DNA of 36,407 nt from a virus: IMG/VR virus record IMGVR_UViG_3300007799_000009, positions 1-36,407 of that record; one strand, written 5' to 3'. Shown here one piece after another: positions 1-36,407 of this stretch. How positions within the stretch are numbered: position 1 is the first letter of the stretch; every line of letters begins with the position of its first letter. The notes under the pieces were generated by a model. The model ran no database searches. It saw nothing but the letters and a program-made list of their open reading frames with translations, and had not been told where the DNA came from. A program made the position numbers and the translations under genes.

Positions 1-189
1 CCCGGTCGACACCTTGAGCCCGAACGGATCGTTGGCCAGCTCCTCCGGTGTCCATGTGATTGGGTGCGTGCGGTCGAACAACGAATCGAGAACGATCGTC
101 TCGGCTTCACGTCGGCTGCATGCGCTCACGAGGTAGACGGTCTCGATGTCGTCTTTTTTGTGGATGACCTTCCAGACGTTGAGGGTCAT
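1..189 (-). CDS. hypothetical protein, 3' end outside the window
   Basis: Open from an ATG at 189 to the window edge, 63 codons visible, beginning MTLNVWKVIHKKDD. The ATG shares bases with the TGA of the preceding gene (ATGA), the coupling used throughout this operon. The visible part is mixed alpha/beta (VWKVIHKK...VYLVSACSRREAE) with a Pro-Glu rich stretch near residue 48. I do not recognise the family. No membrane segment or signal peptide is visible. Confidence 0.7.
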   Translation of the reverse strand, partial: MTLNVWKVIHKKDDIETVYLVSACSRREAETIVLDSLFDRTHPITWTPEELANDPFGLKVSTG

Positions 190-401
190 ACGTACTCCGG
201 CCAGACAAAGACGTCGTCAGGGAACCCGCCCTTGAGCTGCTTTCGATAGGCACCACCGGCCATGGCCATCGTGCGCCGATACTCGTCGTCGTCCTCGGTG
301 CACTGGCGCATGGCGGCGGATGCTTCGACCTGTGACTTGAAGGGGCCGCACTTCGCGATGCCGCCGCCTCGTGCGAACCATTGCAGTTTCTTTTTCGCCA
401 T
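186..401 (-). CDS. small hypothetical protein
   Basis: 71 residues, starting MAKKKLQWFARGGG. An upstream extension to 434 is possible, but the ATG at 401 has a GGGAG element about 6 nt upstream and shares bases with the TGA of the gene before it (ATGA). It contains two Cys (KCGPF, RQCTE) and ends in an aromatic tail. Position and coupling place it in the same mRNA as its neighbours. Function unknown. Confidence 0.7.
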   Translation of the reverse strand: MAKKKLQWFARGGGIAKCGPFKSQVEASAAMRQCTEDDDEYRRTMAMAGGAYRKQLKGGFPDDVFVWPEYV

Positions 402-613
402 CACGCGCTCCCGAAGCGAAACGACTGGAAGCACGGATCGCCGTCTGAATCGCTGATGAAGAACCCGAGCGTCTCAAGACGTTTTTCGTCGGCCGCGGAG
501 ACTTTCCCCGGGTCAATGCCGCAAATGGTCAGAACGTCGTGCTCGCAGTGTGTCGGGTTGCGCGGGTTGCCGTACTTGAGGAAGATGGTGAGCGCTTCGA
601 TGAGGTCCTTCAT
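401..613 (-). CDS. conserved-type small protein with THCEHD motif
   Basis: 70 residues, MKDLIEALTIFLKYG..., with a central PTHCEHD motif and an ending CFQSFRFGSA. From memory, short phage and bacterial proteins with the same THCEHD...GFF...FRFGSA pattern exist, but I know no function. The Cys/His/Glu cluster could bind metal (inference). The ATG at 613 overlaps the preceding TGA. The frame stays open upstream to 826, but that region is Arg-rich and is coded in another frame by the 610-801 gene. Confidence 0.75.
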   Translation of the reverse strand: MKDLIEALTIFLKYGNPRNPTHCEHDVLTICGIDPGKVSAADEKRLETLGFFISDSDGDPCFQSFRFGSA

Positions 614-801
614 GTCTTCTCCATCCGGGCGACGGCGTGGCGTGCGGCGTCGACGTGCGTTTGAGCACTCGCGATGTCGATGCGCGCAGCGTCTCTCGGC
701 GAACCCGCGAGAGGCGCAGGTAGTCGACGGGAGGCTTCCTTCAAGGCCATCTGCGCCGTCAGCAACAGTCCGTAGATGACGCCGATGTCTTCGTCGCTCA
801 T
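610..801 (-). CDS. small helical hypothetical protein
   Basis: 63 residues, MSDEDIGVIYGLLLTAQ..., predicted by eye to be almost entirely helical with an Ala/Arg-rich second half (ARIDIASAQTHVDAARHAVARM), as in a helical hairpin. Both ends overlap neighbours by ATGA. No recognisable family. Confidence 0.65.
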   Translation of the reverse strand: MSDEDIGVIYGLLLTAQMALKEASRRLPAPLAGSPRDAARIDIASAQTHVDAARHAVARMEKT

Positions 802-845
802 GGCTGGATGCGCTTGTCGAGGTCATCGGGATCGATGTCAGACAC
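798..845 (-). CDS. possible 15-codon mini-ORF
   Basis: A GTG at 845 sits inside the last codons of the large fusion gene, with GAGG about 6 nt upstream. It opens the peptide MSDIDPDDLDKRIQP, whose TGA overlaps the next ATG (ATGA at 798-801). It fits the coupled-start pattern of the operon and fills the only gap in the chain. It could equally be just a re-initiation relay or chance. It is too short to assign. Confidence 0.3.
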   Translation of the reverse strand: MSDIDPDDLDKRIQP

Positions 846-2178
846 TGAGCACCTCACTCGTCTGCCGTTCGAGGTCCCAGTGCTTCTCGATGAAGTCGAT
901 GACGAGCTTGGGGTCGACGTTCTTGTTGAACACGATGTTGGGTCCGTGCTTCTCGAGCATCACCGCCTTCACGGGGTATTTGAGGTTGCCGTTGTAGAGG
1001 TCAAAAACTTTCAGCCCGTCGCTCGTGTTCTTGCCGCACTCGTGCGAGCCGCACTCGTGGGCTTCTTGCGACCGCATGGGGATGTCACCACGCACGAGGT
1101 TCTCGTGGCGGTCGCCCTTCATCGGGCAGTGGAAGTGCACGATGCAATCGACGTCCGGATGGTCCGCGAAGATGATGCGCTGACTCTGGCCGCCGACCGA
1201 GGGCTTCGCACCCATGGCGATCACGTTGTCGTCGCCTTTGGCGAGCACCATCACCATACCGACCTTGTCCAGCTCGTTGAAGTTCACGCCGCGCCGAGAC
1301 GTCACGAACACGCCGTTGTCGACCTTGAACGCGAAGTGTCCGACGGTCTTACCGTTGAACGGCTTGTACGCACCGCGCTTGATGCAGTGGTCGACGACGG
1401 TGCGTAGCGACGCAGGAACGGTCTCGCCGGTCCACGTGACAGGCTCACCTTCACGAACCTCGCTGCGTGTGAAGTGTCCCTTCGACCGATCAACCGCCAT
1501 CGACACCAGGCCGTTGATCGCCGAGCGTCGGTCGTAGGTCATGTAGTACGGCGCCTGCTCGGGCGTGACGACCATGTTCATGCGGGTCTCGAGGTCGTTG
1601 GCGAGCACGAGGTTGCATGACGCCTTCTTCACGAGGTTCAGGCCGGCGTCGAACTGCTGTTCGGGGGTGGCGCCGGTCGTCGTCTTGAAGCCGACGAGGA
1701 AGATGTCCTTGCGGGTGCGTCGGACCTTCTGGATGACCTTCTCGGACGGACGGAGGTTGAGCCCGTACTCGTGCGCCGAGGACAAGCGTGAGTACGCCTT
1801 GCCGATGTCACGAAGCTTCTCGCCCATCGACCACAGCCCGTCGATGGACTCGACCTCGAAGTCACACAGCGCCGCCGGCAAGATGATGACCTTGGGCTTA
1901 GGGTCGGTGCACAGCTCGTTGAGCAGAGCTGCGATGTCTTCGTTGGTCTCGAGGTTCTTGGGCTCGACATCGTCACGCCCCGTACGCGCCGACCAGATCG
2001 AATGACGGTTGCCCGCCATCTTCGTCGTGTACGAGTGGACGAGGCCGTCGAAGTTGTTCTGGTACAGCGCCTCCTCGATGTCACGCACGACCTTGCCGTA
2101 CGCAGGAGCCGAGAGCGCGAGATGCGGACGGATGTGGAACACGGTTCCGCCGCCGATGATGTGGACGGGCTTGTTCAT
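838..2178 (-). CDS. CoaB-like flavoprotein domain fused to class II aldolase/adducin domain
   Basis: 446 residues. The ATG at 2178 has AAGGA 6 nt upstream; a longer frame to 2280 is Arg-rich and overlaps the previous gene. Residues 1-200 resemble the DNA/pantothenate-metabolism flavoprotein (CoaB, phosphopantothenoylcysteine synthetase) fold: a Gly-rich IIGGG loop near residue 7, VGFKTTTG at 162-169 and NLVLANDL at 189-196, the counterparts of the CoaB FK(A/T)E and VANDV motifs. Residues 250-446 look like a class II aldolase/adducin domain, with the zinc motif HFH at 348-350 and a later KHG (His411). A Cys/His insert (HECGSHECG, 374-382) is unusual. The two families are not normally joined. 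The substrate is unknown; nucleotide or sugar-derivative metabolism during infection is inference only. Confidence 0.75.
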   Translation of the reverse strand: MNKPVHIIGGGTVFHIRPHLALSAPAYGKVVRDIEEALYQNNFDGLVHSYTTKMAGNRHSIWSARTGRDDVEPKNLETNEDIAALLNELCTDPKPKVIILPAALCDFEVESIDGLWSMGEKLRDIGKAYSRLSSAHEYGLNLRPSEKVIQKVRRTRKDIFLVGFKTTTGATPEQQFDAGLNLVKKASCNLVLANDLETRMNMVVTPEQAPYYMTYDRRSAINGLVSMAVDRSKGHFTRSEVREGEPVTWTGETVPASLRTVVDHCIKRGAYKPFNGKTVGHFAFKVDNGVFVTSRRGVNFNELDKVGMVMVLAKGDDNVIAMGAKPSVGGQSQRIIFADHPDVDCIVHFHCPMKGDRHENLVRGDIPMRSQEAHECGSHECGKNTSDGLKVFDLYNGNLKYPVKAVMLEKHGPNIVFNKNVDPKLVIDFIEKHWDLERQTSEVLSV

Positions 2179-2387
2179 GGTGTTTCCTTGTGAGCGTGTG
2201 CATCGCAGCGCACGCAGATCTTCTTCTTGCGTCCGCCGGTCTGGCGGAACCAGTGCCATTCGTGGGAGCCGAGCCTGCACAGAAGCTGCCCAGCGACGTA
2301 CGACGCGAGCTGCGGTGCTCGCCGGACGTAGTCATGCCAGCGCAGACCTTCTTCGATGCCTGCTCGATAGTCGCGCGAGGGGCGCAT
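2175..2387 (-). CDS. small zinc-binding-like protein
   Basis: 70 residues, MRPSRDYRAGIEEGLRW..., ending with CRLGSHEWHWF and KKKICVRC, i.e. a Cys-His-Cys-Cys arrangement that could hold zinc. The ATG at 2387 follows a perfect GGAGGAG and overlaps the TAA of the upstream gene. The stop overlaps the start of the flavoprotein-aldolase gene (ATGA), so the two are translationally coupled. No family recognised. Confidence 0.75.
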   Translation of the reverse strand: MRPSRDYRAGIEEGLRWHDYVRRAPQLASYVAGQLLCRLGSHEWHWFRQTGGRKKKICVRCDAHAHKETP

Positions 2388-2563
2388 TACTCCTCCGGTT
2401 CGATGGGCTCGCTCGCCTCGTAGTTGGGGTCGGTGAGAACTTCGGGACGGAAGCACTTCAGCTTCTCGTCGATGCATTCGTTGCAGACGCGTGCGAGGGG
2501 AATGCCGCGAGCGTCGTTCTCCCACCACGAGCCGTCACCCTTAGTGTGCTGATGCGCCGTCAT
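2387..2563 (-). CDS. WWENDARGIPLARVC-type small zinc protein
   Basis: 58 residues read directly from the sequence: begins MTAHQHTKGDGSWWEND, contains GIPLARVCNECIDEK and ends with a PNYEASEPIEPEE acidic tail. The CxxC pair and the surrounding pattern match a short protein seen in many phages (from memory); no function is established that I know of. AAAGG lies upstream of the ATG. The TAA overlaps the next ATG (TAATG). It is probably the first gene of the operon that ends at the left edge. Confidence 0.8.
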   Translation of the reverse strand: MTAHQHTKGDGSWWENDARGIPLARVCNECIDEKLKCFRPEVLTDPNYEASEPIEPEE

Positions 2564-2608
2564 GCCGAAGCCTTTCGTTCGTATTTTGACGTTCGTATTT
2601 CTACGTCT
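2564..2608 (-). promoter_or_regulatory. upstream region with direct repeat
   Basis: Gap between two leftward genes. The plus strand carries an 11-bp direct repeat, CGTTCGTATTT, at 2576-2586 and 2590-2600 (14-bp period), followed by a third related element (ctacgtcttt). Tandem spacing of this kind suits a repressor or activator site for the operon below. I see no clear -35/-10 pair. Confidence 0.35.
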
Positions 2609-2836
2609 TTACGTCATGGAGATGTTTGTTTGACAGACCTCTCTTGCTTTCCCTGTCTCAAAGCGCAGACTCCCCTTGTGTTGGTTGCGTTCATCCAGGC
2701 GAACCGCACCATCCTCATTGAGCGTGCGCAAGAACGCCTCATTGAGCGTGCGCAAGAACGCCTCATTGAGCGTGCGCAACGCGCCCCACATGCCGTAGGT
2801 GTTTGCGATGCGGGTGTAGCGCTTCGTCGGTTTCAC
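2609..2836 (-). CDS. small protein with in-frame 8-residue repeat
   Basis: 75 residues, starting at a GTG that overlaps the TGA of the upstream gene (GTGA). Residues 20-41 are two and a half copies of the octapeptide LRTLNEAF, from a 24-bp DNA tandem repeat. The rest (MKPTKRYTRIANTYGMWGA and a charged C-terminus) is unrecognised. Because the repeat unit is a multiple of 3, copy number can change without loss of frame. Coding status rests on coupling and the maintained frame. Confidence 0.55.
   Translation of the reverse strand: MKPTKRYTRIANTYGMWGALRTLNEAFLRTLNEAFLRTLNEDGAVRLDERNQHKGSLRFETGKAREVCQTNISMT
2715..2779. repeat. 24-bp tandem repeat, about 2.7 copies
   Basis: Two identical 24-bp units at 2715-2738 and 2739-2762, each beginning TCATTGAGCGTGCGCAAG, followed by a third copy from 2763 that matches for 17 bp before diverging. 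The identical copies indicate very recent slippage or unequal recombination. Confidence 0.95.
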
Positions 2837-3144
2837 GCGGCATCGGCCTTGGCCTTTGCATCGAGCTTGACTCGAACCCGTCGAAGCTTTGCATAGAGCG
2901 CGGGGTCCTCGCTCTCATGCATGAGCGACGGATTGGGGTCGCGGCCTTCCATGTCGCAGTCTTCGCAGAACGAGTTGTCACCGTTGTTCCACGAGCCGCA
3001 CAGATCGTGGGTCTGGTCGGTGTTGGGCGAATACCAGATCGAGTACTGCACGTCGTGCGAGCCACAGACTCGACAACAACAGAAGTCCGTGTCAGGCGCC
3101 GTCGTCGTCTTCGACTTCTTTTTCTTCTTCTTCAATGTAGCCAC
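2833..3144 (-). CDS. zinc-finger-like protein with Lys-rich N-terminus
   Basis: 103 residues from a GTG at 3144 with AAGGAGG 9 nt upstream. The N-terminus is a run of Lys (LKKKKKKSK). It is followed by CCCRVCGSHDVQYSIWY, a DLCG, and FCEDCD, i.e. two CxxC pairs typical of a zinc ribbon, and ends with a charged helical tail. Phage proteins with a CRxCGSxDV...FCxDC pattern are familiar to me without a known function. The first 53 bases overlap, in another frame, a 30-codon ORF that itself looks protein-like. Confidence 0.75.
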   Translation of the reverse strand: MATLKKKKKKSKTTTAPDTDFCCCRVCGSHDVQYSIWYSPNTDQTHDLCGSWNNGDNSFCEDCDMEGRDPNPSLMHESEDPALYAKLRRVRVKLDAKAKADAA

Positions 3145-3184
3145 GTTCGTACGCCTCCTTGGCGATGTTGAAACCGAACTTCAC
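3092..3184 (-). CDS. possible 30-residue acidic peptide overlapping the next gene
   Basis: A GTG at 3184 overlaps the TGA of the upstream ORF (GTGA) and opens MKFGFNIAKEAYERGYIEE followed by an acidic tail (EKEVEDDDGA). It overlaps the start of the Lys-rich zinc protein by 53 bp. The same bases code Lys-rich in one frame and Glu-rich in the other, so one of the two N-terminal readings may be fortuitous. Kept because of the coupling and the amphipathic, protein-like sequence. Confidence 0.4.
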   Translation of the reverse strand: MKFGFNIAKEAYERGYIEEEEKEVEDDDGA

Positions 3185-3312
3185 GTTCTCGAGGGGTGGC
3201 CTGTGACCTCGAGAAGGGTGAGATCACACTCCGTGATGATGATGGGTTGATGTTCCGGTGTTTCGTAGATGATGTGGACGAGACCGTCATCGTCGCAGTT
3301 GAACTGGTTCAT
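3181..3312 (-). CDS. degenerate H-C-C-C module protein
   Basis: 43 residues. It begins MNQFNCDDDGLVHIIYE, the hallmark start of the mini zinc-finger family, but stops at GHPSRT before any TCxxC. The ATG overlaps the TGA of the preceding family member (ATGA), so it sits at the end of a coupled string of five modules. Either the CxxC half has been lost by decay, or the remaining Cys (FNC, TEC) serve a different role. Confidence 0.5.
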   Translation of the reverse strand: MNQFNCDDDGLVHIIYETPEHQPIIITECDLTLLEVTGHPSRT

Positions 3313-3548
3313 GGTTCAGGCCCTTGTTCGTTCGGTGAACGAACGCCCCATTGAAACCATTGAAGCCCCGAACCATCGGAGCCGCCGATGCACCAGAAGC
3401 ACGTCGGCACCGCGTTGCGATCGTAATGTTGGTCCATCGTGGCAGCTCCGAAGCTGCCCTTGCAGACCGAAAGGCTCAGGCTCTTAACGTCGCGCAGGTG
3501 TACGACCGGGTCGGGTCCTTTGATGCGGGTGTAGTCGGTGTACTTCAC
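3309..3548 (-). CDS. H-C-C-C mini zinc-finger protein
   Basis: 79 residues from a GTG at 3548 that overlaps the preceding TGA (GTGA) with GGAGGAG upstream; an ATG at 3584 lies deeper in the previous gene and has no SD. Ligand candidates: His in PVVHL (near residue 16), Cys in SVCKG, and the pair in PTCFWC. A 25-residue tail (GGSDGSGLQWFQWG...) follows the module, unlike most members, which end right after it. DNA around the CxxC (CGATGCACCAGAAGCA on the plus strand) recurs at the members near 21.1 and 26.3 kb. Confidence 0.7.
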   Translation of the reverse strand: MKYTDYTRIKGPDPVVHLRDVKSLSLSVCKGSFGAATMDQHYDRNAVPTCFWCIGGSDGSGLQWFQWGVRSPNEQGPEP

Positions 3549-3796
3549 TTCCAGAAACTCCTCCCTGAGAGGCACCAGAGACATGTGACGGGTGCGAGCG
3601 TCTCGACCATACGGTGGTCGATCAAGCACACCGTCATACCGAGGTGGTTGGCGGTCACCTGTTGACTGCTCTCGTGAACGACGCCGTTGTCGTCAGCCCA
3701 GTGCCACGACAGACCCGCGCCAAGTCGTTGCGAGAGCACAGAGCCTTGCTCGCTCGTCGGTAGAGGTGTGTGTGGTGTAAACGTTCGACGCTTCAT
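3545..3796 (-). CDS. H-C-C-C mini zinc-finger protein
   Basis: 83 residues. The first 30 (MKRRTFTPHTPLPTSEQG...) are not shared with other members. The module runs from DDNGVVHES, through TVCLIDH, to PVTCLWCLS. The ATG at 3796 overlaps the TGA of its upstream neighbour. The end overlaps the next start by GTGA, so it is the middle of a coupled array. Confidence 0.75.
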   Translation of the reverse strand: MKRRTFTPHTPLPTSEQGSVLSQRLGAGLSWHWADDNGVVHESSQQVTANHLGMTVCLIDHRMVETLAPVTCLWCLSGRSFWK

Positions 3797-4035
3797 GGTT
3801 CGAACTCTTTTGCCAAACACTGGAGGCAAGTTACGAAACCGTTGAACAGGTGCGGCGGTTTGTTGGTGCGAGATGTGGTGACTATCACCTCGTAGACGCC
3901 GCAAAGCGTGACCCAGGTGACCGATTCTTCTTCGAAGACATTGTGAAGAACTCCGTGACGAAGACCGTGAAGACTCCAGACCTTGCCTTCGAGGTACATG
4001 AGCTGCCACCCACGATCGACGGCCGCGTGCCTCAC
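3793..4035 (-). CDS. H-C-C-C mini zinc-finger protein
   Basis: 80 residues from a GTG overlapping the previous TGA (GTGA). The His position is represented by a His-rich stretch (SLHGLRHGVLHNV) rather than the usual GLVH. The middle Cys is in VTLCGVYE and the pair is in FVTCLQCLA. It ends KEFEP. It lies directly downstream of an HNH-like protein that carries the same module at its C-terminus. Confidence 0.72.
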   Translation of the reverse strand: MRHAAVDRGWQLMYLEGKVWSLHGLRHGVLHNVFEEESVTWVTLCGVYEVIVTTSRTNKPPHLFNGFVTCLQCLAKEFEP

Positions 4036-4577
4036 GACGTTTCGATCTCAATCAGTGGTCGACCGTAACCCTGCCACTCCTTCACACAGTCTTCGCACGT
4101 GATGACAGCCTCCTTAGTCGTACGCAGTCGTCGTGTGGATGCACCACACATTGTGTAGTTCGTGTCGACGATACCGATGTGAACTGTACCAGGACGTCCT
4201 GCGCTCATATGTGGGTACTGGAGCAGACGAGCTATATCACTCGGTCCAAGCGTGTACGCTTTGTCGGTAGGCGGATTGGCGTAACGCCAATGACGCGGGT
4301 TGATACATGTAGCCAAACCACACGTGTTCTCGAGAAACAGACGGCGGATGCCAACACCGTCATTGTCCCAACACCAAAGCAATCGGGCGACAACGAACTG
4401 TACCGAGACCTCGGCCGGCGGCGTCCACGGAAAGATGGCGATCGGTCCTGCACCATCGTCATGGAACTCAGCGAGCCAATACCAGTGGTTCGGTGTGACC
4501 TCCACGAAGGGGTCAACCAGCTCACGGGGAGGGATCACAACCGTACGTCCGAAATGTCCAGGTAACCGGATACCCAT
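4032..4577 (-). CDS. HNH-like domain fused to C-terminal H-C-C-C module
   Basis: 181 residues from an ATG overlapping the upstream TGA (TGATG). The N-terminal two-thirds resemble the HNH_3 type of phage homing endonuclease (FVVARLL... then CGLATCINPRHW), but the position where the catalytic His of the bba-metal motif is expected reads LENTC, so nuclease activity is doubtful. Residues ~133-172 are a full mini-module: GTVHIG, MCGAS, VITCEDC. Its paralogue lies immediately upstream. I read it as a DNA-binding/structural zinc domain recruited onto the module (inference). Confidence 0.65.
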   Translation of the reverse strand: MGIRLPGHFGRTVVIPPRELVDPFVEVTPNHWYWLAEFHDDGAGPIAIFPWTPPAEVSVQFVVARLLWCWDNDGVGIRRLFLENTCGLATCINPRHWRYANPPTDKAYTLGPSDIARLLQYPHMSAGRPGTVHIGIVDTNYTMCGASTRRLRTTKEAVITCEDCVKEWQGYGRPLIEIETS

Positions 4578-5101
4578 CAGCAACCGCCTTTACATGTGAT
4601 GACTGCGTTGGTGGCGAGCACTGTGGAAACGTCGGGGACGATGACGGCTTCGCACATCGCAACAAACCTGGACGTCAGAACCGGGAGCACGGGCACTGCG
4701 TGCGAAACCCCGTGCTGGTCACGTACCGCGAGTAGCAGGCGCTTCTCCACAGGGCGTCCTGTTCGGCGCTCGACCACACGCCAACCCCCGTACTCGGCAG
4801 GGTCGAAGCGATACCGGGGCACAGGTTCAACCCATGTCCAGTGGTCCGGATTCACACAGCCCGGGTGACCGCACTTCAGTGTGAAGCTAGAACGTTCGGG
4901 GAACGGTCCTTTGTGGTGTTCGATAAGCAATCGAGCAACGACAAATATTCCACGCTTAACATTTGTGTTGGGCGCCCACGATATAACCGCATGGCCGTAC
5001 TCACTAAGACGACGTGGAAACTTGGCCTCGAGATCGACAGACCATAACCAATGCCCTGAAGCGTCTTCGTCCTTCACTATATAACGCAGTAAAAGCGCCA
5101 T
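4577..5101 (-). CDS. HNH-like domain fused to C-terminal module-like tail
   Basis: 174 residues if started at MALLLRYIVKDED (5101); the frame is open to a GTG at 5221 and no start has a convincing SD. It has the HNH_3 pattern GHWLW...FVVARLLIEHHKGPFP...LKCGHPGCVNPDHW; as in its downstream paralogue, the catalytic-His site is replaced (FTLKC). The C-terminus has GVSHAV, FVAMCEA and VITCKGGC, a module whose last pair is spaced C-x3-C instead of C-x2-C. Probably the first gene of the leftward operon. Confidence 0.65.
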   Translation of the reverse strand: MALLLRYIVKDEDASGHWLWSVDLEAKFPRRLSEYGHAVISWAPNTNVKRGIFVVARLLIEHHKGPFPERSSFTLKCGHPGCVNPDHWTWVEPVPRYRFDPAEYGGWRVVERRTGRPVEKRLLLAVRDQHGVSHAVPVLPVLTSRFVAMCEAVIVPDVSTVLATNAVITCKGGC

Positions 5102-5221
5102 CGGAGGCTGTTGTTTTCGGAGCCAAGTCGCTCCATGTGTTTTCAACAAGTTGGCGGAATATGACATATCCGTTTTAAAACTCGCGATGGGCCTATTCTG
5201 GCCTGGAAGAAAGAAACCCAC

Positions 5222-5627
5222 GGCCCGCCGCAGCGCCTCTACTCTACTCTATCTAGGAGGATCATAATGGTTTTAGTTTAGGGGGACGCTGGGGGCAACC
5301 AAAACCACGATTAATCGCGACTGCTGCTTTGGGATGGAGGTGTTATTACGGCGTATACTTGATCGCGGGAGCCCGTATTTGTGAGTAGGTTTGTGTAGGT
5401 GGAGATGTGTGAGCCACAGACACGTCCTGAAAACACGTTAAAATCGTTAAAAACATGCCCTCCCGAAAAGAAGTGTGCGCCGTAACAACATGTCCGTACT
5501 TGTGGAACGGTCGTTTTATTTCTTGTTTTTGATGTACACAACCTTGACCTTCTTGTTACGTTTAACATATCCCCGATTGTGGTCACCTTCGTTTTTCCAA
5601 ACCAACTACTCAATTAGGGCATTCGCA
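5222..5627. other. divergent intergenic region, AT-richer
   Basis: Separates the leftward operon from the rightward structural block. It contains AGGAGGATCATAATG (5256-5270) that would start only MVLV and a stop, and a leftward 100-codon frame (5311-5613) whose RVCGSH segment resembles the zinc gene at 2833-3144. That DNA (gagccacagac) is shared with ~3060, so it may be a decayed copy. No confident gene. Confidence 0.5.
5544..5572 (+). promoter_or_regulatory. candidate promoter for the rightward block
   Basis: TTGACC (5544-5549), a 17-bp spacer and ATATCC (5567-5572), about 55 bp upstream of the first rightward gene. The -35 is a good match to the sigma-70 consensus and the -10 a weak one. 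Confidence 0.3.
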
Positions 5628-6443
5628 ATGTCAAAACATAAAACACACTTTCACTACAGCTTCAAGCCGTTGGACTGGGTGGAGGCGCATAGCTGCGAGC
5701 GTCTCGGTGCACGTTTGCGTGATGATGGATCTACGTTCGAATTCAATGGGTTGAACGCCTGGCAGGCGCGGCATCAGTGGCAGCTCGAGGTCCCTCTGGG
5801 TCTCTTCGCACACGATTTCCGTCCCGGCCTCATCACCCCAGAACAAGACGTCGCCGCACGCGACGCCCTCTTCGCCAAGATGCGTCCCAAGCGCTTCCAC
5901 CAGGCGCGAGACGTTATCGTGCGCGACGACGTCACGTACTACCGCAAGCCGGTGCTTGAGCAGGTCCGGGGGCATCACGACCACCCCGAGCTGATCGACG
6001 CCCTGCTGGCGTTCTGGAACGCGGCAGAGCGTGACCGCACAATCATCAAGCCACCCAAGCCCAAGAAGCCCCACCTCGAGCCGTGGGAGCGAAAGCAACG
6101 CTTCGGCACCGAATGTCGCGGTCCGAGCTGGACAAACGAAGAAGACGACGTGATCCGAAAGTGGTTCGGACGCCGCACCATCGGTCCCTATGCCGGTTCG
6201 CACGTCCCGCTCACATCCGACGAATGGAACACCGTGCTCGACGCCCTTGGTCGCCGTCGCACCAAAGCCGGCGTGCATCAACGTCTCGTCATCCTCAACA
6301 ACCGACTCCGCCAAGAGTTCGTCGATCGCAAGTACATCTTCGGTGGCTTCATCGGACGCGCACACCATGGAGAGTGGTTGAATCGCGTGCTCGGCGAACG
6401 CCCCCGACCATTGCAGGTGCAACCATCGCGACGACGAGCCTAG
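5628..6443 (+). CDS. Myb/SANT-like helix-turn-helix protein
   Basis: 271 residues. The ATG at 5628 has AGGG 9 nt upstream; the frame extends back to 5475 through hydrophobic, unlikely sequence. Residues ~165-225 resemble a Myb/SANT repeat: WTNEEDDVIRKWFG, then SDEWNTVLDALGRRRTKAGVHQRL. The first half (FKPLDWVEAHSC...GLITPEQDVAARDALFAKMRPKRFH) is unrecognised, and the middle is Lys/Pro-rich (KPPKPKKPHLEP). As first gene before virion genes it could be a DNA-binding packaging or regulatory protein; that role is inference. Confidence 0.7.
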   Translation: MSKHKTHFHYSFKPLDWVEAHSCERLGARLRDDGSTFEFNGLNAWQARHQWQLEVPLGLFAHDFRPGLITPEQDVAARDALFAKMRPKRFHQARDVIVRDDVTYYRKPVLEQVRGHHDHPELIDALLAFWNAAERDRTIIKPPKPKKPHLEPWERKQRFGTECRGPSWTNEEDDVIRKWFGRRTIGPYAGSHVPLTSDEWNTVLDALGRRRTKAGVHQRLVILNNRLRQEFVDRKYIFGGFIGRAHHGEWLNRVLGERPRPLQVQPSRRRA

Positions 6444-6446
6444 CCC

Positions 6447-6452
6447 TATAAT
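6447..6452 (+). promoter_or_regulatory. candidate -10 (TATAAT), near-leaderless start
   Basis: TATAAT within CCTATAATTTCG, in the 20-bp gap before the next gene. The last T is 12 nt before the GTG at 6464, so a transcript started here would have almost no leader. A near-identical CCTATAATTCCG recurs before the gene at 7098. No -35 is recognisable. Confidence 0.4.
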
Positions 6453-6463
6453 TTCGAGAACCT

Positions 6464-7075
6464 GTGCCACCGCCGAAGGATCTCGTTCGCTTCAAAGAAG
6501 TCCGCGTCGCGGATCTGCGAAACGATCAGAAGACCGCCGCACAGATTCTCAACGCCGACGCTGCGTCGCTCACACAAGAGCAGTTCCAAGAATTCATCCT
6601 CTCGCAGATCAAGCGCATCATCCACGGCGACAATGTCGGCGTTTGGAAAGACGACTTCCTCGCGCTCGGCATCCTCGACCTGCAGGACATCAGCGCGGGG
6701 CAACTTCTCCCCGCTGACTGCCAAGCCGGCGACTCACCCGGTGCAGCCGTGCGCATCACGGGTCCCTATGTTTTGGGGGTTGCCCAAGTAACGACGTGCG
6801 ACGTCTCTATCGCCGGCGGCTATCCAGCGATCGGCATCATCCAATACAAGACAAGCCCCACGCGTTGCTTCGTTCGCATGGCAGGACCGCTCGCGGGGTA
6901 CATCACGCTGACGCCCGGCGTGACCTACTTCGTCGGCTTCGACGGCATGCCCGCAGCAGCCCCGCTCCCCGCGTCCATCACCGGCTTCACCGCGGTGCAG
7001 GCACTCGGCGTCGCCATCGACGCAACAACACTGCAAGTCTCCGTCACGCCGAACCGTTTCCTTCGTTCAAGCTGA
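6464..7075 (+). CDS. putative virion/fibre-associated protein
   Basis: 203 residues from a GTG with no SD but a TATAAT 12 nt upstream. Residues 1-75 are helical (VRVADLRNDQKTAAQIL...EEF-type). Residues 85-203 form a beta-rich domain with GYITLTPGVTYFVGFDGMP and VQALGVAIDATTLQVSVTP, a pattern I associate with small beta-sandwich domains of phage fibre and decoration proteins. It sits at the head of the fibre cluster. Virion location is inferred from context and fold pattern. Confidence 0.65.
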   Translation: MPPPKDLVRFKEVRVADLRNDQKTAAQILNADAASLTQEQFQEFILSQIKRIIHGDNVGVWKDDFLALGILDLQDISAGQLLPADCQAGDSPGAAVRITGPYVLGVAQVTTCDVSIAGGYPAIGIIQYKTSPTRCFVRMAGPLAGYITLTPGVTYFVGFDGMPAAAPLPASITGFTAVQALGVAIDATTLQVSVTPNRFLRSS

Positions 7076-7083
7076 CCAACGCC

Positions 7084-7089
7084 TATAAT
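7084..7089 (+). promoter_or_regulatory. candidate -10 (TATAAT), leaderless start
   Basis: TATAAT in CCTATAATTCCG, 9 nt before the ATG at 7098, matching the element before the previous gene in 11 of 12 positions (CCTATAATTnCG). No SD precedes this ATG, consistent with a leaderless mRNA. Confidence 0.4.
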
Positions 7090-7097
7090 TCCGGTGA

Positions 7098-7556
7098 ATG
7101 GGCAAGGCATTGCAACCCCCGGAACTCGATGAGGATGGACAGCTCATCCTTCGCGGGGAGCTGTTCTGGAAATGGAAAGCGCTTCACGAAGCGGTGCAGC
7201 GTTGCGACGCTGAGATCAAGCTTCGCAACCCGCTCATCGACGCTCTGCTCGATCAGCAGCCCGACCTGAAGAAGCTGCTCGGCGAGCGCTCGACGTACAT
7301 CCAACAGTCCGTCACCGCACGGCACGAGTACAAGACCGTGCTCGCCGCGCTCGAGGCCCACTTCGGCTTCTCGATGGCGGAGGTCTCGATCGACGACATC
7401 ACGGGCGTCGTGCATCGCCTCTCGCCCGCGCCCGTGCCCGTCGCGCCAGTGAAGAACGGCGTCAACGCACACACGCCTCGTCGCCCCGCCAAACCATCTC
7501 CCGTCGCATCCGGCTCCACCACGCGCAAGACACCCACGAAGAAGAAAAGGACGTAG
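7098..7556 (+). CDS. coiled-coil hypothetical protein with basic tail
   Basis: 152 residues. Residues 15-95 are charged and helical (LFWKWKALHEAVQRCDAEIKL..., SVTARHEYKTVLAALEAHFG). Residues 110-152 are a Pro/Thr/Lys-rich basic tail ending KTPTKKKRT. Position between two beta-rich virion-type proteins suggests a structural or assembly role, but nothing specific is recognised. The stop is 3 bp before the next ATG. Confidence 0.6.
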   Translation: MGKALQPPELDEDGQLILRGELFWKWKALHEAVQRCDAEIKLRNPLIDALLDQQPDLKKLLGERSTYIQQSVTARHEYKTVLAALEAHFGFSMAEVSIDDITGVVHRLSPAPVPVAPVKNGVNAHTPRRPAKPSPVASGSTTRKTPTKKKRT

Positions 7557-7559
7557 ACC

Positions 7560-8777
7560 ATGGCCCTCCGCAAGCTTGTCGTATTCAATGCCACCGAGGG
7601 TTATCCCACCGATGTCATCGGCGCCGACGACTTCGATGTTGGCTCTCGCCTTCTCTCCAACGTGCTCAACCCCGTTGCAGCACAGGACGCAGCCACCAAG
7701 GCCTACGTCGATCTCTACGTGCAGGGCATCTCGTGGAAGTCGCCCGTGCGTCTCGCGACTGCGGCGGCTCTGTCGCCTGCGAACACCTACGCCAACGGCG
7801 CCTCGGGCGTCGGCGCGACGCTGACCGCGACCGGCAACGGCACGCTCACCGTCGACGGCTCGCTCACCGTCATTGGCGATCGCATCCTCGTGAGGAACGA
7901 GGTCGCGGCACTGGGCAACGGTATCTACGTCGTCACCACGGCGGGCGCCGCCGCCGCTGCCTACATCCTCACCCGCGTCACCGACGCCGACATCGCCGCC
8001 GAGCTGCTGCAGGCCGCCGTGTTCGCGCAGGAGGGCACCGCCAACGGCGACATCGCATTCGTCGGCACGGCCAACGCACCGATCACGGTCGGCACCACGG
8101 CACTGCCGTTCATCGCCTTCACGACCACGACGGCCTACACGTTCGACGCAGGCCTTCTCAACACGGCTGGCGCGATCTCGGTCGAGCTGGACACGGCCGC
8201 TGCAGCAGCGACGGCTGGTAACGGCGGCGGTAGCTCAGGCCTGGAGTTCGACGCAGCAGGCGTCGCAGGCAAGCTTCGCGCAGCCGTTGTTTCAACGGGC
8301 GGTCTGACGCGCCAGGCAACGGGCCTGGGCATCCTCGTTGACCCGGTCGCGAACACCGCCGGCAACAACCCGTCGTCATCGACGTCGGCCACGGGCTTCA
8401 AGGTGCTGCGTGCGCCCAAGGTCGACGACAACTACCTCATCAACTCAGCAGTCGCCGTTGGTGATGCGGTGAACTTCTCAGCCACAGCCAACCGCATCAA
8501 GAAGAGCGATGCCGCTGTCGACGCGGACTCCCGCGTCATCGGCGTGGCACGCACCGCTGGCACCGTCCCCGGCACCGACACCGTCCAAGTGGTCAGCGCG
8601 GGTCCGTGCCTCGGCGCCATCGCTGGCGCAACGGTCAACACGCCGTACTACCTGCAGAGCGGCGGCGGCATCGGAACCGCGCTGCCCAGCGGTGGCACGC
8701 GCACCATCCAGGTCGGCAAGGCCATGAACACGACCGACCTCTGGGTGCAGATCATCGACTTCGGCAAGAAGGCGTAG
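7560..8777 (+). CDS. phage tail-fibre-like protein
   Basis: 405 residues, Ala/Gly/Thr-rich. After a short N-terminus there is DAATKAYVDLYVQG, a typical fibre linker. Then a domain with SPVRLATAAAL, GDRILVRNEVA, GNGIYVVTTAG, LTRVTDADIAAEL and ITVGTTALPFIAF, the pattern seen in many phage tail fibres. The C-terminus (LQSGGGIGTALPSGGTRTIQVGKA) is another beta repeat. Likely part of the adsorption apparatus. It forms a close cluster with the following fibre genes. Confidence 0.75.
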   Translation: MALRKLVVFNATEGYPTDVIGADDFDVGSRLLSNVLNPVAAQDAATKAYVDLYVQGISWKSPVRLATAAALSPANTYANGASGVGATLTATGNGTLTVDGSLTVIGDRILVRNEVAALGNGIYVVTTAGAAAAAYILTRVTDADIAAELLQAAVFAQEGTANGDIAFVGTANAPITVGTTALPFIAFTTTTAYTFDAGLLNTAGAISVELDTAAAAATAGNGGGSSGLEFDAAGVAGKLRAAVVSTGGLTRQATGLGILVDPVANTAGNNPSSSTSATGFKVLRAPKVDDNYLINSAVAVGDAVNFSATANRIKKSDAAVDADSRVIGVARTAGTVPGTDTVQVVSAGPCLGAIAGATVNTPYYLQSGGGIGTALPSGGTRTIQVGKAMNTTDLWVQIIDFGKKA

Positions 8778-8788
8778 TCAGATAGGTT

Positions 8789-9163
8789 ATGGCGATCATT
8801 CGTACCCTTCCTGAGAAAGACTCCACCGAAGGGTACGAGACCGAGTTCGATCGCAATAGCGATGCTGCGGATATGCGTGGCGCGTATTTGCAGAACGACG
8901 TGAGCAACGACGCGACGGTCTTGGTGTCGCGCGATGCCTCAGACAACCTGACGTTTACGGATCCCGTCGTGGGCGTCACCAAGACGTTGACCGACTTGCT
9001 CGCAGGTGGTGGTGGCGCGAGCGCGCTCGCTCTCAACAAGCACGTGCTGTCCGCGAACTTCACCGTGACAGCGGCGTATGGCGTCGTCGTGCCTCGCTAC
9101 ATCGAAATCGCAGCAGGCATCACGCTGACGCTCGGCGACGACGCCGACTTGGAGATTTCATGA
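8789..9163 (+). CDS. small fibre-associated protein
   Basis: 124 residues. The second half (LSANFTVTAAYGVVVPRYIEIAAGITLTL) matches a short beta domain that commonly caps or precedes fibre proteins, from memory. A Gly/Ala linker (AGGGGASALAL) separates it from the acidic N-terminal half. The ATGA overlap with the next gene (9160-9163) indicates coupled production with the large fibre. Confidence 0.65.
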   Translation: MAIIRTLPEKDSTEGYETEFDRNSDAADMRGAYLQNDVSNDATVLVSRDASDNLTFTDPVVGVTKTLTDLLAGGGGASALALNKHVLSANFTVTAAYGVVVPRYIEIAAGITLTLGDDADLEIS

Positions 9164-10362
9164 GCTATTTGACGCAATCCAAGTTGGCTGCGCCATCCAC
9201 ACCCGCGAGCGGCAAGGGCACCTGGTACATCGACGTAAACGGCGAGCCTCGCTTCAAGGACGACAACGGCGTCGACATCGCGCTCTCTCCGAAGTGGAAG
9301 TACAACTGGATGCGCAACGGCGGCTTCTGGTTCGCACAGCGCCAAGCGCCCGGCACGCTCACGACGTACTCGAACTTGACGGGTCGCGCGATCGCAGCAG
9401 ACGGCTGGGGGATCACCAACGAGAACGCGAGCGTGCAGTACCTCCGCGTCGATACGATGACGTCGCCGGAGACGAATCTCTACGCGCGGTACTACGGACA
9501 GTTTACCAAAATCACTAGCACGGGAAAGCTCGTCATCTCGCAAGTCGTCGAAGGCTTCGATACCGCGAACCTACGCGGCAGCACGTTTCGTATCCAGGCC
9601 AAGATCAAGGCCGTGACCTCGAACATCACGGTGCGGTTGGCGGTCGCGTTCCTGACGACGGGATCACCCGACACAGGCATGCCGGCGACGTTCGTCACGG
9701 CGTTCGGAGCCAACGCCACCGACCCGACCCTGGGAACCAACCTCGCCTATATCACGCCGAAGGCAGGCGTCAACGCAGACGGCGGCACGGTGCGCGGCAA
9801 CGCGATCGACTGCACGGTGACGAGTGCTGTGTGGGGTCGGTTTGGTGGTGTGTTCGACATTCCAACCAGCGCACGCAACATCGTCATCCTGGTCTTCAGT
9901 GACAGCCAGCTCACCCTCAACAACGGTATCTCGATTTCGGAAGTGTCCCTGACGGATGGCCAGGCGACCCAAGACTGGGCGCCCAACTCGATCTCACAGG
10001 AACTCGTGAAGGTGCAGCGCTTCTACTGCAAGAGCTTCAACATCGACGTGCTGCCTGCGCAAAACGTAGGTCTTGTCGGCGCCGTTCGCGGTTACGTGAG
10101 CGTTGCGGGCGCGACCGCCAACCAGCCTGTCGGTGTGCGGTTCCCCGTGCCAATGCGCGCAGCTCCGACTACCTTCGTGTTCTACAACCCGTCGGCGGCC
10201 AACGCTTTCGCACGCAACACAACAGCAGCAACCAACGCGACCGCGCTCGCCCTGGGCGGAACGTCTGGTGACCAGGGGTTCGACGCGTTCTTCACCGGCA
10301 TCGCGGCGTGGACCATCGCGCAGTCGGTTGCGTTTCACTTCACGGCCGACGCGGAGATCTAA
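9160..10362 (+). CDS. tail-fibre/adhesin with carbohydrate-binding-like domain (copy 1)
   Basis: 400 residues. The N-terminal 45 residues (SGKGTWYIDVNGEPRFKDDNG) are an attachment-type segment. From residue ~48, NWMRNGGFWFAQRQAPG begins a jelly-roll-like domain (ADGWGI..., VVEGFDTANLRGSTFRIQAKI, GRFGGVFDIPTSARNIVI, ISEVSLTDGQ) of the kind found in phage carbohydrate-binding modules. A C-terminal domain starts at LVKVQRFYCKSF and ends FHFTADAEI. The next gene is a diverged tandem duplicate. Likely receptor binding. Confidence 0.72.
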   Translation: MSYLTQSKLAAPSTPASGKGTWYIDVNGEPRFKDDNGVDIALSPKWKYNWMRNGGFWFAQRQAPGTLTTYSNLTGRAIAADGWGITNENASVQYLRVDTMTSPETNLYARYYGQFTKITSTGKLVISQVVEGFDTANLRGSTFRIQAKIKAVTSNITVRLAVAFLTTGSPDTGMPATFVTAFGANATDPTLGTNLAYITPKAGVNADGGTVRGNAIDCTVTSAVWGRFGGVFDIPTSARNIVILVFSDSQLTLNNGISISEVSLTDGQATQDWAPNSISQELVKVQRFYCKSFNIDVLPAQNVGLVGAVRGYVSVAGATANQPVGVRFPVPMRAAPTTFVFYNPSAANAFARNTTAATNATALALGGTSGDQGFDAFFTGIAAWTIAQSVAFHFTADAEI

Positions 10363-11682
10363 ATGCGCCAGCGAGCGCGGTACGCACCAATGCCGGTTGC
10401 TGGCAAGACGCACCGCTACGTCGAGCGCAACCGTGGGACGACCGACCTCAACGGATTGACGGAGCCTCCGACCATCATCCCGTTCGCACAGGAAGACAGC
10501 GGTGCTCGCTACACACTGAACCGTGACAGCACGTACAACTATCTTCGCAACGCTGGGTTCTGGTCTACCCAACATCAACGGTTGGGCGTTACCGGCTTGC
10601 CCCAAATATTCATCCCTGCGGGCACGCGGATCATGGCGTTTGACGGTTGGGCTCTTAACATGGGGTCGACTACAGGTAATAACGCGGTGACCCGCGTGTC
10701 AGCTGTCACAAACGGGCAATACTACAGAAACCCGTACTATTCAGCAGTCGTAAGACAGTGGGACGGTGTCGACTTCGCAGGTCGATGGATGTGGTCACAG
10801 GTGATCGAAGCCTCCGACGTTGCAACATTGCGAGGCAAGGTTGTAAGGCTGCAGGCAAAGGTGACCTGCCCGAGTTTTTGGATCGCGAACGCGAGGTTTA
10901 ACAACTCGGTGATTCGACTCGGCCTGTTGAAGTTATCAGGCGGGACGGACGACACGATTCCAACGACGTTCACGACGAACTCCACGGCAGGTGTTATCCC
11001 GACGTTTGGAACCGGGCTCTCCCTCATTCCACCTTTGACCTACGGTATAGATGGCGCTGGTGCAGACCAGTACTCGCTCTTCTCCAACGACCCCGGCGCC
11101 ACCAAACTGCCCTTTTTTGCCGACTTCGAATCAACCATCGCGACGTACCCGTTCGGTAGGAGGCTCGGTGGACTGTGGCAAATCCCTTCTGACGCTCAGA
11201 ACCTAATCTTCGTGGTATGGACACACAATGTGACGACGGGCGGGTTTGGCGGCATGGGTCTTGTCCTATCACAACCACAGCTCACCGTCGGTGAGTCCGT
11301 CAAAGAGTGGACGTGCCTGTCACCTGCGCTTGAGCGTGTACGCAGCCAGCGGTTCGTATGTAGCAGCTTCAACGATAACCCAAGACAGAACGCAGGGCTC
11401 GCAGGCGCTCTTCGCGGGCACGCGAACGCCGCGGGTGCTGCTGCCGACCAGGTTCTGCCCGTACGATTCCCTGTCCAGATGCACCGCGCACCCACAATCA
11501 CGCTCTACAACCCGCTCGCCGCCAACGCGTTCGTGCGCAACACCGTCAACATCACGGATGCGAGCGCGTCGTCGTTCGCGAATGCGTCCGAGCAAGGGGC
11601 AGACATAACGTTCACCGGACTGAGTACCTGGGACGTAGGAGCGTCTGTCGCTGTACATTACAAGGCAAGCGCTGAACTATAG
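10363..11682 (+). CDS. tail-fibre/adhesin with carbohydrate-binding-like domain (copy 2)
   Basis: 439 residues, immediately after the TAA of copy 1. Aligned landmarks: YNYLRNAGFWSTQHQ, AFDGWALN, VIEASDVATLRGKVVRLQAK, GRRLGGLWQIPSDAQNLIFVV, LERVRSQRFVCSSF, RFPVQMHRAPTITLYNP and the ending VAVHYKASAEL. The N-terminal attachment segment (MRQRARYAPMPVAGKTHRY) differs entirely from copy 1, so the pair shares binding domains but not the anchor. Confidence 0.72.
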   Translation: MRQRARYAPMPVAGKTHRYVERNRGTTDLNGLTEPPTIIPFAQEDSGARYTLNRDSTYNYLRNAGFWSTQHQRLGVTGLPQIFIPAGTRIMAFDGWALNMGSTTGNNAVTRVSAVTNGQYYRNPYYSAVVRQWDGVDFAGRWMWSQVIEASDVATLRGKVVRLQAKVTCPSFWIANARFNNSVIRLGLLKLSGGTDDTIPTTFTTNSTAGVIPTFGTGLSLIPPLTYGIDGAGADQYSLFSNDPGATKLPFFADFESTIATYPFGRRLGGLWQIPSDAQNLIFVVWTHNVTTGGFGGMGLVLSQPQLTVGESVKEWTCLSPALERVRSQRFVCSSFNDNPRQNAGLAGALRGHANAAGAAADQVLPVRFPVQMHRAPTITLYNPLAANAFVRNTVNITDASASSFANASEQGADITFTGLSTWDVGASVAVHYKASAEL

Positions 11683-11719
11683 GTCCGACCTAGTGTAGGG
11701 TTCTCCCAAGGAGATGTAT

Positions 11720-11956
11720 ATGAAGCTACTGCTCACTGCCATCCTCATCACAGCAACCATCACCGCCGTCTCGTCGGCGGTGTTCACCCCCACGAACTAC
11801 GGGTACCAGAACATCGTCGTGACAGGCGTCGACGACATGCTCCATGACGGCAACATCGTCTATTACACCCTCACGGACTTCTGCACGAGCACGGACCTCG
11901 CCTACAATGGCTCGAATCCCACCACAGTGGCGTTGTCCAACAAAGACAACGACTGA
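11720..11956 (+). CDS. small secreted or membrane-anchored protein
   Basis: 78 residues. The ATG at 11720 is 6 nt after AAGGAG; an in-frame ATG at 11714 overlaps the SD and is rejected. The N-terminal MKLLLTAILITATITAVSSA is a signal peptide or single membrane anchor. The mature part is Asn/Thr/Tyr-rich (TPTNYGYQNIVV, GNIVYYTLTDFC). It follows the adhesin genes and might be a virion or superinfection-related envelope protein; no family recognised. Confidence 0.65.
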   Translation: MKLLLTAILITATITAVSSAVFTPTNYGYQNIVVTGVDDMLHDGNIVYYTLTDFCTSTDLAYNGSNPTTVALSNKDND

Positions 11957-11962
11957 TCTTCG

Positions 11963-12247
11963 ATGAAGATCATCATCGAGCGAATCACGGCGTTGACCAA
12001 CCAGAAGGTCACCAAGGAGCTGGTCGCCGTCATCGACGCCGACATGCTCCCTGCACTTCCGGGCGACGCCTTGTGGATCGCCGATGACAACGGCTCGCGC
12101 GAGCGCCACATCATCCTGGCTGTTCGCCCGTGCGTCCAAGGCACTCAGGTCGCGCAGATCTTAGACGTCGCCAAGGCAAGCCTGGCCAAGACGCTCGACC
12201 GCGCCATGCTCGCCAAGGCCCAAGGCGACACCGAGACGTCGTCATGA
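11963..12247 (+). CDS. hypothetical protein in fibre cluster
   Basis: 94 residues. Residues 1-60 look beta-rich (KIIIERITALTNQKVTKEL, GDALWIADDNGSRERHIILAV). Residues 65-94 are one amphipathic helix (VAQILDVAKASLAKTLDRAM). Weak SD. The stop overlaps the next ATG (ATGA). Unrecognised; context suggests a structural accessory. Confidence 0.6.
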   Translation: MKIIIERITALTNQKVTKELVAVIDADMLPALPGDALWIADDNGSRERHIILAVRPCVQGTQVAQILDVAKASLAKTLDRAMLAKAQGDTETSS

Positions 12248-12456
12248 CGCACGTCCTCTCCATCGAGACGAGCAACGGCGCCATCTCGGTGTTCACGTGC
12301 CCCCTTCCCTGGGGCCCGCAAGGACCGACGGTGACGCTCAACGGCCGCGCCTTGTCCGAGGGCTACACCATCCTCTCGAGCACGCAGGTTCGTTTCACCG
12401 AAGCGCCTCGTATGGACGATGTCGTCGGTTTCTTCGTGGCGACGACCTACACTTAG
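12244..12456 (+). CDS. small beta-rich protein in fibre cluster
   Basis: 70 residues, MTHVLSIETSNGAISVFT..., with LNGRALSEGYTILSSTQVRF. This 'function-name/offset' beta pattern (NGxxLxxGxxY) is shared with the start of the next protein (LNGRIHNRLGS) and is common in phage virion proteins. Start chosen at the ATGA overlap with the preceding gene; the longer frame from 12130 is Arg-rich noise. Confidence 0.65.
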   Translation: MTHVLSIETSNGAISVFTCPLPWGPQGPTVTLNGRALSEGYTILSSTQVRFTEAPRMDDVVGFFVATTYT

Positions 12457-12459
12457 GTC

Positions 12460-12915
12460 ATGGCCAACACGCGCATCATGTTGATGCAGGGGCTGATCGA
12501 CGGTTCCAACCGTGTGTTCAGCACCGGCGTGCCCTACGTGCTGGGCTCGACCGCGTACATCCTCAACGGCCGCATCCACAACCGCCTGGGCTCGGACAGC
12601 GACTACGGCTACGTCGAGTCCAACCCCGACTCCGGCGAGATCACGGTCGACGTTGCACCACTCACCGACGACGTCGTGCAGCTGTTCTTCTGGGACCGTG
12701 TGGTGTCGCCGCCATCGCCCATCCAGCAGCTCACGGGCGTCGTGGTGACGGGGGCGACGCTCACCGGCGTTGCTCGAGAGCCTGTGGTCGAACGTCTCTC
12801 GGGCGTCGTGCGCACGCGTGCGTTGCAAGGTGCCGTCCGAAGCCCCGACGAAACACGGCTCGCGGGCGTCGTCCGCACGCAACGAATCATCGGAACGATC
12901 AAGGAGCGATGCTGA
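12460..12915 (+). CDS. structural-type protein with C-terminal short repeats
   Basis: 151 residues. The N-terminal half resembles the preceding protein (VFSTGVPYVLGSTAYILNGRI...VQLFFWD). The C-terminal third holds three imperfect ~20-residue repeats: QLTGVVVTGATLTGVA, RLSGVVRTRALQGAV and RLAGVVRTQRIIGTI, a pattern suited to a beta-helix or coiled fibre segment. It ends in a lone Cys. Confidence 0.62.
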   Translation: MANTRIMLMQGLIDGSNRVFSTGVPYVLGSTAYILNGRIHNRLGSDSDYGYVESNPDSGEITVDVAPLTDDVVQLFFWDRVVSPPSPIQQLTGVVVTGATLTGVAREPVVERLSGVVRTRALQGAVRSPDETRLAGVVRTQRIIGTIKERC

Positions 12916-13565
12916 TGTCCAACCGTATCTCCCTCATCCGCGGCACGACCAAAAAACTGAGCGTTGACCTCGTCGACGAGACCGGCGAGCCCATCGCAGT
13001 CAGCCGTCTTGTCGGTGCAACGGCCGAGTTCCTGATGCGCGAGGCGCCCGAGGATGTCGTCAACATCCTGCGCTACACGACCGCGCTCAATCCGACGAAC
13101 CTCGCGTTCCAGGTCGGCGTGCCCGTGCTCGACCTGACGTTCCTCGCGACCGACACCCCGACGCTCGCGCTCAAGCTCTACTACTACCAGGTGATGGTCA
13201 CGCTCACGACGGGCGACGTGCTTCCCGTCATCGAGTGGGACCTGCTCGACCTGAACCTCGGCGGCGCTGCTGTCGTGCCGCCCGCACCGTTCGCGAGCAC
13301 GGTGACGATCACGGCCGACTACCCACTGTCCAACGACATGACGTACATGACGCCGGGCGGCTCGCCGATCGTCGGTGCGCAGGTACGGCTCTACTTGAAG
13401 AGCGAGTACGACATCGGCAACCTCGCGAATCCGATCGGCATCACGACGACGGACACGCACGGCAAGTGGATGAACCCGATCCTCGTGCTGCCGGGCTACA
13501 CGTACGTCGCACGCTTCGAGAAGCCCAACGAGTTCGGACCCGACAAGGTCGAGTTTTTCGCCTAG
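12915..13565 (+). CDS. BppU-like baseplate/fibre protein
   Basis: 216 residues. The ATG at 12915 shares a base with the previous TGA (TGATG) and has AAGGAG 8 nt upstream. The N-terminus (SLIRGTTKKLSVDLVDETG...ATAEFLMREAPED) matches the N-terminal fold of BppU-like phage baseplate proteins. The C-terminal ~100 residues look like a carboxypeptidase-regulatory/Ig-type sandwich (GSPIVGAQVRLYLKSEYD...VLPGYTYVARFEKPNEFG). Last gene of the rightward block. Its TAG overlaps the TAG of the convergent gene at a CTAG. Confidence 0.68.
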   Translation: MSNRISLIRGTTKKLSVDLVDETGEPIAVSRLVGATAEFLMREAPEDVVNILRYTTALNPTNLAFQVGVPVLDLTFLATDTPTLALKLYYYQVMVTLTTGDVLPVIEWDLLDLNLGGAAVVPPAPFASTVTITADYPLSNDMTYMTPGGSPIVGAQVRLYLKSEYDIGNLANPIGITTTDTHGKWMNPILVLPGYTYVARFEKPNEFGPDKVEFFA

Positions 13566-13819
13566 CTCAACTCGTCGAGACGGCCGAACTGATTCTCGAG
13601 CCTAGCCAGTATGGCAGGGCTTTCGGTGTGAAGGCGTGCGCGTTCTTGAACAAGAAATTGTTTGAGCGCCGCTTCGAAAATCGCGCGTAGCGTCGCGCGT
13701 TCCCCGCGTTCTTTCCTGTGCATCATGCGAAGCATGTCGAGCTTAATACGCAGCGTGTACGGCAGCTCAACACTCAGTACGGCTGTCTTGTTTGGACCAG
13801 CATCCTTGGTGGATGGCAT
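13562..13819 (-). CDS. ribbon-helix-helix-like DNA-binding protein
   Basis: 85 residues: a short N-terminus, a beta strand (AVLSVELP), then two helices (YTLRIKLDMLRMMHRK and ERATLRAIFEAALKQFLVQE), the CopG/Arc order. An AGGAG 10 nt upstream supports the ATG. It stands alone, convergent with the fibre block and divergent from the nuclease gene. A short inverted repeat just upstream would suit autoregulation (inference). Confidence 0.6.
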   Translation of the reverse strand: MPSTKDAGPNKTAVLSVELPYTLRIKLDMLRMMHRKERGERATLRAIFEAALKQFLVQERARLHTESPAILARLENQFGRLDELS

Positions 13820-13831
13820 GTCGATTGCGCT

Positions 13832-13850
13832 CCTACAAAAATAGGTTTGT
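13832..13850. promoter_or_regulatory. nested inverted repeats upstream of RHH gene
   Basis: Two interlocking small palindromes, CCTA...TAGG (13832-13845) and ACAAA...TTTGT (13835-13850), 13-31 bp from the ATG at 13819. Placement fits an operator for the ribbon-helix-helix protein. Confidence 0.35.
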
Positions 13851-13974
13851 GGGTGTCCGACCGTCTAAACGGGACTGGATGCTACTAACATGGACGGCTT
13901 GAGCACCATGAACAGCACGTCGTACGTCTTGTACGCCGTTGCAGCGCGCGTGTTTATCGTGTAAGCCTCAGAGG

Positions 13975-14715
13975 ATGAGCGACCATGCCATCCCCACCAC
14001 ATACAACGGTGTCCGATTCCGCTCGCGACTCGAGGCGCGTTGGGCCGCATTCTTTGATCTCTGCAAGTGGCCGTGGTCGTACGAGCCTCTCGACCTCAAG
14101 GGTTACATTCCTGACTTCATTCTCTCGTTCAAGTCTCCACTGCTTGTCGAGGTGAAGCCCTTGATGTGGGACTCTTCGTTCGAGGAGCAAGAAGCTGTCA
14201 CGGCAGCACAGAGAAAGATTGCAACTGCTGGATGGCGGAAGGAATCGATCATCGTGGGTGCCCGCGTCATCCAAGGGCCTGTTCTAGACAACAAGCTCGG
14301 CGTATGCAGTGATCGACACGTCCATTATGACGCTTTCGATACGCCAGTCTCTGCTGAGTTTATATGGGACGACGCGTTTTACTATTGTTGTTCGAACTGT
14401 AAGCAGGCCACATTCGGAAATACAACACAGTCATGGCGTTGTCGTACGTCCGATTGTTACGACGGAGACCGCTATCTGACGGATGGATGGGATGCCGCTG
14501 CGATGTTTAACGAGGCGGGCAACAAGGTACAGTGGAAGGCGCCTCAGTCATCAATAGTTAAGACGCGAGGCAAGGTACGTACCAAACCACGCGCCAGAAT
14601 GTATCGCCCCGACCCTGTAATATGTACGTGCAACGGCGGATTCGCCAAGGTTACGTGGAATGGACGCAAATGCTGCGTACGTTGCTATCAACACTACCTA
14701 CACGAGCTGGAATAA
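13975..14715 (+). CDS. PD-(D/E)XK-type nuclease with C-terminal zinc ribbons
   Basis: 246 residues. Residues 8-65 carry the core FRSRLEARWAAFFD, then GYIPDFIL and LLVEVKP, i.e. the E...D...ExK layout of PD-(D/E)XK nucleases as seen in many phage proteins. Two Cys clusters follow: CCSNCKQATFG with WRCRTSDC (~140-165) and ICTCNGG with KCCVRC (~225-240). The fold suggests DNA cleavage; the zinc parts may give specificity. The SD (AGAGG) abuts the ATG, which is unusual. It is a lone rightward gene flanked by leftward genes. Confidence 0.72.
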   Translation: MSDHAIPTTYNGVRFRSRLEARWAAFFDLCKWPWSYEPLDLKGYIPDFILSFKSPLLVEVKPLMWDSSFEEQEAVTAAQRKIATAGWRKESIIVGARVIQGPVLDNKLGVCSDRHVHYDAFDTPVSAEFIWDDAFYYCCSNCKQATFGNTTQSWRCRTSDCYDGDRYLTDGWDAAAMFNEAGNKVQWKAPQSSIVKTRGKVRTKPRARMYRPDPVICTCNGGFAKVTWNGRKCCVRCYQHYLHELE

Positions 14716-14749
14716 CTACCTGAATGGAACCCTTCAGATTCAGGCGTAG
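14716..14749. terminator. hairpin between convergent genes
   Basis: CCTGAAT (14719-14725) pairs with ATTCAGG (14737-14743), extended by CTAC/GTAG outside a small bulge; a second 5-bp stem lies inside. It follows the nuclease stop and faces the convergent mini-module operon. There is no clear U-tract, so termination is a reasonable guess only. Confidence 0.4.
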
Positions 14750-14775
14750 AACCTGACCTGTCCTAACCGCCCGCT

Positions 14776-14985
14776 TCATTGCTTCCTCGCTTCGGCAAGG
14801 CACCACAAACACGTCGGCGTCTCCCCAAGGTCCACTTGGTCGAGCAGGTTCAACCAGTCCGTGTTGGGCTCGCACATCGGCGTCCACTGGTTCGGGTCAC
14901 TACGACCTCGCACCTCTATCTCGTAGTGGATGACGCCTGCGATGTCACGCCTCAGGTTGAAGCTGATACTCCACGTTACCGTCAT
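14776..14985 (-). CDS. H-C-C-C mini zinc-finger protein
   Basis: 69 residues from an ATG overlapping the previous TGA (ATGA at 14982-14985). Module: GVIHYEI, PMCEPN and PTCLWCLA, with a short polar tail (EARKQ). The first 18 residues (TVTWSISFNLRRDIA) are member-specific. Last gene of a seven-gene coupled array that starts at 16307. Confidence 0.72.
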   Translation of the reverse strand: MTVTWSISFNLRRDIAGVIHYEIEVRGRSDPNQWTPMCEPNTDWLNLLDQVDLGETPTCLWCLAEARKQ

Positions 14986-15305
14986 CTCGCTAGACATTCG
15001 AAACACGTGACCACGCGAACAGGATCATCGGCCTTTCGATTCTGCACCGCATGGAACACTGTCCATGAATGTGTAACGCCCTGCTCGTCCGTCCACGACG
15101 ACGGAACGATGCCCTTCTCACGCCACCAATTCGGATGGTACTCCGTGCGACGGATGCACTCGGCTCCGATCGCCTCCATCTCGGCATGCACGATGGGCGG
15201 ATAGAGCGAGCCCACCATCGTGTTGTACAGCTCAGTTCGTTGTTCGAAGCCTCGAAGGAGGCTCTCGTTGTCCCACTTCATCAAGTCTTCAGACACGAGG
15301 ACCAT
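14982..15305 (-). CDS. module protein with long helical N-terminus, middle Cys missing
   Basis: 107 residues; the ATG at 15305 is 6 nt after AAGGAG (the ATG at 15311 abuts it). Residues 1-60 form a helical extension (SEDLMKWDNESLLRGFEQ...AEMEAIGAECIRR). The module part reads GVTHSW then VVTCFECLA with no Cys between, so zinc could be held by only three of the usual ligands or by the His in VFHAV. It has its own SD and a 52-bp gap upstream, unlike most members. Confidence 0.68.
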   Translation of the reverse strand: MVLVSEDLMKWDNESLLRGFEQRTELYNTMVGSLYPPIVHAEMEAIGAECIRRTEYHPNWWREKGIVPSSWTDEQGVTHSWTVFHAVQNRKADDPVRVVTCFECLAR

Positions 15306-15357
15306 AAACATCTCCTTCCCCGATGGAACGTTGGTCCGCTCCGCGGATCATCGATCA

Positions 15358-15543
15358 TCACACCCACGCGGCCATGCACCGCAGGCACGTCACCGTTCGT
15401 TCCTCTATCGTCTGGAACCGTCGGTGAATGGGTTCATCGCAATCCCCGATGTCGATGTTGCACAAGGTCCACCACGTGTTGCCCCAAAGGTTCACGAGGT
15501 GAACGAGGCCTTCATCGATAAGAAGTACAGGTTGAACTTTCAT
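15358..15543 (-). CDS. H-C-C-C mini zinc-finger protein
   Basis: 61 residues, start by ATGA overlap. Module: EGLVHLVNL, WTLCNID and TVTCLRCMA. One of the shortest versions: 11 residues, then the module, then AWV. An additional Cys (GDCDE) sits between the middle Cys and the final pair. Confidence 0.72.
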   Translation of the reverse strand: MKVQPVLLIDEGLVHLVNLWGNTWWTLCNIDIGDCDEPIHRRFQTIEERTVTCLRCMAAWV

Positions 15544-15722
15544 GACAATGGCACTTTGAAGAACGTGTCGTAGTAGATACGTGCGAGGCACGTCGGTGCA
15601 TCGCGGATGAGCTGCGTGTCTCTATCCGGTGCGTAGGGCCCGTAACACACCGGACGTGGGCCGAATGCTTTCATCTTCATGATGTGCACGAGCCCGTCGG
15701 AGCTTCGCCACTGTTGCTTCAT
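15540..15722 (-). CDS. decaying H-C-C-C mini zinc-finger protein
   Basis: 60 residues, coupled on both sides (ATGA). It starts MKQQWRSSDGLVHIM and has PVCYGPY, but the terminal pair reads PTCLAR: the second Cys is Arg (CGT, one transition from TGT). The sequence runs on to an unrelated tail (IYYDTFFKVPLS). Zinc binding should be impaired, so this looks like an inactive or re-purposed copy retained in the string. Confidence 0.62.
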   Translation of the reverse strand: MKQQWRSSDGLVHIMKMKAFGPRPVCYGPYAPDRDTQLIRDAPTCLARIYYDTFFKVPLS

Positions 15723-15901
15723 GGCCGTCGCATCCGCGTCGCAATGCACCACAGACATGTCGGCATGTCTTTGCTCAAGGCCTCACCTTCCTTGGGGTGG
15801 CGCTTCGAGTAGCAGATGGGCCACACGACGGACGGGTTGCGCCCTATAACCAGCATCGTCTCCACGATGTGGACGATGTCCTCGTGATCGCGCCACGTCA
15901 C
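15719..15901 (-). CDS. H-C-C-C mini zinc-finger protein
   Basis: 60 residues; GTG start at 15901 overlaps the preceding TGA (GTGA). Module: EDIVHIVET, WPICYSK and PTCLWCIA, followed by TRMRRP. The stretch between middle Cys and CxxC is Lys/Glu-rich (KRHPKEGEALSKDM). Confidence 0.72.
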   Translation of the reverse strand: MTWRDHEDIVHIVETMLVIGRNPSVVWPICYSKRHPKEGEALSKDMPTCLWCIATRMRRP

Positions 15902-16113
15902 CACTTGATGATCCCCGGTTCGCCATCCTTACGAATGAGACCTGAATCGAAACGGTCGAACGAGTCCGCAATGCACCACAGACACGTCGGAACCGCGATG
16001 ATCACGCGGTCGGGTGGCGGTCGGTAGTGACCCGTGCACGCCATCACAAATGAACCCCCGAGCAAGATGTGCACGAGACCATCACCGTCGATCCAGAAAA
16101 GTTCTGTGGTCAC
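15898..16113 (-). CDS. H-C-C-C mini zinc-finger protein
   Basis: 71 residues; GTG start (GTGA overlap). Module: GDGLVHILL, MACTGHY and PTCLWCIA. Unlike its neighbours it continues for 18 residues after the module (DSFDRFDSGLIRKDG...), a polar tail that may carry a specific contact surface. Confidence 0.72.
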   Translation of the reverse strand: MTTELFWIDGDGLVHILLGGSFVMACTGHYRPPPDRVIIAVPTCLWCIADSFDRFDSGLIRKDGEPGIIKW

Positions 16114-16307
16114 AGCGCGTCTACCTTGGCGATGCACTGCAGACATGTGAGGACGACGTTAGCCCCGACCAGCTTGAACATGGAGCGGGTCCGAAGCGCG
16201 TAGCCTGACGTCGAGCATATGGTGTACGTATCCCACGTAACGTCGTCAGGGCCGAGGTGGACGAGACTGTTGTCGTCAACCCACTGTGCGTAACCGCTCA
16301 GGGTCAT
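16110..16307 (-). CDS. H-C-C-C mini zinc-finger protein, first of array
   Basis: 65 residues, ATG at 16307 with AAAGG 7 nt upstream, the only strong SD in this array apart from 15305. Module: NSLVHLG, YTICSTS and LTCLQCIA. As first gene of the seven-gene string it probably sets the translation level for those coupled behind it. Confidence 0.75.
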   Translation of the reverse strand: MTLSGYAQWVDDNSLVHLGPDDVTWDTYTICSTSGYALRTRSMFKLVGANVVLTCLQCIAKVDAL

Positions 16308-16496
16308 AGTGTACCTTTCACACTGGTTTGTAGGGTATCCCCTAGATGTTTATGAAATAAGCACACGGTCGTCGGCATCGTGCAAATTTGACACATACGT
16401 AGAAAGCGCGAGACGCCGGCGCTCGGTTGGTTTACCCCATAAACAAGATTGTCAAGACCCTTGCAGTCCTAAAGAGGGATCTGCACAGTCGTCCTA
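16308..16496. promoter_or_regulatory. divergent regulatory region
   Basis: 188 bp between the leftward module array and the rightward receiver gene. It contains an inverted repeat TAGGG-TATC-CCCTA (16331-16344) just upstream of the array, a TTGACA on the plus strand (16388-16393) and another on the minus strand (TTGACAATC, ending near 16448). Convincing -10 elements are not visible for either TTGACA. The palindrome placement suits an operator for the array. Confidence 0.4.
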
Positions 16497-17045
16497 ATGG
16501 CAGACAGCACTCACCTGAACCCGGAACCGCGTGCCATGTCGCTTCTTGCAGGGCTTCAGCTCGCGAACAAGAACATTCCCGCAGCGGAGGAGCAGCTCGT
16601 CGAGCTGATCGCGTGGCTTGCGTTCGATCGACCGACAGCAATTCCGCCTGCGCCTACAGAGGACGATATTATGCGAATTCTCGTCGTGGATGATTATCCC
16701 GACACTGCTGAACTCATCTGTCAGCTCGCCTCACTCCTTGGCCATATCACGCGCCCTGCGTTCACGGGACGCGATGCCATCAAATACGCGCACGAGTTCC
16801 AACCGGACCTCGTCATTCTCGATATAGGCCTACCCGACATTCGCGGTGATGAGGTCGCTCGGTTGTTGTTTGCGATGCCCAAACCTCCGCACATCGTCGC
16901 GATGTCTGGTTGGACGACGGGAGGACACCGTGAACGAGCAATGGAAGCAGGGTGCAAACAGTTCTTCGTGAAGCCGTTCAACCTCGAGATGATGCGCAAG
17001 TTGCTCGAGAAGCCGGAACAGTTTTGGCTCGACCAACCGACGTAG
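16497..17045 (+). CDS. CheY-like receiver protein with extra N-terminal helical domain
   Basis: 182 residues. Residues 59-182 are a complete receiver domain: ILVVDD acidic pocket, LVILDIGLP with the phospho-acceptor Asp, VAMSGW switch Ser and FVKPF Lys. There is no output domain. The N-terminal ~55 residues (MSLLAGLQLANKNIPAAEEQLVELI...) resemble the small rightward protein at 25778-25984. An internal ATG just before the receiver has AGAGG upstream, so a shorter receiver-only product is possible. A phage response regulator might intercept a host phosphorelay (inference). It ends 3 bp from the convergent protease-like gene. Confidence 0.8.
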   Translation: MADSTHLNPEPRAMSLLAGLQLANKNIPAAEEQLVELIAWLAFDRPTAIPPAPTEDDIMRILVVDDYPDTAELICQLASLLGHITRPAFTGRDAIKYAHEFQPDLVILDIGLPDIRGDEVARLLFAMPKPPHIVAMSGWTTGGHRERAMEAGCKQFFVKPFNLEMMRKLLEKPEQFWLDQPT

Positions 17046-17048
17046 ACA

Positions 17049-17471
17049 TCACGCGGAGAAACGTTCGATGGTGCGGCTGTACGCACGCATCAGACGCGGC
17101 GAGACAGTGATGGCCTTGATGCGGCGCAGGGCCATTGCCTTCGACGTCACGATGCTCTTTTGCTGACCTTCAGATTGGTAGCCAGCATCTTCGATGCCCC
17201 ACCACACACTGTTGATGAGGGGCACGAGCGGGATCTTCAGGACGTCGAACTGTAGACGGATGACCCGCAGCTCGTGAAGTTGCGCTCGGCCGCAGGTCAT
17301 GGTTTCGAGGCACATGTTCATGTCCTCGATGTCATCCTTGCGTTTGCATGGCGGCTTTCGAAACAGCACGACGTAGTGCGCCAGCTCGTGGAGGCAGTAG
17401 TCGAGGTCTCCACTGGACCCGCGCTGCGTGTCGATTCTGTTGAAGTTGATGACGAGGTTGGTTTCGTTCAT
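17049..17471 (-). CDS. HExxH-motif putative metallopeptidase-like protein
   Basis: 140 residues from an ATG that overlaps the preceding TGA. CLHELAHYVVL near residue 27 is a zinc-protease HExxH; a later HEL (QLHELRV) could supply the third ligand. The rest is helical with no signal peptide. Size and layout fit small phage HExxH proteins of unknown target. The upstream partner is a mini zinc-finger gene, and this gene ends the operon. Confidence 0.62.
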   Translation of the reverse strand: MNETNLVINFNRIDTQRGSSGDLDYCLHELAHYVVLFRKPPCKRKDDIEDMNMCLETMTCGRAQLHELRVIRLQFDVLKIPLVPLINSVWWGIEDAGYQSEGQQKSIVTSKAMALRRIKAITVSPRLMRAYSRTIERFSA

Positions 17472-17680
17472 GGTGGATTCACAACCGAGAGACACCACAA
17501 ACACGTCACAGGCGTGTCGGGCGGTAAGTCGAGGGGCTTCGTAGCGATCTCAGGACCAAAGTCCAAACACAGGCGATACCACACAGCGTCATCTATGATT
17601 TCATACTTCCACAGTACATGGACGATACCGTTTACATCGATGACGCGCGCGTGCACGAGGGTGTAGTTTGGTTCACCCAT
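17468..17680 (-). CDS. H-C-C-C mini zinc-finger protein
   Basis: 70 residues; the ATG at 17680 overlaps the preceding gene by 8 bp. Module: NGIVHVLW, YRLCLDF and PVTCLWCLS. The N-terminal 20 residues contain a second VH (TLVHARV), as if an older His segment had been duplicated. Confidence 0.72.
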   Translation of the reverse strand: MGEPNYTLVHARVIDVNGIVHVLWKYEIIDDAVWYRLCLDFGPEIATKPLDLPPDTPVTCLWCLSVVNPP

Positions 17681-17855
17681 CGCGAGCCACGCATTGCAGG
17701 CACGTTGCAAGCATGTAGGGCGGTTTCGGTCTGACCCACTTCTCGCCATGGCAATCGCCGCCACACAGGAAGTAGAACAACATACCGTTGTAGCCACGGT
17801 CCACGTGCTCTCGCACGACGTGCACAAGGTTATTTTTGCGGTCGAAGAGTGTCAT
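17673..17855 (-). CDS. H-C-C-C mini zinc-finger protein
   Basis: 60 residues, ATGA start. Module: NNLVHVV, YFLCGGDCHG and ATCLQCVA. There are two closely spaced Cys in the middle segment, so ligand choice is ambiguous. Almost no sequence outside the module. Confidence 0.72.
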   Translation of the reverse strand: MTLFDRKNNLVHVVREHVDRGYNGMLFYFLCGGDCHGEKWVRPKPPYMLATCLQCVARDG

Positions 17856-18052
17856 GGGTTTCTTTTCGCGATGCACTCGAAGCACGTGGGAACTGCATCA
17901 GCGCACCAGCGCCACGCGAGAATCGTGTCTTCGCCGGCGCATTCGACGTAGACCGTGCTGCCTAGATGTTCGTGCTCGGTCTGAGAGGCGATATGGACCA
18001 GTCCGTCCTTGCGCTCGAGACTGCGGATGCTTCGGTAGTGGACGTCGGTCAC
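17852..18052 (-). CDS. H-C-C-C mini zinc-finger protein
   Basis: 66 residues, GTG start (GTGA overlap). Module: DGLVHIASQ, YVECAGED and PTCFECIA, with an extra Cys (WRWCADA) five residues before the final pair. It begins TDVHYRSIRSLERK. Confidence 0.72.
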   Translation of the reverse strand: MTDVHYRSIRSLERKDGLVHIASQTEHEHLGSTVYVECAGEDTILAWRWCADAVPTCFECIAKRNP

Positions 18053-18240
18053 AGGTCGAACATCCGCCCCGGGCGGTTCCCTAGACACGTCAGGCACGTT
18101 GGAAACCCTTTCTCATTCACGGTCTGAAGAAAGACCTTGGGCGCGTTGCACAAAACGTCGTAGTTCCATGGCTGCATGGGATCGACGATTGCGATGTGAA
18201 CGACGTGGTTGCGGTCCCTAACCAGGACCGACGCCGACAA
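18049..18240 (-). CDS. H-C-C-C mini zinc-finger protein with TTG start
   Basis: 63 residues if started at TTG 18240, which has GAGGAG 4 nt upstream. The ATGs further upstream (18309 and beyond) would run through the neighbouring gene in a poorly coding frame. Module: HVVHIAIV, DVLCNAP and PTCLTCLG, then a basic tail (NRPGRMFDL). It overlaps the upstream gene by 23 bp. Confidence 0.65.
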   Translation of the reverse strand: MSASVLVRDRNHVVHIAIVDPMQPWNYDVLCNAPKVFLQTVNEKGFPTCLTCLGNRPGRMFDL

Positions 18241-18547
18241 GCTGCTCCTCGAGAAACGTGCGTGTGATGACGGCACTGCGTTTGGCCCACGCGTCGTCGG
18301 CGTCTTCATCGGGGATGGTGTTGCCAGGTCCAAACAACCGCCGCATCAGTTCGACGACGGGTCCCAGCCCTGTGTGGGACGTCCGCTTTTCAGGTACGTC
18401 GAACAGCGCGATCTCGGCGAGCAGTGCGAGCTGTAGGCCCAGCGATTCCTTGCTGCGGGCGTACATCGCGGGCCGCGTGCCCATTGCATCGATGCGTTCG
18501 TAGATGAATTCGCGTAGCGTCATTTCGTCACGTTTTGGTTCCGTCAT
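18218..18547 (-). CDS. helical hypothetical protein
   Basis: 109 residues, AAGGA 6 nt before the ATG. It is helical and has ERIDAMGTRPAMYARSKESLGLQLALLAEI; a 'RPxMYxxxxxSLxxxxxLL' pattern is familiar from small conserved bacterial and phage proteins without a firm function. First gene of the leftward operon that runs down to the HExxH gene at 17049. Its start lies only 16 bp from the divergent gene at 18564. Confidence 0.65.
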   Translation of the reverse strand: MTEPKRDEMTLREFIYERIDAMGTRPAMYARSKESLGLQLALLAEIALFDVPEKRTSHTGLGPVVELMRRLFGPGNTIPDEDADDAWAKRSAVITRTFLEEQLVGVGPG

Positions 18548-18563
18548 TGCATTCCTTACAGGT

Positions 18564-18875
18564 ATGTCGAAACGAACTACGCCCACATCTGAAGCCGTCT
18601 CCACACAAGGTCCCGAGACCACTCCGGATGTTGCAGAAAACCCGTTCCGTGCCGAGGCCGAGGCGAACATGGCCAAGATGGACCGGCTGCGTCTCGAGCA
18701 CATCGCGCAGGAGCGCGGTGTCACAGTCGCACAGCTGCTCGAGGCGGACGGGGCGCAGGCGCCCACCAAGCCCGCAGGTGACTCCCCTCGCAAGAAGGCT
18801 GTTACGGGCGTGCTGGAGGCTGTCGAGCATGTGAAGGAGTCGATTCGCGAATCCGAAAAACACGCACGGCACTAG
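18564..18875 (+). CDS. small helical hypothetical protein, rightward
   Basis: 103 residues: a Ser/Thr-rich N-terminus (SKRTTPTSEAVST), then charged helix (AEAEANMAKMDRLRLEHIAQERGVTVAQLLEA) and a Lys-rich tail. Only 16 bp separate it from the divergent gene, so no full promoter fits unless it lies inside that gene. The TAG overlaps the convergent gene's stop at CTAG. Confidence 0.6.
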   Translation: MSKRTTPTSEAVSTQGPETTPDVAENPFRAEAEANMAKMDRLRLEHIAQERGVTVAQLLEADGAQAPTKPAGDSPRKKAVTGVLEAVEHVKESIRESEKHARH

Positions 18876-19147
18876 TCGTCATCGTCTTGATAGCTAGTGC
18901 CGTCTTCGTCAACGTCATCGAAGAGATCCCGTGACGGCGAATCGACGAACGTGAACCCGACGCACGTGAAGCAGGTGAGCACGGGCTCGTCTGTCACCTC
19001 AGCGTCTCGCACCACGCCGTCGTCGTGTTGGGGCGCGTACATACGGTCACTGCCGACACGCAACGCTGCGTGGATGAGTCCCTTGGAGCACTTCAGGTGC
19101 AGTACCGGGAACTTTGCGCCGTCGAGCGTGACGATGTCGCCGATCAG
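18872..19147 (-). CDS. module-like protein, probable CTG start
   Basis: 91 residues if started at CTG 19147, which overlaps the TGA of the upstream gene (CTGA), copying the ATGA/GTGA pattern. No ATG, GTG or TTG lies between that stop and the coding region; the first alternative is an internal TTG at 19063. It reads VLHLKCSKGLIHAAL, then VLTCFTCVG with no middle Cys, and an acidic tail ending QDDDD. The Cys before GLIH may replace the missing ligand. Confidence 0.55.
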   Translation of the reverse strand: MIGDIVTLDGAKFPVLHLKCSKGLIHAALRVGSDRMYAPQHDDGVVRDAEVTDEPVLTCFTCVGFTFVDSPSRDLFDDVDEDGTSYQDDDD

Positions 19148-20019
19148 AATTCACCCAGTAGGCGACGAAACGCGTTGGTCAGCTGGTTTGCGTACCATTT
19201 GTAGTACGCCTGCTTGGTCCATCCATCCTCGGGATCGTAGTTGTCCGCGAGCATGAAGCCCTGGTGGTCGACGTTGAAATGAACACCACGCTCGTTGACG
19301 TTCACTGACCAACGTTTGCCCTGTGGACATTCGCTACCTGCGAGTAGTGTTCTCTCGCGCGGCTTCGCTTTCAGGTGCGGCCTATATGCAAGCCAACCAT
19401 CGACCGTCCAGTTGACGACCCACTTCTGCTTGGCGTCTGCCGCCCAGTCCGGCCCGATCAACTCACGCAGATGCTCTTCATCGGTGAGTCCAGGGTAGCG
19501 TGGCAAGTAGCCGAGCTTGGAAATCAGCTCTTGGGTGAATTCCATCCAAGGCAGCCCGCCCTCGCGCGGTGCACTGTCATCGACGATGCACGCGTTGCAG
19601 CGAGATGTGCCTGTTGACTCGTGCACGTGTTCCCACGGCAGCCCAGTCACGGCGTTGTAGAGCCACGGAGGCGATTTCTGCGTCGTTCCATGGTTGTCCG
19701 GATTCCGTGGGTATGTGGCCGCATGGGGACGACTGATTTCAGCAACGTCCACGCACCACAATCCACATAGATCGCATTGCTCGTGGTCGGGCGTGCGGGG
19801 CTCGGTCGGCGCCTTTCGCTTTGCCTTGTTCGCCGCGTTCGCGCTCTTGTAGCTCTCGCGCTTCGGCTTCTTCGCTGGCACACAGATACATGGCGGCGTT
19901 CCGTCATGGATGGCACGACGTGCCTTGCACTTTACTTCAACGCGATCGTAGTGCCCCTCTCCCTGTGGGATCGATACGTATTGACGCTTGCGCGTCGTCT
20001 TCTTTTTCTTAGGTGTCAT
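19144..20019 (-). CDS. hypothetical protein with Cys clusters
   Basis: 291 residues. GGAGG 8 nt upstream supports the ATG at 20019. The Lys/Arg-rich N-terminus (TPKKKKTTRKRQYV) is followed by CDLCGLWCVDV (~85-95) and SRCNACIVD (~140), giving two possible zinc sites. The C-terminal half (WVVNWTVDGWLAYRPHL, KRWSVNVNERGVHFNVD) looks like a compact alpha/beta domain. No known family recognised. It overlaps the preceding gene by 11 bp. Confidence 0.68.
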   Translation of the reverse strand: MTPKKKKTTRKRQYVSIPQGEGHYDRVEVKCKARRAIHDGTPPCICVPAKKPKRESYKSANAANKAKRKAPTEPRTPDHEQCDLCGLWCVDVAEISRPHAATYPRNPDNHGTTQKSPPWLYNAVTGLPWEHVHESTGTSRCNACIVDDSAPREGGLPWMEFTQELISKLGYLPRYPGLTDEEHLRELIGPDWAADAKQKWVVNWTVDGWLAYRPHLKAKPRERTLLAGSECPQGKRWSVNVNERGVHFNVDHQGFMLADNYDPEDGWTKQAYYKWYANQLTNAFRRLLGEF

Positions 20020-20254
20020 CTTCGTCCTCCGAAGTCCAGACAACCACCACTGTTGTTACGGTTAGCTTGACGCCGTACCGCGTACCGCACTTCTCACATG
20101 TTACTGGACCGTGTCGGTTGACGTCCGTCAGGACGTCCGACGGCGCCTCCTCGAGTGTGTACTCCATGAGCAAGCAGTCGCCGCTCTTGGACTGAAAGCC
20201 CGCGACGGTTTGACACGTCGGACACGGCACGTTGACGGTATCGAACATGCCCAT
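20009..20254 (-). CDS. MGMFDT-type zinc ribbon protein
   Basis: 81 residues: MGMFDTVNVPCPTCQTVAGF...QSKSGDC...VLTDVNRHGPVTCEKCGTRYGV. The two CxxC pairs 50 residues apart and the flanking words match a very widespread small phage zinc-ribbon protein (from memory). Its role is not established to my knowledge. It starts 2 bp after the previous stop and has an acidic C-terminus. Confidence 0.8.
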   Translation of the reverse strand: MGMFDTVNVPCPTCQTVAGFQSKSGDCLLMEYTLEEAPSDVLTDVNRHGPVTCEKCGTRYGVKLTVTTVVVVWTSEDEDDT

Positions 20255-20256
20255 GA

Positions 20257-20475
20257 CTACTTCTTCTTCCTCTTGGGCTTGGCCTTCGTCTTCACGGGAC
20301 CAACGACGTCCCACTCCATCTCGCATTCACCTTCCGAAGATAGACGGCGGTACACGTTGCTCTCGTCGACGAAGTTCTCGATGTCCATCCCGTTCTCGAG
20401 GTTGGCGAACTCAGCGTCCGTTAACGCCTTCGTCAAACGCATTTCTAATCGCACAGTGACTTCGATGGTTTTCAT
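20257..20475 (-). CDS. small hypothetical protein with Lys-rich tail
   Basis: 72 residues, MKTIEVTVRLEMRLTKALTDAEF..., with alternating beta strands, an acidic middle and a tail KPKRKKK. AAGAAGG lies 6 nt upstream and the ATG overlaps the TGA of the upstream mini-gene. Resembles small phage proteins with an N-terminal antiparallel beta pair; function unknown. Confidence 0.7.
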   Translation of the reverse strand: MKTIEVTVRLEMRLTKALTDAEFANLENGMDIENFVDESNVYRRLSSEGECEMEWDVVGPVKTKAKPKRKKK

Positions 20476-20612
20476 GTTGCCTTCTTCAGCATCTTCCTAA
20501 ACGTCGCCATGTTCTCAGGACATTGCATCGCTACGATATCGATCCAGCCACCGTCCATACCGAGCCATGTGGCAACGGCGTTGGCTGCCCAGTACATCAT
20601 CTCACCGTCCAT
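20472..20612 (-). CDS. small hypothetical protein (46 residues)
   Basis: Reads MDGEMMYWAANAVATWLG..., with a Trp-rich N-terminal helix and a basic end (FRKMLKKAT). The TGA overlaps the next ATG (ATGA). A GTG ten codons upstream (20642) could extend it to 56 residues, but that start lies within a perfect hairpin. Coding status rests on coupling and composition. Confidence 0.6.
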   Translation of the reverse strand: MDGEMMYWAANAVATWLGMDGGWIDIVAMQCPENMATFRKMLKKAT

Positions 20613-20627
20613 CTGTGTATCTTTTCC

Positions 20628-20645
20628 GTAGTGCGACCGCACTAC
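20628..20645. other. perfect hairpin
   Basis: GTAGTGC-GACC-GCACTAC: 7-bp stem, 4-nt loop, between two leftward mini-genes. It has no U-tract. It may be an operator or a translation-control hairpin, as it lies 16 nt from the next ATG. Confidence 0.5.
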
Positions 20646-20657
20646 CGTCAAGATGAT

Positions 20658-20762
20658 TCAAGCAGTGCCGTCCGCTTGCATCATGCCTTGAGTTCCGAGC
20701 GTCGCCTTCTTCGCAGCGCGCTTGTCTTTCTTGGTTAGCGTGAGCGTTGCGTCTCTGTTCAT
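20658..20762 (-). CDS. 34-residue basic peptide
   Basis: MNRDATLTLTKKDKRAAKKATLG...; the ATG at 20762 is preceded by GGAGG and overlaps the TAA of the gene before (TAATG). Lys-rich centre, short polar end. Unrecognised. Confidence 0.6.
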   Translation of the reverse strand: MNRDATLTLTKKDKRAAKKATLGTQGMMQADGTA

Positions 20763-20866
20763 TATGGCTTCCTCCAGTAGCGGGTGACCTTGACGACTCC
20801 GTGGAGCCGCGTGTGAGCCTTGACGCGGGTCAGAAACCCGAGCCACTGCATGACGATGTTTATCAT
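20762..20866 (-). CDS. 34-residue basic peptide
   Basis: MINIVMQWLGFLTRVKAHTR..., ending RYWRKP, with AAAGG 5 nt upstream. A short amphipathic N-terminus then a basic tail. It follows a mini zinc-finger gene by 9 bp and overlaps the next start. Unrecognised. Confidence 0.55.
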   Translation of the reverse strand: MINIVMQWLGFLTRVKAHTRLHGVVKVTRYWRKP

Positions 20867-20875
20867 GTAAACCTT

Positions 20876-21091
20876 TCAAGCGAGCGCACACACGAAGCAC
20901 GTCGGAACACGGGGTTCTTTCGTCTTCGCAAAACTACGCGGAGAAATCGTTACGACGTAGACGGGTTCACACGGCAGGTACACAACCGTGGCCTTGCCAA
21001 ACGATTCCCAGTCCGTGACAACGTGCACGAGCCCATCGCGCTCGAAGTAGCGACGCTTCTTGTTAGGGTCGAGAACGCGCGGGTTTTTCAC
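20876..21091 (-). CDS. H-C-C-C mini zinc-finger protein
   Basis: 71 residues; GTG start overlapping the preceding TGA. Module: RDGLVHVVT, YLPCEPVY and PTCFVCALA. The N-terminal 18 residues are strongly basic (KNPRVLDPNKKRRYFER), which would suit nucleic-acid contact. Confidence 0.72.
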   Translation of the reverse strand: MKNPRVLDPNKKRRYFERDGLVHVVTDWESFGKATVVYLPCEPVYVVTISPRSFAKTKEPRVPTCFVCALA

Positions 21092-21277
21092 GGCCGCCCT
21101 TTTCGCCGATGTTCCGCGATGCACCAGAAGCAGGTGGCCTCGGGCGCGTCATCGTCCGCGTGGCATTGGTTCAGGTAGAGCGCGTACTCCGAGAGACACC
21201 ACGCGACTTTTGAGCCGTTTGCTATCAGGTACCGCGTGATGTGCGATGCCGGTTGAATCGATCCATCGAATGACCAT
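21088..21277 (-). pseudogene. frameshifted H-C-C-C mini zinc-finger gene
   Basis: From ATG 21277 (GGAGG upstream) one frame reads VIRWIDSTGIAHHAV, a typical first half, but then loses the pattern. After a run of four A on the minus strand (21208-21211) the next frame reads AWCLSEY...EATCFWCIA, the missing second half. Removing one A restores a normal member. Either a single-base insertion or a +1 programmed shift. The alternative continuous frame from 21384 would have to be translated through an intrinsic-type terminator, which I consider unlikely. Confidence 0.6.
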
Positions 21278-21290
21278 CGGCCTCCGTGTC

Positions 21291-21322
21291 GAAAAAAGAA
21301 GGCGCCGCATTCCTGCGACGCC
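21291..21322 (-). terminator. intrinsic-type terminator (leftward)
   Basis: On the minus strand GGCGTCGC-AGGAAT-GCGGCGCC (8-bp stem with one G-T pair) is followed at once by TTCTTTTTTC. Strong GC stem plus U-tract. It closes the long gene-free region upstream. A TATACT hexamer lies 4 bp before the stem, but a start there would be inside the hairpin. Confidence 0.75.
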
Positions 21323-22507
21323 TCCAGTATAGCCCCTCCAGTGATCACTAGACCAATCCGCTCACAGCGTTTCCAATGCAGCATATCCAGTCATTCGCAT
21401 GCACGTCCTCACCTCCGTCGTCCGTTCTATCACCGCGTTTCCAGTCATCCCCGCCACCATGCATGACCATTCCTTTGGCGTTACCGCCATTGTTTCCCGT
21501 TTAACACCCATCCAATCACCCCAAACCCATTGCAGCCATTCCGGTGCGGTGTGCTCCCATCAGAGCCAAGCCTTCACGGCCCGTTCCGGTGCAGCCATAC
21601 CATTGCTCTCCGAAGCATTGAATGCCCCGAGTTTCCCCTGCAGCTGTCCCCCTGTATCGTAGCCCTAACATCACCCGTGCACGCCTATGCGGCCCTACAT
21701 CTCCAGTGCTTTCCTTCGACGCCTACCGTAGGCCGCTCCGCTCCAATGCCGCCGTTCCTTTATCTTGCGGACCACTCGACGCCTCACGCTTCCTATGCAG
21801 CCATTCCTAACCGCCTACTTTCCCCACGCCTCCGTGCCCCACCTGTGACCTCGCCGCCTCTGCAGCTTCTCCACTCGTCACAGTGCCAACCATCACCCGA
21901 CATTTCCTTTGCAGCCTTTCCGATGTGCTCCACGCGAGACAAGTCCTACGTTGTCCACTGCCGCCGGTCCGTTGCCGCCCCGCCCTCTCCACGCGCATCG
22001 CACCTAGTCCATAGTACGCTTCGCGCACCCGCCCCAATGCTGCCTTTCCATCCCTCAACTTTCACTACCTATCAGGTCATTTCCGGTGCTGCCGTTCCAA
22101 TGCGTCCACTTCATATCCCATGACGTCCTGTCGCAATGCGGCAAGTCCGCCCGGCACCACTGCTCGCTCTTCCTCACGCAACCTATACAGCCTATCCACT
22201 CCACGCAGTTGACGTCGCACCCTTACACCTCATCCACGCTCCACTGCCGCCCTCGCAATCGCGCCCTTCGACTCCTTACATCCACAATCCGATGCAGCAT
22301 CTCCATTAAGATCCAACACGGTCCTGACCCATCAGGTCCGGTCGCCTCCCCTGCCGCCACTCACTCAAAAAACAACCCGCAAATCGAATCCATTGCTCTC
22401 CGATGCGATCGTTTCCTCACCCTTCAGAACCAACCCCACGCCGCCTATCCAATGACGTCCGGTGAAGATCGAACCAGCCTAGACGTTCCCTCTGCAGCCA
22501 CTCACCC
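21323..22507 (-). ncRNA. 1.1-kb gene-free, strand-asymmetric repeat region; candidate long ncRNA
   Basis: There is no convincing gene on either strand. The minus strand is strongly purine/G-rich (one 60-base line, 21841-21900, has 27 C and 10 G on the plus strand). It is studded with a degenerate unit of about 20 nt, roughly GGAAnGGCTGCAnnGGAA, for example at 21529-21545, 21581-21599, 21795-21810, 21908-21922 and 22079-22101. Long rightward frames (21530-22123, 22086-22592) exist only because plus-strand purines are scarce; they lack SDs and are low-complexity. It lies between a leftward gene (22508-23083) and a terminator, so it should be transcribed. Calling it a functional RNA is inference. 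Confidence 0.4.
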
Positions 22508-23083
22508 TCACGCCGCGTTGCTGTCGAGGCAACGAAGCGTAAAGCCGCTGGCTACTTCTTCTTCGTCTTGGCCTTCTTCACCGAAGCCTTGACCGCACGC
22601 ATCGCAGCCACGATGCCAAGGCATCGCAGCCTTGGCCCACCCGTACTTCGCGTGCCGCGCCTTCCACGCCTCGAGCTGCGCGAGCGCCTGCTCGATGACC
22701 TGGTCGGCCAGGTCCGGCGTGTCGAACACGAACGTTGCGGCCTCGTAGCTGCGATGGTTTTCCGAGTCCCGTACGTTGAAGTACATTTTCATCGGGACCT
22801 TCTTGCCCTTGGCGTCCTCGAGCACCACCTCGATGGAACGGAGCAGAGCACGCGCCTGCGTCAGCCGAAACTGATGGGCTGCTTTGTGATCGTCCCATTC
22901 GAAGTAGCGGTACATCGGCGAGCCGGTTTTGCTCGCCTCATTGAGCACACGCTCTGCCGTCAACAGTCCGGTCTTCTTGAGCTGCTCGAAGATCTGGCCG
23001 AGCACCGGAGCATCCGATTCGCGTACCCGAGAGCCGGGCGCGACGCGAAAGGTCATCTTCACGCCTGGTTTTCCTGCCGTCAT
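22508..23083 (-). CDS. conserved-type phage protein, C-terminus altered by a 22-bp insertion
   Basis: 191 residues as it stands; AAGGAG 7 nt upstream. The core (YRYFEWDDHKAAHQFRLTQ, ARALLRSIEVVLED, YEAATFVFDTPDLADQVIEQAL) matches a protein type common in phages, from memory, with no firm function. After KAAMP the frame runs into HRGCDACGQGF... A 22-bp near-palindromic insertion (22599-22631 holds the two repeat copies) precedes this. Deleting it would give KAAMRAVKASVKKAKTKKK and a TAG at 22552, a much more typical end. Confidence 0.72.
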   Translation of the reverse strand: MTAGKPGVKMTFRVAPGSRVRESDAPVLGQIFEQLKKTGLLTAERVLNEASKTGSPMYRYFEWDDHKAAHQFRLTQARALLRSIEVVLEDAKGKKVPMKMYFNVRDSENHRSYEAATFVFDTPDLADQVIEQALAQLEAWKARHAKYGWAKAAMPWHRGCDACGQGFGEEGQDEEEVASGFTLRCLDSNAA

Positions 23084-23104
23084 TCATTTCTCCTTGGTCA
23101 ACAA

Positions 23105-24106
23105 TCACAACCCGAAGTTCTTGCGCATCTTTGCGATCTGCTCGGGCGTCGCGTTCGCGACCAGGTCTTTGAAGCTCCCGTCCAACTTCTCCAACTTCGG
23201 GCGACCCGGCGGACGACCGGGCGGACGCTTCAGCACCTTGTTGGCCACGGTCACACCGTTGCTCTCGCTCTTCTTGGGGCGCCCCGGCTTGCGCTTCATC
23301 GGCGGCGCATCATCGAGAGCCGAAGCCTCGACCACCTTCTTCGGGCGACCCAGCTTCTTCTTCGGCGCATCCACGACCTCGATGCCATCCTTCGCAGCCT
23401 TGGCCCGACCACGTGCCACCTTGGCGTCGTCCTTGGCGGCCTGCGCTGCCATCGTTTCCTTTGCAGCGATCTGAGCAGCTGCGCGGGCCTGCTCGATGAT
23501 CTTCTTGCTGGCACCTGCCGGGAACACGTCGAACCGACCGTAGTCACCGCCCTTCTGCGGGCGCCACTCACCGACGCCGTTCTTGGCACCGGCATGCGCG
23601 AGCAGCGTGACCACCTGGTGCGGTGTCAGGACGGAGGCGTCGAAGCCGATGCGGAGCTTGCAGCTCCAGCCCGGGAACTCGGGGCGATAGGCCAACGAGG
23701 TCTTCGCCATGCCGCCTTGACCGACACGGACACGTGCCGTGTTCATGATCGGCTTCTTGCCCGTGAACTTGATCGGGATGAGGTCGCCGACCACGTAGAC
23801 GCCCTGTTCGACGTTGCCACGTGGGATCTGGAAGTAGCCGCCCATTGCGGCCATGCCCTTCTTGAACCAGATCGCCTTGACGCAATCCTCGCCCTTGGTG
23901 TTCTTGATGCGCGCGCGCTCGCACTCTTCCTCAGGCACGCGCGGTGCCTTGGTGCGCGAGGCGTTGCCGCCCTGCTTGCGTGCGATGTCGTCCTGCGTCT
24001 TCTCGTCGAAGCGCTTCACGAGCAGGCTGGTGCGGCCGACAATGTCGACCTCCAGTTCCGTGGTCTGAATGTCAGGGACGATGATTCCGAGAGTGTTCTT
24101 TGCCAT
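23105..24106 (-). CDS. AT-hook protein with conserved-type N-terminal domain
   Basis: 333 residues. Residues 1-195 resemble a phage/mobile-element protein I have seen but cannot name: VDIVGRTSLLVKRFDEKT, RVRVGQGG, YRPEFPGW, LTPHQVVTLLAHAGAKNGVGEWRP and GDYGRFDVF. The C-terminal third is a Lys/Ala linker carrying AT-hook-like GRPKK, KPGRPKK and PPGRPPGRPK (~255-305), implying minor-groove DNA binding. It ends ATPEQIAKMRKNFGL. It probably acts on DNA; no enzymatic motif seen. It is followed after 21 bp by the gene at 22508-23083. Confidence 0.65.
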   Translation of the reverse strand: MAKNTLGIIVPDIQTTELEVDIVGRTSLLVKRFDEKTQDDIARKQGGNASRTKAPRVPEEECERARIKNTKGEDCVKAIWFKKGMAAMGGYFQIPRGNVEQGVYVVGDLIPIKFTGKKPIMNTARVRVGQGGMAKTSLAYRPEFPGWSCKLRIGFDASVLTPHQVVTLLAHAGAKNGVGEWRPQKGGDYGRFDVFPAGASKKIIEQARAAAQIAAKETMAAQAAKDDAKVARGRAKAAKDGIEVVDAPKKKLGRPKKVVEASALDDAPPMKRKPGRPKKSESNGVTVANKVLKRPPGRPPGRPKLEKLDGSFKDLVANATPEQIAKMRKNFGL

Positions 24107-24142
24107 TGCCGTTGCTCCATTGAAATAACATTGGCGAACCTC

Positions 24143-24159
24143 GTTGAAAGAATTTCAAC
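24143..24159. promoter_or_regulatory. perfect inverted repeat upstream of AT-hook gene
   Basis: GTTGAAA-GAA-TTTCAAC, 7-bp arms, 37-53 bp from the ATG at 24106 and just after the stop of the mini-module array. It may be an operator for the AT-hook gene, or the stem of a weak terminator. Confidence 0.45.
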
Positions 24160-24195
24160 CAGGCCGCGGGGTCCGTACACATTCTTATGTCATGT

Positions 24196-24375
24196 CTATG
24201 GCGCAAGCTTAGGAACGGCCGACGTCGCGTTTTCACGGGCGATGCATGCAAGACACGTCACGAGCTTTGGTTCGAGGTCGATGACGACAGGCGCCTCGTC
24301 TTGCCAGGTACGGATCCACTCGCACCACTCGTTGCTTACGTAGTGGACGAGACCTCCTGTATCCGTACATGTCAC
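24196..24375 (-). CDS. H-C-C-C mini zinc-finger protein
   Basis: 59 residues; GTG start at 24375 overlaps the preceding TGA (GTGA). Module: GGLVHYVS, EWCEW and VTCLACIA. The middle Cys comes early, leaving a long acidic segment before the pair. Ends RENATSAVPKLAP. Confidence 0.72.
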   Translation of the reverse strand: MTCTDTGGLVHYVSNEWCEWIRTWQDEAPVVIDLEPKLVTCLACIARENATSAVPKLAP

Positions 24376-24536
24376 CAAGGTTTCCACAATCGACTAATAA
24401 CGCACCAGAAACAGGTAGGGAAGCGCGCAGACCCTTGCTCGGGTACGCCATCCATCCGCTTGTTGCAACACGTCCAGTCGGGGAACCGTTTCGTAACAAC
24501 GTGAACTACGCCTTCATGATCAGTGTACGTAGTCAC
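24372..24536 (-). CDS. H-C-C-C mini zinc-finger protein
   Basis: 54 residues, one of the smallest complete copies. GTG start with AAGGAAG upstream, overlapping the preceding gene by 17 bp. It reads TTYTDHEGVVHVVTKRF, then WTCCNKR and PTCFWCVI, ending RLWKPW. Adjacent Cys (CC) occupy the middle position. Confidence 0.68.
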   Translation of the reverse strand: MTTYTDHEGVVHVVTKRFPDWTCCNKRMDGVPEQGSARFPTCFWCVISRLWKPW

Positions 24537-25065
24537 GCAGGTCTTCCTTAGCGAGGCACTGCAGACACGTGATCATGACTTGGTCGCGGACCAACTGAAG
24601 CTTGGCGTACCGCTCGGTGGTCATCTCGTTGACGTAAAGTAGGCGTCCGTTGCGTTCACAAAGAGGGTAGAGGTCAAGAGGCTTCCGCGCATGGACGATC
24701 CCGGCTACGTCAGCCATTGGGACGGCCCCTGCCCGAAAGTCTTGGACGATGAGCTTTCCCCTGCGTGTCAGCGTACGTTCGTGGTCAACGTAATCAGATT
24801 TGACCAATCGTTCGAGGGCTCCTCGACTCAATGAGAATGTTTCCCCTCGTGCATTCGTTTCTAGCCACAACAGTGCACGCGAGGACATCGTGAGCGGGTT
24901 GTCCATCTTCAAACAACCCGGACACGTTGGCGTCTTGTCACTGCGTTCACCTGTGTCGTAGTACGAACCGCACAAAGTCCAAACAGGGCCGGCGGCCTTC
25001 TGCGTCTTGGTCTCGTGGATGACGTGCCAGACGTACCCACGTTTAACCTTATAGGTTGTCTTCAT
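24520..25065 (-). CDS. double-module protein with central winged-helix-like domain
   Basis: 181 residues from an ATG overlapping the upstream TGA. Residues ~12-55 hold a first module (WHVIHETK, WTLCGSYYD, PTCPGCLK). Residues 60-110 resemble a small winged helix (SSRALLWLETNARGETFSLSR...LTRRGKLIVQDF). Residues 118-178 hold a second module (AGIVHARKPL, YPLCERNG, ITCLQCLA). It is the only protein here with two full modules and shows they can be combined with a DNA-binding-type fold. First module WxLCG and PxC are closest to the general form. Confidence 0.7.
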   Translation of the reverse strand: MKTTYKVKRGYVWHVIHETKTQKAAGPVWTLCGSYYDTGERSDKTPTCPGCLKMDNPLTMSSRALLWLETNARGETFSLSRGALERLVKSDYVDHERTLTRRGKLIVQDFRAGAVPMADVAGIVHARKPLDLYPLCERNGRLLYVNEMTTERYAKLQLVRDQVMITCLQCLAKEDLRDYVH

Positions 25066-25283
25066 GGTTCTGCGCTCCTTGCCAGACACGCGAAACATGT
25101 GGTTGGTGGAGGTGTTGTTACAACGAAACAGACTTCGTCGATCGTTCCACCGTTGTGTGAGAACGCTTCGATGATGTCAGGGTCTATAGTGAACAGAATT
25201 TCGCACACCGTCTTGCCCCAGTGATCTTCATCCTCGGGCCGGAACTGTACGTGCGCGAGTCCGTCATCTGTCTTGATGAGCAC
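25062..25283 (-). CDS. H-C-C-C mini zinc-finger protein
   Basis: 73 residues, GTG start 1 bp after the previous stop. Module: DGLAHVQF, KTVCEIL and PTTCFACLA. It has an unusually long middle segment (about 37 residues from the first Cys to the final pair) with an extra Cys (EVCFVV). Coupled to the double-module gene by ATGA. Confidence 0.7.
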   Translation of the reverse strand: MLIKTDDGLAHVQFRPEDEDHWGKTVCEILFTIDPDIIEAFSHNGGTIDEVCFVVTTPPPTTCFACLARSAEP

Positions 25284-25284
25284 G

Positions 25285-25488
25285 TTACAACGGGCCTTTA
25301 TCTAGCTCGCGATCCACCATCGCGATGCATTGGATGCACATGGGGAACTGTCCAGGTTCTGGCTTGAACGAGCTGTTGAGGTATTGCTCTTTGCCGCAGA
25401 CGAGGAGGATGCCTCGCATCTCGTACTTCCAATGTGTGACACCGTAGTTGTCGGTGAAAAGTGTGATGTTGTGTACCGGCCTATCCAT
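25285..25488 (-). CDS. H-C-C-C mini zinc-finger protein
   Basis: 67 residues; the ATG lies 8 bp inside the preceding gene. Module: YGVTHWKYE, LLVCGKE and PMCIQCIA (Met replaces the usual Thr before the first Cys). Ends MVDRELDKGPL. Confidence 0.7.
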   Translation of the reverse strand: MDRPVHNITLFTDNYGVTHWKYEMRGILLVCGKEQYLNSSFKPEPGQFPMCIQCIAMVDRELDKGPL

Positions 25489-25663
25489 GCTTGAAGTTCC
25501 CGATGCACAAGAGGCACGTTAGGATTTTGTCGCCGCCGAAGTATTTGGCCCCGATGATCGACTGCCCACACGCGGCCCAGATCGCATCCTTGTAGATGAC
25601 GTGCTTCAAGCCGTCTTGGCCCATGTAGTAGCGGTCGAATGTCCGGGTTTTACGGCGTGCCAT
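25481..25663 (-). CDS. H-C-C-C mini zinc-finger protein
   Basis: 60 residues; begins ARRKTRTFDRYYMGQDGLKHVIYK. Module: GLKHV, AACGQS and LTCLLCIG. Basic N-terminus. The ATG lies 3 bp after a possible 19-residue peptide. Confidence 0.7.
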   Translation of the reverse strand: MARRKTRTFDRYYMGQDGLKHVIYKDAIWAACGQSIIGAKYFGGDKILTCLLCIGNFKHG

Positions 25664-25666
25664 GGC

Positions 25667-25726
25667 TTACGGGTCTCGGAGGGATCGCAACAGGTAGTTG
25701 ACGGCGTTAAGCGTGTCGTGCACCAT
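25667..25726 (-). CDS. possible 19-residue peptide
   Basis: ATG at 25726 with GAGAGGGG 8 nt upstream opens MVHDTLNAVNYLLRSLRDP and TAA, 3 bp before the next ATG. The good SD suggests it is translated, perhaps only to deliver ribosomes to the first module gene of the array. Confidence 0.45.
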   Translation of the reverse strand: MVHDTLNAVNYLLRSLRDP

Positions 25727-25777
25727 GTTGATATCCCCTCTCCGATGCGACGTTTACCCAATAATCTCGTGCCCGCC

Positions 25778-25984
25778 ATGAAGCCCCTTTGCTTCTATTC
25801 CATGTTCTCGGCTGAGCAGTGCCCCAAGGCTCTGGCTTGGATGGCAGCGCTTTGCGCTTCCACGGGACGCGGACATGACGCTGAGCAGTGGCTGATCGAG
25901 CTGATCGAGTCGGTGCTGTTCACCCACCAGAACGTCGTTCGGCCGACCGAGATTGCGCTGCGAGACACTGCAAGCATGTCGTGA
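25778..25984 (+). CDS. small helical protein related to receiver N-terminus
   Basis: 68 residues, MKPLCFYSMFSAEQCPKAL.... Residues 18-52 (ALAWMAALCAS...AEQWLIELIESVL) resemble the N-terminal ~55 residues of the receiver protein at 16497. No SD is visible. The last 65 bp overlap the convergent mini-module gene (25920-26135). It is a lone rightward gene within leftward arrays. Confidence 0.5.
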   Translation: MKPLCFYSMFSAEQCPKALAWMAALCASTGRGHDAEQWLIELIESVLFTHQNVVRPTEIALRDTASMS

Positions 25985-26135
25985 TCTTCCGACGGGTTGG
26001 CTCGAGCTGCGCTGACGACCAGATGGAAACTTCGCCAGCGCCCTCATAGTTTTCGCAGGCGGTCACACGTACACCCAGCTCATGGTCTTGTGCATCGTGC
26101 ACGAGCCCGTCGGGGTCTAGGTAGCGGCGAGGCAT
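25920..26135 (-). CDS. H-C-C-C mini zinc-finger protein
   Basis: 71 residues; the ATG lies within the CxxC coding of the preceding gene (19-bp overlap). Module: DPDGLVHDAQ, VTACENY and ITTCLQCLA. A Ser/Arg tail (AQSRSAERRSGG) follows. It overlaps a convergent rightward gene. Confidence 0.7.
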   Translation of the reverse strand: MPRRYLDPDGLVHDAQDHELGVRVTACENYEGAGEVSIWSSAQLEPTRRKITTCLQCLAAQSRSAERRSGG

Positions 26136-26314
26136 TGAAGACAGGTCACGGGTTGGTGAAAGACTTCTTCCATGTCCCGCATGTTGAGGTCAAACCCGCC
26201 GACGTCATCGGCTTCGCAGACCATGAGCGAGTTGGCTCCAAAGCTCCCACCGCAGACGTGAACGAGGCCTTTTCGGTCCCGGAACGTCTGTGGTTCACGC
26301 TTTTTCCACGTCAT
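26117..26314 (-). CDS. H-C-C-C mini zinc-finger protein
   Basis: 65 residues; ATG overlaps the preceding TGA and has GGAGG about 10 nt upstream. Module: RKGLVHVCG, LMVCEADD and PVTCLQCLA. An extra Cys directly follows the VH (VHVC). N-terminus TWKKREPQTFRDR is basic. Confidence 0.73.
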   Translation of the reverse strand: MTWKKREPQTFRDRKGLVHVCGGSFGANSLMVCEADDVGGFDLNMRDMEEVFHQPVTCLQCLAAT

Positions 26315-26694
26315 GCACCCGCCTCCGCGATGCACCAGAAGCAGTAGACGGGGTCGTGCTCCCAGATCGCGTGGTCGTTGACGATCTCCTCGAGTTCGCC
26401 GGCTAGTTCCGTCAGGGCCGTGTGCACCATGTCGTCGTAGTAACCGCCGCCCGCCATGAAGCTTTGCCTCGACTCGTACGCACATCCGCCGAGGTAGTCA
26501 CTGCACGTAATGCCTTTGTACGTGGCCGACACTTTGACAATGCACCACGCCCATTCGTTGCCGCGAGCAAGCTGATCCCGAATCCACTCCACACATGTTG
26601 GGTCGTCAAACTCTCCAACATAGCTTCGGTCCTCGGGTTCGACGAAAAGTTTGACTGCCGCGACCTTTTTCAGCTTCTCTAGGTCGATCTTCAT
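26311..26694 (-). CDS. phage protein family (EDR/SDYLGGC type) fused to CFWCIA tail
   Basis: 127 residues. The core (KLFVEPEDRSYVGEFDD, RGNEWAWCIVKVSATYKG, CSDYLGGCAYE, GGYYDDMVHTALTEL) is a small protein type widespread in phages and bacteria, from memory, normally without a CxxC end. Here it continues to DPVYCFWCIAEAGA, the exact terminal signature of the mini zinc-finger family. It looks like acquisition of the tail by recombination with a neighbour. Confidence 0.72.
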   Translation of the reverse strand: MKIDLEKLKKVAAVKLFVEPEDRSYVGEFDDPTCVEWIRDQLARGNEWAWCIVKVSATYKGITCSDYLGGCAYESRQSFMAGGGYYDDMVHTALTELAGELEEIVNDHAIWEHDPVYCFWCIAEAGA

Positions 26695-26903
26695 CGTCCT
26701 TGCCACCGTTCTTCGACGATGCGAACGGCGTCGTCCTGGTCCGCGGCGTCGCCCCATCCACCGCGAGCGTCTCGCCATCGCCATGCAGGCCCGGTCCCCC
26801 GGTTCACAGGCTCGAAGTTCTTGAATTCGACTTCGCCGGTGACGACACCGTCGATCACAACCTCGGCGCACATGGTGCCGGGCTTCTTACGCAGCTCAGT
26901 CAT
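26691..26903 (-). CDS. small hypothetical protein
   Basis: 70 residues, TELRKKPGTMCAEVVIDGVVTGEVEFKN..., with AAAGGA upstream and ATGA overlaps on both sides. A beta-rich first half is followed by a Trp/Gly segment (AWRWRDARGGWGD) and a C-terminal helix. Unrecognised. Confidence 0.68.
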   Translation of the reverse strand: MTELRKKPGTMCAEVVIDGVVTGEVEFKNFEPVNRGTGPAWRWRDARGGWGDAADQDDAVRIVEERWQGR

Positions 26904-27325
26904 GGTTTTCCTTTCGCCCAATAGGCGATGCAGTCGAAGCACGTGACGGCTTCGACCTGCGGTCGTCGTCCGACAGCCGTTTCGATTCCGCATGAGAATT
27001 GAAACGTCGGATCCGCCCACGAGATGCACTTGAACGCTTGATGGACAGTACCCTCGTGTTCGACGAGCATCTTCTCGCCGTTGTTGTAGTCTCTCGCGCG
27101 GACGGTTTGCTGCTCGCGGTCCTTCGTGATGATGTCTTCCGTTTCCTCGGACGCATACCAACCACGTTCCCGATCTTCGAGGTCGACGACTTCTTCTTCG
27201 TTGTACGGATTGATCTGGACGGCACCACAGTGGCGGCATACGGCCGCAGTCACTTGTTGCATGCCGACGCCATTGTCGACGTACTCCGCGTCTGTATCAC
27301 GCGAGCCGCACCAACCGCAGGTCAC
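26900..27325 (-). CDS. zinc ribbon plus C-terminal H-C-C-C module
   Basis: 141 residues with GTG start at 27325 (GTGA overlap; an in-frame GTG at 27346 is possible). The N-terminus is a classic ribbon (TCGWCGSRD...AVCRHCGAV). A central acidic helix (EEEVVDLEDRERGWYASEET) follows. The C-terminus carries a module: GTVHQAF, QFSCGIE and AVTCFDCIA. So two zinc sites joined by a charged linker. Confidence 0.7.
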   Translation of the reverse strand: MTCGWCGSRDTDAEYVDNGVGMQQVTAAVCRHCGAVQINPYNEEEVVDLEDRERGWYASEETEDIITKDREQQTVRARDYNNGEKMLVEHEGTVHQAFKCISWADPTFQFSCGIETAVGRRPQVEAVTCFDCIAYWAKGKP

Positions 27326-27570
27326 CACTGGATGCAGGTCAGGCACGTGATTGACGGTGCGACCTCAAGCGAGCCGGGGTCGCCACTGTTGATCGCGCGG
27401 CAGGGGCACATGAAGTTGAGGTACGCAACGCCTTGCGCGACGTTCCACTCAACATTGTACACTGCCGTAATGACCAACATGTGTCCAAGTCCATCAGGTC
27501 CGATGACGATCTCGTGATCGCCGACCTTGGGCAGTGTGCGTGCCTGCGCCAGGACTTCGTTGAGCTTCAT
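27322..27570 (-). CDS. H-C-C-C mini zinc-finger protein
   Basis: 82 residues, ATGA start. N-terminal helix (KLNEVLAQARTLPKVG). Module: DGLGHMLVI, FMCPCRA and ITCLTCIQW. It ends immediately after the pair. Two Cys (CPC) occupy the middle position. Confidence 0.7.
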   Translation of the reverse strand: MKLNEVLAQARTLPKVGDHEIVIGPDGLGHMLVITAVYNVEWNVAQGVAYLNFMCPCRAINSGDPGSLEVAPSITCLTCIQW

Positions 27571-27746
27571 GGCCACGTCTTTTCCTCGCTGATGGCCAGC
27601 TCGTAGTCTTCGTGGTTGAGGTTGATCGCCATGCCACGTGCTGTGCGTGCCGCGTCCGTGCACGGACCGACCGCCTGGACGGACTCTCGCGTCTTCTTGT
27701 CGATGACGTGGACGTACTCAACGTCAGGCTTCTTTTTCTTCAGCAA
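27567..27746 (-). CDS. small hypothetical protein with TTG start
   Basis: 59 residues; TTG at 27746 has AAAGGA 7 nt upstream. It reads LKKKKPDVEYVHVIDKKTRES..., a basic N-terminus and a YVHVID strand recalling the first half of the mini-module but with no CxxC; the end is helical and acidic (HEDYELAISEEKTWP). ATGA with the next gene. It may be a distant relative of the family or unrelated. Confidence 0.6.
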   Translation of the reverse strand: MLKKKKPDVEYVHVIDKKTRESVQAVGPCTDAARTARGMAINLNHEDYELAISEEKTWP

Positions 27747-27882
27747 CGTTAGTTCCTTTCAGCGCGTCGAGCCGGCGTTTCGTCGGACCCGCCATCAACG
27801 CGTTCAGTTCACGATCCGTCTTTTCGCTGCCTTCGTTTGTGAGCATTGCGTAGAGCAGCTCGAGGACTTCGACGTCCCGCAT
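27724..27882 (-). CDS. small helical hypothetical protein
   Basis: 52 residues, MRDVEVLELLYAMLTNEGSE..., charged and helical, ending with an acidic tail (VAEEKEA). It overlaps the TTG-started gene by 23 bp. Overlaps another candidate (27804-27968) in a different frame; this frame has the more protein-like composition over the shared stretch. Confidence 0.5.
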   Translation of the reverse strand: MRDVEVLELLYAMLTNEGSEKTDRELNALMAGPTKRRLDALKGTNVAEEKEA

Positions 27883-27968
27883 TCGAGAATCATATCGAGG
27901 GCGTCGCTCGGGTCTCGCGCCATGACAGCGTAGATGCCGATGGCCACACGTCCCGTCTCTTCAGACAT
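27804..27968 (-). CDS. possible small protein overlapping the next gene
   Basis: 54 residues; ATG 8 bp inside the preceding gene. The first 29 residues (SEETGRVAIGIYAVMARDPSDALDMIL) look like a real helical protein. The remainder (TSKSSSCSTQCSQTK) looks like an out-of-frame reading of the 27724-27882 gene. A frameshift joining the two halves would give one protein of about 80 residues. Confidence 0.4.
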   Translation of the reverse strand: MSEETGRVAIGIYAVMARDPSDALDMILECGTSKSSSCSTQCSQTKAAKRRIVN

Positions 27969-28371
27969 GGGACATGTTCGGCATCTCGTCGACGTCGTCG
28001 CAGACGACTTGGAGCCGTTCCCGTTGGGCGGCTTCTGCGCTCGACCGGGCGATCCCCTGGCGAAGCTTCAGCTCCCAGATCTCGCGAGCAAACGATGCTT
28101 GCGCGATGGTGAGCGGGTAGTCCCCGTGCGTGCTCACGAAGCCGTCGGAGACGCGACACAGAGATTCCGTTCGTTGCGCCATCTCGTAGTTGCAGAGCGC
28201 GACGTCATCGCGCATTCCTTCAACACGGTCCTCGAGTAGTTCCGCGAGTGTCTCGTCGTTCTCGTTGCGTACGGACATTACGACGCAAACGACCGCGAAC
28301 CCCGCGTCGTTCACGGGGCCGAAGTCCCGGCGATACTCCTTGGGCTTCGTCTTCTTGGTGTTCAAGCTCAT
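27961..28371 (-). CDS. hypothetical protein, possibly 5'-truncated by an in-frame TGA
   Basis: 136 residues from ATG 28371 (GAGG 6 nt upstream). The same frame is open for 21 codons upstream (VRNGQWYLGIYNTLSDAHEVA) to a TGA at 28435-28437. Beyond that it continues to an ATG at 28470 with an AGGG SD (MSTEYKVTHTH). With Trp at the TGA the whole reads as one continuous protein. The body is helical (ELLEDRVEGMRDDVALCNYEMAQ); unrecognised. Confidence 0.6.
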   Translation of the reverse strand: MSLNTKKTKPKEYRRDFGPVNDAGFAVVCVVMSVRNENDETLAELLEDRVEGMRDDVALCNYEMAQRTESLCRVSDGFVSTHGDYPLTIAQASFAREIWELKLRQGIARSSAEAAQRERLQVVCDDVDEMPNMSHV

Positions 28372-28473
28372 CGCGACCTCGTGCGCATCGGAGAGCGTGT
28401 TGTAGATGCCGAGGTACCACTGTCCGTTACGAACTCAGTGCGTATGGGTGACCTTGTACTCTGTCGACATGGC

Positions 28474-28830
28474 TCAACCCTTCTTTCGTGCGGCCAGGAG
28501 TTCGTTGATGTGGTCCTCGTAGGTCTTCAGCCCCGAGATCTCGAGCCCGACGGACTTGGCGTAGTTGACGAGCATCAAGGGATTCCAAGACCCGCCGCCT
28601 TCGATACGAAACCGCGTGCTCCGAAGGACCCGACGTTCCTCGAATGCATTGAAACCGTGGAGGAACACGAGCTGGTTGCCTTGCTTGCTCACTAGCAGCA
28701 CGACATCGTTCGCCTTGAGCGCGAGCTTGTTGCCCGCGACCCCAAACTCTGGATGTTTTGCCAGGATCTCGAGCCAGTTCGTCAGCTCGCTCTTGCCGAA
28801 GTGACAGGTCGCGACATAGCGCAACCTCAT
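28474..28830 (-). CDS. hypothetical protein
   Basis: 118 residues, MRLRYVATCHFGKSELTNW..., alternating strands and helices (KANDVVLLVSKQGNQLVFLHGF) with a charged C-terminal helix ending in LLAARKKG. The ATG is 1 bp after the previous stop. Unrecognised. Confidence 0.65.
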   Translation of the reverse strand: MRLRYVATCHFGKSELTNWLEILAKHPEFGVAGNKLALKANDVVLLVSKQGNQLVFLHGFNAFEERRVLRSTRFRIEGGGSWNPLMLVNYAKSVGLEISGLKTYEDHINELLAARKKG

Positions 28831-28831
28831 G

Positions 28832-29284
28832 TCACGCCGCCGTCCAGTGAGCGCCGGGTCCCCGTCCCTCGAGACCGATCAGACCGCGCTTCTTGAGCGT
28901 ACGTGCTGCGCGCTTGACGATGTACGTTGTCTGTCCTGTCTTCGCGATCAACTCCGCCGTCTTCGCCGTCTTCAGTTTCTTCAGCGCCGCAAGCACGCTC
29001 TGCTCACCTTCCGTCAGTTCTTCCGGGAGGTCGACGGCGAAGTTCACCGCAGGCGGCTTGGCTTTCGCTTTGGCTTTCGCCTTTTTGGACGTCTTACGTG
29101 CAGTGCTCGTCGGCAACTCCCCGCCGACCAGCACCTGCGCAATCTCTCTGCGCGCCTCCACGATGAGTTGTTTGGCCTGTTGCAGCTTCTTGAAAGCGCT
29201 CTCGAGGCCGTGTGCGTGTTGTAGAAACGTGAGGTCGTCGTCGGTCAGGCTTACGCCTAGACCGTTGTCATTGGTGTTCGACAT
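28832..29284 (-). CDS. winged-helix-like DNA-binding protein
   Basis: 150 residues; start at MSNTNDNGLG (29284) with a weak GAGAAA. Residues 12-60 form a coiled helix (LTFLQHAHGLESAFKKLQQAK). Residues 67-85 are a Lys/Ala linker. Residues 93-148 resemble a winged helix (LTEGEQSVLAALKKLKTAKTAE...IVKRAARTLKKRGLIGLEG). Probably a regulator or nucleoid-type protein. An inverted repeat lies just upstream. Confidence 0.65.
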   Translation of the reverse strand: MSNTNDNGLGVSLTDDDLTFLQHAHGLESAFKKLQQAKQLIVEARREIAQVLVGGELPTSTARKTSKKAKAKAKAKPPAVNFAVDLPEELTEGEQSVLAALKKLKTAKTAELIAKTGQTTYIVKRAARTLKKRGLIGLEGRGPGAHWTAA

Positions 29285-29407
29285 GAATTTCTCAATTCGG
29301 CTTGGAACGATGCCAAGCACTGCATCTAGCGCGAGGCGCGCCCGACGGGTTCGTTCTAAAATTTCACGGATACAAGGGCGCAACATGGAGCCCCGTTACG
29401 TGAGTAG
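29285..29407. promoter_or_regulatory. intergenic region with inverted repeat
   Basis: 122 bp before the winged-helix gene. It holds GCTTGG...CCAAGC (plus strand 29301-29319, 7-nt loop) about 20-35 bp upstream of the ATG, well placed for an operator. No obvious -35/-10 pair. Confidence 0.35.
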
Positions 29408-29611
29408 TTAGCTGTCGCTGTCGCTGCGTTTGTCGACGAACTCGTCCATGAAGCGCCACGCAAGCTCCGCCTGCGCTACAGCCTCAGCGTCGTCCGTCTT
29501 CGTGTTCTTGATGAACAGTTCCATCGCCCTCGAGATACACGCGCTCGCCTGCTTCAGTGTTTGCAGGTCAATTCCGCGCGCTGATCCAGGACGGCGTGCC
29601 ATCGCATTCAC
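29408..29611 (-). CDS. small helical hypothetical protein
   Basis: 67 residues from GTG 29611 (GTGA overlap with the preceding gene) or 64 from ATG 29602. Charged helical: IDLQTLKQASACISRAMELF...AEAVAQAELAWRFMDEFV, ending in an Asp/Ser tail. Unrecognised. Confidence 0.6.
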   Translation of the reverse strand: MNAMARRPGSARGIDLQTLKQASACISRAMELFIKNTKTDDAEAVAQAELAWRFMDEFVDKRSDSDS

Positions 29612-30078
29612 GAAACTGTGTTCTTGCCGCCAAGGTACTCTTTCCACGGGATGTGAGTTCCCGTGTTCGAGTCCTTGAAGCCCCAGCTGCCGACGTTGGT
29701 ACCCGCGACGAACAGGCTCCAGCTGCCCTTTGCAGGGTTGAGCAGGTCCACGCGGTGGTAGTCGTTTTGCCGGATGATGTTCACCATACCCGGCTTGAAT
29801 GTCCGTACGTCCATCCCCCGCTCTTCGGTGTACCCGCCCTTGAGAATGAGCGCGATGGAGCGACCCCACGGATGGTTGTGCTGATCTCGATCTTCGTCGC
29901 TTCGATGGAAGAAGTGGATGAAGACGGCGAACGGGGCCTTAGGTGTGACCTCGTCGTCGGCGGTCCGTGGACTGGACGGCCAGACGTACCACCGCGTCAG
30001 ATAGGGACGCCCCTCCGGATCTGCAATGGTCCAGTGGTTCAGACGAACGACGATCTTCTTCAGGAGCCACTCAATCAC
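29608..30078 (-). CDS. cupin-like phage protein (HNHPW / HRVDL type)
   Basis: 156 residues; GTG start overlapping the preceding gene by 8 bp. Motifs DRDQHNHPWGRSIALILKGG (~66-85), VNIIRQNDYHRVDLL (~98-112) and LFVAGTNVGSWGF, a spacing of two His clusters like a metal-binding cupin barrel. The family is common in phages and bacteria, from memory, but its reaction is not known to me. Confidence 0.65.
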   Translation of the reverse strand: MIEWLLKKIVVRLNHWTIADPEGRPYLTRWYVWPSSPRTADDEVTPKAPFAVFIHFFHRSDEDRDQHNHPWGRSIALILKGGYTEERGMDVRTFKPGMVNIIRQNDYHRVDLLNPAKGSWSLFVAGTNVGSWGFKDSNTGTHIPWKEYLGGKNTVS

Positions 30079-30250
30079 GGCAGGACCTCTGCTTTCGTGT
30101 ATAGCGGAAACGGGAGATGCCGATCAAGGCAGGATATGTCGGCCAGATAACCCCGCCGCCGATTGCACGACGCCAGGAAGCCCCCAGGTACCTCTTGGCA
30201 CCTGTGGCGATCGCTGCGCCAACACCTAGCCAGATTGCTACGAGCGTCAT
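30071..30250 (-). CDS. small membrane-type protein
   Basis: 59 residues; ATG overlaps the preceding TGA (ATGA). A hydrophobic N-terminal helix (LVAIWLGVGAAIATGA) and a second hydrophobic stretch (GGGVIWPTYPALIGI) are separated and followed by basic residues (KRYLGASWRR, RYTRKQRS). Two short membrane spans are possible. A holin-like role cannot be claimed from this alone. Confidence 0.55.
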   Translation of the reverse strand: MTLVAIWLGVGAAIATGAKRYLGASWRRAIGGGVIWPTYPALIGISRFRYTRKQRSCRD

Positions 30251-30768
30251 CCGTCCCCCATTTCCCACGAATGCAGTTCCGCACCCTCGTGATAGTCGAT
30301 GAATTCCTGGTGCGTGCCGAACACGGAAACCTTGTCCGGCTTCATACGCGGAAAATTTCGGTCTCGGGGAAGTTTGCTCATGTTCGCAGACATGATCAGG
30401 GCACCTGCGCAGATGTTGCCCGTCTTCTGGGCTTCCCACTTCTCCTTCCAGTCCGGATCTGCGTAGTCCATCGTCTGGTGACACGGTAACGGTTGTTCTA
30501 TTGAAATGTTGACGATGAAGCTCCGCGGATTGGCAGCCCCAAGCCAGCCCGGCATCGCCTTGCGGCGGAACGGACAGTCGTTGCACGGAACCTTGGTCGG
30601 CTCGCGATACGTCACAAGGCCCCTGGGTTGAACAACATGTTCGCGAACATCCCCAGCGCCACCGACCCGCCCAGACACAGTTGTAACGGTCTGCGTCGAC
30701 CTCTTGGCTTTCCGAGCCAGTGCCTTAGCGCTGCTTCGAGTGTTCTTTTTGTTCGTGGAACGGGCCAT
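30247..30768 (-). CDS. Cys-Cys-Pro protein (CxxCPFR...CH...CxGA)
   Basis: 173 residues; AAGGAAG precedes the ATG. The first 50 residues are a basic, flexible region. The core has PCNDCPFRRKAMPGWLG, LPCHQTMD and NICAGALIMSANM: two Cys, Cys-His and Cys. This layout (as in DUF6283-like phage proteins, from memory) suggests a bound metal or Fe-S centre. The gene at 33882 has the same layout. Start overlaps the preceding HExxH frame by 157 bp. Confidence 0.68.
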   Translation of the reverse strand: MARSTNKKNTRSSAKALARKAKRSTQTVTTVSGRVGGAGDVREHVVQPRGLVTYREPTKVPCNDCPFRRKAMPGWLGAANPRSFIVNISIEQPLPCHQTMDYADPDWKEKWEAQKTGNICAGALIMSANMSKLPRDRNFPRMKPDKVSVFGTHQEFIDYHEGAELHSWEMGDG

Positions 30769-31130
30769 AACTTCTTCCTTCGGAGTAGCGCGGTCGCACG
30801 GTCCTCATGAATTGGGTCTACGAGATCAATGTCCGAAGTCTCTTCGAACTCCAGGTGTGCAAGGCGAGGGTGCCCAGCCGCCGCGAGCAGTCGGCTCGAG
30901 ATGCGCATTGCTGCGACTTCGTACGTGTCACACAGGTGGTTGTGGCAATGACAGAATGCGATCGGACAGTGGCCGTAGTCGGGTTTGTTCCAACGGTCGC
31001 GTGTCTCGATGAGTGCGTGGCCTAGCTCATGTGCAGGGCCCCAACTTTGACTCGTCTCGAGCAGGTGAGGTCACGCCGCTTTCTTTGGGCACCACCTATT
31101 GGCTAGCTCGTAGAAGTCATACAGGTTCAA
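30612..31130 (-). pseudogene. HExxH protein interrupted by an in-frame TGA
   Basis: TTG 31130 opens MNLYDFYELANRWCPKKAA, then TGA at 31071-31073. The same frame continues PHLLETSQSWGPAHELGHALIETRDRW..., with a clear HExxH, a Cys/His cluster (HCPIAFCHCHNHLC) and EVAAMRISSRLLAAAG. This matches a small HExxH protein type I have seen in bacteria and phages. No good start exists after the TGA, so it is split (nonsense mutation), read through, or begun at a non-standard codon. The last ~50 codons overlap the next gene and may be fortuitous. Confidence 0.55.
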
Positions 31131-31332
31131 CGTATTTGACGCGGCGGTGGCACGTCGTGCACTCGAAGCCTTCATGACCAAGACCTTCCTCTAGGCGGGA
31201 GAGGGTAATGCGATTCATGACGCCGCCGCAGTCACCGCCGCCTTTGGCGGGCGGAACACCGCCACGAACCGTTCGTCCTTTCGAAGCACAGGCGACACCG
31301 ACAGGCTTGCGAACAACAACCATCGGCTTCAT
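31117..31332 (-). CDS. small Cys-containing hypothetical protein
   Basis: 71 residues from an ATG overlapping the preceding TGA. A basic Gly-rich N-terminal half (VRKPVGVACASKGRTVRGG) is followed by LSRLEEGLGHEGFECTTCHRRVKYV. The C-terminal GH...CTTCH could bind zinc, a loose echo of the mini-module. Confidence 0.6.
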   Translation of the reverse strand: MKPMVVVRKPVGVACASKGRTVRGGVPPAKGGGDCGGVMNRITLSRLEEGLGHEGFECTTCHRRVKYVEPV

Positions 31333-31517
31333 CCGAAGTATCCCCGGACCCGCATCGCGATCATGCAATCTGTGATGTCGATGACGGAGTCCAGCTCTGA
31401 GATCGTGCCGCTGTTGGACATGTGTTCGGCGACCTCGGCGGCGCTTGCGCCTTTACCGTTGTTCTTCTTGGACACTGCTTCGTAGGCGTCCATGATTTTG
31501 CGTTCGTACGCGGTCAT
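31329..31517 (-). CDS. small helix-turn-helix-like protein
   Basis: 62 residues, TAYERKIMDAYEAVSKKNNGKGASAAEVAEHM..., with three helices and a pattern (GASAAEVAEHM...) resembling the HTH of small winged-helix domains. ATGA overlaps at both ends. Confidence 0.6.
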   Translation of the reverse strand: MTAYERKIMDAYEAVSKKNNGKGASAAEVAEHMSNSGTISELDSVIDITDCMIAMRVRGYFG

Positions 31518-31693
31518 GGCTTCTTTTTGAACTCCTTGAGACCGTAGTGGAGACGGACTTTTTCAACGGCAGTCGCTGTTTTGGGGTCACGTCCGTTGAG
31601 ACGGTCCGGGTCGTACGACAACGTCATGTCCATCGCCAGGTCGTACAGCGCCTGGAGCGCCTTGAGTGGTGTGTATGCATTCCGACTCTTCAT
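31514..31693 (-). CDS. small helical hypothetical protein
   Basis: 59 residues, KSRNAYTPLKALQALYDLAMDMTLSYDPDR..., with a Lys-rich end. ATG overlaps the TGA of the HNH endonuclease gene. No family recognised. Confidence 0.62.
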   Translation of the reverse strand: MKSRNAYTPLKALQALYDLAMDMTLSYDPDRLNGRDPKTATAVEKVRLHYGLKEFKKKP

Positions 31694-32334
31694 TTTATCT
31701 TTCGTACAGGTGTTGTGAATGCCCGGTCCACAGGCCACCCACGTGAAACGATACGACGGTGCAATTCTTTGTAGGGCAGTTTGAGTACGGCGGCCCAGTC
31801 CAAGAGGAGCTTCCTTTGTCCTTGGTAGGAAACGAAACGGTTGTTTCGTTTGTTACGAGCTTGCGTCGAACGCGTCGCCCAGACGCAGTTGGAGGGTGAA
31901 TAGTCCAACTTGTTCTTCTTGCGTTCAATCGAATGATTGACAGTAGGCGGTTCTTTCATATCACTAATAAAACGTTCGAATCCGCCTAAACCTTGCCAAC
32001 GTTTGCAAACCCGTATTCCACGTCCACCGTAACGTTCCCAGTTTGAGCACGTTTTGTCAGAGCACCGCTGAAGCATTGCTCTGTAAACCGCGTACAAACG
32101 GTCCCTTGATCTCCCGTGTGTCGTATTTACTTCACTCGTGCGTTCTCGATTCAAACATTTGCACGACTGAATCTGACCACCTATCAAGTGAGACGAGCGC
32201 ACATTGACAGTGTCCCCGCAAATACACCGACAAACCCACATGATTTTCCCGTTGGTCCGTTGCCCAGAGTCACGAAGCACCGTTAACCGACCGAACTTTT
32301 GACCCTTCAAATCGATTGCACGGTTACTTCGCAT
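31690..32334 (-). CDS. HNH-type homing endonuclease-like protein
   Basis: 214 residues from ATG 32334, 8 bp after the dCTP deaminase stop. Pattern: LKGQKFGRLTVLRDSG, WVCRCICGDTV, SCKCL, HGRSRDRLYAVYRAMLQRC, YGGRGIRVCKRW, then NHSIERKKNKLDYSPSNCVWAT with QARNKRNN. This is the familiar mobile phage endonuclease with zinc N-terminus and HNH-like core (SIDR-x-N-x-GNY in relatives; here SIERKKNKLDY, so the core has drifted). It sits within an otherwise tight operon, typical of a mobile gene. Confidence 0.75.
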   Translation of the reverse strand: MRSNRAIDLKGQKFGRLTVLRDSGQRTNGKIMWVCRCICGDTVNVRSSHLIGGQIQSCKCLNRERTSEVNTTHGRSRDRLYAVYRAMLQRCSDKTCSNWERYGGRGIRVCKRWQGLGGFERFISDMKEPPTVNHSIERKKNKLDYSPSNCVWATRSTQARNKRNNRFVSYQGQRKLLLDWAAVLKLPYKELHRRIVSRGWPVDRAFTTPVRKIK

Positions 32335-32342
32335 TGGTCTTT

Positions 32343-32930
32343 CTATTTGTGAAAGTTCATCCACATGCGACTAGCCTGTGGTCTTGGATCACGTCCGTCG
32401 CGGTATTTAGCGTTCGGTTTGCTGTCGTAACCCTGTTCCGGCGCCCCGGTTTCAAAGTAGATGAGTTGCCCGATAGGCATGCCTGCGTAGACTCGGACAG
32501 GTTGGACGACATGTATTTCAAGAGTCCAATGACCTTTGTATAATACATCGCCACGTCCCGCAGTACAGTGGATCGTGATTCCGAGCCGCCCGATACTGCT
32601 TTTCCCGTCGAGGAAGGGAACGTGCTTGAGGCTCTCGGTGTACTCGCTCGTCGAGCCGAGATAGAGCGTGCCCGGAATCAGCACGATTCCATCCGTCCCG
32701 ATTTCGTATGCGTGCGTTTCATGCTCGACTTTGCAGTCGAGCAGTCGGGGCACCAGGTTCGGCGTCGTGCGGCCTTCGTTGATGTCGGGATAGCCTGTGG
32801 CGTACGTCAGGATTGTTGACCCTAAGTGCACGTCGTACGAGTTGCTTCCAAGTGCACTTGGGTCAAACGGGTCGATAACGATGTCACCCTTCGCCATCGC
32901 CTCCTTGATCATCTTGTCGCTTAGGATCAT
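32343..32930 (-). CDS. dcd: dCTP deaminase
   Basis: 195 residues, the usual length. Begins MILSDKMIKEAMAKGDIVIDPF; SNSYDVHLGS (~29-38), LDGKSSIGRLGITIHCTAG (~109-127), WTLEIHV with the catalytic Glu, and MPIGQLIYFE. It converts dCTP to dUTP, feeding dTTP synthesis in infection. A GGGAG lies 11 nt upstream. It overlaps the preceding zinc-protein gene by 47 bp. It could be a bifunctional dCTP deaminase-dUTPase, but this cannot be told by eye. Confidence 0.9.
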   Translation of the reverse strand: MILSDKMIKEAMAKGDIVIDPFDPSALGSNSYDVHLGSTILTYATGYPDINEGRTTPNLVPRLLDCKVEHETHAYEIGTDGIVLIPGTLYLGSTSEYTESLKHVPFLDGKSSIGRLGITIHCTAGRGDVLYKGHWTLEIHVVQPVRVYAGMPIGQLIYFETGAPEQGYDSKPNAKYRDGRDPRPQASRMWMNFHK

Positions 32931-33120
32931 TTTTCACAGGCTCCCATTCCAGGTACCAAGCAGTGATACCGATTTCGCGTGCGCTCTCGCAATCCGAGTG
33001 ACCACATCTCTTGCCCTTGCATGGGAAGAAAGTTCCGCAGACCTCACACTTCTCGAACTTGTCGCCGCGGATTGCACGCCAGACATGCTTACTGTTCGAG
33101 CAGAGAGGTTGGCGAGGCAT
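32884..33120 (-). CDS. small zinc-binding-like protein
   Basis: 78 residues; ATG overlaps the preceding TGA (TGATG). CSNSKHVW, FEKCEVCGTFFPCKGKRCGHSDC: at least six Cys and two His in 40 residues, enough for two zinc sites. The C-terminal third (WEPVKNDPKRQDDQGGDGEG) is acidic and overlaps the dcd start. Confidence 0.68.
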   Translation of the reverse strand: MPRQPLCSNSKHVWRAIRGDKFEKCEVCGTFFPCKGKRCGHSDCESAREIGITAWYLEWEPVKNDPKRQDDQGGDGEG

Positions 33121-33404
33121 CAGCGTCGGGTGGGTTTGGTGGTCGCGTTACGTACGAGCCACGTTTCAACGAGGTCGTCGACGGTTTTGAGGATGTCCTT
33201 GTCCTCGTTGGCAAGCACGATGGTCGCTTCCAGCGCCACATCATCCATACGGGCTTTGACGCGGTACTGGTAAGCCGTGTAGCCGAGGACCAGCACGCCG
33301 ACGTCGCACTTGTCGGGGAACACGAATCCCTTGATGCGCTCGACGTCGAGCGAACGCCTGACCTGGTCTCCGAACTTCTGGGTCACTTCTTCTTTGTTGA
33401 GCAT
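33120..33404 (-). CDS. hypothetical protein
   Basis: 94 residues, LNKEEVTQKFGDQVRRSLDVERIKG..., with GGAAGGA 7 nt upstream. Mixed alpha/beta (VGVLVLGYTAYQYRVKA); the C-terminal helix ends in a basic TTKPTRR. Overlaps the preceding mini-module gene by 22 bp. Unrecognised. Confidence 0.65.
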   Translation of the reverse strand: MLNKEEVTQKFGDQVRRSLDVERIKGFVFPDKCDVGVLVLGYTAYQYRVKARMDDVALEATIVLANEDKDILKTVDDLVETWLVRNATTKPTRR

Positions 33405-33634
33405 CGATAGTCCTTCCCAAACGCGTCGACAATGAGGCACTCCGTACAGGTTGGAGGACCTGGTGTGATTCGATTTTGGCTGCCGGGGTTCAGCTTGGCG
33501 TGACGACCACATGCAAGCTCCGCTTGGCGATTGGGGTCGAGTCCCACGCCGTTTGCGTCGATCCGAACGTCTTGTTCGAATCCGGACCAGCTGAGCCAGC
33601 GCAGGACGATGTGAACGCCGTCGTGACGTTTCAT
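33383..33634 (-). CDS. H-C-C-C mini zinc-finger protein
   Basis: 83 residues, ATGA start at 33634. Module: HDGVHIVLRW, ELACGRHA and PTCTECLI, then a tail with another Cys (KDYRCSTKKK). The long segment between His and the middle Cys includes an Asn/Asp loop (RIDANGVGLDPN). Confidence 0.7.
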   Translation of the reverse strand: MKRHDGVHIVLRWLSWSGFEQDVRIDANGVGLDPNRQAELACGRHAKLNPGSQNRITPGPPTCTECLIVDAFGKDYRCSTKKK

Positions 33635-33885
33635 GTACCAGGGAGGCCGCGCGACAGACAAAACAGACATGTGACGACCTCCTTGGTTGGGGTTCCGTTT
33701 GACGGGTCTTGCATCCAGAGCCCGCGTTCGCGGCATGTGAAGCGTAGGTTCAACGGCAACACTGAGCGTGGAGCGTCGACAGCCTTGCGCAGTGAGAATT
33801 CAACAGGAACCCGTTCTCCCACGATGTCCCAAGCCTCAGTGACGATATGGACGACTCCATCCGGATCTTGAAACCGTCGGCTCAC
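33631..33885 (-). CDS. H-C-C-C mini zinc-finger protein
   Basis: 84 residues; GTG start overlapping the preceding TGA (GTGA). Module: PDGVVHIVT, RFTCRERG and VVTCLFCLS. The region between His and middle Cys is long (about 37 residues) and basic. Confidence 0.72.
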   Translation of the reverse strand: MSRRFQDPDGVVHIVTEAWDIVGERVPVEFSLRKAVDAPRSVLPLNLRFTCRERGLWMQDPSNGTPTKEVVTCLFCLSRGLPGT

Positions 33886-34370
33886 TTGCGATCGATCACT
33901 GGATAGCCGATTTTCACGTCGCCGAGGTTTGGCCGCGACATCGCGACGGGGTTTAGAACGCTTCCACCGAACACCGCGCGTTCCATCAAAGCGATCAGGC
34001 TGCTACGCATCAGGCCGTTCGGACGCAGCTTGCGGTACTGCTGCAGCGTCTTGCCTTTGGGGTCGGCTTCGCACATCCCTTGGAAGACCATCCACTCGCG
34101 CTGCACGACTACGAGAGCGCCTGTACACTCGTTGATCGTGTCTCGCTCGGCGAGTGCCTCATAACCCGAGAACACCGCCATTCGCGGGTCCGTTGGATGG
34201 CACGACATACGTGCTCCGTTGCGCAAGCCTTTCCATAACCGCGCCAAGTTGGCGGGAGTATAGAATTTATATGGGTCGGGTTTTGAGCTTTGATTGGCAA
34301 GACGCCATGGACAGTGCTTGCACGGCACCAGACACGCGGCTTTGACTGTGGCTGTCGACTTCAGAACCAC
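33882..34370 (-). CDS. Cys-Cys-Pro protein (CxxCPWR...CH...CxGA)
   Basis: 162 residues from GTG 34370; a GTG at 34406 is also in frame and neither has a well-spaced SD. VPCKHCPWRL, RMSCHPT and NECTGALVVV repeat the layout of the gene at 30247, with the same order and similar spacing. The C-terminal part (GLMRSSLIALMERAVFGG) is helical. Likely a metal or Fe-S centre; role unknown. Confidence 0.68.
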   Translation of the reverse strand: MVLKSTATVKAACLVPCKHCPWRLANQSSKPDPYKFYTPANLARLWKGLRNGARMSCHPTDPRMAVFSGYEALAERDTINECTGALVVVQREWMVFQGMCEADPKGKTLQQYRKLRPNGLMRSSLIALMERAVFGGSVLNPVAMSRPNLGDVKIGYPVIDRK

Positions 34371-34426
34371 CCTCTTTCTTCGGCGAGAGGCGCAGAGCCC
34401 CAACACCAGATTGTTTCGATGTTCAT
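34361..34426 (-). CDS. possible 21-residue peptide
   Basis: ATG 34426 opens MNIETIWCWGSAPLAEERGW and TGA overlapping the next gene's start region. An 8-codon frame (MTVRGASR) with ATGA overlaps links it to the gene before. Could be translational relays; low confidence. Confidence 0.25.
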   Translation of the reverse strand: MNIETIWCWGSAPLAEERGWF

Positions 34427-34445
34427 CGGCTTGCGCCGCGGACCG

Positions 34446-34793
34446 TCATGGCGTCTTCGCCGTCCGGTTGATACAGCCCATGTGGGCGTAGGTCGACCGC
34501 GTCTCATCGAACCGTTGGATCTGTGTCACGTGGCTCGCGCTCGGCCCTTGGTCGAGGGGCAGCCTGCAGACCGGACAGGTCTCGGGCTTCTCCCAAATCT
34601 CGCTTCGGTCGAGCGGGACGGGACGCAGCTTGACGTCGAACTTGCGCAGCACGGCATCGATGCAGCCCCGTAGGTCCGAGTGGCTTTGCGGATAGTTGAG
34701 GTCGGCGCGCCACTCATGGAGACCGGCGATCATCGTCTCCATCAGGTCACTCGCGAGTGTTGAGAACGGTTCGCGGAGAAACGGCTTAGGCAT
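34446..34793 (-). CDS. hypothetical protein with CxxC...H...C site
   Basis: 115 residues; ATG overlaps the TAA of the HNH gene (TAATG). A helical N-terminus (FSTLASDLMETMIAGLHEW) is followed by ETCPVCRLPLDQG...SHVTQ...YAHMGCINR, a possible four-ligand zinc site. Unrecognised. Confidence 0.65.
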   Translation of the reverse strand: MPKPFLREPFSTLASDLMETMIAGLHEWRADLNYPQSHSDLRGCIDAVLRKFDVKLRPVPLDRSEIWEKPETCPVCRLPLDQGPSASHVTQIQRFDETRSTYAHMGCINRTAKTP

Positions 34794-35107
34794 TAAATGT
34801 GTTTCCACTGTTTCCGGTTAACGATGAGCGTCACCTGTTTTTGACTGACGCCAAAACGTACCGCGAGCACACGGTGTAGCGCGCCATTGGCGTGCGTCTT
34901 ACGCATCGCGATTACTTGCGGTGCTGTTAGCTTGGACATTCCACTACGTTCTCCGAGGGGCGGATTTCCTCGGCCCTTACGAAGCATGTCCAGACAATTG
35001 TCTCGAGTGGTACCTTTGAACAAGTGTTTAAGGTTCACACACCATGGATTGTCACACGTATGAAGTGCCTTTTTGTTCCCTAAAGGTCCATGACGCAGTT
35101 CCCACAT
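34793..35107 (-). CDS. HNH endonuclease, HNH_3-like, N-terminally short
   Basis: 104 residues from ATG 35107. WELRHGPLGN, ALHTCDNPWCVNLKHL with the His and paired Cys intact, then GTTRDNCLDMLRKGRG and a C-terminal helix-turn-helix (LTAPQVIAMRKTHANGAL...LAVRFGVSQKQVTLIV). The frame continues upstream (GHGLAHRV, normal for the family) only to a TGA 12 codons before, so the usual N-terminal WLW region is missing. It abuts a broken MazG-like gene and is probably a mobile insertion. Confidence 0.72.
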   Translation of the reverse strand: MWELRHGPLGNKKALHTCDNPWCVNLKHLFKGTTRDNCLDMLRKGRGNPPLGERSGMSKLTAPQVIAMRKTHANGALHRVLAVRFGVSQKQVTLIVNRKQWKHI

Positions 35108-35211
35108 CACACGGTGGGCCAGACCATGTCCTGTAGTTCACCCGCTTCTGTGCAGATGCCGATCATGCCGTGGAGGAGTCGCGCGAGCATGCGGTCCTGG
35201 TCACTCAACAC
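35107..35211 (-). pseudogene. MazG-like nucleotide pyrophosphohydrolase fragment
   Basis: From GTG 35211 or TTG 35208: DRMLARLLHGMIGICTEAGELQDMV then WPTV and stop. LLHGMIGICTEAGELQD fits the first catalytic helix of MazG-like NTP pyrophosphohydrolases (xxEAGE), but the later ExxD half is absent and the HNH endonuclease begins at this point (TGATG). The adjacent 35212-35342 holds only a 22-codon frame (35201-35269). Confidence 0.55.
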
Positions 35212-35342
35212 GGTCTCGGTTGAAGCGGATGTGTTGACGAAATTCGGTGTCTTCTCCGAACGGAGTCAATCCTGTTGAAATTCATTTGGCGTCATCGAAG
35301 CCTGATACCATAACGAGACCCCAATTCGTTAACGAGATAAAC

Positions 35343-35759
35343 CTACGTTCGACGCCAGTGTTCCAGTATCAGCTGTTCGAACGCCCTTGTTGTTGCAGCA
35401 TCGGCACCTGCGTCCCGCAGCACCCGTGCGATCTCCTCGACGGGAACGCATTTGGGGTTGTCGTAGAGCTGATGGAACTTTTCATTCCAGCCAACCAGTG
35501 GCTCGAACGTCACGCTAGCTCCCTTGAGCTTTTCGCAAACGCCTTTGCACTCGTCGCAGAGCGACATCGCGCCTTTGCGTCCGTCCTTGCCCGCTTCTGC
35601 TTCACGGGCGTACCAGGTCGGTTTATTGGTACAGCGACCCCAACGTCCGCCGACGTCCCCGCCCATGATCCACGGGTTGTACGCTGATTTCACGTCCGCT
35701 TGGCAGCGTGCGTGATCGACGGACTCGAGTGGCGCGAGCTGGTTCGTAGCCTTGGTCAT
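35343..35759 (-). CDS. conserved-type zinc-containing phage protein
   Basis: 138 residues; ATG overlaps the preceding TGA. HARCQADV, AYNPWIMGGDVGGRWGRCTNKPTWY and MSLCDECKG give four Cys spaced as in a small phage protein I recognise without a known function. The second half (VEEIARVLRDAGADAATTRAFEQLIL) is helical. Confidence 0.7.
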   Translation of the reverse strand: MTKATNQLAPLESVDHARCQADVKSAYNPWIMGGDVGGRWGRCTNKPTWYAREAEAGKDGRKGAMSLCDECKGVCEKLKGASVTFEPLVGWNEKFHQLYDNPKCVPVEEIARVLRDAGADAATTRAFEQLILEHWRRT

Positions 35760-36214
35760 GTGAGTCCTCGCAGCTTGGCCTCGACGTTGAGCACTTCGAG
35801 CCATTCCTTCCAGTCCTTCTTGAACTCGCCCTCGTCACGCGTCAGCTTCGCGATGGAGTTGCGCAAGTGTTGTTCGTCCATCTCGAACACATAGAGCTTG
35901 CGACCGTCCTTGGTCTCCCACTTCCCGAGCCGCACGGTCTCCTCTCGGATGTAGCCCGGCACGCACGCAGGACAGCCGCGGCAGATCACACATTTCATGC
36001 ACGACGGACCGTCGTACACGACAAGCGTTGGACCGAAGTGAATCCTGCAGCAGGTCAGGTATGAATCCCCGCCCTCGAGCCGCGCACACGTGTGAATCAG
36101 ACCGTCGTCGAATTTGTGGAAGTCACGCGCAACGTTGTAGGGTGGTTCGTAGTTGCCTGGAACGACGCTGTTGCGTGTTGTGTGCAACAGTCGACGAGAC
36201 TTCGTCGCCGTCAT
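35756..36214 (-). CDS. module protein with extra Cys cluster and charged C-terminus
   Basis: 152 residues. Residues ~35-80 hold a module (DDGLIHTCAR, YLTCCRIHFG, PSCMKC) that runs on into VICRGCPACVPG, giving seven Cys in all. The C-terminal half (KDGRKLYVFEMDEQHLRNSIAKL...DWKEWLEVLNVEAKL) is a charged helical region not shared with the other members. The ATG at 36214 overlaps nothing and has a weak SD. Confidence 0.68.
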   Translation of the reverse strand: MTATKSRRLLHTTRNSVVPGNYEPPYNVARDFHKFDDGLIHTCARLEGGDSYLTCCRIHFGPTLVVYDGPSCMKCVICRGCPACVPGYIREETVRLGKWETKDGRKLYVFEMDEQHLRNSIAKLTRDEGEFKKDWKEWLEVLNVEAKLRGLT

Positions 36215-36218
36215 GGCA

Positions 36219-36407
36219 CTAGTAGCCAAACCCAGACTCCGCCAGGTCGGCGCAACGGTCGCACTGGTACCCGCATTCCCGATCCGCCGGCGTCAGCACG
36301 TTCGGCGTTTTGCAGTTGGGACACGGCAGGTTTCGGGGATTCGTCGGCGTCTCGGCGCGCAACGCGCTATTGCCGCCGGGGTCCGCGAACTGAATGCCGC
36401 CGTCTCC
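36219..36407 (-). CDS. NLPCPNC / GYQCDRCAD zinc protein, 5' end outside window
   Basis: 62 codons visible, entering in frame from the right edge: SALRAETPTNPRNLPCPNC, PNVLTPADRECGYQCDRCAD and a short tail. The two CxxC pairs and wording match a very common small phage zinc-ribbon protein, from memory. Its N-terminus is not in the window. Confidence 0.78.
   Translation of the reverse strand, partial: GDGGIQFADPGGNSALRAETPTNPRNLPCPNCKTPNVLTPADRECGYQCDRCADLAESGFGY

Follow-up and report, generated by a model that had tools for sequence, protein, structure and literature searches.

An expanded family of small His-Cys modules in large phages, with gene-private loops and a lineage-specific C-terminal knuckle

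A one-strand array of small modules

The window, a 36,407-nt stretch of DNA from a contractile-tailed phage of about 175 kb, carries 32 open reading frames (ORFs) with 33 copies, several of them weak, of a single module. All lie on the minus strand, in agreement with the roughly thirty leftward genes sharing one module that an earlier note had read from the sequence. They were collected with a profile, A4, which drew on only part of 91 rows filtered for H...C...C-x-x-C (73 rows and the query); because it contains members from the window and from sister phages, the window count (34 matches at E ≤ 1 and 29 at E ≤ 0.001, with none on the plus strand) is in-sample. The module is about 55 residues long and contains a single His and three Cys in the pattern H…C…[TD]C-h-x-C-[ILV]-[AV]. 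All four ligands are kept in 168 of 181 modules found by HMM, which upholds the site proposed earlier, and the four are predicted to hold one zinc. In an alignment of 74 modules every row has the His and the last two Cys, and at least 90% have the central Cys; this invariance is partly selected, since the rows had been pre-filtered for H...C...C-x-x-C. Other parts of the first description needed amendment. The shared His motif is present, with (D/G)GLVH as the exact form in a minority and xGh[VT]H as the general one; the terminal motif, claimed for every member, occurs in most, 3181-3312 and 15540-15722 being without the terminal C-x-x-C; and the member list was mostly recovered, with 26311-26694 and 35756-36214 missed by A4. 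Except for these two, the following ORFs (minus strand, knuckle residues given where present) all match A4.

3181-3312, minus: degenerate or truncated member, DGLVH, without terminal C-x-x-C (A4 E = 0.006)
3309-3548, minus: module gene, TCFWC
3545-3796, minus: module gene, TCLWC
3793-3999, minus: module gene, TCLQC
4032-4577, minus: His-Me/HNH-like zinc loop (identified by eye) and C-terminal module, TCEDC
4577-5221, minus: degenerate C-terminal module (A4 E = 4e-5) on a protein that may be HNH-like (weak, Pfam E = 0.095)
14776-14985, minus: module gene, TCLWC
14982-15305, minus: module gene, TCFEC, central Cys not evident
15358-15543, minus: module gene, TCLRC
15540-15722, minus: member without the last Cys, PTCLAR (A4 E = 0.0016)
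15719-15901, minus: module gene, TCLWC
15898-16113, minus: module gene, TCLWC
16110-16307, minus: module gene, TCLQC
17468-17680, minus: module gene, TCLWC
17673-17855, minus: module gene, TCLQC
17852-18052, minus: module gene, TCFEC
18049-18240, minus: module gene, TCLTC
18872-19147, minus: module gene, TCFTC, central Cys not evident, start tentative
20876-21091, minus: module gene, TCFVC
21088-21384, minus: weak member, TCFWC, without GLVH-type His (A4 E = 1e-4)
24196-24375, minus: module gene, TCLAC
24372-24536, minus: module gene, TCFWC
24520-25065, minus: two-module protein, TCPGC and TCLQC, linker between
25062-25301, minus: module ORF, TCFAC, start tentative
25285-25518, minus: open frame, module at 25309-25470, MCIQC
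25481-25663, minus: module gene, TCLLC, with predicted structure
25920-26135, minus: module gene, TCLQC
26117-26314, minus: module gene, TCLQC
26311-26694, minus: possible divergent member, YCFWC (E = 0.04 in a search other than A4)
26900-27346, minus: N-terminal zinc-ribbon-like domain (phrog_6115) and module, TCFDC
27322-27570, minus: module gene, TCLTC, with a masked-knuckle orthologue in G004
33383-33670, minus: weak member, TCTEC (A4 E = 0.0013)
33631-34002, minus: open frame, module scoring as two partial A4 matches, TCLFC, start tentative
35756-36214, minus: the earlier note's 36-kb member, DGLIH...SCMKC (E = 0.37 in a search other than A4)

The genes form coupled strings, as had been proposed: 22 of the 33 neighbour pairs among the 34 listed ORFs overlap, 16 of them by exactly 4 nt, although these counts partly depend on choice because ORF starts were hand-picked, and an ORF drawn in the wrong frame (25298-25484) accounts for two of the 16. 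With overlaps counted the ORFs amount to 9.2 kb, and the array extends past the window, to 156-160.4 kb of G001 and a single module at 64 kb. Sigma-70-like promoters at 16001-36000 were fewer than random (2 versus 5.7 in shuffles), and a response-regulator query for the host gave one weak match. Origin by chance, by compositional bias (which the earlier note had named as fatal to its reading) or from antisense ORFs was ruled out by tests that included shuffles and reversed ORFs. Fifty first-order Markov shuffles of the window produced no ORF with [DGEN]G[LI][VIA]H...TC..C[ILV] (observed, 6), and TC..C[ILV]A occurred on average 0.08 times and at most once (observed, 15); no reversed ORF did better than E = 0.013 with an iterated HMM distinct from A4.

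The structure predicted for a single module (25481-25663) is mediocre (pLDDT 69), and Foldseek and VIA-align found no solved structure matching it. Its best BFVD matches are weak, namely Caulobacter phage CcrSC (E = 0.16), which has no A4 match, and Streptomyces phage Nesbitt (E = 1.5); the two-module model has a pLDDT of 35. When 30 members were scanned against Pfam, PHROGs and NCBIfam, each family reached matched a single member at most, and a sequence search of the PDB with window members returned nothing. Net charge of the modules has a median of -1 (quartiles -3 to +1), with pI above 8 in 25%.

Copy number, relatives and age

Counting by HMM in other genomes, as the earlier note had suggested, gave up to dozens of copies in related contigs and one copy in Caulobacter and Aeromonas phages. 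The modules occupy one strand in each contig and number 39 in G001, 44 in G010 and 68 in G004. Whole-record A4 searches at E ≤ 0.01 returned 62 matches in G004, 42 in G010, 37 in G001, 27 in G014, 13 in G018, 10 in G006, 5 in G017 and 0 in G002, the counts being lower where the knuckle residue described below differs from the rows of A4. G017 includes a near-identical pair of copies. No members were found in G315, a further relative (terminase 48%), and in the phylum to which G019 belongs 296 genomes, searched with no positive control there, gave no match at E ≤ 0.001.

Each of three further relatives, Caulobacter phages CcrColossus (gp415) and DMCA_048c and Aeromonas phage 59.1 (APU00868), has the module in one place (CcrColossus with a single A4 match over its full record, the other two with one tblastn place each), against dozens in the window phage group. 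The Caulobacter copies read GLVH...CG...TC-x-x-C and sit within strings of small genes. CcrColossus gp415 matches A4 at E = 1e-4 and phrog_15583 at E = 1e-8, and profile comparison identifies phrog_15583 as the same module (hhalign probability 95.7, E = 9e-9); a Rhodobacter phage protein without the His is also part of that profile, and phrog_15583 is absent from the 24 PHROG families reached at E ≤ 1 by a scan of 30 window proteins. The actinobacterial DUF3039 (PF11238) has the same ligand order, H...CG...C-x-x-C, and profile comparison with it is suggestive (hhalign probability 65.9); the Pfam cut-off is 22.7 bits, of which the two-module protein of G010 attains 13.0, and one of 30 window proteins reaches E = 0.003. 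The Lar restriction-alleviation proteins (PF14354, TIGR03655) are likewise small, zinc-type phage proteins, with weak matches to single members (PF14354, E = 0.18 and 0.64, short of the family cut-off; TIGR03655, E = 0.03 for one of 30); the match of 26900-27346 falls on its N-terminal domain, not on the module.

Bacillus phage G offers another case of a large phage in which a small zinc module has expanded in one lineage, a zinc ribbon in about 35 copies (PMC7824862). Within its first 50 kb phage G encodes several small CPIC-type proteins, which we assume to be that published family, with a common C-terminal tail; their ligand pattern and tail differ from ours, the present family spans several lineages with a lineage-specific knuckle, and the 497,513 bases of phage G gave no A4 match at E ≤ 1. 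The two expansions are apparently unrelated.

Reciprocal-best orthologues in a sister phage were found for 30 of 40 G001 modules, largely in the same order, and pN was below pS in every orthologue pair of two sets (28 of 28 and 21 of 21). The best paralogue within a genome has a median identity of 33-36% (G001, G010, G014 and G004). The modules are mostly old, individually kept genes. The family diverges faster than core-like genes, with a median reciprocal-best identity of 51.5% (27 ORFs) versus 79.7% (46 pairs).

Private loops, a common knuckle and its lineage code

Comparison of 28 orthologue with 741 paralogue pairs separates two parts of the module. In the two stretches between ligands, identity is 0.36-0.43 between orthologues and 0.07-0.09 between paralogues; in the knuckle it is 0.72 and 0.54, respectively, a paralogue value that the ligands themselves push up. 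The loops are thus private to each gene, whereas copies in one phage have the C-terminal knuckle in common, and it changes from lineage to lineage.

The difference is concentrated in the residue after the first Cys of the knuckle, referred to here as the code, for which modules without C-x-x-C were left out (37 of 39 modules are usable in G001, 34 of 36 in G018, 12 of 13 in G017, and all elsewhere). Coverage comprised G004 outside 40,001-80,000, G014 outside 40,001-85,000 and 100,001-120,000, G018 up to 80,000 and a small part of G009. The code is L, F, I or M in 102 of 108 modules of the G001 clade, V or A in 67 of 68 modules of G004 and M in 44 of 46 modules of a third clade. The counts by genome are as follows: G001 (n = 37), L23 F9 I2 P1 M1 E1; G010 (n = 44), L19 F13 I6 M4 P1 D1; G014 (n = 27), L16 F4 I3 M2 P1 V1; G004 (n = 68), V54 A13 M1; G018 (n = 34), M32 P1 D1; G017 (n = 12), M12; G009 (n = 2), L2; and G006 (n = 9), I6 V2 R1. 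Between G004 and the G001 clade the Jensen-Shannon divergence of this column is 0.94; against label shuffles, which count paralogues as independent, its z is 53, compared with 7.7 for the next column. Long open frames of these genomes contain Leu and Val at about the same frequency. Within a lineage the code does not track the residue two before the His, and in G004 it shows weak coupling (z 4.1) to one other position of the knuckle. Third codon positions largely match genome usage. In G004 the third base of the code codon is G in 45 cases versus 20 expected, and other knuckle codons, such as that before the first Cys, deviate too; shared descent or effects at the DNA level may lie behind this. 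In nearly all modules the code residue is hydrophobic, and it may be part of the domain core.

Masking the knuckle gave 13 reciprocal-best pairs at E < 1e-5 that join the G001 clade to G004, involving 7 different G004 modules, and in every pair the two members belong to different code classes. The G004 orthologue of 27322-27570 is also linked from G010 and G014, and in this group G010 and G004 link further to G006; one masked pair between G004 and G006 (136530/3370) keeps Val in both. On a masked tree of 35 orthology-picked rows, a single clade for the 8 G004 copies was rejected (AU test, p = 0.003) and at least 7 changes of code class are needed, on rows that were chosen by similarity, with few resolved forks and a few stray rows added by loose name prefixes. 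For all 152 rows of four genomes (47 columns), one clade for the 68 G004 modules gave p = 0.147, which is not a rejection, so many copies may stem from separate expansions of founders that had each code already. Between G004 and the G001 clade, gene order in the strict local sense was colinear for 0, 2 and 0 steps, not clearly above shuffles.

Candidate roles of the module

Our tentative model, which we hold with less than even confidence, is that the modules are metal-stabilised adaptors whose knuckle docks on one shared putative partner and whose private loops bind clients. Each gene would encode a tiny adaptor of one domain, rarely two, with the knuckle [T/D]-C-h-x-C-[ILV]-[A/V] as the docking face for one partner per phage, for which a machine of the host or a hub protein of the phage would be the simplest candidates; each set of inter-ligand stretches, unlike between paralogues but kept among orthologues, would bind another client, and dozens of adaptors would bring many clients to one machine during infection or hold them off. 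Zinc, docking, clients and timing are all inferred in this scheme. Private loops combined with a shared, lineage-specific knuckle lend support to the 'adaptors' that the earlier note had offered as one option. A more specific version, slightly more doubtful in our estimation, sees a bank of dozens of exchangeable adaptors, with the knuckle as a standard, lineage-matched zinc plug for a single host or phage machine, re-tuned in parallel across many paralogues as the partner changed, so that the code reports the partner. F-box and SOCS-box adaptor banks are alike in logic, not in sequence.

The main rival, which we consider rather unlikely, combines a founder effect with fold constraint: separate expansions would have kept their founder's knuckle in the domain core, with no common partner. 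The all-row AU result (one clade for G004 not rejected), the excess of G-ending codons at the G004 code and the near-constant hydrophobicity of the code residue fit such a history, whereas it has to accommodate loops near random identity between paralogues that nevertheless go with V/A in 67 of 68 and M in 44 of 46 modules, the 13 of 13 masked pairs of differing class, the 7 changes on the selected-row tree and a code that is not coupled, inside a lineage, with the residue two before the His. Mutual binding of the copies through the knuckle, giving a mixed assembly in which compatibility keeps the knuckle alike, would account for uniformity within a genome and change between lineages with no separate partner; one-place relatives in other phages still have a T-C-x-x-C knuckle, and we regard this reading as very improbable.

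Nucleic-acid-binding or transcription-regulating zinc domains, a role suggested for the phage G ribbons in PMC7824862, seem improbable here. A module does follow our own reading of an HNH-like sequence at 4032-4577, single weak matches to DNA-binding zinc or regulator families occur (E = 0.09-0.23), and the Caulobacter relative matches GAGA factor at E = 0.002, below the cut-off; yet the modules are not basic, and each such family matches at most one of 30 members. Very improbable too, in our judgement, is a set of decoys, or of host-takeover or anti-defence inhibitors that act independently, every one on a target of its own and none through a shared partner. The strings of overlapping small genes and the faster divergence of the family are compatible with it, but the shared lineage code would be left unexplained, and old orthologues, colinear within the clade, are unlike fast-turnover decoys. 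The 'diversifying arsenal' of the earlier note accordingly fits poorly with a family in which three quarters of the G001 modules have sister orthologues, mostly colinear and with pN below pS.

Large phages hold many tiny genes of obscure role, and here one repeated module fills up to about a quarter of 36 kb. Expansion of a zinc module in a large phage was already known from phage G; what is new is the shared, lineage-specific knuckle set against private loops, a comparison that separates a shared face from private ones. If the adaptor model is true, these genes would form a modular host-takeover system, with the shared knuckle as a handle for finding its hub.

Size of the family and the phage that carries it

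The earlier note had described about thirty small genes as one zinc-type family, and the family proved real: motif counts exceed those of shuffles, and an HMM built on the window members, iterated over six-frame ORFs of related viral contigs with copies counted per contig, recovered a multi-copy family. Among 8,833 ORFs the search found 178 ORFs (181 modules), and the His and all three Cys are present in 168 of these 181 modules. A scan of 18,364 ORFs from more contigs gave 68 modules in G004, 44 in G010 (a sister phage of G001), 39 in G001, 36 in G018, 27 in G014, 13 in G017, 9 in G006 and 2 in parts of G009, the counts for several contigs covering parts of those contigs. A single strand holds every module match within each contig, a pattern reproduced by a plain regular expression; the best reversed-ORF score in the HMM control was E 0.013.

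The window (IMG/VR virus, 36,407 bases) is 99.9% identical to G001 (IMGVR_UViG_3300027850_000002, 175,415 bases) with a circular offset: window 1-14,597 is the G001 end (160,819-175,415) and window 14,825-36,407 its beginning (1-21,582), with 227 window bases between the two segments. On its gene content G001 is taken as a contractile-tailed phage: one protein matches a tail sheath (E 2.6e-6), and the genome also codes for a DNA polymerase, a primase, a large terminase bearing an insertion and an RNA-polymerase beta-like protein. Megablast of window 1-25,000 against 50,697 named phages returned no match, and the nearest terminases among named phages are ~29% identical (Salmonella phage Arash, Vibrio phage D69). 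The insertion in the terminase (892 aa, G001 69,045-71,723) is absent from many relatives, whose match spans ~530 codons; a thymidylate synthase PHROG (phrog_85) matches residues 143-236, which suggests an intein of a type that other genes carry as well. The following features accompany the module genes in the window.

838-2178, minus strand: DFP (CoaBC C-terminal) domain fused to a class II aldolase domain
2713-2784: 24-nt unit in three head-to-tail copies, the third 79% alike
4032-5221, minus strand: two adjoining HNH/His-Me-finger-like proteins, each with a terminal module (sequence reading)
16497-17045, plus strand: response-regulator receiver domain protein
26900-27346, minus strand: Lar-resembling, zinc-ribbon-like domain (phrog_6115, E 1e-12) followed by a module
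29608-30078, minus strand: match to phrog_4786 (E 7e-32), whose annotation is cysteine dioxygenase

A relative of the DFP-aldolase protein is encoded by two viral contigs in the scan, one of them the same phage. The response-regulator gene sits between two module-gene strings on the opposite strand, and the module of the second HNH/His-Me-finger-like protein is degenerate.

Distribution among phages

Sixteen further contigs have a related terminase, and the first profile matched 10 of them; the six unmatched contigs were G017 (156 kb), whose members were detected with wider profiles, and five fragments 5-32 kb long. G315 (terminase 48%) had no family members by profile scan and regular expression, and G002 had no match to A4, the profile from window and sister-phage members. 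G008 (105 kb) and G009 (138 kb), both with terminase at 91%, gave only 3 matches each; either these phages may lack the array of dozens of module genes or their contigs may omit it. When eight named phages were scanned, the single good match came from CcrColossus (gp415, E 1e-4); the hit in phiKZ (E 0.02) was discounted because it contains a stop, and the other six had no family match. The protein gp415 matches phrog_15583 and has a 61% identical copy in Caulobacter phage DMCA; a profile of gp415, DMCA_048c, one Aeromonas phage 59.1 protein and one Rhodobacter phage protein matched the family with a profile-comparison probability of 95.7. The module is thus more widely distributed than the array, which was found only in the clade of G001 and related contigs. 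An ORF with no listed gene on the Pseudomonas plasmid pSTY (~2501-2665; CG...TC-x-x-C) resembles the phage relatives, and ORFs of this type occur on three other Pseudomonas plasmids.

Old copies and a lineage-specific knuckle

Reciprocal best hits in G010 were found for 30 of 40 G001 modules, and for 27 of 37 with the knuckle masked; the masked orthologues make 23 adjacent colinear steps, compared with 2.6 in shuffles. Median identity to the best paralogue within a genome is 33-36% (G001, G010, G014, G004), pN is below pS in 28/28 and 21/21 orthologue pairs tested, and the family changes more rapidly than other genes (27 reciprocal-best ORFs have a median identity of 51.5%, against 79.7% in 46 core-like genes). 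Most copies are therefore old, individually kept and quickly changing rather than freshly duplicated. One exception comes from G017, where two modules in 1-5000 (ORFs near 3 and 903, within ~900 bases) are nearly identical, owing either to recent duplication or to the assembly.

In the two stretches separating the ligands, identity is 43% and 36% between orthologues (G001, G010) and 7% and 9% between paralogues; for the knuckle including its ligands it is 72% between orthologues and 54% between paralogues. Its code, the residue after the first knuckle Cys, tracks lineage rather than gene: Leu/Phe/Ile/Met in 102/108 modules of the G001-G010-G014 clade (the remainder being 3 Pro, 1 Glu, 1 Asp and 1 Val), Val/Ala in 67/68 in G004, Ile/Val in 8/9 in G006, and Met in 32/34 in G018 and 12/12 in G017, with D-C-M-T-C-L-V as the prevailing knuckle. 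When G004 is compared with the G001 clade, the code column shows a divergence of 0.94 (z 53), and z is at most 8 in every other column; in long open frames of these genomes Leu occurs about as often as Val. The codes of G005 (V/A and one Ser) and G011 (L/F/I/M and one Asp) agree with those of G004 and G010, their near-identical sisters, and so are not independent support.

Parallel change, descent and a possible role

Parallel switching of the code and lineage-specific duplication were weighed with the knuckle masked. Each of the 13 reciprocal-best pairs that link the G001 clade to G004 under masking (E<1e-5; seven G004 modules) joins modules of different code class. A single clade for the G004 copies was rejected with 35 selected rows (p 0.003) and was not rejected with all 152 rows of four genomes (p 0.147); the masked tree separates genomes only weakly, needing 60 label changes where 100 shuffles gave 70.9 (minimum 61). 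On this evidence, several paralogues probably predate the lineage split and switched code in parallel, and other copies may stem from later lineage-specific duplication. The codon pattern mostly favours constraint at the protein level over constraint on the DNA itself, apart from some departures. At the G004 code position 45 codons end in G where 20 would be expected, an excess that a change of Met (ATG) or Leu (CTG) to Val (GTG), or recent descent, would produce; C-ending codons are scarce just before the first knuckle Cys in several genomes.

The zinc-ribbon expansion of Bacillus phage G (~35 copies) is described in a comparison covering 224 jumbo phages (PMC7824862). Large phages with multi-copy zinc modules are thus already known as a kind. 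Phage G had no match to the present family by A4, and small proteins read as zinc-type in its first 50 kb have their own ligand pattern, unlike that of the present family, and their own shared C-terminal tail. Several, of CPIC type (26153-33106), carry a common tail close to YWKENDRYLAK and form a further multi-copy zinc family whose members share a C-terminal element. In listings from one library of open papers, the present family, its spread through the clade and its lineage-specific knuckle were not found in print.

In the predicted structure of one member (pLDDT 69) the His lies on the second of two short strands, and a last helix begins at C-x-x-C; comparison with solved structures found no relative. 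The modules' net charge is near zero (median -1), which speaks against general nucleic-acid binding. Because the copies share a face matched within each genome and changed between lineages, beside loops private to each copy, the simplest reading would be a standard plug carried by many different adaptors.
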